NCBI GenBank assembly: GCA_027405735.1
Contig: JAPEHQ010000018.1
Location: 992,001-1,056,000, forward strand
From: Mucor racemosus
Lineage: Eukaryota; Mucoromycota; Mucoromycetes; Mucorales; Mucoraceae
Reading direction: 5' to 3'
DNA length: 64,000 nt
The position numbers and the translations under genes were made by a program. Below the pieces are notes generated by a model. The model searched no databases. It had not been told where the DNA came from and saw only the letters and a program-made list of their open reading frames with translations. Shown in pieces: positions 1 to 64,000 of the stretch. Every line of letters starts with the position of its first letter. Within the stretch, counting starts at the first letter, position 1.

Positions 1-345
1 TAATATAGACTGCTACCTATATTAAAAACATTAGTCCCTTACTGTATGTTAGCATGCGTATTATGATAAAAGAAAGGAATGCCAGCTTGATAGTCTGATA
101 TGCCTTATCAAACGATGAATATAACCTTAAAATATGAAAACAAAAAGAGAGAAACAACGCACGTAGAAAATGACTTTCAAGGCTTTACATTCTTTAGCGC
201 AATTAAAACCCTGCTAAATTGCACATTTCAGCCAATGTAAAAGCAGCATTACAGCGCATCCACCCATAAACTATGAAATGTCAAAACGGTCTTAAGAAAT
301 AATCTTGCCAAAATATCACACTTTTTATTAACAATACATCCAGAG

Positions 346-525
346 TGTTATATCAGAATCTAGATATAGCGCTACAGTAGTTGTATTATCAGGATATTGT
401 TATTGTTACACCATCAATAGCTATTGTATTACTTGATAATCTCTTCTATATATAATCTCATTCTCTACATTGAATAAAACTACACCTTTTACTCTTGTCT
501 AATTCTTATTAGTTTTGGTAAAACA
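346..525. mobile_element. Solo LTR, family A (180 bp)
   Basis: The 180-bp insertion begins TGTTATATCAG, ends GGTAAAACA, and is flanked by the exact 5-bp direct repeat CAGAG (341-345 and 526-530). Related sequence without the insertion is at about 18410-18460. TG...CA ends with a 5-bp target duplication are typical of LTR retrotransposons. No gag or pol sequence is next to it, so it is a solo LTR. Confidence 0.85.
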
Positions 526-1594
526 CAGAGGATGTATTTATATACTTTTCATTATAACTATTACACAGAATTACTATCTAAGAACATTACACCAATTTAC
601 TAAGACGCATGTGAATCAACGTATACACCTGTTGATTTACTATAATATCGAATATTGACTGCGACCTTGAATGTGCGACCTAGGATATGATATTGACATA
701 ACAAACTAAACAAAATAATAGGCAATATCTGCTATCATAGAAACAAACTTTTTTCTTCTAGAAAACCGTCTGTCATATAATACATGTACTAAAAGGTTAC
801 AAAAGGGAGCCCGTAGAGCGACGCCATAATTGAGCAGAACACGATCGGGCAGCTAAGTCTCTTATAATATGGTATATATCTAAGCTTTAAATGAAAATGT
901 GTTTTTTTTTTATTTTTCTTATATTTAACCACGTATGGTCTGAAAATTCAGTTTTTGTAGCGGACATTTTCGGGACTCGTTTTATCCTTACCAACACTCA
1001 TGATTTTGATCAAAAAAAAGAAAAATCAAATTTTTGATACCAAAATCAACGTTTAAATATATTACAATGTGAGAGAAAATTGTAGCCATGACTAATACGC
1101 ATTTTATAAAAGCTTAATATTAAACGTTAAGTAATGAAAGTTTGTACTTTTGTCCCAAAAACGGTTTTTTAATTAAAGGATTTTCATGTAATATTTTGCA
1201 ATAAAAATGTTTATTATTTTTTATTGAGCAAATAGAGCGATAAATTCTGCATATGTGTATATTTTTTGTTTTTATAATTGGTAGTATAATTAACTCTAGA
1301 TTTGCAAAATCAGAAAAAAAAAATTAAAAAATGTCAAAATTGATGATCTGGACAAAAATAATTTTCTAAATTAATATTGCGCTTATAAGCCTTGTTGGTC
1401 TTAAAAATAAGAGATTTTATAATACCTGAAAACTTTTTCAAGAATTTATGATGCTGTAAACACTTGATTCAAGCTTATTACTGTAAATCTTTATACATGT
1501 TAATTTTGTGTGGTAGTTTATTTGATGATAATGTAGTCTTACTTTATAATTATTGCGCTAGAGGTGATTTACATTAATTTTTTTTTACTCTTAC

Positions 1595-1835
1595 CTCTCC
1601 AATATCATAAACATAAACATGGCCATTACTGGAACCTATTGCCGCCTTTTTATCCTCTTTGTCCCAAGCCAATTTATCCAACGCTTTACCAGAACCAACT
1701 TAAGTACTTGCAAATGGTTCCTCGGTATTTTCATTTAAATTTCATAAATTAAATTGGATTGCTACATCAACAGTAGTATTAAATGTATCATCAGTCCGCC
1801 TTCTGATAAATGTCAATCTAAAATCAGAAATATTC
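1595..1835 (-). pseudogene. Dynein intermediate chain fragment (relic)
   Basis: The complement reads DDTFNTTVD and later LDKLAWDKEDKK, AAIGSSNGHVYVYDIGE. This fits the dynein intermediate chain WD40 segment with its WNLN.DTE.P and KALNKLAW...GxVxVYD pattern. A TAA codon replaces the residue before VGSGKAL. After the GE codon comes a GTAAGAG donor-like site, then non-coding sequence. It is one of six copies in the window, is broken, and has no start. Confidence 0.78.
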
Positions 1836-2344
1836 CATTGTCATTGTTATAAGCTATGAAAACCTTGTTGACTTTTGATAATACAGCAATTAAATAAAAA
1901 AACAAAATGATACTATTAGCATATGGTGAGCACTTAACATCTACAACCTCTGGGTCTTGTAATTTCTATCCATCAAAATGCTGCAATTTTCACTGCTGCT
2001 GCACAACAATAATGAATGTACTTTTTACCAACCTTGACCTCGATGTGCATAGGGTATCAGTTTTTTACCGGTTGTGTTTTCTCTGATTCATTAATACAGC
2101 ATTTAGTCATATTGAACGATGATTTGTAGCATTGCCAAAAAAAATGCTTCAAGAGCTTTATGCATACCAAATTATGCGATTTAATAGCAATTATTGCACT
2201 TCACTATGCTTTTTGAACCCATTAATATTAATCAAAATAATCAGTACTTTCATTCAAAAGTAAGCTTTTTTGCTTTATACATTTACATTCACCCATTCAA
2301 TAAATGACATTGCATTTATTGTCCGTTATATCAATCAATACTAC

Positions 2345-2640
2345 GGCCGACCTGTTCTGCACAAGAAATTTTTGTTGTGCCCATGTGGGCTGCACACTAT
2401 AGCCTGAGCTTTTGTGCCCACTGAATATGATTAAAAAAATAACAATATGCACATGAGCACAACAAAAGAAACTGCACACGAGCACAATGCTAAGCCTGTA
2501 TGTGCAGAATTATATATTATGTCCGTGCGCATAACACTAATCCCATGTGTGCATAATAATAAAATCTGACCATGAGCATAATGAACTCATCGTATGGGCA
2601 CAAATTAGTTTGTGCAGGAGCATCGTGTCGTTCTCAAAAT
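2345..2640. repeat. Cluster of iterated GTGCAC / GGGCACAA / GAGCATAAT motifs
   Basis: About 300 bp is built from short, loosely repeated words on both strands (TGTGCCCA, TGCACACGAGCACAA, GAGCATAATGA, GGGCACAAA), starting at CTACGGCCG. A diverged inverted counterpart lies at about 25795-26128. Shorter relatives with TGGGCATAATG and TGGGCAGAAT are at about 6850-6930, 18190-18270, 23150-23215 and 43860-43940. It could be subterminal repeats of a transposon. It is not a tandem satellite with a fixed period and I see no coding sense in it. Confidence 0.6.
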
Positions 2641-3519
2641 TTCATTGCATTTTTTACTGGAAGGGGGTTTTAAATTACATTTGTTTTTATTAATATAGAT
2701 TATAAACAATACAATTCAACAATATGTTGTTGATGTAGAGCAATATATGCAAGAGCCAATATATTTACAATTATCATCATCTGTAAATATGTTTATAGCT
2801 ATTGTTTACAGTAACAATGGTTTTTGCTCGAGCATAAACTTAAATAACACTTACTGCTTAAATGTATATGCAAGCCAAATCTATTATTATATATGTTACT
2901 TTATCAGACATAAAATTTAAACAAATTAATCTTCTTTAAACTAATTATTTTAGTTTACGATTGTCAGCTGTAAAAAGATTTGTTTTCAAGTATACAGTAG
3001 CTACGATCAAAACTATGGTTATTACACAAAACATTAGTTATTTTTTTTTTGTTTCTATATCATTTGAAATTTTATCACTTTTCTGGGACATTTTGTGGGT
3101 TTGTAGCCAGTTATAGCTTTTCATTGAATAGATATAAATATCATTGCTTTCGATTTGATCTGGTAATCAAGAAGTACGTCCAGCAATACAGTAGTAAATA
3201 ATGATATTTGATCTTAGAATGCGGTTAAATAAAAATATCGGTCTCTAATATAGCGACTGCTACCTATATTGAAAACACTAGTCCCTTATTTTAGCATGCA
3301 TAATCAGATAAAAAAAGAATACAAGCTTGATAGTCTGATATGCCATATGCCTTATCAAACGGTGAATATAACCTTGAAATATGAAAACTAAAAGAGAGAA
3401 ACAACACAAATAGAAAAGAATTTTCAAGGCTTTACATTATTTAGAGCAATTAAAACCCTGCTAAATTGCACATTTTAGCCAATGTAAAAGCAGCATTACA
3501 GCGCATCCACCCATAAACT
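2641..3519. repeat. Inter-copy repeat spacer
   Basis: AT-rich sequence between the two left dynein-fragment copies. Its inverted counterpart lies at about 24850-25800 in the right half of the palindrome. About 200 bp present here (roughly 2928-3129) is missing in the right copy, where a family C LTR sits instead. No gene is seen. Confidence 0.65.
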
Positions 3520-5123
3520 AAACAAAATACGCAATATCTGCTATCATAGAAACATACATTTTTCTACTAGAAAAACCGTCTGTCGTATCATACTTTCATT
3601 AAAAGATTGCAAACGCGAGCTGTAGAGCGACGCCGTAGTTGAGCATAGCAAGACAGCAAGATTAAACGGCTAAATCTCTTATACTATGGTATATCAGTTT
3701 TAAATATAAAGGCGTTTTTTTAACTTTTCTTATATTTAACCACGTATGGTCTGAAAATTCAGTTTTTGTAGCGGACATTTTCGGGACTCGTTTTATCCTT
3801 ACCAACACTCATGATTTTGATCAAAAAAAAGAAAAATCAATTTTTGATACCAAAATCAACGTTTAAATATATTACAATGTGAGAGAAAATTGTAGCCATG
3901 ACTAATACGCATTTTATAGAAACTTAATATTAAACTTTAAGTAATGAAAGTTTGTACTTTTGTCCCAAAAACGGTTTTTTGATTAAAGGATTTTCATGTA
4001 ATATTTTGCAATAAAAATGTTTATTATTTTTTATTGAGCAAATAGAGCGCTAAATTCTGCATATGTGTATAATTTTTATTTTTATAATTGGTAGTATAAT
4101 TAACTCTAAATTTGCAAAATCAGAAAAAAAAATTTAAAAAATGTCAAAATTGATGATCTGGACAAAAATAATTTTCTAAATTAATATTGCGCTTATAAGC
4201 CTTGTGTAAGTCTTAAAAATAAGAGATTTTATAATACCTGAAAACTTTTCCAAGAATTTATGATGCTGTAACCACTTGATTCAAGCTTATTACTGTAAAT
4301 CTTTATACATGCTAATTTTGCATGGTAGTTTATTTGATGATAATGTAGTCTTGCTTTATAATTATTGCGCTAGAAGTGATTTACATTAATTTTTTTTTTA
4401 CTCTTACCTCTCCAATATGATAAACATAAACATGGCCATCACTGGAACCTATTGCCACCTTTTTGCTGTCTGTGTCCCTACTAGCCAATTTATTTAATGC
4501 TATACCAGAACCAACTTAAGTACTTACAAATAGTTCCTCGGTATTCGCATTCAAATTCCATAAATTAAATTAACTGGTTCCATTTACAGTAGTATCAAAT
4601 GTATCATCAGCACGCCTTATAATAAATGTCAATCTAAACTTAGAAATATCCCACTGTCATTGTTATACAGTAAGCTATAAAAAGCTTGATTGTTACTAAT
4701 ACAGCAATTAAATAAAAAATGAGATTATACTAATAGCATATGGTGAGTATTTAAGATCTAAGTAAGTTTGATGAAGTATGCTTTTAAACCCTTTTAAAAA
4801 TCCTGAAGCAAACACAACGTCTTGGTCCTGTGATTTCTATCCATCAAAATGTTGCGATTCCACTACACAATGAATGCACCTTTTATCTATCTTGACCTTA
4901 ATGTACATTGTTGGGTATCAGCTTTTCACTAGTTTTATTTTCTCTAATTCATTAATATCCAGTCATTTTAAATGATGATTTGTATCACTGCCAAAAAAAA
5001 GGATGAATGCTTCAAGAGTTTTCTGCATATCAAATTATGCAATTTAGTGGCAATTATTACACTTAATTATAATTTTTGAACTTATTGATATTAATCAGAA
5101 TTATTAGTACTTTCATTCAAAAA
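3520..5123 (-). repeat. Dynein-fragment repeat, copy 2
   Basis: Direct repeat of copy 1 on the minus strand. Its non-coding 0.8 kb (about 3720-4400) matches 900-1560 nearly base for base, for example the shared block around the words GTAGCGGACATTTTCGG. The dynein relic is at about 4415-4655 on the complement and has the same in-frame TAA before VGSG plus extra damage (for example SRDTDS instead of DKEDKK). The inner end leads into the left arm of the near-identical inverted repeat. Confidence 0.8.
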
Positions 5124-7265
5124 AAGTAAGCTTTTTTGCTTTATACATTTACATTTACCCATTCAATAAATGACATTGCATTTATTATCCGTTATATCAA
5201 TCAACCGACTTTATCTTGATTCGTCGATACATTTGGAAATTAAATGCCTAAATCACACTTGAGCCACCAGGTATCGCCACAAAAAAATTTTGTACAGGTA
5301 GATGAAGCATCACAATTTGGAACATTTTTTTTGCTCATAGACCTGAGCTCTCTCACACATTCATATATTTCTGCATGAACCATAATATTTTTGTCTGTTT
5401 AATTTAACTGAAATACATTGAACTCCAACATCGTACTTGATAAAACGCCTTACTTTATTGCGAATCAACACAACTAATTTGATGATAGTCTAGCATTATC
5501 AGTTGAATCAAATGAATTCGAGATTAGATGATCCCTTTTAATTGTTTTGCATATCATGAGCTAATAATGGACCGTTATTAAAGATACAGTACTACACTGC
5601 TACTAATAAAGTATGATGAGTTAACCCTAATGGACGAATAAGTCGATTAGCAGTATAGCGTATAAAAAAAATATTAAAATCGCATAAATATAGAAATTAA
5701 ATAAGAAAGAGATTATAAACCATGTAAATTAGTATAATTGAGTTGTTTCAAGCGTTTTGAGCTGAATACGCCTTTACTTTTGGCCTCCTATAAAAATTGA
5801 TTTATTAGTAGTAAAGTTAATTAACAAACTAATAAGTAATGATTATGATGTACTTTTGATAGTTGGTAGTGGTATACAAAGCAACATTTTGTTTTCCTCT
5901 TCTTGGTTAGCTATTGCTTGGCCACTAAATAGAAACAAATACTTTTTAGAAACTAAATAAATTAACATGAGTTTATTCATTCATTCAAATCAAGTAAATA
6001 GTATACATACTTTTATAATCACCAATTTTTTAGCAGGTAAATATCAAATTTAGAGCAAAAAACCATTGATTATAACGAAGATAATGGGAAGAAATGACTA
6101 AGTCTTGGATGCTTTTTTTTTTCGAAAAAAAAATAATATTATAACGCGCCCTTCTTAACATTAATAGTTAATAATTTATTTCCAAATAAATAATAGGAAA
6201 AACATGTAATTGTATCTGCTGCTTGATTTCAGTTTATAAAAGATATTGGTCTTTTTATTGTAGTTTTAAATATAAAGAAAAGCGCTGAGGAAAGAGTGGG
6301 GAAGAAAACAGAAAAATAATCCTAAATCAGTCGATTTTGCGTGTTACAAACAGGAATTTACAAAGGCATAAATACTTTTAGTGTTGCCAAACAGGTTGTT
6401 GTCGTTGTTCCCATTTGGTCCCCGAAAGAAGAACATGGGAAGAACTCTCTCAAAGCCCAAATTTCAAATTGACATATCTCGTCAATAAGGCAATTTTGTC
6501 GAATCAGAGTAACTCACATCTGTGTTATGTCAATACTCATCCTAGGTCTCACATCCAAGGTCACAATCTATAATTAGTGTTACAGTAAATCAATGTGGAT
6601 CATTGACTTACATCATATTCTTAGATAGTACTGTAAAACCCTAGTAATAGTTATAATTAATGTATATAAATACATCCAAAGGATGAATTGTTAATAAAAG
6701 TGTAATATTCTGGCAAGATTATTTATATAGACTCTTTTGACATTTCAATCTGCTTTAAACCATTCAAATTATACTTGTTATAAATTATATTATGATTGAT
6801 ATACTTAAGTAAATTGATTAAAAAACTTTGATTTCATTGCTCTTCTCATCTGGGCTACCTGATGTGCACAAATTTTTTTTATTCTGCCCATCTGCGTAGA
6901 TCATTATGCCCATGGGAAGCATAGTTCGGTCGTAGTTATATTTCAAATATAAACAACATAGATACTGCACAGAAAAATTATCTATTGATCGAGCTATTGC
7001 CAAACCTTTTAGCTGCATTTTTCGGGGAGAAAACGAGATTTTTGTTAATTTTTTTTCAAATTCAATCAGTATTTGGGATGAGGGTATATAAGGGGAAAAT
7101 TGAGGCTAGAAACGAAGGTATCTCTTTGGACACATTTTTGAGGATATCTCCACGAAAAATCAATATTTTAGAAAAAATTAAATTGGATCCGAGAGAGCTC
7201 AATGAGATTGATGACATGAATATAAAAAAAATGCTGCTCAATTTAACCAATATTTTTAAATCTAC
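5124..7265. repeat. Left arm of near-identical inverted repeat
   Basis: This 2.1 kb reappears in reverse complement at about 17858-19998. Matching positions add up to 25123 at 6818-7265 and to 25122 at 5161. The one offset I could locate is an A-run of nine bases near 6125 against eight on the other side. Stretches I compared base by base were otherwise identical. The 66-residue ORF on the complement of 6818-7018 is the same in both arms. Outside these limits identity drops: the outer side has an indel near 5120, and the inner side changes from about 7265 on. Confidence 0.88.
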
Positions 7266-7800
7266 TACAGAAATACCAAAAAAATCAAAAGAAAATAAAA
7301 GTGCTCAGAAGTTTTTTATATTCCAATATGTTATAGAGATCTTTAAAACAAGTAAGTTTTATTACTAAAAAGTGTTCGCATAGCTTAATTTTTTGTAGAG
7401 ATATGAAGCCTCAAAGTTTCTAGTTTTATCAGCGAAATATGCGTAAAAATCTGAAACATTAGCACTTAAAAAGTTATACCAACTGCAAAAAGTAGGATAT
7501 TTTAGGAAACTTGTTTTTGGATTAAATTTGAGCATCTCAGGTACATTAGTATATAACTTTATCTTGGTATTTAGTGAAAAAAAAAGTAGGGCAGGGATGA
7601 AAAGTGAGACCCAGTTTTTAAGAAAAAAGCGGTGAATTTTACGTGTTTTTGAGTTTTTCGTGAGATATAAAATAAATTTAGAAATAGGTAACATAATGCG
7701 ACCGACTGATATATATTTAAAACTTCCTAAGGAATATCCTGAAAAGTGTTTTGTATGAGGTACATGAGTCGAGATTGGTTAATAAAAAAGAGGGGCACGC
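6800..7800 (-). repeat. R2 repeat unit, copy 1
   Basis: Unit shared in opposite orientation with 17400-18300 and with about 27541-29070 and 54005-55210. It holds a 127-codon frame on the + strand (6985-7368) and an overlapping 109-codon frame on the complement (7365-7694). Related frames elsewhere in the window are broken by stops or shifts, so coding capacity is doubtful. One end carries a GCGTGCCCTCTTTT-like word (complement of about 7780-7800). No family was recognised. Confidence 0.65.
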
Positions 7801-9288
7801 TCTAGATAGCATTGGTGTCGAGCCGGGTTTTGCCAGCTAACAGCCAAATTTATTAGCATAAACTGGGCTTGACAGCATGCCTTGCACTCTATAATTTTAA
7901 AGGTTGAAAATTATGAATATTCAATTTCTTTTGAAAACCCAAATTTTGCTTGAGCAGGCACCTACAAAAAAAACCAGAATCAATTTTTATTTATGGAGTG
8001 TATCAGAGCATTAATAAAGTTCGGCAATTATAGAGTGTAACAAAACCAAACAAGATGTAATTCTATAAAGTGAATATAATAATTTTTTTATTGATTGATT
8101 AGAAAGAAACTAATTAAATATCATGGAATGTAATTGCTTAGTTTCTAAAATAAAAAAATACAAAAAACTGTTTTTTTTTTATTATTAGAAAATGTTTCGT
8201 AAAGGAACAAGTTCAATGACAAAGGCTTAATTTCAGCATATCATAGCATTAAAGACTATATTATCCACAGTATTTCCACTTTAGATTCAGAAAAAACAAG
8301 TAAAGTTTGGGATGAAATGAAAATAAAATTTAGGATGAAATGAAAATGTGATTTAGAGATGATGAGAAGTGGATTGGGATAAGATTAAGTTAGTATGAAG
8401 TATTATTTCAAAGAGTTAATATAATTGAACTTACCTGTATTAATCTGAACTCCCAAAGAAGAAACCGTGTTTGTTACAGCAATTGTAATAAACTTTACAT
8501 TATTTTTTTTAGAAGCATCGGTATTCAAGCGAGAGATGCAGAGTATACAATACTAATGTTTTAGACATTTGCATCACCTTGACCTGTAAGATAAGCAGAA
8601 TACTGTCTAAAAAGTCAGTCTTGAACTAGCTAAAAATCATACACCTTCGTCTGTTAACTGTAATGAAAAAAATATATCAGTGATAAATAATTATATTAGT
8701 GCGAGAAATCACTTACAGGTTCATAAAGTATTCCACAGACAAGCCCCTTAAACATGCGAATTAATCATGCTTAGTTTAGAACAAGTTGGCATAATACCAT
8801 TCAAATGCGCCAGCCTTGAGGGAAAACAAACCATGTAAGTCTTGAAGATACCATTTTAAAGCAAGAGAGACACCAAACCAATATCAATGAAACAAAGTAT
8901 CAAAGATAATAATAGGCTTAAAAAACTCTAATCCAATGAGCAATAGGAGGGGATGGGGAAACCTTTAAATCTTGAGTACATAGGACTATCTTAAAGAAAA
9001 ACGGTAAATAATAAAATGCTAAAATAAACTATGGCATATAATAACTACCCTCCATTTTTAAATAGAAAAAAGCTATGTCTTTGAAGGCTAAAATAATCCT
9101 TTAAAAATTACTGCTTCAATGTGTCGCCATTGCTATTGGCGGAACACCTTTATTCCTCAAAATCTAATCTTGGTTTACACTAAAATAAGGTTCACAAAGA
9201 GTAATTAAAGATAGCGCGCATACATACAGTGTTTTGCCGCCCTTTAACACTTCTCTCTTTTCTTTGCTATAAACAAAAATTCGAGATT
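7801..9288. other. Gene-poor stretch with a fold-back element and possible minus-strand exon relics
   Basis: It contains the 59-bp fold-back at 7816-7874. On the complement of about 8455-8545 a coding-looking stretch reads NTVSSLGVQINTG followed by a GTAAGTTC-like donor, and the complement of about 8800-8880 reads LKWYLQDLHGLF. These may be relics or short exons of an unrecognised minus-strand gene; stops interrupt any longer frame. The last 50 bp before 9289 are the pyrimidine-rich leader of the sideroflexin gene. Confidence 0.4.
7816..7874. repeat. Small fold-back (TGTCGAGCC ends)
   Basis: Begins TGTCGAGCCGGG and ends CTGGGCTTGACA, so the ends are imperfect inverted repeats of about 11 bp. 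The related element at 29263-29314 is in the opposite orientation and shares TTTTGCCAGC and CCAAATTTA inside. It may be a tiny MITE, or two transposon ends brought together by an internal deletion. Confidence 0.5.
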
Positions 9289-10549
9289 ATGACCAGCACT
9301 ATTGACCTGAGTGAGTAAATAATCGACATGACCCTATGAAATTACTAAAAATTACATGAAATATAAAGCTAAACCTAGATACCCTCAAAATTCATATTGG
9401 GGAAGAATTAGACATTTCATTGACGTTACTGATCCAAGGTATTTGGGTTTTATGCATATAATAAACAACGTTGAATTCAACAAAAATTCATCATAGAACC
9501 TTGTTTGTTTCATCATCTGAACTCGAGAAATGTAAACAACTTTTAGCAAACACATCTCAACATGACAAGATGGACCCAGAAAGGCTTTGGAAAGCAAAGA
9601 AAGGTGCGTTTATTATTTCTCACGGATTAAAAAAAAATAGGAAGCTAAATTTTAAAATAGTGGTGGATTCAACCATTCATCCAGATACTGGTGAAGCAGT
9701 ATTTTTGCCATTTAGAATGTCTTGTTTTGTACCTACCAACATGGTTTTGGTAGCAGGTATGTTATTACCTAATCCTAGTGTAAGAAAGATTTGATTATTT
9801 ACATGTAGCATTTGTGAATCATTGACTCATTCCTACGTTATTGGCTTAGATCAAAAGCATACTGTTTTGGCAATGGGCCAATCAAAGTGTTAATGTTGCA
9901 TTTAATTCTGCAAATGCCAACAAGACAACGCCTATGAGCCTCAAGGAAACCAGCAGTAAGTATATATTTATACAATGTGTTAATATATGTTAATTATACA
10001 TCCGTAGTTGCTTATGTATCGGCCGTTACTACTTCATGTGCAATTGCAGTGGGCTTGAATCAGTCAGTTCCCAAACTCAATCTATCTCCTACTGTAAAAT
10101 CGCTCTGTATGAAACTTGTACCTTTCACAGCAGTAGCTGCTGCTGGTACAGTCAATGTCTTTTTAATGAGAGGAAAAGAAATTCGCAATGGCATTGATGT
10201 ATTTACAGAAGATGGGCAATCTGTGGGTAAATCAAAAGAAGCTGGCTTCTCTGCTGTTTCTCAAGTTGCCATTTCCCGTATTTTAACCAATGCCCCTGTA
10301 TTGATCTTACCTCCTGTCATCTTGGGTCGCCTTGAAAAGACAAACTTTATCAAACAAAGACCTAAATTGATTGTTCCACTCAATTTTGGCTTAATTGCGC
10401 TTTCGTTAATGACAGCCTTACCTGCTGCTATTGCTGTTTTCCCTCAAATTGGTGAATTGCAAACGGTTAATATGGAAAAGGAGTTTCAAGGTCTTAAAGA
10501 TGTGAATGGCAAGCCTATCACAAAGTTGTACTTCAATAAAGGTTTATAG
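9289..10549 (+). CDS. SFXN: Sideroflexin (mitochondrial serine/amino-acid transporter family)
   Basis: Exons 9289-9314, 9379-9438, 9497-9603, 9661-9779, 9850-9955 and 10008-10549 give 319 residues, the usual sideroflexin length. Visible family marks are SYWGRIRHFIDVTDPRTL near the N-terminus, HPDTGE, PFRMS, the PNPS motif (residues 101-104), then FWQWANQS, and a hydrophobic C-terminal half with several membrane segments. Sideroflexins sit in the inner mitochondrial membrane; SFXN1-type members import serine for one-carbon metabolism. The start is the first in-frame ATG (MTSTIDLSEYPQ). All introns are 52-70 bp with GT-AG ends. Whether it is the serine carrier or another paralogue cannot be decided here. 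It is the first gene inside the palindrome's central block. Confidence 0.93.
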
Positions 10550-10921
10550 ATTGTAACACAATAAAAGACGTTGTACATCTTGTGTAATCCTAATAAAACG
10601 AAATTTTAAATGATTTTTTTCTTTTAAAATATATATTTATTATAAAATGTACGTAAAACAGCCATGTACATATGCACAAATATAAAGAATATATTACGAA
10701 TAATAGACATATAAAGATAATGTACATCCATTTAGATGTTTATACATATACAACACTCATTTATTAGGGTTCAATATCCGAATGCTTGTCTAAGCTCCAC
10801 GTTGCCATTACACCCCATTTATTTTTATATAATCACAAGGAAATGAGAAAAACTCTAATAAATAAGAAAAACTCGAAAGATCTACCTGATAACCCTTCTT
10901 CCTTTCTTGCACATACACAAA
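10550..10921. other. Intergenic, 3' region of sideroflexin gene and promoter of aminotransferase gene
   Basis: AT-rich sequence with AATAAAAG soon after the sideroflexin stop, a plausible polyadenylation region, and a pyrimidine-rich tract just before the next ATG. No other gene is seen. Confidence 0.5.
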
Positions 10922-12242
10922 ATGTTGGCTACTACTGAAAATAACAAGACTACAGCAAATAATGTTTGGGATTCCAAAACACAAACATTTCACGGTGGTC
11001 AGGAACATCGCTTTATCAACAATTTTGTAGAAGATTTCAGTGTTACTACAAATTATCTCGGTACTCCTCGTAAAGCACTTGAAGCAGCCAAAGAAGCCGT
11101 AAGTTTTTTTTTATTATTATTTTTTTTTATTTAGTTGTGGTAAAATGTCTAATTTAAAGTAGATGGGCGAAATTCATCATTATCCTGCTGCTAATCAAGA
11201 GCCAGCAAAATCATATTTGGCTGAATTTTTATGGGGATCTGATTATGTCGAGCACCATGGACGTTTGTTGATGGGTAACGGAGCTTCCGAATTAATTGAT
11301 TTGGTAGTACGAAAGGCACTTTTGTCTTGTGAGCAAAGAGGTATTAAAAAGCCTACATGGAAGGGTAGTCCATGGAATGTGCAGGTGAGTTGTGATTTTG
11401 CTCCTTTTTTGTGTGTGTGTATTCAACTAAATCCATGAATAGTATAGAGAATATCAACGTAGTGCAGAGACAAATGGATTCGAGATTTTAGATCCTTCCA
11501 ACCCCGAAAGAGCAGATATGATCTGTATTGTAAATCCCTGTAACCCCACAGGTGATTATTTTTCTGTTGAGCCTTTAAAGGAGTGGATCAGAAGTAATGT
11601 GAAGTCTGGAGGCTGTGTCATTGTTGGTAAGTAAATTTAATATAAAAGTTAAGAAATGTAAGGCTAAAAACAACAAAAGATGAATCGATGCAACCTTGGC
11701 ATTCTGCTGATTTTAGAAACGATTCACTTATTTCAGAACATACATATGCTAAAGAAATGTTTGAAAATGAGAATGTATCTGTTCATGTTATGCATTCATG
11801 GACAAAGATTTGGTCTTGTACTGGTCTTCGTGTTGGATCAGTGATTTGCCCTACTACAGAGCATTGCGAAGCGTTACGTAAAATTCAAGTACCTTGGTCT
11901 GTTAATGGTCCCGCACTTAAATTTGTTGAAACTGTTGTAAAGGATGATGAATATTTACAAGAAACTTGGTCAAATACAACAAGATTAAGAGCATGGTTGA
12001 TTGAACAGTTAAAGTCATTGGATCATCAAAATTGGGAATACCATGGTAAAACCTTTTTAAGTTGGGTTTGGTTAGATATGAAGAGTGAAGATATGGCTGC
12101 AAAGGCTATTGATTTAGCTCGCGCTGCTGGTGTGCCTGTTAGAAGTGGTAAACCAGGTTATCAATGTAATTCATTTGTTAGAGTAGCCGTTCGTAAAGAA
12201 TCTGAAGTTCAAGTGCTTGTTGATGCTTGGAAATCATTATAA
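10922..12242 (+). CDS. PLP-dependent aminotransferase, class I/II (HisC/CobD-like)
   Basis: Exons 10922-11098, 11163-11384, 11443-11626 and 11680-12242 encode 381 residues. Fold type I aminotransferase marks are seen in order: GNGASELIDL (near 105), NPCNPTG (164-170), the PLP-ring aspartate in IVDES (D195), and SWTK with the Schiff-base lysine at about K237 followed by GLRVGS. A conserved-type arginine lies in SFVRVAVR near the C-terminus, where the substrate carboxylate normally binds. The layout resembles histidinol-phosphate aminotransferase and threonine-phosphate decarboxylase, but the substrate cannot be read from sequence. There is no mitochondrial presequence, so it is probably cytosolic. 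The ATG at 10922 is used because the upstream in-frame codon is only a TTG. Confidence 0.88.
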
Positions 12243-12654
12243 ATTATATATCATCATAGTCATCATTATTAAATAAATAGTACACATATTTGGCAACACT
12301 ACAATAGCAATATTAATGATTTACCCCCATCAAATTAGCCTACATTCATCAGATAATGTTATTATTATTATGTAACGAATCAATGGTATGAGATTCTCCT
12401 ATCTTGTAATATAATAGTTTCGGTCTACAGTCTGTTTATATTATATACTTTAGGGGGCATGTCATGGAATGAATGAAAAGGGGGGGCAATGAGGATGAAC
12501 CTCTCATGCATTGACATTTTTTGCAAATAGATTGAGCGCTTTACCGCTCTTGTGAATGTCATTTATTAGGCAACAAATTCTGAGTGGTATATAAAGGGTT
12601 ACTTTTTTTTTTTGGTTTATTCTTCATTTCACATCTATCAACAACAAAAAAACC
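12243..12654. other. Intergenic, promoter of the secreted DPBB gene
   Basis: AT-rich, with a G-run (about 12480-12486), a TATA-like element at 12588 and a T-run just before the transcribed leader. No additional gene is seen. Confidence 0.5.
12588..12595 (+). promoter_or_regulatory. TATA box of the secreted DPBB gene
   Basis: TATATAAA lies 60 bp upstream of the ATG at 12655 and is followed by a T-rich tract. The spacing fits a fungal core promoter with a short leader. Confidence 0.6.
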
Positions 12655-13279
12655 ATGGTCTCAACTCGATTTTATACTATTTTACTAGTTATCACAATCA
12701 GTAACTTTTTATTAATATCAAGTGCTCCTCTCGAACGCCGTATCATAGGAGCTTCTAAATTATTACAAGGAGTCAAAGGAAAGCTCTTTTCAGGCTCGGG
12801 TACATTTTATAAAGTTGGATCTGGTTCATGTGGAGAATATGATACAGATAGTGAATTAGTAGTAGCAGTGAATAAAGCTCAAATGGAGAATGGTATGTAT
12901 AACTATGTTAAAACATACAAATGCCTAATACGTCTATAGGATCAAACCCCAATAATAATCCTCATTGTGACAAGATGGTTACTATTACTGGAGATGAGGG
13001 AACTGTTACAGCCAAAGTAGTGGATACATGTCCCTCATGTGCAAATGGTAAAACATGTTTAAAATTATCCGTCGTACAATAATGTTGAATCTAACACATT
13101 TTTGTTTCTTATCAAAATAGGAGCATTAGACATGTCGCCGACTAGTAAGTTGGACATTGTATACTACTATTCTTACTGTACATGTCCAATTATTTAACCA
13201 ATTATTTTTTATAGCATTTAAACGAGTATGTGGTAATTTAGCAGAAGGTGTCTGTACTATCAATTGGAAATTTGTATAA
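12655..13279 (+). CDS. Small secreted double-psi beta-barrel (RlpA/barwin-like) protein
   Basis: Exons 12655-12892, 12940-13047, 13121-13144 and 13215-13279 give 144 residues. A hydrophobic signal peptide (about 1-23) is followed by an LERR stretch that could be a Kex2-type site. The mature part shows the DPBB signature GSGTFYKVGSGSCGEYD, VVAVNKAQ, VTITGDEGTVTAKVVDTC, PSCANGALDMSPT, then FKRVCGNLAEGVCTINWKFV at the end. This is the small fungal barwin/expansin-like class (rare lipoprotein A domain); members are secreted, and reported roles include carbohydrate binding and protease inhibition. No catalytic claim is made. The third exon is only 24 bp. A TATA box lies 60 bp before the start. Confidence 0.87.
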
Positions 13280-13457
13280 AGATTTCATAGGTTTCAATCT
13301 ATTTGTTTGTTCCTTAAAAAATCCCATGTAGTTCCTTCCTCGCCAAATTTCGCTGTAAAACCTTTTTTTTTTTTTGACAGGATATATTCGTTCATTTTAA
13401 ATATCTTATTACCCTCTCTCTCTCTCTTTATCATTCATATATTTCTATATATTTATC

Positions 13458-13775
13458 ATGTCCAAGCGGAATACTCGAGAGCATGTAAATATATGGAAAA
13501 AAGTTCCTCATAGAATAAAAAGCCTTTTGAAAAAAGACAAATTATTTGATCAAACATCTCCACCTCCATTATCCATTTACACTAAACAGAAATCTTCTTC
13601 TTCTTTACTTTATCGTATATTTTCAACTAGAAATAAAAACGAGACTATAATTCAATTAAAAGAGCGTCAGTGGAACAATCCGCCATCAGATGTAACAGAA
13701 TTAGAGCTGTATGCATCGTCAACAGAAGTACCAGTGAGAGCAAATTTATTGTCGTTTTTTAATCCATCTCAACAT

Positions 13776-13819
<44 letters not shown>

Positions 13820-14410
13820 TGACTGGTCCAATAAATCATCTACTATAGATGAATATAATAGAGTCTATATGGCAACATTACAGAAAATCCGATTATTCAA
13901 TCATTATGCAATGGAACAACAAATTAGCATTCATCACATGCTAAGTTACATTCAAAATCAACAACATAGACCTCTGTTGTGTCGTGGTGCTTATCAGCGC
14001 GATTTCAACTCTATTTTATCTGGTAGATCCATGATGACAGATTCAATTTTAATGAACAATAATAGAAAGCCTAGACGTACAAGATATATCTTCATGTTAC
14101 TTAGTACGCCCGCTACTCATGTTATAAACAAGACACATCCAGTGACAAATGCTCTTTCAAAATTACGTAAACCTTATGCCGAAACATATTCTGTGATTAA
14201 TGCTAATGAAAATAACGTTGAAGCTCAAAAAGAAGAGAAACCATTGCCAGTTCCAACAGCCAATAAGAAGTGTTTCGTACCTGCAGATTACCTTTTGGAT
14301 CCAGCTACTTTATTTTGTTCGAATATTAATGCAACTGAGGCTAATCATCATCGGCTCGGAACAAAATTTAACGGTAGCACAGTAACCACAACACCACCAA
14401 AAACAATAAT

Positions 14411-14447
<37 letters not shown>

Positions 14448-14528
14448 TCATCATCATCATCATCATTATCATCTGAACATTATGATTTAAAGAACATTAT
14501 GGCAAAAATACAAATTCAAACCAACTAA
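13458..14528 (+). CDS. Hypothetical low-complexity protein with polyQ and polyT/S tracts
   Basis: One uninterrupted frame of 356 codons with a good ATG context (TATCATGTCC). I recognise no domain. The N-terminus is basic (SKRNTREHVNIWKKV). A run of 13 CAG codons (13776-13814) plus CAA encodes polyglutamine near residues 107-120, followed by a helix-like segment (VYMATLQKIRLFNHYAMEQQ). The C-terminus has ACA and TCA repeats encoding Thr and Ser tracts (about 14404-14470), then a short KNIMAKIQIQTN tail. The length and the non-repeat parts argue for a real gene, perhaps a nuclear or regulatory protein. The repeats should vary in length between strains. Confidence 0.6.
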
Positions 14529-14890
14529 AAATCAGCGTTGATCGCTATTTTTTTGTTGTGAAAATCATTTTAAAATGTAATTCTACTAATAATAAAATGT
14601 ATTTAGCAAATGTTTTCATGCAGTATTCCTGTTTTTGTAATTGTTACACTTGTAGATAATAAAATAGACAGCTGATTTTAACTCACAGATTTTTTTCCAT
14701 GTACAAATACAGAGATACAAAGGAGAGCAAACAACAATAATAATAACAAAATAACCTTGTTTGGTGGTTTAATCTTAAAAATCACTTGAAATTTAAATTG
14801 GTCGGATCTATCACTATAAAAAGAGCCTTTTTTTCTTTTTCATTTGAATATTATTCTTCTTTCCTGCATATAAATACATTTACATATAAC
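14529..14890. other. Intergenic, promoter of CCCH zinc-finger gene
   Basis: AT-rich, with AATAAAATG-type words soon after the upstream stop and a TATAAAAAG box before the next gene. Nothing else is seen. Confidence 0.5.
14815..14823 (+). promoter_or_regulatory. TATA box of the CCCH zinc-finger gene
   Basis: TATAAAAAG about 76 bp upstream of the ATG at 14891, followed by a T/C-rich initiator-like tract. Confidence 0.6.
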
Positions 14891-15457
14891 ATGGATTCTA
14901 GAAAATATCAACTCTTTAAAACTGAAATGTGTAGAAATTGGCAAGAGATGGGTGAATGCAGGTAAGTCTTGGTTTACTTCATAAATATATATATATATAT
15001 ATGTGTCTCTGAACAGCTCATTTATTATAGATATTCAAGAAAATGTCGGTTTGCTCATGGCCAACAAGAACTTCGATGTGTTCAAAGACATGCTAGATAC
15101 AAAACAGAGATTTGCAGAACTTTTCATTTAACAGGTACATGTTTATACGGTGTTCGTTGTACATTTATACATGATGAACAACAACAAATTCAAGATGCAT
15201 CTTCCAATTCTTCAATATCATCATCCACATCATCATCATCTAGTTCTTCTTCCTCTTCTCCATTATTCACAGCTATTCCTCATAATCTTCAATATTATCC
15301 CAGTACTGACCTCAACACGTGGAAAAGTACCATGCTTGCAAAGCTAGAATCTACCAATATTTGGTCATCATCTAACAATTCACCATCATTTGATCGACGC
15401 TTTTCTTCATCTTCCACATCTAGTGCATCTTCATTGTCTATAATACCTTTTATTTAA
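14891..15457 (+). CDS. Tandem CCCH zinc-finger protein (TTP/TIS11 family)
   Basis: Exons 14891-14961 and 15031-15457 encode 165 residues. Two C-x8-C-x5-C-x3-H fingers are complete: C14, C23, C29, H33 and C52, C61, C67, H71. Each is led by a KTE(M/I)CR motif (FKTEMCRNW and YKTEICRTF), and the linker is 18 residues, exactly the tristetraprolin layout. The family binds AU-rich elements in mRNA 3' ends and recruits decay factors. The rest is a serine-rich low-complexity tail. The only intron (69 bp) falls inside finger 1 and carries a TA microsatellite. By analogy with yeast Cth1/Cth2 it may regulate transcripts post-transcriptionally; the targets are unknown. Confidence 0.92.
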
Positions 15458-17399
15458 ACTTTTTACATATTGTCATCTCATTCTATATATTTTATCTATA
15501 TTTCTTTATTCACATTTAATTATAATAGCAATAATAATAAAAATGATCATTTAATAGCAATACTTTGCATGTCTATAATATCTAATTAATGAACTACAAC
15601 AAGTGGCTCAAGAAAATGTCAATATCAATACTTGGTTTCAAGCGTTATTTTCAATAACTTGAAGGGGGTTCATTTCTTTGTAATTATATATTTAGCTCAA
15701 GGAGATTATTAGTTGGGCTAATTAAGTATATATCAAAAAATAATAGGGCTTGGCCTAATATCATATACACCCATTGTAAATTTCTATATAGAGAACTAAA
15801 TTAATCATGTATCGCTACTGCACCATGGGAAAGAGTAGTGGTACCACAAAAATAAAGCAAAATATTTAGGAGCTAATAAAATAATAGGAGTGATGCAGGG
15901 TCAAAAGAGGCGTTCCATCTTTTGTTATTATTATTATTTTGCTAGGACCTAACTTGAACAACTTTATTTCATGCTTAAAATATTACAATATCCTACCATC
16001 ATCATTATTACTATCTAATCCGAGCATTATATATTCCGGTAAAAATTGCAATTACTACAGTTTGATACAGTTACACAGTTACACAGTTGCATGTTATGCG
16101 TATGTATGTACATTTAGTACATTGTCTAGCTTTTTTATATTGTATGCAAATACACACAGGCAAAAGGTCCGAGCGTTTAATATCCTCCTTTTTAATTTAT
16201 CATCCTAGCTAAGCAAATGGTGAATTCAACTTGATTTTTGTATGATTGGCAGTATATTTATACAGTAAGAAAAGGAGTGTGTATGTATAAAAAGGAGGTA
16301 TGTATCAAAAACTTGAGGATAATCGGGTTTTGGTTATCGGATACTGATTTCAGTCAGAAACTCAACAGATATACACAAACAGGAGAAAGAGTCGATTGAA
16401 TAAAATAAACACACGCTCGTATGTGTAAACGTTGATATTGCATAGGCTATTGGCCAGGAAACCCGAGCATTAAGCATAATGCACACATGATGTCTAGCAT
16501 AATTTGCGTATGTATCATATACAACATTGCAATTAGTTGCATAATAGTAGTGATAAATATATATTATTTTATATCCAAAAATAAATACAGGTGTAAATAC
16601 ATGCAATTTATTTTAAATAAGATAACCTTTTTGTGATGGATACATGGGTACACAGAGTCCTGAATACGGTCATATACAATTCTAGAACTAAATGCGCCAG
16701 TAACCCTCATATCGAGTGCCTTCACAGCACGCGCACATGCTGTAAACATATTTGACTAACTAAAGCTTCCATTTTCTGTTGATAAGTGTATATAATATGA
16801 TAAATACTATTGTTGTTATTTAATAGAATACAACCAAGGATCTAGTATATATCGCCTTTCATAAACATTTATGCAACACTTTAGGTTAAGACATGTAAAC
16901 ATAAGATTAAAGTTACTTTTTCGACTTTTAATTAGCATATTCTTTTATACCAAAGTCAACTGATTTTCTGACTCTTGTCAGCGTTATATATATGCACCAA
17001 ATTCGATTAATGGTACGGCATATTTATCTTGATATATTTGTGTTAACTTTTGAATGAGAGTACTAAAAGTTTATAAATATTCTGATTTTATAAGACTGTT
17101 TATACCATAGAAATGGTCAGATTGATCAGGTTTGGGTGGTTTCATATTGCAATTCTGATTGAAACGTATGATTAGTTTTTAAGACGATATCTTCTTATTT
17201 TTTTTTTGATCATGAAGTACATGAGGTACATGATATTTTTTAAAGTGAATAAGCAGTTCATAGTTTTTCAAATAATATAAAAAAGAAACGTCCGTTTAAA
17301 TTATAATCACCTTTGGCTTTGATAGCAAAACATGAATTCAAAGCTCAAAATTTAATTGACCCTATAGTAAGTAGCATTTAATATGTATTTTAGATATCT
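15458..17399. other. AT-rich intergenic region, no gene recognised
   Basis: Nearly 2 kb between the zinc-finger gene and the right repeat arm. Short frames (for example 15939-16208 + and 16334-16606 -) have no recognisable motif and look random. GT/CA-rich patches (around 16080-16160 and 16380-16500) are simple-sequence-like. Confidence 0.5.
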
Positions 17400-18300
17400 C
17401 TAAATAGATACAAGTTGATCTTATTATGCTACCTGCTCCTGAAATTATTTATATCCCATGAAAGACTCAAAGGCGGGTAAAATTCACTGCTTTTTTCCTT
17501 GGAAACTGGGTCTCACTTTTCACCCCTGCTCTACTTTTTTCCCAACTAAATAACACAAAGAAAAAATAATATACAAATGTACCTAAGATGTTCAAATTTA
17601 ATCCAACAACAAGTATCCAAAAATATCCTACTTTTTGCAGTTGGTATAACTTTTTAAGTGCTAATGTTTCAGATTTTTACGCAATTTTCGCTGCTAAAAT
17701 TAGAAACTTTGAGGCTTCACATCTCTACAAAAAATTAAGCTATGCGAACACTTTTTAGTGATAAAACTTACTTGTTTTGAAGAGCTCTATAACATATTGG
17801 AATATAAAAAAATTCTGAGCACTTTTATTTTCTTTTGATTTTTTTGGTATTTTTGTAGTAGATTTAAAAATATTGGTTAAATTGAGCAGCATTTTTTTTA
17901 TATTCATGTCATCAATCTCATTGAGCTCTCTCGGATCCAATTTAATTTTTTCTAAAATATTGATTTTTCGTGGAGATATCCTCAAAAATGTGTCCAAAGA
18001 GATACCTTCGTTTCTAGCCTCAATTTTCCCCTTATATACCCTCATCCCAAATACTGATTGAATTTGAAAAAAAATTAACAAAAATCTCGTTTTCTCCCCG
18101 AAAAATGCAGCTAAAAGGTTTGGCAATAGCTCGATCAATAGATAATTTTTCTGTGCAGTATCTATGTTGTTTATATTTGAAATATAACTACGACCGAACT
18201 ATGCTTCCCATGGGCATAATGATCTACGCAGATGGGCAGAATAAAAAAAATTTGTGCACATCAGGTAGCCCAGATGAGAAGAGCAATGAAATCAAAGTTT
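17400..18300 (+). repeat. R2 repeat unit, copy 2
   Basis: Inverted counterpart of 6800-7800. Between 17400 and about 17858 it is clearly diverged (several substitutions; the 109-codon frame seen on the left is broken here). From 17858 outward it becomes identical to the left arm. The 127-codon frame on the complement (17755-18138) differs at four residues, all in its last third. Confidence 0.65.
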
Positions 18301-19998
18301 TTTAATCAATTTACTTAAGTATATCAATCATAATATAATTTATAACAAGTATAATTTGAATGGTTTAAAGCAGATTGAAATGTCAAAAGAGTCTATATAA
18401 ATAATCTTGCCAGAATATTACACTTTTATTAACAATTCATCCTTTGGATGTATTTATATACATTAATTATAACTATTACTAGGGTTTTACAGTACTATCT
18501 AAGAATATGATGTAAGTCAATGATCCACATTGATTTACTGTAACACTAATTATAGATTGTGACCTTGGATGTGAGACCTAGGATGAGTATTGACATAACA
18601 CAGATGTGAGTTACTCTGATTCGACAAAATTGCCTTATTGACGAGATATGTCAATTTGAAATTTGGGCTTTGAGAGAGTTCTTCCCATGTTCTTCTTTCG
18701 GGGACCAAATGGGAACAACGACAACAACCTGTTTGGCAACACTAAAAGTATTTATGCCTTTGTAAATTCCTGTTTGTAACACGCAAAATCGACTGATTTA
18801 GGATTATTTTTCTGTTTTCTTCCCCACTCTTTCCTCAGCGCTTTTCTTTATATTTAAAACTACAATAAAAAGACCAATATCTTTTATAAACTGAAATCAA
18901 GCAGCAGATACAATTACATGTTTTTCCTATTATTTATTTGGAAATAAATTATTAACTATTAATGTTAAGAAGGGCGCGTTATAATATTATTTTTTTTCGA
19001 AAAAAAAAAGCATCCAAGACTTAGTCATTTCTTCCCATTATCTTCGTTATAATCAATGGTTTTTTGCTCTAAATTTGATATTTACCTGCTAAAAAATTGG
19101 TGATTATAAAAGTATGTATACTATTTACTTGATTTGAATGAATGAATAAACTCATGTTAATTTATTTAGTTTCTAAAAAGTATTTGTTTCTATTTAGTGG
19201 CCAAGCAATAGCTAACCAAGAAGAGGAAAACAAAATGTTGCTTTGTATACCACTACCAACTATCAAAAGTACATCATAATCATTACTTATTAGTTTGTTA
19301 ATTAACTTTACTACTAATAAATCAATTTTTATAGGAGGCCAAAAGTAAAGGCGTATTCAGCTCAAAACGCTTGAAACAACTCAATTATACTAATTTACAT
19401 GGTTTATAATCTCTTTCTTATTTAATTTCTATATTTATGCGATTTTAATATTTTTTTTATACGCTATACTGCTAATCGACTTATTCGTCCATTAGGGTTA
19501 ACTCATCATACTTTATTAGTAGCAGTGTAGTACTGTATCTTTAATAACGGTCCATTATTAGCTCATGATATGCAAAACAATTAAAAGGGATCATCTAATC
19601 TCGAATTCATTTGATTCAACTGATAATGCTAGACTATCATCAAATTAGTTGTGTTGATTCGCAATAAAGTAAGGCGTTTTATCAAGTACGATGTTGGAGT
19701 TCAATGTATTTCAGTTAAATTAAACAGACAAAAATATTATGGTTCATGCAGAAATATATGAATGTGTGAGAGAGCTCAGGTCTATGAGCAAAAAAAATGT
19801 TCCAAATTGTGATGCTTCATCTACCTGTACAAAATTTTTTTGTGGCGATACCTGGTGGCTCAAGTGTGATTTAGGCATTTAATTTCCAAATGTATCGACG
19901 AATCAAGATAAAGTCGGTTGATTGATATAACGGATAATAAATGCAATGTCATTTATTGAATGGGTAAATGTAAATGTATAAAGCAAAAAAGCTTACTT
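17858..19998. repeat. Right arm of near-identical inverted repeat
   Basis: Reverse complement of 5124-7265 with one visible homopolymer length difference. Outside 19998 the sequence resembles copy 1 of the dynein repeat (about 2230) more than copy 2 (about 5110), so the junction is mosaic. This suggests gene conversion or rearrangement rather than one simple duplication. Confidence 0.88.
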
Positions 19999-20439
19999 TT
20001 GAATGAAAGTACTGATTATTTTGATTAACATTAATAGGTTCAAAAAGCATAGTTAAGTGCAATAATTGCTATTAAATCGCATAATATGGTATGCAGAAAG
20101 CTCTCGAAGCATTTTTTTTGGCAATGCTACAAATCATCGTTCAATATGACTAAATGCTGTATTAATGAATCAGAGAAAACACAACCGGTAAAAACTGATA
20201 CCCTATGCACATCGAGGTCAATATTGGTAAAAAGTATATTCATTATTGTTGTGCAGCAGCAGTGGAAATTGCAGCATTTTGATGGATAGAAATTACAAGA
20301 CCCAGAGGTTGTAAATGTTAAGTGCTCACCATATGCTAATACAGTAGTATCATCTTGTTTTTTATTTAATTGCTGTATTATCAAAAGTCAACAAGGTTTT
20401 CATAGCTTATAACAATGACAATGGAATATTTCTGATTTT

Positions 20440-20668
20440 AGATTGACATTTATCAGAAGGCGGACTGATGATACATTTAATACTACTGTTGATGTAACAA
20501 TTCAATTTAATTTATGGAATTTGAATGAAAATACCGAGGAACCATTTGTAAGTAATTAGGTTGGTTCTAGTAAAGTGTTGAATAAATTGGCTTGGGACAA
20601 AGAGGATAAAAAGGCGGCAATAGGTTCCAGTGATGGCCATGTTTATGTTTATGATATTGGAGAGGTAA
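20440..20668 (+). pseudogene. Dynein intermediate chain fragment (relic)
   Basis: Best-preserved copy of the captured WD40 piece. FNLWNLNENTEEPF is followed by VSN, a stop (TAG), then VGSSKVLNKLAWDKEDKK and so on up to GE, where a GTAAGAG donor-like sequence begins. It has no start codon and no further dynein exons, so it is not functional. Confidence 0.8.
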
Positions 20669-21479
20669 GAGTAAAAAAAAATTAATGTAAATCACCTCTA
20701 GCGCAATAATTATAAAGTAAGACTACATTATCATCAAATAAACTACCACACAAAGTTAACATGTATAAAGATTTACAGTAATAAGCTTGAATCAAGTGGT
20801 TACAGCATCATAAATTCTTGAAAAAGTTTTCAAGTATTATAAAATCTCTTATTTTTAAGACTTACAAAGCTTATAAGCGGAATATTAATTTAGAAAATTA
20901 TTTTTGTCCAGATCATCAATTTTGACATTTTTTAATTTTTTTTTTCTGATTTTGCAAATTTAGAGTTAATTATACTACCAATTATAAAAATAAAAATTAT
21001 ATACATATGCAGAATTTAGCGCTCTATTTGCTCAATAAAAAATAATAAACATTTTTATTGCAAAATATTACATGAAAATCTTTTAATCAAAAAACCGTTT
21101 TTGGGACAAAAGTACAAACTTTCATTACTTAAAAGTTAATATTAAGCTTTTATAAAATGCGTATTAGTCATGGCTACAATTTGCTCTCACAATGTAGTAT
21201 ATTTAAACGTTGATTTTGGTATCAAAAATTAATTTTTCTTTTTTTTGATCAAAATCATGAGTATTGGTAAGGATAAAACGAGTCCCGAAAATATCCGCTA
21301 CAAAAACTGAATTTTCAGACCGCACATGGTTAAATATAAGAAAAATAAAAAAAAGCGCATTTTCATTTAAAGCTTAGATATACACCATAGTATAAGAGAC
21401 TTACAGTAGCTGTCCGATCGTGTTCTGCTCAATTATGGCGTCGCTCTACAGGCTCCCTTTTGTAACCTTTTAGTGAATG

Positions 21480-21871
21480 TGATATATCAGAAGTTTACCC
21501 AGATGTAGAAATCCAGGAACAACTATTGAAATCCAACATGGCATGGCATTTAGTAACTCGTACTAAATGTCATACATAACCACTAGCATTAACAGCGACT
21601 ATCAGGAACATTCAGGAACAATTCGTAGCAATGAAACATAAGCAACCCTACATCTTATTCAAATAATACAATCACAGATTCCCAATCCCACAAATTCCAT
21701 TGTATATGATTTGTTCCCAAATCATATCAAGTACCTCAATACCCGGCAATTCATTAATAATATTAATAATTATATAACCATTTAGAAAACATATAAATAC
21801 GAAGCATCAATGAATTAATAAAATATATCTTTTAGCAGAGTATTTTTATATTAGTATCTTTTGATATAACA
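21480..21871 (-). mobile_element. Solo LTR, family B (392 bp)
   Basis: On the complement it begins TGTTATATCAAAAG and ends CTTCTGATATATCA. On the + strand the left flank is GAATG and the right flank is GATG followed by TATTATATG. The uninterrupted site in copy 4 (about 24711) reads GAATGTATGATATG, so the target duplication was probably GAATG with one base since lost. A second copy is at 48329-48719 in the same orientation. Confidence 0.78.
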
Positions 21872-22089
21872 GATGTATTATATGACAGACGGTTTTCTAG
21901 AAGAAAAAAGTTTGTTTCTATGATAGCAGATATTGCCTATTATTTTGTTTAGTTTATGGGTGGATGCGCTGTAATGCTGCTTTTACATTGGCTGAAATGT
22001 GCAATTTAGCAGGGTTTTAATTGCGCTAAAAAATGTAAAGCCTTGAAAGTCCTTTTCTACGTGCGTTGTTTCACTCTTTTTGTTTTCAT

Positions 22090-22618
22090 TGTCGTATATT
22101 TTCAGGATTGATAAATAGTATTTAAAAAAAAATACAATTATAAAAGAATGAGTAATTAATCAGTTTTTCAACTGTATAATAAAAACAAGATATCGTTTAT
22201 TTAGATATAAAAGTATGGCCTTTTATATTGATTTGACATTGAGATCCTGAGATGTAATTTAAGGCACTAATGAACCATTGGATCTGTTTGATAGTAATCT
22301 ATGGATTGAAATGGATCAATCATAATTTAACCGTTCTTGCAGAGCTTGTGAATCACCTTGTTTTAATGCTGCGCTAAATATGCTTGGATGTTGATTTGAT
22401 AGCTACTTGATTGTTTAACTGCTGGGATGAAATAATGTGGTGTCATAATTGAGGTCCAAGCGTTCTTGGTAATTACTGGATTAAACATGGTACGCTAGGA
22501 GTTTTTTATATCCGATATCAAGACTTGCACTTCGATACGTGTCGTAGTCAATAGATTGTAAGATGTATTGATACTGTAGAAGGTGATAATGTATGATACT
22601 AGTAGGTGGAATACAACA
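22090..22618 (-). mobile_element. LTR, family C, complete copy (529 bp)
   Basis: Read on the complement it starts TGTTGTATTCCACC and ends TATATACGACA, the same 529 bp as the copy at 24945-25473. It is joined directly to a truncated inverted copy (22619-23001), making a palindrome. Confidence 0.78.
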
Positions 22619-23001
22619 CCAAGAACACTTGGGCCTCATTTATGACACCATATTATTTCATCCCAGCGGTTAATTAATTAAGTAGCTATCAAATCAATAT
22701 CCAAGCACAATTAGCGCAGCATTGAGACAAAGCAACTCACAATCTCTGCAAGAACGGTTAAGTTATTATTGACCCATTTCAATCCATAGGTTACTATCAA
22801 ACAAATCTAATGGTTCAATAGTGCCTTAAATTACACCTCAGGATCTCAATGTCAAATCAATATAATAAAAGACCATACTTTTATATCTAAATAAACGATA
22901 TCTTGTTTTTATTATACAGTTGAAGAACTGATTAATTACTCATTCTTTTATAATTGTATTCTTTTTTAAGTATTATTTATCAAACCTAAAAATATACGAC
23001 A
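22619..23001 (+). mobile_element. LTR, family C, 5'-truncated copy
   Basis: Starts within the family C sequence at CCAAGAAC, lacking about the first 145 bases, and ends at the family terminus TATACGACA. It is the reverse complement of about 22090-22478, so 22090-23001 can fold into a long hairpin with a loop of about 135 bp. Confidence 0.75.
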
Positions 23002-23790
23002 TAACCTACTGTCTGTCACGAAAATCATCGCCAAAGTGAACCTATTTAGCTTACCGGGGCGCTTTTTATGGAAAACAATTTAAATATGATCTTTATGGAT
23101 ACTAGTCAAAGTAAGCTGCCATTCTACATAATAGACATACATATGCACTACTACGGCCGCACTATCCTTCCCATGGGCATAATGGTCTCCACCGATGGGC
23201 AGAATACAAACATTTGTAAATTCCAGTTTGTAACATGCAAAATTGACTGATCTAGGATTATTTCCTGTTTTCTTCCCCACTCTTTCCTCAGCTCTTTTAT
23301 TTATGATTAGAACTACAACAAAAAGATCAATATTTTTTATAAACTGAAATTAAGTAGCAGGTGCAAGTACATGTTTTTCCTATTGTTTATTTAGAAATAA
23401 ATTATTAACTGTTAATTTTAGGGCATGTTATAATATTTTTCTTGAACAAAAAAAGTATCCAAGAATTGGTCATTTTGTTCCATCATCTACGTTATAATTA
23501 ACGCATTTTTGGTCTAAATTCGATATCTACCTGCAGAAAAATTGGGTATTATAAAAGTATATATAGTATTCGCTTGATTTGAATGAATGAATAAACTTAT
23601 GTTAATCTATTTAGTTTCTAAAAAATATTTGTTTCTATTTAGTGGCCAACAACAGCCAAGGAAAGGAAAACGAGATGTTGACTTGTATACCACTACCAAC
23701 TCTCAAAGGTACACCATAATTATTACTTGTTAGCTTGTTATTAATAAGTGATTTTACTAATAAATCAATTTTTATAGCTCAAAAGTAAGT
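23002..23790 (+). repeat. Repeat segment related to 5800-6930 and 43070-43960
   Basis: After about 90 bp of unmatched sequence (23002-23090), 23145-23790 matches, with many differences, the repeat arms at 18190-19330. It contains the ACGGCCG...TGGGCATAATG word cluster. No intact frame of note. Confidence 0.6.
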
Positions 23791-24850
23791 TTGTTCTGGT
23801 AAAGAATTGAATAAATTGGCTTCAGACAAAGAGGATAAAAAGGTGGCAATAGGTTCCAGCGATGGCCATGTTTTATGTTTATAATACTGGAGAAATAAGA
23901 GTAAAAAAAATTAATGTAAATCACCTCTACTAGCGCATTAATTATAAAGTAAGACTATATTATTATCAAATAAACTACCACACGAAATTAACATGTATAA
24001 ATATTTACAGTAATAAGTTTGAATTAAGTAGGTATAGCATTGTAAATTCTTGAAAAAGTTCTCCAGTATTATAAAATCTCTTATTTTTAAGACTTACAAA
24101 GCTTATAAGCGGAATATTAATTTAGAAAATTATTTTTGTCCAGATCATCAATTTTGACATTTTTTAACTTTTTTTTTCTGGTTTTGCAAATTTGGAGTTA
24201 ATTATACTACCAATTATAAAAATCAAAAATATACACATATACAGAGTTTAACGCTCTGTTTGCTCAATAAAAAATAATAAACATTTTTATTGCAAAATAT
24301 TACATGAAAATACTTTAATCAAAAAACCGTTTTTGGGCCAAAAGTACAAATTTTTATTACTTAATATTTAATATTAAGCTTTTATAAAATGTGTATTAGT
24401 TATGGCTACAATTTTCTCTCACAATGTAGTATATTTAAACGTTGATTTTGCTATCAAAATTTGATTTTTCTGATTTTTGATCAAAATCATGAGTGTTGGT
24501 AAGGATAGAATGAGCCCCGAAAATGTCCGCTACAAAGTCTGAATTTTCAGACCGTAAATGGTTAAATATACGAAAAATCATAAAAAAAAACGCATTTTCA
24601 TTTAAAGCTTAGATATATACCATAGTATAAGAGACTTAGCCGTTCGATCGTGTTATGCTCAATTATGGCGTCGCTCTACGAGCTCGCTTTTGCAATTTTT
24701 TAATGAATGTATGATATGACAGACAGTTTTTCTAGTAGAAAAATGTATGTTTCTATGATAGCAGATATTGCGTATTTTGTTCAGTTTATGGGTTGATGCG
24801 CTGTAATGATGTTGCTTTCACACTGCCTGATACTTTTATTTATAATTAAC
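23791..24850 (+). repeat. Dynein-fragment repeat, copy 4
   Basis: Only the second half of the dynein piece is present (about 23803-23893: LNKLAS then KEDKKVAIGSSDGH). An extra T in the run after CATG shifts the frame. It joins directly to the 23145-23790 segment through GCTCAAAAGTAAG, and copy 5 has the same joint. The 0.8-kb non-coding tail follows. Confidence 0.75.
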
Positions 24851-24944
24851 TGCATTCTAAGATCAAATAGCATTATTTACTACTGTATTGTTGGACGTAT
24901 TTCTTTATTACCAGATCAAATCGAAGGCAATGATATTTATATCT

Positions 24945-25473
24945 TGTTGTATTCCACCTACTAGTATCATACATTATCACCTTCTACAGTATCAACACAT
25001 CTTACAATCTATTGACTACGACATGTATTGAAGTGCAAGTCTTGATATCGGATATAAGAAACTCCTAGCGTACCACGTTTAATCCAGTAATTACCAAGAA
25101 CGCTTGGACCTCAATTATGACACCACATTATTTCATCCCAGCAGTTAACCAATCAAGTAGTTATCAAATCAACATCCAAGCATATTTAGCGCAGCATTGA
25201 AACAACACAACTCACAAGCTCTGCAAGAACAGCTAAATTATGATTGATCCATTTCAATCCATAGATTACTATCAAACAAATCCAATGGTTCAATAGTGCC
25301 TTAAATTACATCTCAGGATCTCAATGTCAAATCAATATAAAAGGCCATACTTTTACATCTAAATAAACGATATCTTGTTTTTATTATACAGTTGAAGAAC
25401 TGATTAATTACTCATTCTTTTATAATTGTATTCTTTTTTAAGTACTATTTATCAAGCCTGAAAATATACGACA
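24945..25473 (+). mobile_element. Solo LTR, family C, complete copy (529 bp)
   Basis: TGTTGTATTCC...ATACGACA. The flanks TATCT and ATTTG do not match. Compared with the left half of the palindrome, about 200 bp (equivalent to 2928-3129) is missing exactly at this LTR. This is expected if two LTRs in different sites recombined and removed the DNA between them. Confidence 0.75.
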
Positions 25474-25794
25474 ATTTGTTTAAATTTTATGTGTGATAAG
25501 TAACATGGTAACATCTTTAATCTTAGATCTGGCTTGCATATAATAGATTTAAGCAGTAAGTGTTATTTAATTTTATTCTCGAGCAAAAACCGTTGTTGCT
25601 GTAAACACTATAGCTATAATAAACGTATTTACAAATGATGATGATAATCGTAAATATATTGGCTCTTGCATGTATTACTCTACATCAGCAACGTATTGAA
25701 TTGTATTATCGTCTATAATCTATATTAATAAAAGCAAATGTAATTTAAAAACTCATTATTCCAGTAAAAAATGAAATGGAATTTCGAGAACGGC

Positions 25795-26130
25795 ATGATT
25801 CTTATGTACAACAAACCAACTTGTGCGCATACGATCAGCTCATTATGCTCATGGTCAGATTTTATTATTATGCAGAAATAGGGATAATGATATGCTTATA
25901 GGCAATTCTACTATTATATACACATGGGATTAGTTTCATGCACACGGACAGAATATATAATTCTACACATACAGGCTTTTCGTTATGCTCGTGTGCAGTT
26001 TCTTTTGTTGTGCCCATGTGCATCTTCTTATCTGTTTAGCCATTATTCAGTGAGCGCAACAACTCATCAGGCCATAGTGTGCAGCCCACCTGGGCACAAC
26101 AAAATCATCGCGTGCAGCACAGGTCGGCTG
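25795..26130. repeat. Motif cluster, right counterpart of 2345-2640
   Basis: Inverted, diverged copy of the GTGCAC/GGGCACAA word cluster (GTGTGCAGTTTC, TTGTTGTGCCCATGTG, GGGCACAACAAAATC). It ends at the TA where the 1.2-kb transposon inserted. Confidence 0.6.
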
Positions 26131-26132
26131 TA

Positions 26133-27365
26133 CAGTCGTGATTCGATTTAGTGGACTCGTAATTAACGGATTTTCGATTTAATGGACAGTTTGAAATCGC
26201 CCGTTTTTTTTTCATAATTTTACTGCATAAATCCACTGAATCGATTCAGTGGATAGTGAACAATTTCGTTTCTACCAGTCCACTATATTAGTAAAATATA
26301 AATACTATTGGATAAAACTGTATTTAGCCGGTAATAGCTTGATCTGGTAGCCATGAAATTAGAAGAAATATGGAGAATCACCAAATCATGTGCCTAATTT
26401 ACCTCAGTTTTTTATTAAATTTCTTGTTATCCACTGTTTAATTCAGCTGCTCGAATATAAAAAGCCTTTATTAACAATATTATTTAATACTATAAACTAG
26501 TAACGCCTTTTTATTCTCATTTCTTGATCCAATATTACGGAAAACGGTTTATTAGATTTAGTGAACAATTCGATTTGCAGTGGCATTACATACTAAAAAC
26601 GCTTGATAAAAATAAAACAACCTAAATTTCAAGTGTCGCTCATAAAATATGATGCCACTTGAAATGTGAACAACGATAATAAACAAACGCTTCAATTGAA
26701 CACAATAACAAACGCATGCTAAAAATATGAAATACCCTTTTTGAACCATACATGTCGTGTATGTAGATGATAGCACCCTTGATCACGGCGCAATCAATTA
26801 CACAAATGACATATATATCAAAACAGGATTCTATCCAAATCAATAATGATAATAAACAAAGATATCAATTTAGTCAACTACTCATCTATATCGTAGTTGC
26901 ACTATCAATATAAATAAGATTCAAGCATATAAAAACTACCCCTTAAAAATCAAGGTTACATAAAATAGATATAACAGAAATAAACAAAAACAACCATTTC
27001 CCAAAAGGTCGATATTGTCACACTTGACATACAATCCCTTATGGTCAATGCTCTATACAATTTACCCCTTAAAATATCAAATCAATAACAATGTACTCAA
27101 AACTGGAAGATTACTAAATATACATCCATTCAAGTCTGATGGTATCCAAGTTCTCCAAATCACTATAAATACCCTCATACTTTTCAATTATTTTAACTCT
27201 TGAGAAATCTTTTGTAATAAAAACTTTAGCTGATTATAATTGTATTTCTACTGCTTTTATTTTTTATATTTTTTTTTATTTTAGTAAATAACATCGTAAT
27301 TTACTGCACGATTTATTGGACACTTTTCTCCCTCCCAACGATTCCACTAAATCGAACCACGACTG
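26133..27365. mobile_element. Non-autonomous TA-flanked DNA transposon (Tc1/mariner-pogo type)
   Basis: The 1233-bp element has CAGTCGTG...CACGACTG ends. The terminal inverted repeats are about 28 bp (26133-26160 against 27338-27365) with two mismatches. A TA dinucleotide flanks each side (26131-26132 and 27366-27367). Inside each end is a related word, CGATTTA(A/T)TGGACA. TA duplication and CAGT ends are typical of the Tc1/mariner superfamily, especially pogo/Fot1. No transposase frame is present (the longest frames are under 75 codons), so it would depend on an enzyme encoded elsewhere. Confidence 0.85.
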
Positions 27366-27540
27366 TATATACAACAACGCTTTTTTTTATTTCATTACAT
27401 TCTATATTTTACAACTTAGTTGACTTGCTGTTGTACTTTTGAAAGAAATACTCCATAAGTTAAAATGTATTTTGATATTTGAATTTTCAAAAAAAAAAAA
27501 AAAAAAAACAATTTTCATAGTTTTTAATCTTCATCGTAAG

Positions 27541-29070
27541 AACGTGCTCTCTTTTCTATAAGTACCCTCATACAAATCACTTTTGAGGATACATCCTAGA
27601 CACTACCCAATAGATATAAATTATCCGAATTACACTTCCTAGTTCTAAATTTATTTTATACCTTACGAAAGTCTCAAAAAAAACAGGTAAATTCACTGCT
27701 TTTTCCTTGAAAACTGAGTCTCACTTTTCACCCCTGCTCTGTAATAATTTACATTACATGATGTTTCAACAATAATTGCATGAATTAGTTTCAGTTGTAT
27801 AATTTATATAAATATGTAAATGTTGAATCAGATATTGAACATTAGTGAAAATATCTGTTTCTTTCCTTCATTAATAATTTTAATCAAATAAACTTATTAT
27901 CACAACCATAACCGATATATTACTTAATACTACTTGTCAAATATTAATCACACTTAATACATAGTAAGTATTGACCAAAGTAATAGTCAACTACAATTAG
28001 TAACACCAACAATGTCCACCTCTAGTACTTTTTTCTTAATAGACTCAACCTATTACAAGATCATAGTACTTATTACATGCTCTACTTTTTTTTCCAACTA
28101 AATAATACAAAGAAAAAATATATGCCAATGTACCTGAGATGCTCACCTTTAATCCAAAAACAAATATCCAAAAATATCCTACTTTTTGCAGTTGGTATAA
28201 CTTTTCAAGTGCTAATGTTTCAGATTTTTACACATATTTCGCTGCTAAAATTAGAAACTTTGAGGCTTTATATCTCTACAAAACATTAAGCTATGCGAAC
28301 ACTTTTTAATAATAAAACTTACTTGTTTTAAAGTACTCTATAGCATATTTCAGTATAAAAAAATTCTGGGCACTTTTATTTTTTTTCATTTTTTTTTGGT
28401 ATTTCTGTAGTAGATTTCAAAATATTGGTTAAATTGAGCAGCATTTTTTTACATGCATGCCATTTGCCTCATTAAGCTCTCTCGGACCCAATTTAGTTTT
28501 TTTAAAAATATTGATTTTTCGTAGAGATATCCGCAAAAATGTGTCCAGAGAGATATCTCCGTTTCCAGCTCCAATTTTCCCCTTGTATACCCTCATCCCA
28601 AAATCTGAATTTGAAAAAAAATCGACAAAAAGCTTGTTTCCTCTATGAAAAATGCAGCTAGAGAGTTCAGCAATAGCTCAATCGATAGATAATGTTTTTG
28701 AGCATTATATCCATTACTTTTATTTAAAATATGCTTATAAAAGATGATGTGTATCCTCAAAAAACATACAAAATTTCAATTGCATTTTGCGCAAAATTTA
28801 ATGTGAAACATTTGCTTGAATTTTACATAGATGAATCCAAAATTTAAAACTGTACAAAAAACATTTAGTACTCTAGTTCAGCCTATTTTTCAGTTCATGA
28901 GTTATTAAACAAACTTGTTTTTTTTACCATTTTTCGATCAGTTTTGAAAATCGATTTTGAAACTCAGTTGGCATAACCTGTGAGTTATATTGTAAATTAC
29001 GATTTTGAATTTCTCGATCAATAATCAATATTTTTTGCTGAAACAAAAAAAGCAGAGTAACTAGAGCTAT
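27541..29070 (+). repeat. R2 repeat unit, copy 3, split by a solo LTR
   Basis: Runs parallel to 54005-55210: both begin with a GTGC(C/T)CTCTTTTCTATAA word, contain the MLP...-like frame remnants, and continue through the AAACTGTACAAAAAACATTT block. A 338-bp LTR lies inside at 27740-28077. All frames are broken. Confidence 0.7.
27740..28077. mobile_element. Solo LTR, family E (338 bp)
   Basis: Starts TGTAATAATTTAC and ends GTACTTATTACA; the last 8 bases are the reverse complement of the first 8. The flanking 5-bp direct repeat TGCTC is exact (27735-27739 and 28078-28082). The unoccupied site is preserved at about 17527 (CCCCTGCTCTACTTTTTT). This is the only copy seen in the window. Confidence 0.88.
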
Positions 29071-29262
29071 CTCAAATATACAAAAATATATTAATTATAA
29101 AAGCGCTTTTACTGAATATATGTAAAAAAAAAAAAGCGCTCGAAAGAGATAAAAAACATTACAGAACTAAAATTTTTTATTTACCGTGCACAGGAAACAT
29201 TAATTTCATCTTATGTGTAAGTGAAGAACCCCTATCCAACTTTTTCTTTTTACTGGAGTTGC

Positions 29263-29314
29263 TGTCGAGCCCAGCTTATACTAGTAAATTTGGCTGGCAA
29301 AACCCGGCTCGACA
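29263..29314. repeat. Small fold-back (TGTCGAGCC ends), second copy
   Basis: 52 bp with perfect 9-bp ends, TGTCGAGCC...GGCTCGACA. It is the inverted relative of 7816-7874. Both sit outside the MLP-frame side of an R2-like region. Confidence 0.5.
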
Positions 29315-31948
29315 CCACTGCTACTTTTTATAACACTAAGCTGCATATAACGAGCTGCTTGGTTATTTTAAATCCAGAATCAGAAATAGTTTTGAATAAT
29401 ACATGTTCCATGTTTGATGGATAATGGATGATACGCTCAACATTGACAGTACTATAGTATTCTATCCCTCTTTAAAAAGATTGAATGGCATACTCCAACC
29501 CATGGCATCGAAAAGAGATTTTGAGACTCATTGGATTGATCTGATAAATCCAGAATTGAGGAGAATATTTCTATAATATATATATATATAAAAGTGTAAG
29601 ATATTTAAAAAGGGGTATTTTGAGTTACATAACTGCAGTTTGACTTTAGTAGTATTACAATTGCGCACCATATGATATCACGTAAAGTCTTTTTGACATG
29701 TATATATAAGGCAATATCAGATTTCTTAAGATTTTCATCGGCATCATCATAATAGCGTTCCTATTATAATTTAAATAATAACACAGCATTAGATAAAGCG
29801 CCTTTATAAAATGATGCAGCCTTCATTATAAACCTTTCCCTCTCCCCATCAAAATCCTTTTCTTCATCTTTTTAGAAAAAAAATCGACAATTAATAGTAC
29901 CAGAGTATGGTTAATTTGAGAAACCAGCTCATCGAAACTCGTTCAACAAGGTTGCATCATAGCTTGTATTTGTAATTTCTAGTACTTCATTGGGTTTTTC
30001 CATCAATTCAAACCTTTTGTCTAGTTTTTCTCGTCAATACATAAAAGATATTATCTTTAATACAATCTATTTTTCGGCCGAATGGCTGAACAATGTTTCC
30101 GCGAAAAGATTTTTTTTGAAAAGATTCAATTTTTCTAATGCATAACGCATGGTAAATAAAAGTTAGGCTGTTATGGTGTCTTTTTTGTAGCATCTCAAAT
30201 ATATTAAAGCAACTTTGTTTTTACTAGCACGTTTATCGTGAAAAAATATAGTACACAATAATGCCAACAGTAAATCAGAACAAGCAAGATTAAAAAAAAA
30301 GAAAAGGAGCACATCAACTGTTCATCGGCATGATAAATCAAGACAGATTTGGGTCATCCAATTAAAAAAACCAGGATATCATACATCAAGCTATTCAAAA
30401 TGTATACACCTCTAAAGAAAGCCTCGATCCATTACATCTACCTGTTGGTCTTATAATTCTATAACCTTAAAATAAATGCAAGAAGCGTATATATAATTTT
30501 TCCTTGACAAGATAAAGTTTATGTGCTACCAATATGTATCAACTTGTTAATATTATATCTGATTAGCGATGGCTGAAGCATCGTGCCGAGGTTGGTACAT
30601 ACATAGTTGATCACTCGTATCCCGTCTTTGAAAACCAACCAACCAGCCAAGCATTCAACATGTGTAATCAATCAACATTGGCAAACAGTAAACTGATGTA
30701 TTTGTCAACTGCTCATGTTGTTGCCAAGATAAAATAAAGTGGAGACGAGGCAAAATAAAACAGAGACTGGACTCGGCTATTTTGATCACAAGCTTCTCTT
30801 TAGCAGCCCCAATATTCTTTTTATAAATTTTAAATTAATCAAATATTAAACCTTGGTAGCACCAATAACATCATTTTTTTTTTTTTTGCAAATTATTTAG
30901 TATTTATTATTTATGGTCACATTAGCTACATTGTTGAACCGTTCTTTTTAATTTTTCAGTGATCTACTGCGTAAGGGCTTTTATAGGAACCACATAGAAG
31001 CTGTTAAAAAAGCATGCGCATCAATGATAACAAGATGCAGTGGATTTGGCTGCATCTAATTTAAATGAACATATTTTTACACATATTCATTCTAAAATAG
31101 TAAAGCAAAAAATACTGGCGTAATAGAGACCTTTTTAACTGTGTATGCCAAGTATTTGATTTCGTTTGGATGATCTTTCTAATATTGAAAAAAACTTTTA
31201 AAATCTTCATGTTACTCAAAAATAATAATAAAAAAAAAAAGCGGAATTTCTTCCTTACGCTACTGATTTAAAGGCACGAAGAAGTTTTTCTGCACATCTC
31301 TACTATCTTCAATGAATAATAGCAATAGACGGTTACTTTTCGTTAGCAAGAATGCAGCGATGACTAATACATGCAATACCATAAACTGTAATAGATATAG
31401 AAACAAATATATGCTACTAGATTACGCAGCACATCTTGGTTTATTTGCAATAATGCATTATTTGAAAAAAAAAAGATCTCATGCAAGATATATACATAGA
31501 TTGTATATCTAAACCAAGAATTCCTGATAGAAATAGATATTTTCAGAACCTTAAAAAATTGTCCTACAAATGGTTAAATGAGATTTTTACTTGATCACAT
31601 TTTTGAATCATTTATTTTTAATCAATCAATTAAATATAATGTAGGTTCTGATACTACATGAGAATTATTGCGCAGCCATAATACTGTATAGGTACATCCA
31701 AGCATGGATCAAATGACATATACCTTTTTCTAACATATCGAATATGAAAATCAATCATTTTGAGAAATCATAGAATAAATAAATGTGCGCCAATTTTTTT
31801 CATGCTTAATTACGAAATAACCCTCAATGTATCAAGTCTGCAGACATGTAATACATGCATTACAAAATATAACAAACATATATGCAACCTATTACAACTA
31901 ATTTAACCGCCATTTAATCCGCTTTTTTGTTTTGTTTGATTATTATTA
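29315..31948. other. AT-rich region, no gene recognised
   Basis: 2.6 kb with only short frames. A TA microsatellite lies near 29577-29590, and A/T runs near 30874-30890. No repeat shared with the rest of the window was noticed and no convincing exon was found. Confidence 0.45.
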
Positions 31949-33050
31949 CTAATCTTCTACTACAGCAGTTCCCTTGACAGCAATATTTCCCTCATGATCC
32001 AATACCCATAATGTATATTCATTAGTACTAGTCTGCTTACCCATAACAGTAATGGGATCATTGACAATAAGCGGACTTTTACAACGATAACTGAAATTTG
32101 TAATAGATTTTCTTGTTGTTGATGGTGATGAGTCATTGGTAACCGAAGCTAGATGTTGATCAAGATGATTAACCATCAAAGTAAATGACAAAGGGCCATG
32201 AGTGAGGCAACCTGTCAATATGTATTATGCAAGTTAATTTACATGTAATGCACATTAATTCTCTTTTTATTTTTTATTTTTTTACCTTTTTGATTCTCTA
32301 CAGTTGTTGAATAAATGTGATCATAATGGATTAAATGAGAATTGAAGGTTAATGCAGAAAACCTAAATAAAGTAATTGGAGTTGGTTTCAGGTTGATACT
32401 AAAATCAGGAGATGTAGTTGGTGGTGATGGTGGTGATGGTGGTGGAGGTGGTGGAGGTGGAGTATTAATTACTACCGGATGATCGATTTTATCTACATAA
32501 AATGCAGTTTAATAAGTATATAACATATGAAATACAACATACTTTGATCTTCTTTAACATACACCCAACATCGTGACTCAGTAGCCGACCAACCTTGTTC
32601 ATTATGCAATTGCTTGTCAACCCAAATGAATACAGAATCACCACGTCTACCCCCTTGACGCATTTGAATATCACGAATTGAAGATTGCATTGTTACGTTT
32701 TGACCTACTTTTAAAGGGTTGTCTTTATTCCAGCTTAATTCACCACCTGCCCACATACGATGTATGTATGGAAAGGGCGGACTCCAATCCGTTTCATAAC
32801 CATCAGAAGAAAGTTCTGATTCAGGTACGCGAGGAGGAAAATAGGCTAAATGCCATGCTGGTGGTAAGATGGTTCCGTTTCTAGGTAAATTGTTATACGC
32901 ATATTTAGGATGATTTAATGTGTTTGCCATTAAATTAAATTGAGATGGTGAAATGACATCTTTTTCAACGATTTTCTTTTGAAGAATGTCAGTTTTCCAT
33001 TTACTGACACTACCCCAACTATAGAAACGTATGGATCTTTTGAGCAGCAT
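31949..33050 (-). CDS. HTD2: Mitochondrial 3-hydroxyacyl-thioester dehydratase-like (HTD2, hotdog/MaoC)
   Basis: Complement exons 33050-32543, 32492-32286 and 32211-31949 give 325 residues. The N-terminus MLLKRSIRFYSWGSV is basic and acid-free, as expected of a mitochondrial presequence. Motifs of the fungal HTD2/mesaconyl-CoA hydratase-like group are present: LPPAWHLAYFPPRVPESELS, DGYE, PPFPYIHRMWAGGEL in the first hotdog, and ALTFNSHLIHYDHIY with LTHGPL in the second. Yeast Htd2 dehydrates 3-hydroxyacyl-ACP in mitochondrial fatty acid synthesis II, which feeds lipoic acid. A proline run (eight P, then SPPSPP) separates the halves, encoded by a GGTGG-rich tract near 32425-32460. Introns are 50 and 74 bp. 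It is divergent from the phosphatase gene, with a 760-bp gap. Confidence 0.9.
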
Positions 33051-33810
33051 TTTATCGATATATAAAAAGAAAGAAATACACAAACTAAGATATTTAATTA
33101 TGACGATATACTGGTCAGAAGAAAGGGAACTAAGTTTTTCCTTTTGATATTAGATATGATGCTGGTTTCCGCCAAAGCGGATATCTCGTAAAAAGGCAAG
33201 AACGAATTGTTGTCAATTAATAATGATGTACTACCATCTTAATAAGAAGGAAAGAATATTCATTTGTTTCACATACTTTAGAGTTTTGGTATGTTTTGGT
33301 TAAAAGCCCAGGAAAATAAAAACATTTACCATAATAAAAAGAAAATTAATATAAAATTATTTTGTGATACAAACATGAAAATAGATTTCTTTTCTTCCAA
33401 TCTCTCTAAATCTTTCATTATTACTGACATTTTATCATTTTAAAAAAGGGAGCTAGAAACAAAAAGGGAGGAGGGGGAGGGAAGCAGCAACCAAAAAGGA
33501 GCATGAGAGGGTACCCATCTTTTTTAGAAGAAAAGGAAGTGTGTATATGACAACAAATAATCAATTATCAAATGTACCTAAAAAGGTGGCGTTTTTCTTG
33601 GAGGCTAATAATAAACAAGGAGGGCAAATAGAGAAATTGGTTTAATTAACACAATTATGTATAATTGGCCAGCTAATTAATAGTCTTATTTTTCCGTTTT
33701 AAACCGATTTTCTATATATATATATATATATATGTATAATCAAGCAAATTAAACAATCATCTTTCTCTTTCTTTTTCTATTTTCTTTTTGTCTATTTCTC
33801 TTTTAATATA
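33051..33810. other. Shared intergenic region between divergent genes
   Basis: 760 bp serving as upstream region for both the HTD2-like and phosphatase genes. It has a purine-rich patch (33465-33500), a TA dinucleotide run (about 33714-33733) and a long pyrimidine-rich leader up to the ATG at 33811. No gene is seen. Confidence 0.5.
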
Positions 33811-34870
33811 ATGAACAAAAGATTATCTTTATCAATTACTCCAACTAGCTCAACCTCAAGTGGATTAGCTAATCGTAGAAGAAATAATAAAAATTTATCA
33901 TTGTGTCTTTCACCTGAATCAACATCTCAATTATTAAATGTACCTCAACAATCACAACAGCAAAAGCAACAAAAAGATGATGTAAATGCTTATCCATTAG
34001 GCCCAGCAAAGATTATGCCTTTGCTTTACTTGGGCTCGGAAAAGAATGCCTTGGATTTAGATCATTTAAAACAATTAAATGTTCAAGCTATTTTAAATGT
34101 TGCCGCCGAAGTAAACAATCCCTACGAATATTTATTTCAATCAATGGATGATTTATTATCTTCTTCAATTATACCTTCACCTTCACTTTCAAAAGCATCT
34201 TCTGTCAGCAGTACAGCTTCAAGTATTCAAACAATCATTGATTCCGCACCAACAACACAATCGACAACACATGTCGCTTATCAAAAGTTGCCATGGCAAC
34301 ACAATCAAGATAATTTAGCTGTAGAATTATCAAAAGCAATTGATATCATTGATCGTGCTCGTAATGCGGGTCAAACTATTCTTGTACATTGCCAATGTGG
34401 CGTTGCTCGTTCTGCAACTGTCATTATTGCTTATATAATGAAAACATACAACATGCCAATGCAAGATGCTTATAATCATGTCAAGGATTTAGCTCCTCCC
34501 ATCAGCCCAAATCTTGGTTTCTTATTTCAATTAAGAGAATTCGAACAAAAGATTCGACCAACAGTAATTGAACAACAACAATTACAACCACCTCCTACAC
34601 CGACAGTTGCTACAACACATCAAGTATTGAAACAACAACAACAACAACAATCAATTGTCGGACGTAACCACAGTCGTATCGGTCGCCCAAAAAGCTGGAT
34701 CGGTTTAACTAATCCTACTACTGCTTCTGCATCCGATGTAACATCTAAACCTAAAAAAAACACATTTATGATTCGTGCAAGTTCACTTTGTTTAAATGGT
34801 GCTTGGAAACGTAAATTAAAAACTAAACCATTACAAAAAACTGATTCACAACAACAACAACAACAGCACC

Positions 34871-34908
<38 letters not shown>

Positions 34909-34965
34909 GATGGCTGGTGGAAAACTAGAAAAGTTTCAGTTGATACTACTAGTGTTTGCTGTTGA
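33811..34965 (+). CDS. Dual-specificity protein phosphatase (fungal MAPK phosphatase type)
   Basis: Single exon, 384 residues. The catalytic signature HCQCGVARSA has the nucleophile C194 and phosphate-binding R200. It is preceded by KIMPLLYLGSEKNALD, LNVQAILNVAAE and LPWQHNQDNLA, and followed by IIAYIMKTYNM and APPISPNLGFLFQLREFE. This order matches yeast Msg5/Sdp1 and fission yeast Pmp1, which dephosphorylate MAP kinases, so that role is inferred. A Ser/Thr-rich N-terminus holds a possible kinase-docking or regulatory region. A 40-residue S/T-rich insert lies between LNVAAE and LPW. The C-terminal part is basic with glutamine tracts, mostly CAA codons (34623-34650, 34848-34909). A long pyrimidine-rich leader precedes the ATG. 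Confidence 0.92.
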
Positions 34966-35401
34966 AAGATATATTTATTCATTATTCCCCCTCTTCTTCA
35001 TTCATTTATATTCTCTAATTTATTCTCCCCTCTCCCCTTCTTTTCATTGATTAGCTTCCCCTCCCTTTTTTTTTGTGTAAATAACCCAACATAACATACC
35101 TTCTTTTTATCTTTTTTCTTTTTATACATACACTCTCCTTAATATCATTATCTCTTGCCGCATTTACAATTTTATTATTCAACGAAAAAAAAAAGAAAGA
35201 AAATCATTCATCTATTATACGTATAGGAGGTATAAACGTACACAGTTGTATAGATTACAATTTACCTCTATCCCTCTCTTTCTCTTGTCCTCTCCCTATT
35301 CTATCTGTATCATAATTAATCAAAGAAAAATAAAAATAAAAAAATAATCATGCAGTTAAATGATCAAAAATACCAAAAAAGGAAATTTATAATTTATTGA
35401 T
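34966..35401. other. Convergent 3' region
   Basis: T/C-rich tract between the converging phosphatase and membrane-protein genes, probably the 3' UTRs of both. No gene is seen. Confidence 0.5.
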
Positions 35402-36965
35402 TTAGATATCGTTCATTCTGTAAAAATTATGTCTCTTTTGTCTACGATATCTACGGAATAACCAGATACCGAGACATGCAGCTATAAGCACAAACATAAT
35501 CGTGCCTACAGAAATACCTGCAGTTTCTCCTGTAGATAATGTCTTTGTGTATTGACCTCCAGTAATAGAACTACCACCAATAGTACACGCAGATTGAGCA
35601 AATGCTGTGGTGGCCATGTTACCACAACCACCGTAAATCTCAGATGTTATTATACGGCTTGTTGTTTCATTCTTGAATGGAACCAACCAAACAGGAAATT
35701 GAATAGTTTCGGAGCTTGCTGCAATTGCAAAATCAGGATTAAAGAGTTTGATTAAATCTAATAATGCGAGATCGGGACGAGCAGCAGATCTCTGGAACCA
35801 ATCTATGTTAGGTTTGTTTAGTACTTTGCACTTGATAAGAAATTTTCATCTTACCAGATTGGTTATTGCTAGTAATAAGCCCATTGATAGAATAAACATT
35901 ATTGTTGACAATGGCATTTACTTTCTGAATATTGTTTTCTCCAGTGAAATACGTGGAATCAGCTCGAAGCCAATCTGCATAATTAACATTAACAGCACTG
36001 GAATCAATAATGAAATCTGCTCCACGAAGTGCGTTGGCTAAAGGTAATAAGTCGACGGTATAGTTTGTTTTAAATGTATCTCCTTGAGCGACATTGGTGG
36101 ATTTTAATTGACCACCTGCATCTCGACTCAACTGAGAGTAATAAATGCCGCTTTGTACTGTAAATAAGTTGGCAGAAGGTTGAAATGTAGTCCAAGCAAC
36201 AGCTTTTGGTGTAGTAACTGAGCCCACATTGCTCTTGTGGCAATTGTAATTATCAGAAATTTGAGTATAAATTGAAAAAGATTTCAATTCCAAATCAAAG
36301 AATGCACCGATATACATTAACCAAGAGGCTTTCTGATTTTTTTTTAAGTATATACTTGAGTAAAATTACACAAATCCATGCACTCTTTAAACTTACCTGA
36401 AGTGGTGCTAGTGTATCATCATTACCAGAATATGCAACATAAGGAGCGCCAAATGAACTAGCTGTTGAAAAGACCAATTGAGGTGTAGTTGTACTAGTGT
36501 CTGCACTTCCATCCTTGATGCAAGGGGATGTCATGTTAGCTGTATTTGTCTTGGTAATATTATTCTCCAAGCCTAATAATTCAATAAAAGGTACAACACC
36601 ATATGAATCTGCATCGATACTGAATGATTGCACAGGAGTTTGAATAACTGATTCAGAAGAACAGCCTTCAGGCAAATCTTGCTGCCAACCCACCAAACAA
36701 TACGTTTTACCAAGGATAGTATTTGTTACAATTTTATAATAATTTCGATATTCAATTGTAAACCCATTTAAAGTAGCTATCAAATATTTTAGTATAGATG
36801 GTTTTTTTATTTTGCTACAAGAAATAGTTTACCATTTGTAATCACTGTTTTAAAAGCATAATGATCCTCATTTTTATCAAATGGCTGTGATTCGTTAACC
36901 GATTGTTGTTGTGAAAATACTGCTGAAATGAGTGAAGCAAAGGCAAATAGAGAGAATGCCTTCAT
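35402..36965 (-). CDS. Secreted type I membrane protein with a substrate-binding-protein-like domain
   Basis: Complement exons 36965-36833, 36776-36397, 36332-35855 and 35802-35402 encode 463 residues. It starts with a signal peptide (MKAFSLFAFASLISAVFS) and ends with one membrane span near residues 425-446 followed by a basic tail (FRRYRRQKRHNFYRMNDI). The ectodomain has cysteines, several NxT/S sites, and stretches such as SFSIDADSYGVVPFIELLG, SWLMYIGAFFDLE and SDWFQRSAARPDLALLDLIK. The order recalls class III periplasmic metal/cobalamin-binding proteins (helical backbone type): a central SWLMYIGAFFD-like helix, and a final RPDLALLDLI. That similarity is my pattern reading, not a search result. 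It likely sits at the cell surface or in a secretory membrane. Ligand unknown. Confidence 0.72.
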
Positions 36966-37371
36966 TTTTTTTTATATATATATATATTTTTTTTAAAGGA
37001 AAGTAGAGAGAAAAAAAAGGTTGTTTTTACAAGCTAAATTGGATGAGAAAAATTTAGTTTTATATCATTATATATTTAGTCTTGAGGAAACACAAATGGA
37101 TTGCTTGTTGTCCAACGAGAAAATAATGTGCTTATTTGATGTAGGACAACAACAATGTTTTCTTTGTTTTGTTTATAATAAAAACGATTGAATGCATCAA
37201 TGTATGTTTATCTATGAGCAAAAGCATTGTGTAGATGCATTGGTGAGACATTTTCATAAAAATGGAAAACAACAACAATAGTTTTTATTTTATAATATTT
37301 ACAATGTACAATTGGTTGATTGGATTGTTGGTTGTACTACTACTATAACTACTGCTGCAGTTTCTTTTTTT
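36966..37371. other. Intergenic, promoter of the membrane-protein gene
   Basis: AT-rich, with a TA run beside the start at 36965 and a tail-to-head arrangement with the RhoGAP gene downstream of which it lies. Nothing else is seen. Confidence 0.45.
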
Positions 37372-39560
37372 TTATTCTCTAATTCTACCAATAATCTCTT
37401 GTTGGCTATAAGCACAATCTTCTTTTTCGACATTTAACTCAGTTATTAATGTCTTGAGAAACAATTGTTCATATTTAGAATTTTTAAAAATGGTTGTAAG
37501 ATTAACAGAAGGACATCTCAAGAAATTAGGAGCAAAGACCATGGCTAAATTGACTACATTCATTAGGGTATGTTGAATGACTTGAGGGTCAGCAAAGTCC
37601 TGTTTGATTGTTTTTTTTTTTTGTTAGTAAAAAAAAATCTAGAATCAAATCATAATAATAAAATTTACCTGTAAAAATCGTATCATGTATAATGCAATTC
37701 GTCGATTTACATCCGGTAAAGAATTAATAATATCAATAGCTTTTTCTTTATCATGAGCATATTTTATGCAATCATCATAAAGATTAGTTGGTATCAAAGG
37801 TTCAGCAAGATCGCGCAACCAATATTTCAAAAGAGAAGCAGGTACATTAGGATCTTCAATGCCAGTTGAATCATAATTACCGTTTTCAATACGAATACGC
37901 TTAAAGTTTTTTTTGGGCTTAATTAGATGGTTGCACAAAGTTATAAAAAGCAAGCAAACTTACCAATTCGGTAACAGCATCTGCATCTCCAGGTACACGA
38001 AAAATACCTTCTGAAGTGGATCCATTTAAATCATGCACCAATTGTGTTAAAAATGTGACAATTTTGGGTATGAAGAGCGTAGTGTTATCTTTTTGAAGAT
38101 CCATAATGACATCTAATGGTTCTCCAAATACAGAAGGTTTGAAGGGGGCTTCCTAATAAATGTGTTGGCTTTTTTTGTTATTTTTCATAAATAAATACTT
38201 GCCTTGGCTCGTTCAATTTCGGCTGCAGATAGTACTTTTCCTCTTGCACCTCTACTACAGATACGAACTAATTTTGTAGAAACGTATCTACTGAGCACAT
38301 TTAATTGATTTTCTTCTTGATAAAAATGTTGTTGAACAAAACGATGTAAATATGTTTCTAAATCTTTTGAAGGAGGAAATGTAACACTGACAACGCAAAG
38401 AATTTCCCAACCTTTTCTGATGCTATCACTATGACGAAGAATTTAGTATCAAAAAAGAAATCTAAAAAGTAAAAAGAAGCTTACTCTTTGGGATTCTTGT
38501 TCAACTGCCTGCAGATTTGAACATAGATTTCGTCACGCATTTGTCCTTTTGTAATACCACAACTTAATAAGGATTGAAAGCTTTCAATGTAATTAAATGT
38601 TCGGGGTCTTTGTCTATCATTCATCAACATTTGTATAATTTTAAAGCATTTTAATGCATCTTTACTAAACAAGGTTTTGTTGCTGGTTAATAATGGTTGC
38701 TTAATTGAATCTTTTGTCCAACAAAGTAATTCAGTCATTGGTACAGTTCTTCTGAATAATCCTCGTTTATGTGTTGCAAAATATTTATGAGCAAATCCAT
38801 CAATTGAAAATTGATTTATTTCATGTTGTAAACTAGATGGTAAAGAACGTCTTTTTATGTGAATTGGTTAAGAGTGATTACATGGATAAAATAAATGAAA
38901 AAAAAAGGACCAAAAACTTACTTTGAGGCACCAGTCTGTTCCAGCAGATTTGGTTTTTTTAAATCTTCCTGTTCTTCTTCTTTAATTGATTGATTCATGG
39001 GGTTCATTGCAATTGCAGCGCCTTTTTTTTTTTTTTTAATATATGCATTAATACAAATAATAATAATTGAACAATATAAACAACATACCAGGGTTGTTTA
39101 CAGGTGCACTAAATCGATTTTTATTATTAATATTAGTTGTGGTAGTGGTAGTGGTATTAGTAGTTGTAGTTGATATGGTCGATAAGCTAGGTTGACGAAA
39201 ACTAGAAAAAGCGGAGCCAATGGAAGCTCTTGATTTACTAGTAAAACCCTTGGTATTACTAGATAAACTACGATTGCGACGAGGAGAGCCCAATTTCTTA
39301 TAAAGCGAAAATACAGAATGACTTGTAGTTTCTTCTTTAGCTGTTGGTACAGCAGAAGCAACTACTGAGGGCGATATTTTCTGTTCTGAAGCTGCAATAA
39401 AATCAATCCCATCGCTTTCAGATGCTGAACGTTGATGTAAACGCATTCTTGCATTTGGCCCAAGGTCAAGTGATCTGCTGTGTCTTTTTTCTTCAACTAA
39501 ATCATCTTGAAGGGTACCAGCCCCTTCTTCTGTTGTATTGGCAGATATAACCAAAGACAT
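37372..39560 (-). CDS. MyTH4-RhoGAP protein (ARHGAP39/Vilse-like)
   Basis: Complement exons 39560-39089, 39021-38922, 38850-38485, 38428-38203, 38152-37964, 37917-37669 and 37599-37372 encode 609 residues. The first 190 residues are S/T-rich and disordered. A MyTH4 domain (about 205-385) shows FNYIESFQSLLSCGITKGQM, RDEIYVQICRQLNKNP and the SIRKGWEILCVVSVTFPPSK turn. A C-terminal RhoGAP domain (about 398-585) has VFGEPLDVI, EGIFRVPGD with the arginine finger at about R440, PASLLKYWLRDLAEPLIP and NLAMVFAPNFLR. The pairing matches ARHGAP39/Vilse, which inactivates Rac/Cdc42-type GTPases. The metazoan WW domains are not seen. Intron 4 starts with GC (AAG|GCAAGT), the only non-GT donor among the genes here. 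Confidence 0.92.
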
Positions 39561-42129
39561 GTTTATTTTGTGAATTTAAAAAGAGAGAAAAGAAAGAAGA
39601 AAAGAATCTAAACGAGCGCTGTGATTGATTAGAATCACATTTATTCAGCCTCAGTTGTTATTCCAAGTTACCAAATAAAAAATTTGCTAGTCCTCAAATC
39701 AAGGAGGTGCTACCATCTGTTTTTGATATATAGACAGTATTAAACAGAACCAATGAAAATGATCAAAGTATATATCATCCCAGTATTATTAGGACACACA
39801 AAAAAAAAAACAAGACAATTCGCTCAGAGTAACTGTTAAAGGAGTACATTTGTTTGAAACAATCAATATATACATTTACCAGAAACAAAGGATCCGCCTC
39901 CTGTATATCTTTTAATACAGGGATTTGATCTAGTTTCATTCTTTTGCCTTACTTTTTTTTGCTTTTTATCTTTTTTTATTAACATGATTGTGATACGCCT
40001 TTTAAAGTAATACAGAATGTTATTGAGTTTCAATCGAGAATAGGCGGCTTTAGTTCATTTACTACATGATTTGCCAAGCTAATTCAAGAAGCTACTATGC
40101 TTCCGGTCTCAATCTACCGAATGTTTTAAAACTCCGCCCACTTTTTTGGGTAAATATGTAAGGACACTCGAAATAATAACAAGCAACGTGCCAGCAGCTA
40201 CAATAATGTTTCCAATCTGATCATGTCTCAAAGTACCTTTCCTTCCCATCAACAGATTTTAGGAAGCCCGTTGATAACGGATGATTTTGAGTCATTATTC
40301 TACGTTACCAAGAAGCTGTCTCAATCGGACAGGTCCAGGGGGTCTCAGCTCTTAAGAATCGAAACCCAAGGAACCTTCGTGTCCGCGGCAAAAGCCTTAT
40401 GCTATAATGAAACAGAAGTACATAATATAGTGGTTCAACAAATTGATCTATAAACCAGTGTATAAACGAATGTTAATTCTATATAATAACTGAGACACAA
40501 GTGGGCTTCTTACCAATACTAGGAAAAACAGAGCAAACGTGATTTCGGTATGCAATCCCTTTTCGTATAGCACAAAGATGTGATCTTTATTCTTTGTATA
40601 AGCTGCTTAGGAGTAATTCAAGGATTGCAACGTATGGTTTTCAACCTACAAAATTATCGTCAATTAACGCAAATAAAGATATGTCAAACTAGCAACTTAA
40701 AAGATACTTATCTTGAAAACAGATTTTTCCTTTTCTTCTTGTTGGAGAAGGATAATACCATGCTGTAGTTGCTACCTAGTACAGCAAAAGATGTATAGGG
40801 AAGATATACACCACCAATCTTGTAGAAGGAATTGGTCGTCTCCTCAGGAAGAAGAGCAAGCAGTACAAGCATGTTCGCAGCAAGCAAAGATATACCTCGC
40901 AATATCCTGTCTTGGTATACGATTGCTTTTTTTCTTCTTGAACGAGATAGCTACGTTGGTCGATGTGTTAATGTTCCATAGTAGGCGCATCAGGAAAAAA
41001 ATTCCAAAGAAAAAAAATAATAACGTTGCCATTTTTTTCGTATTAAGTGATAACGTCCCCATTAAAAGTGACACTAGAACTACGAAAATATATTTGGTTA
41101 GCGTGAAAAGCAAAAAATCATTGGTCATGTACCTTTGAATTAAAGATCGGCTCAATTTAGTTCATGATTCAGTTATTAAGAGAAATCCAATTTTGGTATA
41201 GATTTGAAATGCATGAAAAGAAATGTAGATATCACGCATTTAGTATAGAAAATGGCGATGGAGATGATGATTGCTTTTTACATGTTCCGCTCCCTCTCTC
41301 TCTCTCTTCTTGGAATAGTGCTTTTAATAATTGAGTAAAAAAAATTGCATATTTGTGTCACCTATCCTGTACATGAAAAAATAATCAAAACGATAATATC
41401 ATTAGTATTACAGTTTATTCACCCCCTTATAATCATTTTATTTATGAAAAGCAAAGTAAATCAATAATATAAATACAGTTAAAATATATCTCTTATTAGG
41501 CATTCCGAGTTCATTGTTGCATTTATCTTTCAAATTACGATTGAGCTAAATATTTTTCATGTGATATATACCTTAGATAGCAGGATATCATATGCATCTG
41601 GAAACGTATATACTTGAAACAATGTATAAATACTGTTAACGACGGATTTCTTCTTTATTTACATGGAGTATCATGAATCATTTCTTGAAACATTTTATAG
41701 ACATTCGAGACATATATCTCTTAATTGTCAAGATATACTCGAGGGTATCTGCATGCATGAAATTGTTATATAGCTTATGTATTCAAGCTCGCACTTGTAG
41801 CAGATAGCCCTTTGATTAAAATACAAAGAGAACATTAGATTGCAGATCTTTTATCAAAAGGTGATAATAGATGTTCTCTTATTTTCGTGCTTTACTGATG
41901 TAATCTCATATTATAAAATATTTGTTACTGTATTTATAAGTACATATCTCTGTTCTGCACCTTGTAGATGCTGAATTCTCTCTTCTTACTAATTAAATAC
42001 AGTTCAAATAGAGCCTTATAATAGCATTCATGCAAACAGTATTAAACTGCAATTCTAACAAATTTTGGTGTATGTATTCTAATCTTCAAATTATCTTATT
42101 TATAATTAACATTACCAATGTATACATGC
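39561..42129. other. Gene-poor region with a possible small ORF
   Basis: 2.5 kb between the RhoGAP start and a dynein-fragment repeat. A small ORF at 40223-40453 is listed separately. Other frames (40713-41138 + and 40844-41155 -) overlap each other on opposite strands and show no motif. A CTCTCT tract lies near 41290-41310. Confidence 0.45.
40223..40453 (+). CDS. Hypothetical 76-residue ORF
   Basis: ATG-started frame in a patch less AT-rich than its surroundings. It contains ITDDFESLFYVTKKLS, which faintly recalls the DDLESF(F/Y)YV motif in the C-terminal lobe of fungal FunK1-type kinases. Without the rest of the kinase it could only be a relic. It may equally be a chance frame. Confidence 0.25.
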   Translation: MSQSTFPSHQQILGSPLITDDFESLFYVTKKLSQSDRSRGSQLLRIETQGTFVSAAKALCYNETEVHNIVVQQIDL

Positions 42130-43060
42130 GATACTAATTCATTAAAAAATTGCAAAAGCGAGCCCGTAGAGCGACGCCATAATTGAGCATAACACGATCG
42201 AACAGTTAAGTCTCTTATACTATGGTATATATCTAAGATTTAAATGAAAATGCGTTTTTTTTTATGATTTTTCGTATATTTAACCATGTACGGTCTGAAA
42301 ATTCAGACTTTGTAGCGGACATTTTCGGGGCTCATTTCATCCTTACCAACACTCATGATTTTGATCAAAAATCAGAAAAATCAAATTTTGATACCAAAAT
42401 CAACGTTTAAATACACTACATTGTGAGAGAAAATTGTAGCTATAACTAATACGCATTCTATAAAAGCTTAATATTAAATATTAAGTAATGAAACTTTGTA
42501 CTTTTGCCCCAAAAACGGTTTTTTGATTAAAGGATTTTCATGTAATATTTTGCAATAAAAATGTTTGCTATTTTTGATTGAACAAATAGAGCGCTAAATT
42601 CTCTGTAGTTATGTATTTTTTGTTTTTATAATTGGTGGTATAATTAACTCTAGATTTGCAAAATCAGAAAAAAAAATTAAAAAATGTCAAAATTGATGAT
42701 CTGGACAAGAATAATTTTGAAATTAATATTCCGCTTATAAGCCTTGTAAGTCTTAAAAATAAGAGATTTTATAATACTTGAGAACTTTTTCAAGAATTTA
42801 CAATGCTGCACCCACTTGATTCAAGCTTATTACTGTAAATCTTTATACATGCTAATATTGTGTGGTAGTTTATTTGATGATAATATAGCCTTATTCTATA
42901 ATTATTGAGCTAGAGGTAATTTACATTAGGTTTTAGTCTTACCTCTCCAATATTATAGACATAAACATGGCCATCGCTGGAACCTATTGCCACCTTTTTA
43001 TCCTCTTTGTCGCAAGCTAATTTCTTCAATGCTTTACCAGAACAAACTTACTTTTGACCT
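42130..43060 (-). repeat. Dynein-fragment repeat, copy 5
   Basis: Minus-strand copy. The complement of about 42946-43046 reads KKLACDKEDKKVAIGSSDG then HVYVYNIGE. As in copy 4, the first half of the dynein piece is absent and the fragment joins the neighbouring repeat segment through a GTCAAAAGTAAG joint. The 0.8-kb non-coding part includes the perfect palindrome GTCTGAAAATTCAGAC near 42293. Confidence 0.77.
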
Positions 43061-43960
43061 ATGAAAATTAATTTATTAGTAAAATCAATTATTAATAACA
43101 AGCTAATTAGTAATAATTATGGCGTACCTTTGAGAGTTGGTAGTGGTATACAAGTCAACATTTCGTTTCCTCTCCTTGGCTGTTTTTTGCCACTAAATAA
43201 AAACAAATATTTTTAGAAACTAAATAGGTTGACATAAGTTTATTTATTTATTCAAATCAAATGAATACTACACATACTTTTATAATCACTAATTTTTCAG
43301 CAGGTAGATATCAATTTTAGACCAAAAAAGCATTGATTATAATGAAGATGATGGAACAAAACGACTAAGTCTTGGTTGCTGTGTTTGTTCGAGAAAAATA
43401 TTATAACGAGCCCTAAAATTTACAGTTAATAATTTATTTCCAAATTAACAATAGGAAAAACATGTAATTGCACCTGGTACTTGATTTCAGTTTATAAAAA
43501 AATATTAGTCTTTTTGTTGTAGTTTTAAACATAAATAAAAGAGCTGAGGAAAGAGTAGGGAAGAAAAAAGACTTTGTGTGTTACAAACAGGAATTGACAA
43601 AGGCATAAATACTTTTCGTGTCACCAAACAGGTTGTTGTTGTTGTTTCCAATTGGTCTCCGAAAGAAGAAGAACATGGGCAGAACTCTTTCAAACCCTAA
43701 ATTTCAAATTGATATATCTCGTCAATAAGGCAATTTTGTTAAATCAGAGTAACTCACATCTGCTTTAAACTGTTCAAATTATCTTCGCTATTAATTATAT
43801 TATGATTGATATACTTTAATAAATTGACTAAAAAACCTTGATCTCATTGCTCTGCTCATCTGATCTGCATAAAATTTTTTATTCTGCCCATCTATACAGA
43901 TCACTATGCCCACGGTGGGAAGCATATTTCAGCCGTAGTAAAATAGATGGTATCTCGTTT
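43061..43960 (-). repeat. Repeat segment related to the inverted-repeat arms
   Basis: Diverged copy of about 5800-6930: same order of words (TGGTAGTGGTATACAAG, ACATGTAATTG, AGAGCTGAGGAAAGAGT) and the TCTGCCCATC...CCCACGG cluster at 43880-43920. It lies beside dynein copy 5 as 23145-23790 lies beside copy 4, so the two make one compound repeat. Confidence 0.65.
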
Positions 43961-44740
43961 AAGTCCGTCAAATAAATAAATACGCTTATACATAGTAGGT
44001 TTTGACAAGTGTTGTAATGTATGATACTTTTTATTTATTCTATACCATATCAACAACCAGATGCAGGGTCGACACCGGCTGTGCTTGAACTGATATAAAA
44101 ATTTAGCTTCTTCATTGAATTAGGCCCACCACTGTCGTTAGTAATAACATAATATGACGTACTATATATGGTCTTAATAATGTTAAGTTAATTAAATCAA
44201 TTATCCTGGGTACAGAACTACTCCAAATTTTTTGGTTTTTAAATTTTGGTTGATGAATTTGAGAAAAATGCTGCTAATTATTGCATTGAAAATAAAATTT
44301 CGGAATAAAATTCGTTATTGAAAAAGAGCTTTTATGTATAAAAGTAAACAAAGGGTGAGTTAGATGTGATTTCTATCTCTGTGAACTTCTTCCTCATACC
44401 TTTCTAGAAGCTAATAAAAAAAGGCACCTGACACATATTCGCATGTTTAAATTAAGATAATTGAACTATAAAATCTGAATGAACAGAGATATTGGAATTG
44501 CCTTTTTCATAAAGATGACAATTATTATTGTACATTACAATTTTATAAAAGTACTGAGAAAATTATTCTTGAAAAATAATATGAAAATATGTAGTCCGCA
44601 AAATGGTAAAAAAGTACAGCATATCATATGCATTTGTCATGTTAATTATAATAATGCAATGAGACAAATACAGTTATAAGTTAAAAGACAACGGTTATTA
44701 AGTTTGACATTTAAGAAGATCTAATATTTATACTATTATT
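43961..44740. other. AT-rich, no gene recognised
   Basis: Short frames only. GGTCGACACCGGC near 44070 recalls the TGTCGAGCC fold-back ends but is not an inverted repeat here. Confidence 0.4.
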
Positions 44741-44822
44741 ATTGTGTAACAAAAGTGTTAGAACCTCTACGACACATTAATGAAAAAGGAAAAAAATTGC
44801 TAGACATGCAAAGCTTACTGAG

Positions 44823-44997
44823 AAAAAAAGGAGGATCATATTCGATGAGAAGCAAGGTCATCGGAGATTCTCTTTCGAAATTCATATCAATCCTGATGCC
44901 AAAGGTCTTCCCCTTTGGCGGGTTTGAACTCACAAATACGTATGCCGCACTCAATTTACAACGCATGCGTTACCCATTGAGCTAGACACTCTCCTAA
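44823..44997 (-). ncRNA. tRNA-like Pol III unit (possible SINE head or decayed tRNA)
   Basis: On the complement an A-box TAGCTCAATGGG (44973-44984) and a B-box-like GAGTTCAAACC (44921-44931) are about 41 bp apart, the spacing of tRNA genes. Between them TTGTAAA could be a tyrosine-type anticodon loop. The stems do not close properly: the T-arm and acceptor arms do not pair, so it is not a working tRNA. Directly after it is a strong hairpin GCCAAAGG/CCTTTGGC (44898-44919), and T7 (44823-44829) would terminate Pol III. A tRNA-derived SINE or a pseudo-tRNA is the likely reading. Confidence 0.5.
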
Positions 44998-45440
44998 GGT
45001 CTACAATTTTAATTCCCGTACTTGTGAACGTGTATTTGTCAGTTTTTTTTAATATTTTGAAGAATTTAGCAAATTAAAGTGTATTATTTCTTCTTGGAAA
45101 TGATAGTAGAGCTTCCAGAAATTGGTAGCAGACATCATCTGGAAAAAATGCCTATTTTTCATGCAGATATAAGCAAAATTCAATGTTAATACCTTAATAT
45201 TAAACTGCATAACACAAAAATTGAATATGGATGAATGTAAAGCAATATTTGCCAAAATGGGAGTTAGTATAATAACATGAGCTACAACGCACAGAAACTC
45301 AAGTGATATTCAACAGATGCGGCTGCATTGGAAAATTCAGTTTTTAGGCGTAGAAACACCTAGAATTATACTGGAAAACCAAAGTACGCATTATTCATCA
45401 AACTAAAGACAGACACCAACTTTCGAATCCACCAGTGTTA
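44998..45440. other. AT-rich, no gene recognised
   Basis: No supported frame or repeat was noticed between the tRNA-like unit and dynein copy 6. Confidence 0.4.
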
Positions 45441-45833
45441 AATGCAGATATCAATTATAAGATCTCTACCAATGCAAAATAGTAATATGATACACTGTAT
45501 GAATCCATCAGTTTGACAATTATAATCAATGGTAATAATAATAATAATGATAATAAATAGGATGACGTTTTTAAAGTAACAACGGGAGAAAATACAACTG
45601 ATAAAAAACTGATACCCACTGTATATCAAGGTCAAGATTGATAAAAAAAGGTACTTTCATTGTGTGGTAAACATCGCGACATTTTGATGGATAGAAATTA
45701 CAGGACCAAGGTGTTATGTTTGCTTCAGGATTTTCAAAAGGGTTCAAAAGCATTCTTCATTAAACTCAACTAGATGTTGAATGCTCACCATATGCGATTA
45801 GTATCATTTTGTCTTTTATTTAATTGCTGTATT

Positions 45834-46153
45834 TGTAGCAAACTACATACACCAAGTTTGTTTAGTAATCAAATTGATCTTAGTCGACATCTAAGATCTA
45901 ATAACTTTAAATCGCAAAAACCTTAAAATGTCAAATTGTACCACTGGTACTTCCAAACTAGGAACTAAACCATGAAGATCTTGCTTCAAGATCTTATTAC
46001 TACTGTATTCTCAATAGGATTAGAAAATAGTATATATATCGCAAAGGCTATAATAATCCATAAACCTTTGCTTTACTTTATATCTTAATAAATATCAAAG
46101 AGTTATAATTGTATTCGCAATGCTTTTTTTGTTTAATTACTATTTTTGTAGCA
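45834..46153 (+). mobile_element. Solo LTR, family D (320 bp)
   Basis: Begins TGTAGCAAACTAC, ends TTTTTGTAGCA, and is flanked by the exact 5-bp repeat GTATT (45829-45833 and 46154-46158). The empty site is visible in dynein copy 3 at about 20372 (GCTGTATTATC). A second copy is at 52372-52692. Confidence 0.9.
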
Positions 46154-46234
46154 GTATTATTAAAAATCAAGCTTTTCATAGCCTATAACAGTGACGATGG
46201 GATGTTTCTGATTTCAGATTGGCGGCATTTATTA

Positions 46235-46448
46235 TAATAAGTCGGACTGATGATACATTTGATAAAACTGTTGATGGAACAAGTCAATTTAATTTATGGA
46301 ATTTGAATAGCAATACCGAGAAACCATTTTAAGTACGTAAGTTAGTTCTGGTAAAGGATTGAATGAATTAGCTTGGGTCAAAGAGGATAAAAAGGTGGCA
46401 GTAAGTTCCAGCGATGGCCATGTTTATGTTTATAATATTGGAGAGGAG
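46235..46448 (+). pseudogene. Dynein intermediate chain fragment (relic)
   Basis: The copy closest to the family consensus in the first half (VDGTSQFNLWNLN). It has a TAA in place of the residue after ST and further substitutions. It ends at GE, followed by a duplicated GAGGTAAGA donor-like site. Confidence 0.78.
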
Positions 46449-47290
46449 GTAAGACTAAAACGTAATGTAAATTACCTCTAGCGCAATAATTATAAAGTAA
46501 GATTATATTATCATCAAATAAACTACCACACAATATTAACATGTATAATTATTTACAGCAATAAGCTTGAATCAAGTGGGTGCAGCATTGTAAATTCTTG
46601 AAAAAGTTCTCAAGTATTATAAAATCTCTTATTTTTAAGACTTACAAGGCTTATAAGCGGAATATTAATTTCAAAATTATTCTTGTCCAGATCATCAATT
46701 TTGACATTTTTTAATTTTTTTTTCTGATTTTGCAAATCTAGAGTTAATTATACTACCAGTTATAAAAACAAAAAATATACACATATGCAGAGTTTAGCGC
46801 TCTATTTGCTCAATAAAAAACAACAAATATTTTTATTGCAAAATATTACATGAAAATCTTTTAATCAAAAAACCGTTTTTGGGACAAAAGTGCAAACTTT
46901 TATTACTTAACATTTAATATTAAACATTTATAAGATGTAAATTAGTTATATCTACAATTTTCTCTCATAATGTAGTGTATATAAGCGTTGATTTTGGTAT
47001 CAAAATTTGATTTTTCTGTTTTTTTATCAAAATCATGAGTGTTGGTAAGGATGAAATGAGCCCCGAAAATGTCCGCTACAAAATCTGAATTTTCAGACTG
47101 CACATGGTTAAATATAAAAAAACGTTGAAAAAAAACGCTTTTTTATTTAAAACTTAGATATAGTATCACAGTATATAAGAGACCTGACCGTTCGACCTAC
47201 CCAGGATCAATTATGGCGTCTCCCTGCGGGCTAGATTCTGCAATTTTTTTCAATGAATGTATGATATAACAGATAGCTTTTTGAGTCTTA

Positions 47291-48328
47291 AATTACATTT
47301 ATTATATCAGTAAGCAATGTTATAAAACGCTAATTTTATAGCTTAGATAAAACATTACTTGCTCTAACTTTAAGGCGCTTTGAAATGTGTTAGGATCTGT
47401 ATTTTGATGAGTTTTGGCACTTTTAATTGCCCCCCAAACAGAGCTGATTTTATAAATTTTAAAGGGGTTTAAAGCCGACCAAAACGGATTCGACGTCAAT
47501 TTCATTTATACTGTTTCATCTTAAAGTATATTTATACTTGCTGAAAATTTTTAATTGACACAATTCATCTAAATTATTCATTTATATCATATTTTTGTTA
47601 GTGATATCGATTTGAATAATAATGCGATTTTAGGTTCCGCATGAAATTCTCAAAAAATACTCAAACGACAATTTTCATTAGTTGATATATATGTACCTCT
47701 TTCTTGCATTAAATAGTAAATGAGCTAATTATACAGACACAGTTCTATGTATTCCAGACTTTTTTCTTTTTTTTTCAAACTTGGAGATATGAATGTTGTT
47801 GAGGGTACCTTCATCAAAGGTCATAGTTTATGATGTGACAAATCTAGTATTGCCGATGAACAAATGTTTGAAGCATTTTTGAGGTTACCCATGAAAGATC
47901 AACGAGATGAAAAATCATCACCCGCATCCAAATATCTTTTCGTATCAAACAATTTTCAGTGTATATACCTCTTTATATCATTAAAGCTTACACTACGATT
48001 GGATAAATAACATTTGACCCATGCATTACATTCGGCACTGAAGCATCGAAAATTGTTTGTAACTGTCTTGTAAATAGTGCTAGTGTTGATATTCACTATG
48101 ATAATACTATGATAAGCTTTTGCCTCAATATTGTAAACATTTCTTTACAAGAGAAACCGAATTAATTAACTTCAACAATCGTCAAATTAGGTGCTGCTAC
48201 TGGTTTACATTTGTTGATATGTTATTCTATTTGCTGACATACGATGATTTTATATGTTTTATTCAGCAGTTTGTCGCCCTTTTATCTTTACTTATTAGCA
48301 TGGTTAATCATTTTATTGTCAATGATAC
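47291..48328. other. No recognised gene
   Basis: Contains a 61-codon frame on the complement (47320-47505) with NPFWSALNPFKIYKISSVWG, of unknown meaning, and AT-rich sequence. Nothing is convincing. Confidence 0.4.
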
Positions 48329-48719
48329 TGTATATCATAAGTTTACCCAGATGTAGAAATCCAGGAACAATTATTGAAATCCAACATGGCATGACATTTA
48401 GTAACTCATACTAAATGTCATACATAACCACTAGCATTAACAGCGACAATCAGGAACATTCAGGAACAATTAGTAGCAATGAAACATAAGCAATCCTACA
48501 TCTTATTCAAATGATACAATCACAGATTTCCAATTCCACAAATTCCATTGTATATGATTTGTTCCCAAATCATATCAAGTACCTCAATACCCGGCAATTC
48601 ATTAATAATATTGATAATCATATAACCATTTAGAAAACATATAAATACGAAGCATCAATGAATTAATAAAATGTATCTTTTAGCAGAGTATTTTTATATT
48701 AGTATCTTTTGATATAACA
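48329..48719 (-). mobile_element. Solo LTR, family B, second copy (391 bp)
   Basis: Same sequence and orientation as 21480-21871 with only scattered substitutions. The ends are TGTATATCATAAG and TTTTGATATAACA on the + strand. The flanks GATAC and ATCAA do not match, so no target duplication is visible. Confidence 0.75.
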
Positions 48720-50270
48720 ATCAATAAAATATTTGACCTACTTGGTCCAGCTGCTATTCAAAGATACTTAAAACAATCCCCCTTGTTAGCGATTTTATGT
48801 TGCTTGGTAATGAGCATTTTGCATAAAATACAAAAGTAACAGCAATGCTCATCTTTTTCCAACTATAGTATCAAACTACAAATTCAATAAAACCTAGAAA
48901 TTGTAGATCAAAACCGGTTGTCTGCAAATTATTTGGATTGATCTATGCATACATAACATATGAGGCACTTTCCTACTCGTCATTTGAATGATGTTTATCT
49001 ATATTGATTAATAAACAATGCTTTCATTCAAATCTCGCACCATTTTTACTGATTTTTATATATTTTTTCATTTTTATTTGTATAAGGGAGCTTTTGCAAG
49101 GCAAAAGCATGAAACCAAGGTCATGGCGAAGGGTATTCTCTACAAACCCTACACTACCAAGGGCGTTACGCGAGTTCCTACTTGGTTCCTCATAAACCAA
49201 GCATGATAATTACACAACTTCAAAACCCACTAACTTGATACCAAATCGTAACCATATACAGATTAGACAGGACCAAAGCTCTCAATGTGAAATTTCTCCA
49301 CTATGCAATCTGACTTTGCAAGAATGATCCCCTCAAACAGTGAACTGGAACAGGATGTGAACGCAATGCCATACCACATTTGATCAGACAGCCCAAAGTT
49401 TTCATCGGTTCTAGCATTCAAGTTGAAAGCCTAGAGTTTTCATCAGAAAACGCGAATTAAGGGAAAGAAAAAAGAAAAGAAAAGAAACTAGTTCCAAGGC
49501 AAAATGAACCCTTATTTATAGTTTTTTTAGGCACTAAGACTTGTTTTTTTGCAAGGAACACAAAAACAAGCCTCATTTTTGCATTGCTATGTACGCAAGA
49601 GATGAACTAGCGTATAAATACAGTATATGACATTAATAAGTGCTATATATTACATTCTTGTGTTATATTATTGCTTGTGTTATTATACCATCAAAGCTCA
49701 ATTTGTTTTGGCTCTAATTTACTATATATACCTCGTGTTACTTTAAAATATGGTATCAAAACAAAACATACTATTATAATATATCCCTTTTCTTAACAAA
49801 ACTTTTATGATGGCAGTGTAGGAGGTTAATTATAAATGAAGAATAATTAATTAATTATATATAGCTGTTTTATATCTAATTATACTTTAAATTCTTATTT
49901 TAGAAAAATTGAATTTGGATATAATATAAAATTGATATATTAAAGAAATCAATCATGGTGAGTGTAAACTTTTTATATGTACTTTCAAGAGAATTATGTA
50001 ATACGTTGCATGGTAGAGAATATGACCTGTAATAAGTCAATAAACTATTACTATTACTATAAGTCAGTGATGATTGTATTAATTACCTAATAGACCTGGA
50101 ATTAGTATTATGAGTTGTACTTGTATATTACCTTATTGTTACAAAACGAAAAAAAAACGAAAATAAAATTACATAAAAAAAAATTATTATATGGTATAAA
50201 TATGATCACGTGATAATTGCTAGGGAATAGTACGCCTTATACTTCTATTATATTTATTTTATTAATTCCT
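48720..50270. other. AT-rich, with one exon-like stretch
   Basis: The piece at 49087-49206 looks coding (see separate entry). The sequence after it (49210-49450) is less AT-rich than average but frames are broken. 49740-50260 is very AT-rich and leads into the transposase 3' end. Confidence 0.4.
49087..49206 (+). pseudogene. Possible exon or gene relic of unknown type
   Basis: After a T-rich tract ending in TATAAG (acceptor-like), an open frame reads GAFARQKHETKVMAKGILY, KPYTTKGVTRVPTWFLINQA and stops. The composition is protein-like and less AT-rich than the flanks. I do not recognise the family and found no upstream exon. It could be the last exon of a small gene or a fragment left by a mobile element. 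Confidence 0.35.
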
Positions 50271-51599
50271 TTATCTATCAGGCTTTTCAATATATACAAT
50301 AATTTTTTTAACTCTTTTATGCTTTAATGAAACTTCTTCTTCCATAATTTCATCTTCGTCAAAATTGATAGAATCGACTTCTAATTCATCAAGGCTCATA
50401 TTTAATAATTTATTTTGTAACGTACTTATTTCAATTAGATTTTTATTTATCTTAATCTCATCATTAAATGCAATTTGTATCTTACTTTCTTTTATAGGAA
50501 ACTCAAAGCCACCACTATACCAAAGCTTATGATGCGGTAATTCTTCTATATTATAATCTTTAACCATTTGCCAAATATTTTTCAGTAAACAAGATAATTT
50601 AAATTGTATATTGTAATGTTTTATATCAGATACCTGTACAGATGCTCTGTTATTATTAAACCTCTCAAATTTACTTCCTATAACACTAAATTCATTCTCT
50701 ATTATGGATCTAAAGCTTCCAAATACGCTGTTAAAATGTAATTCATTCACACTCAATTTACTATCCTTTTCTTTTCTAACTGGATACATAAAATGCATAT
50801 CTTTAAATTCATATCCAAGATTAATTCCATTTTCTTTAAATTGGTTTATAAATAGTGGATAACCTCCATCCATAGCCAAACAATCACCAATATGTAGTTT
50901 ATTATAGAGATTCATTTTTAAGAACATTGTACCATCATTAGATTCACCACATTTTTCGGAGTCTGAAATATAAATTATCATTTTATTCATATCACAAACA
51001 ATTTGAGTTCTGACACCTGGTTTTTTTAATTTATAAGAATGTAATTTTATTCTTTCTGTATCTGGATTGTAGTATTTTATTTTTGAGTCATGACCATCTA
51101 TAATTAAAGTTACATTCTTAAATCCTATTGGGTTATATAGTTTTGCAGATAATAATCTTATCTTTATATTTGAAAATAAGTTTAACAAATCTGTGTTTAT
51201 TATTTTATTGATTCTTTTATAATTGTCTATCCAAAATTTTTTATATAAATCATAAAAAGTAGCATAGCACATAAATTGAGACATTTTCTGCCCTGATAGA
51301 CCACAAACTAAATGATATAATAAAATAAGACCTTTATCTAATTCAGGATATGGACCTGGATACTCTTGTGTCCCATATAAAATATTTAAAAAGTAAAATA
51401 CAGGAATATAGCCTAATTGATTAAGTAATACATCTTTTATAAAATTTATATCTTTCATATATTTTAAAGTAGTTCTATGATTATATTTTTTACTAATTAT
51501 TTTCCAATTAGATTCATAAAAATACCATTTATCAATTATTAATCTATTAATCTCTATATTAATCTTTTCTTTTATATTCTCTTCTTCTGTGTCATTCAT
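50271..51599 (-). CDS. DDE transposase (DDE_Tnp_4/Harbinger-like), intact ORF
   Basis: Single uninterrupted frame of 442 residues starting at ATG (complement of 51597-51599). The C-terminal half carries a DDE catalytic layout: TLIIDGHDSKI (D168, D171), the HSYKLKKPGVRTQIVCD strand, SDSEKCGESNDGTMF, CLAMDGGYPLF (D244), and FRSIIENEFSVIGSKFERF (E301). The N-terminal half includes a predicted helical region (PYPELDKGLILLYHLVCGLS) typical of this group. The codons are extremely AT-rich. I could not find convincing terminal inverted repeats or a target duplication around it, so the element's ends are undefined. It is not clearly the enzyme for the TA-flanked element at 26133. Confidence 0.83.
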   Translation of the reverse strand: MNDTEEENIKEKINIEINRLIIDKWYFYESNWKIISKKYNHRTTLKYMKDINFIKDVLLNQLGYIPVFYFLNILYGTQEYPGPYPELDKGLILLYHLVCGLSGQKMSQFMCYATFYDLYKKFWIDNYKRINKIINTDLLNLFSNIKIRLLSAKLYNPIGFKNVTLIIDGHDSKIKYYNPDTERIKLHSYKLKKPGVRTQIVCDMNKMIIYISDSEKCGESNDGTMFLKMNLYNKLHIGDCLAMDGGYPLFINQFKENGINLGYEFKDMHFMYPVRKEKDSKLSVNELHFNSVFGSFRSIIENEFSVIGSKFERFNNNRASVQVSDIKHYNIQFKLSCLLKNIWQMVKDYNIEELPHHKLWYSGGFEFPIKESKIQIAFNDEIKINKNLIEISTLQNKLLNMSLDELEVDSINFDEDEIMEEEVSLKHKRVKKIIVYIEKPDR

Positions 51600-52371
51600 T
51601 TATCATTGTATACCTTTTTCAATTATTAATATTTAAATATGCATTAAATGATAAAATGAGATTATCTGTCTAAATTTAGGATATAAAAAATAAAAAGAAT
51701 ATAAATTCAATCTGACCAGACGCCGTACTCAGTGCTCCAATAATAAAATCTATTTGTTCCTTCCATAAAAATATGTTTAATTATATAGTATTATGTCTAT
51801 AAATAAACTGATGTTTATATTTATTAGCTTAAGCGTTAAGCGCCAATGAGTACATATTTAGAAAGTAATTTGCATTAAATTCAAATTAATATAGTATCTA
51901 TTACATGGTCTCGATTTATTTGATTTATAATATTGTTTTGCGTTTTTTTCTAAAATGTGCTTGAATAATTGAGGTTTTTAATACAACAAACTCGTAATAG
52001 GCGTATTAAACCAGAGGATTATAAAATTCAATATACGAAGCGTGCTATTGAGTGCTCGCTAGTGTTGGTGTATCTACGGTTTCATAACAATGAGATACTA
52101 GACACTTTGTGATTTAAATTTAGCTGCAGATATAACAATGGATTTTTGAAATTGATTGAATAAATGTATTCTGTGAACGACCAACCAGTTTGTTTTTTAT
52201 GAAATTTTAATAAACGGGGAACGCAGGATGTACAGATCATTGCCACGTTACTTTCCCGTTACCAGGTTTTCACCACCACCCATAGTTGGCGAGCTTCATC
52301 CAAAGATACACCAACTGAGGTCAATGTTACAAGACAATATTATTTCACCAACAAAAAAAAACGGACCATCA
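51600..52371. other. AT-rich, with a small ORF cut by an LTR
   Basis: Upstream sequence of the transposase, then a small frame 52228-52371 (MYRSLPRYFPVTRFSPPPIV...) that would end GPSDI and stop right after the LTR if the insertion were absent. Unknown function; it may be a chance frame. Confidence 0.35.
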
Positions 52372-52692
52372 TGTAGTAAACTACATATACCAAGTTTGTT
52401 TAGTTATCAAATTGATCTTAGTCAACATCTAAGATCTAATAACTTTAAATCACACAAAACTTTAAAATGTCAAATTGTACCACTGGTACTTCCAAACTAG
52501 GAACTAAGCCATGAAGATCTTGTTTCAAGATCTTATTACTGTATTATTAATAGAATTAGAAAATAGTATATATATCACAAAGACTATGGTAATCCATAAA
52601 CCTTTGCTTTTACTTTATATCTTAAATAAATACCAAAGAGTTATAATTGTATTCGCAAGGCTTTTTTTGTTTAATTATTATTTTTTGTAGCA
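52372..52692 (+). mobile_element. Solo LTR, family D, second copy (321 bp)
   Basis: Begins TGTAGTAAACTAC, ends TTTTTTGTAGCA, with the exact 5-bp target repeat CATCA (52367-52371 and 52693-52697). It is similar throughout to 45834-46153 with scattered substitutions and one-base indels. Confidence 0.9.
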
Positions 52693-54004
52693 CATCAGAT
52701 ATATAACACCATAGCGGTAGAGAACTAGCCGTAGCAGTTAGATCTTGCAGCAGCATTAATAAACGATAGCCAAAGGTTTTCTAACCTATATTATTTACAA
52801 TTGACAAAAAAATGCTATTGAAAGGAATGGAAAAATGAAATGTGCATAGAGCACTTACATATGCTTTTCCTGCAGCAGATGCTTGAATATTCATTAGAAA
52901 AGGCGAGAGAATAGTAACACATTCAAAGTTCCACTTGTTTATACTTTTTTGTAACGTGTCACCAAATGAAACAATCCTCTATCATTGTTTATTTAACTGT
53001 TTTCTTTGCTTTACTCTATAACCACCCATACAACAGAAACTAAGAGTACTGTCGGTTTTTGAGGATATTAAACAACTAATTTTAAAGCTAATTCCATTTC
53101 TAACTCATATTGAAATATAATTTTTATAAATAGTCTTTTAAACCAAGACTTAGAAGCTCTTGGTTCTTTCTTTTACCATTAATGTTTCTAGTAATAAAGC
53201 CTACGTTCTCCATGATAAATGTTACTAGTCTTTATTATTATTATTATTGTTATTTCCATAAACAAGATTGTATGTATCCATAAACTCTCAAGTAGGACCA
53301 TTCAATTTTTCAATCAATTTACTATTTAACAAAACTAGTTCCAGCCAATTTTATCGCTAAACGTTTCGAGAAAAACAGTTTCAAATCTTTCAAAAAGTTG
53401 GAAATTTTGAATCAAAATTACCTAGGCTTCTATTAACGTCTCAGGCTTTATAGAGAGGAAAAAAGTTTATTGGCCAATAACAAACAGAGATTAATTAAAA
53501 GGAGATATTTTCATTAAGCTCAGTAAACAAGCATCTGATTAACAAATGTGTATGCGAGCTTTTCAATCATTAAAAACATCATCCACAATATGTTTTATAA
53601 TAAACAAATAATACATCAAAATGATAAAGTACGTGCAACAAAAAACATGAAATGGACAGAATACTGTATCGTAAATACTAAAGAAGCCTATATCGTTGAT
53701 CAGGAACATCTAGTAATAAAGACAGTTTTCATTTTTTTTTGTAAAAGCGAAATAGTTACATTCCATCACATTTAATTGCCTTTCTACTAACCATTTAATA
53801 CAAAAAATATATTCACTGTATAAGATTACATCATATTCGGTTTTCCTTGCTACACGCTATAATCGACGACCTTTATTAACTTGCACTGAAAAACTTGGAA
53901 AAAATTACACTACATAAGTTACAATGGATTTTATATGTTCTTTTGTAGGTACCTGGCCAAGGAAAATTTGAAATTTCAAAAGGTTGAATTTTTATAGACT
54001 GCAA
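52693..54004. other. AT-rich, no gene recognised
   Basis: A frame at 53548-53775 has no motif. A TTATTATTA tract lies near 53235-53250. Nothing is supported. Confidence 0.4.
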
Positions 54005-55210
54005 TCTTCAAAATTAGAGCGTGCCCTCTTTTCTATAACTAATCTCATAATAAACATTTTTAATATATCCTTTAGACAATACTAAACAGATATAAATTGG
54101 TTGCATTATGCTACCTATTCCTAAATTTATTTTATATCCCACGAAAGACTCAAAAATGCGTAAAATTCACTGCTTTTTCCTTGAAAACTGGGTCTCATTT
54201 TTCATCCCTGCCCAACGTTTTTTTTCACTAAATAACACCACGAAAAAATTATATGCCAATGTACCTGAGATGTTCAGCTTTAATCTAAAAACAAGTATCC
54301 AAAAATATCCTACTTTTTGCAGTTGGTATAACTTTTCAAGTGCTAATGTTTCAGATTTTTACACGTATTTCGCTGCTGAAATTAGAAACTTTGAGGCTTC
54401 ATATCTCTACAAAAAACTAAGCTATACTAGAGCCTTTTAATAATAAAACTTACTTGTTTTAAAATGCTCTATAACATATTTCAATATAAAAAATTTCTAG
54501 GCATTTTTATTTTTCTTTCATTTTTTTGGCATTTCTATAATAGGTTTCAGAATATTGGTTAAATTGAGCAACATTTTTTTTTGCATTCATGTCATTAAGC
54601 TCGTTAAACTCTCTCGGATCCAATTTAGGGTTTTTCAAAATATTGATTTTTCGTGGAGATATCCTAAAAAATGTGTACAAAAAGGTACTTCCATTTCTAG
54701 CTTCCATTTTCTCCTTGTATACCCTCATGACAAATCTGAATCTGAAAAAAAAATTGACAAAAAGTTTGTTTTCTCGACTAAAAATGCAGCTAGAAAATTT
54801 CGCAATAGCTCGATCAATAGATAATTGTTTTGCGCATCATTTCAAATTATCGTATTTTAAATATGCTTATAAAAAGTGATGTGTATCTTCAAAAAAGCTC
54901 CAAAATTTCAGTCGCGTTTTACGCACAATTTTATGTGAAACATTTTTATAGATTTTGTTTGAGTGGATGCAGAATCTAAAACTGTACAAAAAACATTTGA
55001 TACGCTACTTCAACTTACTTTGCAGTTCATGAACTATTAAAAGGTTTTATTTTTTGGATCATTTTCTGGTCGATTTCATGATTCAATTTTGAAGCCCAGT
55101 TATCATAAGGTTAAGTTGTAACATGAACTATTATTTTGATTATCTCGACGAAAAATCAATATTTTTCGCTGAAATAAAAAATGCCGAGTAGCTTTCAATT
55201 CGACCTATTT
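54005..55210 (+). repeat. R2 repeat unit, copy 4
   Basis: Uninterrupted copy parallel to 27541-29070. The 110-codon MLP-type frame (54108-54440) is open here, and its relative on the complement of 7365-7694 is open too, while the copies at 17430 and 27640 are broken. The facing frame on the complement (54507-54728) is shifted. No similarity to known proteins was recognised. Confidence 0.7.
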
Positions 55211-56437
55211 AGTGAATCCAAAAAATTAACACCTTAGTTTAGGCGCTCCATCTTTTATAATCAACTTTAGGTCAATGTTCGGCCAGCGTGTAGGTTTTCG
55301 AGGATATAAAACAGCCACTTTATATATAGTTCTCGACGAATATCGATCCAAATGACTTTCCATTGCAATGGTAGATCCTCCTAGTGTTGATAAACACAAT
55401 TGAAAAAGGTTTAACCTTCATGAGTTGCTGTGGAAATGGATAAATGAAAACTCGTACTTGTTCAAACTATTTTGTATCAATTGTTTCCGATATTTTTGAA
55501 AATTTTTATAAAATCAAATAATGGATCAAAATTAAATTTTGAAGTTGTACCTAATGAACAGTAGATATAGGAAGAACATATCTTAATTTCATTAGCTAAG
55601 AGTGATCTTTCAAAGATTAAAGTGCAACTTTCTAGAAAAAATCTCTTCTGCTTAATAAAAACAAAAAAAAACTCTCGTAATCAATGAATATTGATCGAAT
55701 TGTGCTAAAAGTTTCAAAATATATATTACAGGCGTAACAGCGTCCAAAATTATAATTTTAGCATATTATTAATTTGCTGATTAATTCGAGATTATAAAAT
55801 GCCCACTTTTGGTCCATGTTTTGCTTTTTTTTCAAACTATTCCAAATTGGCACCAAAAACCAAATTTAATGGTTAGAAGCCTGTTGGTGACACCGCTACA
55901 TTGAGTAGTCCAAATTTAGAGATAATTCACTTGTCATGTTTTCGATAGAAAACGTGAAAACAAAAAAACTGTGCAATATATCTGAAATGCTATCAATTTT
56001 CTCTTACAAGTAATAGTTATTATATCAAATCAGAAGCTGTAGCAAGGATTTGCCCCATTAAACAAAACGACAATCTTAAATGTTAGATATCTAGATATAA
56101 CAATAAATAATTTTCAAAAGAATATATAATTACCATAAACCATACCAAAAATGTCAGAACTAAGCATATTAAAGCCATTTTTTTTAGCAGGTATTTTATG
56201 GTAGAATGAATTCTTTCAATTTTCGACTTTTAAGAAATCTATGATTTCGCCAATTTTTTACAATCAGCGATACAATACAATGCATGTTCACATAGTAAAC
56301 GAGAGCAACCAGGATAATATTTGGTATTCAGGTTTATAAAAAAAAAAAAGTTAGTGAGCAGTTCAAGTAGATGGGCGATGAGTGATTTCATGCATTGTTG
56401 AATTAATATGTTTTATTTTAATTTGAAATCGACTATT
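55211..56437. other. AT-rich, no gene recognised
   Basis: 1.2 kb between the R2 unit and the gamma-tubulin 3' end. Only short frames. Confidence 0.45.
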
Positions 56438-58159
56438 TTATAAAGTTTCCATTGGAGTATCCTTCATACCCTATTTAATAAATAAAAATCAATGTAAACA
56501 TACCATCCAACAGAAAAGGATTATAGTCAACTTACGTAATTTACATAATCAGGTGTCTCGCAAGCTTCATATTCATCAATTAGGTCTTGCACCACACGAC
56601 GAGAATCATCAAATTCCTCTAAATCATCAGCAAACATGGCGTGTTTTCTATATTGTTCCAAAAATGCATTTCTCTTCCTTAATTTATCATATTGATCACA
56701 AGTACGTTTAAACAATGAGGCAATACTTGTATGATTTGCCAACATTAAACCACTCACACGATGAGGTGTTTGCACATAGGGAGACTTTTTAGAAAGTGCG
56801 ACTTGAATACTAGCTGGCCCCCAAGGTATAAATGATGCCAATCTTCTCTCACGGATACGAAGCAAAGATTTATGTACATCGGTTGGATCTGCTTCTCCTT
56901 GAATAATATCTAATACTGAAATATAACAACTACGTTTTGATGGCATTGTGCTGACCATTCGATTTTTTGGTTGTAATAATCTTCTCATCACATCTAAAAC
57001 GGTTGTTTTACGGATTGATTTGGCCTAAAATACAATGAATAAATAAAACACTTGATTTTTTTTGATTCTAGTTCCAACCTTTTCAACTTGTTCGCTTGAG
57101 AATGGTGTATAAGCGGTTGTTAAGAAATGACATCTTGGTGTAGGAATTAACGAAGCTACGATACTGACAAGATCATTGTTCATATAACCAGGATATCTAA
57201 GTGTCGATGTACTAGCTGACATGACTGTAGAAACTAACTGATTTGTTTGTTCGAATGTAGGTTGTTGGATGTGTAATCGATCTGTGGCAATTCGTGATAA
57301 AGCTGCATTATCAAGAACGACAACACTATCGGCATTGTTTGTGAGTCTCTTTAATGCAAGCATACTGTTGTAAGGTTGAACGACTGTATCAGATACTTCA
57401 ATTGAATCAGGAAATACTGAATATGTTTGAATCAGCTTCTTTGGGTAGCGATCATTGAGTCTTTCCAGTAAAAATGAACCCAAACCAGATCCAGTACCAC
57501 CAGCGATAGAATGTAGTAACATGAAGCCCTTTTTGAATATCGTTAATGCCATTCGTACGTCGGCAGATTTAATGAAGCAACATACCTCTAAAGAATCACT
57601 ATTATCTGCCTCTCTATCTACCATATCCATAATATCTTCAGACATCTTTTCAGCTTGTGTATATCCATTTGGCCAAATGTTTCCTGCTCCTCCGCCATCT
57701 TTTGAAGTGAATATATTTTCAGGATTGTATAAATTAGCAAATGGTGAAGCTTTGATATTCTCAATAACCTATATAAAAAGTCTATCAATGAGACAACTGT
57801 GAATACGAATTCTCAATCTAATATATACCCTTGGTTCAAGATCTAAAAGTAATGCACGAGGAATATAATGCTCATCATCAGCCTAATCAAATAATTTTTT
57901 TTTTAATGATTGTCAAGTCGATGGGATGATATTGGTTCCTACCTGATAAAAAAAGACATCTTTTCTATCACCACCTTCTGTAGCAAACTCTTCCAAAGTA
58001 CCGTCGTTGCTGATGCCATGCTCAGAACAGATTTGTCTCCAGAATTCACTACCAACTATCATAATGTAAATAACAATACATCATTGCATACTTTTCATAG
58101 CAATTATTACTTTGATTTCCACATTGTCCAGCTTGTAAGGTGATTATTTCGCGTGGCAT
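56438..58159 (-). CDS. TUBG: Gamma-tubulin
   Basis: Complement exons 58159-58111, 58055-57943, 57882-57829, 57768-57586, 57528-57079, 57024-56536 and 56470-56438 give 456 residues, the expected length. The N-terminus [16 protein letters not shown] and the GTP-binding loop GGTGSGLG (from residue 143) are clear. Gamma-type features include [46 protein letters not shown] and [20 protein letters not shown]. It nucleates microtubules as part of the gamma-tubulin complex at spindle pole bodies. The last exon is tiny (33 bp), and its [10 protein letters not shown] tail is inferred from a GTAAGT donor and an AATAG acceptor. Without that splice the protein would end two residues into the intron (VS). 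Confidence 0.96.
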
Positions 58160-58423
58160 TTTGAATAAATAATAACAGAGTTTAACAAAGCAAAGGTACA
58201 ATTCCAATAATGAATATGCGTTTTTTTTTTTTTTTTATTTCAAAAACTAACATTGATGTACGTGACGCGTTGGACAGTGTAACAAACTGATTACAAAATG
58301 TTGAAAGAATTTAATGGTTTCAATTAAACTTTTTTTATTAATTTAAATATATTACAGAAAGTGTATGCTTAAACCCTTTGAAGAGAATAGCAATGCTTAG
58401 AAATCTAAGAAAAATTTACAGTC

Positions 58424-59474
58424 TTAATTTTTGTTCTTTTCAGTCAAATCATTTTGATAATCATGCAAACGAAGCAAATTACGTTCCAACATGGCAACAG
58501 TAACCTTGCCAACAGAAGGAACAAAAATGGAAGCCTTTGTCTTGATATCATCTTCAAAGTTAGCAGATGATGAAAAGTTAATGGCAACAACACCATCCTT
58601 CAATAAAGAAGTAGGCATTTTGTATTTGGGTGTAGGGACACCAGTGATAACAACATCACATTGAGGTATAATTTGTTCAACTGTAGTATCGACATCCTCA
58701 ACTTTATGATGAGCTAATTTGATACCAGTTCCACGAGTAAAGAGCTGAATGCCATTGACATCAACAGAGTAAACCTTGGCACCGTCATTTGCAAGCATGG
58801 CGGCTAAAGGACGACCGACGATTTCACTACGATTGATGACAGCAATGGTGCGACCATATAAACGATTGCCATAAGGAATGACAGGGTTGTAAACACCAAT
58901 ATATTCGAGAATCTATAATTTGATATAGTTCAATAACAAGATCAAATATAGAAATATAAATAAAACTAACCTTAACACAAGCAAGAGGAGTACAGGGGAT
59001 GATACATTTCATAGTTTCAGTCTCATCCATGAAACGAATATTATGATAGACATTGTGTACAAACTTGTGGCAGAGACCCTCAACATCCTTGAGTTCACTA
59101 ACGCAGCTCTGGAGATATAAATCCTGCTTTCCACCGAAAACGGGATAATAAACCATGATACCATTGATTGACTTATCATCATTGGCTTCTGTAATCTTTT
59201 CTTCCAACTCCAACTTATTAACCTTACGAAGTTCAAATTCAACACCGGTTTCAGCACATGTCTTTGAAGTCCATTCAGCATACTTCATAGCAGCAGGATC
59301 TTCATTAGCGAGGAAACCAACCAATTTGGGCTTGATGTTACGTTCTTTGATATCTTCCTTGATTTGATTTCTATGATTGAAACATTTAGCATTGATGCTA
59401 CTTTACCAATCCTTTATATAAACTCACCTGAAAGAGGCAGAAACCTTTGAAGCGAGAATGGTCTTACAAGACAT
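58424..59474 (-). CDS. MTD1: NAD-dependent methylenetetrahydrofolate dehydrogenase
   Basis: Complement exons 59474-59428, 59370-58971 and 58912-58424 encode 311 residues. The protein follows yeast Mtd1 (320 residues) closely: PKLVGFLANEDPAAMKYAEW, GIMVYYPVFGGKQD, KDVEGL, CIIPCTPLACVK, GNRLYGRTIAVINRSEIVGR, PLAAMLANDGAKVYSVDVNG, DVVITGVPTPKYKMPT and GKVTVAMLERNLLRL. The enzyme oxidises 5,10-methylene-THF to 5,10-methenyl-THF with NAD+ in the cytosol. It is monofunctional, lacking the cyclohydrolase and synthetase parts. The start codon precedes a 15-codon first exon. A TATATA element lies about 45 bp upstream on the complement (59518-59526). The gene is about 270 bp from gamma-tubulin, same strand. 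Confidence 0.96.
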
Positions 59475-59686
59475 GTTGAATGATGTAGCAGAAGGGATAT
59501 TTGATGGAAGAAAAGGGTATATAAAATGAAAATTCGGAGATGGTCTTAAATCTGGGGGATTTTCGCACATGAAAAGCAGTCTAAATGGCCATCAAAGATA
59601 TGAGTCTTTTCCTTTATTGAAATGCAACTATAACTGTTAATGAACTCAAGAGCAAGATCTCCGCTTCCAGAGTATAGATTTTATTA

Positions 59687-59947
59687 TTATTCATCTGCAT
59701 TCAAGTGAACAACAGGGACAAAATCTTGTGAGGCGTCGACTAAATTTATTAATTCAAGTCTTTGATTCAAACGTTTTTGACGTCTTTCAAATCCTCCCTC
59801 GTATAATTCCATACCATATTCAGTTTGTGGGATTACTTTAGGTATAATAACAGGAATATTCTCGCTATCAACTGCTGTAACTGTAAAGAATCCATCATTT
59901 GTGAACTTGGTTTCTCCAGTCAATAAATTTTCTACAGATCAAAATAT

Positions 59948-59983
<36 letters not shown>

Positions 59984-61484
59984 ATGAATTAATTGAATAC
60001 CATAAAGATTAATCAATATCTATTACCTGCTTCTACACTGACATACACCTCCATCGAAGAGTTAAAAGACCTCGAAACTAAAGATCGAATAGTGACAACA
60101 TCACCTACACCAGAGCTTGTTATGAAATTAAGGCTATCGATGCTATTATGAAATATTTTAGATGGTGGAATTTGTGGTAACGTTGGCGGGTGAGTCAAAT
60201 CAGTTGATGTGACTCACTCACTCCGCATTCTTCCTGCAGGATATACAACAGGGCTTACCTTGCGGTCAATAAATAAGCTTTAGCCAATCTATTGGCACTT
60301 GCTATAGCACAGATCTCCATCCAAGCCATAATTTGACCACCAAAGGTAATTTTTAATGTATTTGCATGTTGAGGCATCACTAATTCAACAACTTCTGCAA
60401 ATGTATAGTCCATAGGTCGTTCTTTAATCTGTTGCAACATTTTTGGATCTTGAGAGAATCTTCTACCTCTTTTTCTAAATTTCCATAAATTATCTTCATC
60501 TTCTAACCCTGAAGCTTCTTCTGACACTGGAGATGATTGTTCTGAAGAAGCAAAGTATCCTGGATGTCGTTTGATTGGAGCATCTGCATCGGCTTTCTCT
60601 CTTAAGCCTTGAGACCATTCTCGCATTAATTCTCGAATTTGACTATGATTAGGCTTTTTCTGGCTGAATCGTGCTTGTCTGCGAGTTTCTGCCATCTCGA
60701 ATCGCTTGACTTCCATGGGAGATTGTGGTAATAATTCAGGTACTGCAATGGTTTGGAATTCAGAGAAAATTCGGCCCAAATGTGTCTTTGCTTCAGGGCG
60801 TGGAGAAAGTGCTACAAATGTGAGATATGCATGAGCTACAAAAAATCGCTCATGCGAAAGTGGTGATTCAGCTTCCACTTTGACACCCACTTCCATTGAA
60901 GTTTTCCATGATTTATTAACAGAAGCTTGAATTGTAACCTGCGAATTCAAATTTCAGTATCTGTTTAATTGTTTTTGCCATTGAGAACATGAGTCTGGAT
61001 TACATACAATGTCTCCAACTTTGACAGGATGTAAAAATGCTACATCATCGACAGATCGAGTTACCTAAAAGAACTTTTGGTTAAAGTCTTGATTTGTATA
61101 TAATAACCAATCTTTAGTTGCTTCTTTACCGAAGGAGATACAGCATGTCTTTTTGCTGCTATTCCTGCAGCAATATCGATCCAACTCAAAATTGTACCAG
61201 CATAAGCAAATCCCTGTTCAATTATTCAGTAAATACAGCTTTTAATTATCAATTTATTTCATGTCGTCATTTACCAAAATATTACATTGTGCAGGAGAGA
61301 TGATTTCAGTCATAGTAACACGGCTTACGTGTGCTGGTTTCTTATCTACACGAACGTTACCAGCTTCTGTATAAGGATCAGGAAGCAATCTTTGAAATAC
61401 AGGTTGAGTAACAAACATGACACTTCTTATCCACATGGAACGAACCGACTCGAATGCAGAGTCATATAATGAAGACACAGGCAT
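59687..61484 (-). CDS. Acyl-CoA thioesterase with two hotdog domains
   Basis: Complement exons 61484-61275, 61213-61130, 61064-61008, 60938-60259, 60142-60027 and 59931-59687 encode 463 residues. The first hotdog (about 45-165) shows GFAYAGTILSWIDIAAGIAA, DDVAFLHPVKVGDIV and SMEVGVKVEAE. The second (about 265-400) shows NTLKITFGGQIMAWMEICAI, LNFITSSGVGDVVTIRS and SMEVYVSVEAE. The GG.(I/L)..W.(D/E) motif in both halves is the ACOT/BFIT-type core; these enzymes hydrolyse acyl-CoA to free acid and CoA. A charged linker (about 190-250) separates the domains. The start is the ATG at 61484; the frame upstream opens only with TTG. Intron 5 contains a run of 33 T on the + strand (59949-59981). The organelle cannot be told. 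Confidence 0.9.
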
Positions 61485-61896
61485 ATTAATGAAAACTGTA
61501 AATATCGAAAAAGGGAACACGAGAATAATGTGAATTAAAGCATTACCATTTGCTTTACATGGCAACGCCCTTTTAAATCAAAAAAGCGTTTTTTTTTCCC
61601 ACTCAAATCAGACTAATCATTTTTGAAGGATTTTTCCTCCCAAAAGCTTATGTTCAACAAAAGCTAGTCGTATAATATGGAATATAACTTATTTGAAGCT
61701 GCATACGACGATGATTTTTGTTTTGTATTTTTTTTTTTACTTTCTTGAAGTAATTTATTCCATATGCCTAGGTATTTTGGTTAAAATTTCAAGCTTAAAA
61801 TCCAAAATTGAACGTTTGCAAGAGCAAAAAGTGGGCATATCTAATTTGCAAGTATTTAGTTACAAAGCTTTATTTCGATGAAAGCTAAAATTGACA
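61485..61896. other. Intergenic between thioesterase and ARV1
   Basis: About 410 bp, AT-rich, with the thioesterase upstream region. A frame 61693-61881 (+) has no motif and is considered chance. Confidence 0.45.
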
Positions 61897-62976
61897 TTAT
61901 ATAGTAATCCATCGAGACTTTTTCATATAAAATGGTACATTATCATGTTGTGCGCTGAAATAAGTGAGATAAAGAAATACGAATTGTGCGCAAACTCGAC
62001 CGAGAATACCAATTGATATGATTAATAATGTTTGAAAATAAGGTATACTCAAGTATACTATATGTCAAAGTTAATTGATCATAAATCTTCATATTTAAAC
62101 AACAAATATTTTACCTGATAATGCTTCTGTATTTGATGCTAATACAATGATACTAACAAGCCAAGAATATTCCAATTGCTTATAATCCCAAATAACCATT
62201 AAAATCAACAACATTTTTCCGAAACTTGAGATAATCAGTGCCATCGAAACGTAATTATGTCTAAAATATCAATTAGTCTCTGCTTTTAATCGAAAATTAG
62301 CATTGTATTGTTGTACCTAATCCTTTTGTCCTGATTTCTAAAGTATAGTCGAATTGCTAGATTGATGCAGCAATGAAAAACAATAAATTCTACAAGCGAG
62401 ATGAATATATAATTATGCATTAATGGAATATCGCGCAAATTACCAAATATACAAAGTGTCAAAATATATAAATATTGGTAATAAAGTGGTTGTTCTATAA
62501 ATTTTGTATCGTAATCTGTATAATATCTTTCGAGTCTAAACCATTTTATATCTAAAATTCGATTAGTTTTCATGTTGTATCAATAATAAGAGCACATACA
62601 AACTTCAAATAGAATGAGTAGTATAGCAAATCGAAATACATGCGGCTATAAAATGTAGTTAAAATAGAATTTCCATGGTAATTAAGATAAAAAGCGTACC
62701 TCGACACCATCTTGTTCAGTTATTCGATTAAACAATAGATGCCTGTATACTTGAGGCTTATGTAGAAGCATATCAATGAATATAATGACAAAATCGTGTT
62801 CTATGTATTTATCGGCAAAGTTGTTACATTGGTCCTATTTCACAATATTGATAAATACGTAGATATATTTCTTTTCATATAAATTGCCTTACACATGTTG
62901 TGAGACGTATGTTATCTTTGCTGTATTGGGTATATAAATTAACAACAGATGCACCACATTCTACACAAGTGCTCAT
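61897..62976 (-). CDS. ARV1: ARV1 lipid-homeostasis membrane protein
   Basis: Complement exons 62976-62893, 62834-62700, 62645-62600, 62551-62317, 62260-62115 and 62057-61897 encode 268 residues. The N-terminal ARV1 homology domain is complete: a zinc ribbon with C4, C7, C28 and C31 (CVEC...TTCDQC), LYTQYSKDNIRLT, then ADKYIEHDFVIIFIDMLLHK and PQVYRHLLFNR. Several membrane segments follow (FRFAILLILFEVYIKW, LYILTLCIF, LVEFIVFHCCINLAIRLYF, LVSIIVLASNTEALS, TLLIISIGILGRVCAQFVFL). ARV1 acts in ER/Golgi sterol and sphingolipid balance and GPI-anchor synthesis. The exon 3 donor is placed at GTATGT to keep the VYIKW reading. Confidence 0.94.
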
Positions 62977-63186
62977 AATCGATCAACTCTTTCTAAAATG
63001 AAAAATGCACTATTTACCTTTTCTTGAAACAGGAAATCTTTTGTATAGTAACTAGAAGCTCAGTTTCAAAAAGTAATCCTTGCTTGGCGCACTAACTATC
63101 AGATTTACTGAACGAGAAATACATTCATAACTCATAACTATATCCCATAGGTTTTATTAAGCAATATAACAGAAAATTTTTTTGAT

Positions 63187-64000
63187 TTATTCATGATTGA
63201 TGAATTTTATATGAATTATACAACCTTGACTGGTGTTTTCTACTATTACAGTATTGTGATTAGTTTTCAGTGATTTGACCAGAAATTCCACATTGTCTCT
63301 TTTATGAAAAGAGCAATGTATATCACATGTAGGGAACATTTCAAACATATATTTTACATGGCCGGTATATTCATTAATAAGGCTCCGAGTTTTGTTAAAA
63401 TTTGCTATTGTTAGTTGAATATTTTGAATGTTTGGATATTTGTAAGCTAAGTATTCGAATAAGTCAGGTCGGCAAGGAAGACCAAATCGCAATTTTTTCA
63501 AACTATTGATCTTCTTTACGTTTCGGCTCGACCAAGTACGCACTGTTTTAGTATTTAATACAATAGGATCACTAAACTTGACATCGATACTGAGCTCTTG
63601 TAAATGACCACATTTTTTTAAAATACTATCTGTCAACGTGATATTGTAGGCATCTCCAGTTAAAGTCAAGAATGTCAGTCTTTTGAATTCACCAAGACGA
63701 TATATTAGGTCCCAATCAAAAGGTTTACTCGTAAAGTCAAGTATCAATCCTTGTAGAATATTTTTAAGGCCAATCACTGTCGTTCTATACGTGTGGTTGT
63801 ATTTTGTAGGGATTGGTATCATTTTTAATCTATCAAAAGATGAGGGTGAGCTTTCCACGATTTTCAAAAGTTCAATAAAGAAGCTGTCCATGCCCATATT
63901 TCCATCAATAATATTTATTTTATGGGTCATAGCTAATCGCAATAATTTGAGGAAAGCTGGACCATGTTTCGACGTTGATTTATAGTATTGAGGTACTTCA
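63187..64000 (-). CDS. LRR-like protein (F-box/LRR type), 3' part
   Basis: The open frame on the complement continues without a stop to the window edge, so this is the C-terminal part (about 270 residues) of a longer gene. The sequence has irregular leucine-rich steps such as LGEFKRLTFLTLTG, KKCGHLQELSIDV, INSLKKLRFGLP and YPNIQNIQLTIAN. This resembles the LRR part of the large F-box/LRR families in Mucoromycota. The F-box itself, if present, lies outside. The exact family is uncertain. No introns are seen in this part. Confidence 0.6.
   Translation of the reverse strand, partial: EVPQYYKSTSKHGPAFLKLLRLAMTHKINIIDGNMGMDSFFIELLKIVESSPSSFDRLKMIPIPTKYNHTYRTTVIGLKNILQGLILDFTSKPFDWDLIYRLGEFKRLTFLTLTGDAYNITLTDSILKKCGHLQELSIDVKFSDPIVLNTKTVRTWSSRNVKKINSLKKLRFGLPCRPDLFEYLAYKYPNIQNIQLTIANFNKTRSLINEYTGHVKYMFEMFPTCDIHCSFHKRDNVEFLVKSLKTNHNTVIVENTSQGCIIHIKFINHE

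Follow-up and report, generated by a model that had tools for sequence, protein, structure and literature searches.

The window, meaning the whole 64,000-nt stretch of Mucor racemosus DNA analysed here, holds six copies of a dispersed repeat, and the WD40 piece of a cytoplasmic dynein intermediate chain (DIC) predicted for them is present at all six places when the exons of the intact gene are used as tblastn query. Copy 1 (1..2338, minus strand) is cut on one side by the window edge and in its 5' part at the right terminus of copy 2; its DIC fragment (1595..1774, minus) has TAA at a Gln codon and a second stop at a Trp codon, and its non-coding part (824..1575, minus) corresponds to the 3' flank of the parental gene at 85% identity. 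Copy 2 (2340..6937, minus) has both inverted termini, with its left end at 6936 and its right end at 2340, a DIC fragment with TAA (4408..4590, minus) and a non-coding part at 86% to the parental flank (3655..4387, minus). Copy 3 (18186..22089, plus) starts from a left terminus at 18187, and its right part carries an inserted 389-bp repeat (21483-21871) and stops at a repeat of about 530 bp starting at 22090; its DIC fragment (20485..20664, plus) has TAG and its non-coding part (20684..21354, plus) is at 87%. Copy 4 (23149..26134, plus) has its left terminus at 23150 and a right end near 26132 with an altered terminus, and an internal deletion has removed all but the 3' portion of its DIC fragment (23771..23893, plus; tblastn match 23771-23881), which has TAA and stands ahead of a non-coding part at 84% (23913..24668, plus). 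The same internal deletion is found in copy 5 (42137..43940, minus; left terminus 43939, no right terminus located within these bounds), where TAA stands directly upstream of VCSGK in the DIC fragment (42943..43047, minus) and the non-coding part (42177..42927, minus) is at 86%. Copy 6 (44775..47273, plus) is a variant with a different 5' half, neither terminus being located within that interval; its DIC fragment (46240..46445, plus) has TAA and one frameshift, and its non-coding part (46464..47135, plus) is at 88%.

Comparison with known dynein intermediate chains gave a match of the window piece to DYNC1I2 at E 5e-8; three designed proteins outscored DYNC1I2 against this piece, solely because the scores of a generic motif repeated in tandem add up. 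For the parental exon, the match to DYNC1I2 reaches E 1e-31. A profile derived from upstream regions of copies, 40 in all, hits this exon at 8e-56 without any further significant match in the parental 10-kb locus; on these three values we rejected chance similarity. Common non-coding DNA follows the DIC piece in all six window copies, over 672-757 nt and at about 84-88% identity to the parental 3' flank. The in-frame stop at one codon, originally noted in the four copies with both halves, is present in 6/6, as TAA in five and as TAG in the copy at 20.5 kb, at a position where the intact gene reads CAA (Gln); for the copies at 23.8 and 42.9 kb, the sequence directly upstream is non-DIC and the frame of the stop was taken from the downstream part. 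The original prediction also had all copies ending at the same GE|GTAAGAG point, and of this the GT stands in most rows (41/49 when all fetched copies are aligned, with the parent and partial rows counted), whereas the exact string GAGGTAAGAG occurs in just three of the six window copies and the 23.8-kb copy, reading GGAGAAATAAGAG, lacks the GT.

The intact parental gene was found once: the 53.2-Mb genome has one DIC gene (C4), with open exons and 95% identity to the DIC of Mucor velutinosus. Its 228-aa upstream exon region has one match among the six candidates scored, and with that single match a second DIC gene was rejected. Judged by the alignment, the non-coding DNA of the repeats is the DIC gene's own 3' flank, and the repeat core is the genomic 3' end of this gene minus about 0.34 kb containing the last intron and the last exon. 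The ends of this deletion fall in CAATGTAAATCA and CAATATAAATCA, which are near-repeats (11/12 identical). Further upstream, a resemblance between the main family's own 5' part and the gene was not convincing in three pairwise tests against shuffles (scores of 50 against a shuffle mean of 38 and maximum of 61; 44 against 44; 53 against a mean of 40 and maximum of 52), nor did the profile add a match there, so that the upstream part of the main family is without demonstrated origin in the DIC gene.

Counted genome-wide, one 20-mer of the flank has 1,642 exact occurrences and its reversed control has none, which places the core far above chance. Full-length copies are bounded by 12-bp inverted termini, CACTACGGCCGA...TCGGCCGTAGTG, with 151 exact left and 408 exact right termini counted. 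The common left terminus, at position 93-96 of L021, is matched in L023, L024, L025, L034 and L037 and at three places of the window, and copies also end at one common right terminus. The best full-length copy, L046, measures 4,058 bp (termini at 100 and 4157) and has DIC at 2116-2326 and the flank at 2315-3114. Among the best 40 of 3,204 candidates, none of the scored matches spans joined flanks as an element without the captured piece would. The termini begin with CACTA (CACTACGGCCGA), as in CACTA (EnSpm/CMC) elements, and TGTGC/GCACA and GGGCA motifs are seen by eye near both ends. No target-site duplication was found in the six copies with both termini, a weak test given that their flanks are often rearranged or repetitive; as this includes the 3-bp duplication expected of CACTA, we do not class the element as CACTA. 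A hAT element was rejected since the 8-bp duplication is found in 0/6 of the paired ends. Helitrons have no terminal inverted repeats and show 5' TC and 3' CTRR; a Helitron was rejected on the inverted termini and on right ends reading GTAGTG, GTAATG or GTAGTA rather than CTRR.

The state of the captured exon was followed in 48 aligned copies, drawn largely from loci with the best DIC matches, so that well-conserved fragments are over-represented among the 48, where each inverted pair also counts as two; 31/48 have a stop at the Gln codon. Within the main family (42 rows) 31 have the stop, nine a sense codon and two no call, and substitutions per site are 0.095, 0.090 and 0.089 at the three codon positions (chi-square p 0.83; 30 of the 42 rows, with 12 near-identical mates or partial rows left out). 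Even substitution over codon positions indicates that the captured piece decays neutrally. RIP-like inactivation was rejected on the C-to-T rates by context, which show no CpA bias (on the two strands: CpG 0.097/0.117, CpA 0.054/0.049, CpC 0.072/0.021, CpT 0.067/0.075). In six basal copies the Gln position is occupied by a sense codon, and their majority sequence encodes the same 61 residues as today's gene, from which it differs at 0, 0 and 18 sites of codon positions 1, 2 and 3. The proposal that the fragment was dead before it multiplied thus describes the main family but not these six copies; the basal sense codon and the protein-identical majority suggest that the piece was alive at capture and died before the main burst. 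In the combined tree (3 rows left out) the undeleted copy L045 falls within the deleted basal copies and next to the main family (support 1.0), whereas the DIC-only and flank-only trees (5 rows left out) group it with the basal copies; with this conflict, either the deletion possibly occurred twice or the combined tree misleads.

Between the flank at the parental gene and the basal majority, 40/664 sites differ, against 18/61 third positions in the exon next to it (p 1.3e-7). An equivalent conservation of the flank among the copies was considered and set aside as mostly a base-composition effect: rates among copies are alike at A/T sites (exon 0.043/0.028, flank 0.042/0.036), nearly alike at G sites, and 0.154 in the exon vs 0.086 in the flank at C sites, with columns 150-300, in the central flank, lower still. 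It is possible, if rather improbable, that the flank and not the exon made the element succeed through some function that keeps it under constraint at the living gene as well, where its rate of change would be about one fifth of that at the adjoining third codon positions, with the dead exon hitchhiking; the candidate function in that reading is a replication, transcription or transposase-binding element. The search for RNA families or structured RNA in the flank returned none at E <= 0.5, and its folding gave z -0.88.

Capture of a host gene by a repeat, as originally proposed, is supported by one intact parent and by copies that hold just its 3' end, the full-length ones being bounded by inverted terminal repeats. 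We consider transduplication probable: a non-autonomous DNA transposon would have captured a piece of about 1 kb, still alive, from the 3' end of the sole DIC gene, and the piece would then have died and been amplified. An element with 12-bp inverted termini would have taken up, as genomic DNA, the 3' portion of a single WD40 exon, some 26 bases from the start of the last intron and about 0.75 kb of downstream DNA; about 0.34 kb (the rest of the last intron, the last exon and the 3' UTR) is missing between the two 12-base near-repeats. The exon would have been intact at capture, CAA becoming TAA in the lineage whose later amplification gave the main family, more than a thousand copies strong. 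These copies decay neutrally and play no role for dynein, and their spread by transposition would presumably have relied on a transposase encoded elsewhere.

The roles could also be reversed, the flank being an older mobile repeat next to the DIC gene that carried the neighbouring exon along by transduction, with the gene a passenger. We regard this as unlikely, although the low divergence of the parental flank relative to the exon's third positions would fit a younger flank or its conversion by copies, the flank-only tree groups the parent like another basal copy, and in L020, L022, L036 and L038, four of the six basal copies, part of the repeat box that lies downstream at the parent precedes the exon in direct orientation and, in three of these, recurs behind it. 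Against it, the DIC fragment is present in all six loci for which the flank 20-mer was the only criterion, loci that all lie at the start of contig 1; L045, which retains the last intron and exon, keeps the gene's exon-to-flank order; and the sole flank copy seen without DIC is a 2.47-kb deletion derivative (L054). To an amplified retroposed copy of the DIC transcript we give the least credence: copies do start within an exon and are missing the last intron, yet they retain its first bases (the GT counted above), the deletion lies off the splice sites and takes the last exon too, and the flank lies about 0.2 kb past the parental stop codon, beyond an AATAAA. Hardly more probable is that selection acts on some of the stop-free copies or that these are functional genes; 34 of 150 scored DIC matches are stop-free in the matched stretch, the parent among them, but substitutions are even over codon positions, the length is not divisible by three in 11/36 rows, and the captured exon part covers just 61-89 codons of a protein of about 640 residues.

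Capture by a transposon relates the Mucor element to several known systems. Pack-type TIR elements of plants (Pack-MULE, Pack-CACTA) hold captured genomic gene pieces between TIRs, and the Mucor element is likewise non-autonomous with such a piece between its TIRs; plants have many pieces in few copies each, and Mucor one piece in over a thousand. Helitrons reportedly capture genes in Pleurotus and other fungi, and the Mucor element is like them in carrying host gene pieces at the DNA level and in a short palindrome near the right end, but unlike them its two ends are inverted repeats of each other. Helitrons are reported as numerous in Mucor (PMC7928374). PMC6710886, which also discusses Pack-type TIR elements, describes histone H3 transduplicated by a hAT transposon in Pseudocercospora fijiensis, with 784 H3-like copies in 471 elements; what was captured there was a spliced transcript, the elements have 8-bp duplications and a hAT domain, and hundreds of copies are dead, killed by RIP (CpA to TpA), while the original gene is under purifying selection. 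Both cases have a housekeeping gene fragment in a TIR DNA transposon, many dead copies and an intact original; unlike P. fijiensis, the Mucor element has more than 1,600 copies and captured genomic DNA with an intron start and 3' flank, its copies showing no duplication in six paired ends and no CpA bias, and no transposase was found for it. An H3-like transduplication in Pyrenophora tritici-repentis, called the first example in fungi in PMC3538342, similarly places a captured gene between the TIRs of a DNA transposon; unlike in Mucor, there are tens of near-identical, possibly active whole-gene copies there, and the element's long form includes a hAT transposase.

Gene capture by transposons is thus known in fungi, for histone H3 in hAT, and what is new is the very high copy number and the early-diverging fungus; no earlier case of such capture in Mucorales was found in the open-access literature searched, and the phenomenon now extends, at very high copy number, to this order. 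The three layers, namely the living gene, basal copies with a sense codon and a main family with a stop codon, reveal an order in which the piece would have been captured intact, then died, then been amplified. The dead copies are a fossil of an older synonymous state of the gene, which has since undergone 18 third-position changes and no amino-acid change. Mucorales have active RNAi, and with over a thousand sense and inverted copies of the 3' end of an essential gene, a small-RNA effect on the living gene is directly testable.

For the Mucor racemosus genome (53.2 Mb, 54 contigs), whose contig 18 holds the window at 992001-1056000, we found evidence of large-scale amplification of a repeat that carries a WD40-exon piece of the cytoplasmic dynein intermediate chain (DIC) gene together with non-coding flanking DNA. 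The six copies of this combination proposed for the window were present where the original prediction had placed them. Genome-wide, a 59-residue DIC piece used as query matched at all 150 places scored from 1,310 candidates, and so at at least 150 places. A 20-base string from the flank occurs exactly 855 times on the forward and 787 times on the reverse strand (control, 0), and was found in 29 of 40 fetched copies chosen without using it; this detection rate, applied to the exact count, suggests a total of about 2,200 copies, an order of magnitude because the 40-copy sample was non-random. Repeat-type pieces also occur in other deposited contigs of 534-1,339 bases (P0121, P0127, P0128, P0130 and probably also P0126), so the repeats are no artefact of this assembly.

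The intact parental gene, sought with a 228-residue upstream exon region, gave one match among six candidates scored. It lies on contig 4 (C4:384517-387693; locus L009, inside L019), with open WD40 exons and the N-terminal DIC exons upstream in frame pieces; the DIC protein of this genome is closest to a single cluster labelled Mucor velutinosus, at 95% identity, against at most 90% for other Mucorales. The non-coding part of the repeat adjoins this gene directly on its 3' side. Counted from the GE codon at the exon end, parent and copies align in two blocks, the first starting at about -183 or -274 and running to +27, the second spanning +360 to about +1100; the two ends of the gap between the blocks lie in CAATGTAAATCA and CAATATAAATCA. 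Every copy examined lacks the parental sequence in this gap, with the remainder of the last intron, the last exon and the 3' UTR, apart from L045 (contig 9), which retains intron, last exon and flank, and whose position varies from tree to tree.

The copies have defined ends. Among those compared with L021, a left start base reading CACTACGGCCGAACTATGC was shared at eight places, and the right ends carry ...GCACAGGTCGGCCGTAGTG or a near variant of it. One copy (L046, C2:972909-976966) has both termini at a distance of 4,058 bp and contains the DIC piece and the flank between them. Exact left and right termini number 151 and 408. On contig 1 to 2.99 Mb, 13 of 23 listed right ends are preceded, at a distance of 1.7-3.0 kb, by the flank 20-mer in the expected orientation, close to what the 29/40 detection rate predicts on the assumption that almost every right end is part of a DIC copy. 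Internal deletions are present in window copies 4 and 5, and copy 6 has a different 5' half. From the defined ends, dispersal and internal-deletion forms we infer spread by transposition, to which target duplications give no support: none of three or more bases was present beside the ends of six copies with both ends. A search for an empty element found none among the 40 matches scored from 3,204 candidates. Stop-to-stop frames are short in the element parts inspected. A DDE_Tnp_4 domain (E 1.1e-8) occurs in an open frame of 442 residues (window 50271-51599, - strand) that has no link to the element termini.

Neighbouring copies with equal scores within 25 kb were inverted in 17 of 17 cases genome-wide (10 from the DIC-piece match list, 7 from matches of the joined-flank search for the empty element). 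In the window, inverted arms lie at 1013-7571 and 17552-21246, and both keep a 147-residue open frame (6925-7368 and 17755-18198) with no Pfam match. The arms of one pair are 99.97% identical over 3,249 bases, 760 past the element end; in two further pairs 30 flank bases match as inverted repeats, and in a fourth only 8-9. In appearance the pairs suggest a recent segmental duplication in inverted orientation or strong gene conversion; they may alternatively be an assembly artefact. Four stop-free DIC copies also have equal scores (C20:5014, C49:5455, C6:2843434, C24:229073); three lie 5-9 kb from a contig end, and the four are perhaps one subtelomeric block. A repeat of ~403 bp (window 26576-26981), with 91-98% identity in eight other fetched loci, belongs to a family younger than that of the DIC element; a 389-bp repeat (21483-21871 and 48331-48719, 97% identical) is inserted in copy 3; and a repeat of ~530 bp (22090-22618 and 24945-25475; TGTTGTATTCC...TATACGACA) lies within or next to many copies, frequently with a partial copy of itself in inverted orientation after it. 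Downstream of the flank, L020 (700-1450 from the GE codon), L022, L032 and L045 carry an array of diverged boxes of type TCTCGCTACGCTCAATTACGGCGTCGCC, a motif also scattered through the window.

In the parent, codon 30 of the alignment reads CAA. Of the 48 copies, 30 have TAA there and one TAG, 15 have a sense codon, and the state of two is undetermined; all six basal copies have sense codons (four CAA, one CAC, one AAA). In the combined tree (46 rows), which is star-like, parent and basal copies lie outside the main family. Two CAA copies, L007 and L034, fall inside it with weak support, a placement that leaves two possible histories, loss then regain of C or survival of CAA at its base. In 30 main-family rows compared with their own majority, substitutions are even across codon positions (172/1,817, 164/1,820 and 162/1,815; p 0.83). 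The living gene differs from the six-copy basal majority at 0, 0 and 18 first, second and third positions of 61 codons, and this majority translates into the same 61 residues. When the majority is taken from only the four longer basal copies, the differences are 0, 0 and 16 from -183 to 0, and 2, 0 and 5 from -276 to -184, both first-position ones at the extreme edge; that majority, if translated without a support limit, shows a small number of residue differences. Main and basal majorities differ at 6 first, 1 second and 4 third positions, stop included. Most likely, the DIC piece was alive, then dead, then amplified.

The flank does not fit easily into this history. Between the living gene and the basal majority, the flank shows 40 differences over 664 sites, a much lower proportion than at the third positions alongside (18/61; p 1.3e-7); third positions of the living exon have changed at about five times the rate of its 3' flank, with A+T content ~75% in both. 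This could reflect slow flank change at the gene, gene conversion from copies, or a history in which the flank came first.

Transduplication is already known in fungi, for histone H3 in Pyrenophora (PMC3538342) and in Pseudocercospora, with 784 copies (PMC6710886); Mucorales are reported with Tc1/mariner, EnSpm, hAT and Helitron elements (PMC7928374), and Mucor genomes with a transposable-element share of 5-37% (PMC7011435). A search of one open-access collection returned no case of dynein capture or of capture in Mucoromycota. Most likely, a non-autonomous TIR element picked up genomic DNA from the 3' end of the DIC gene and was multiplied by a putative transposase (none located), the captured exon playing no role in the copies.
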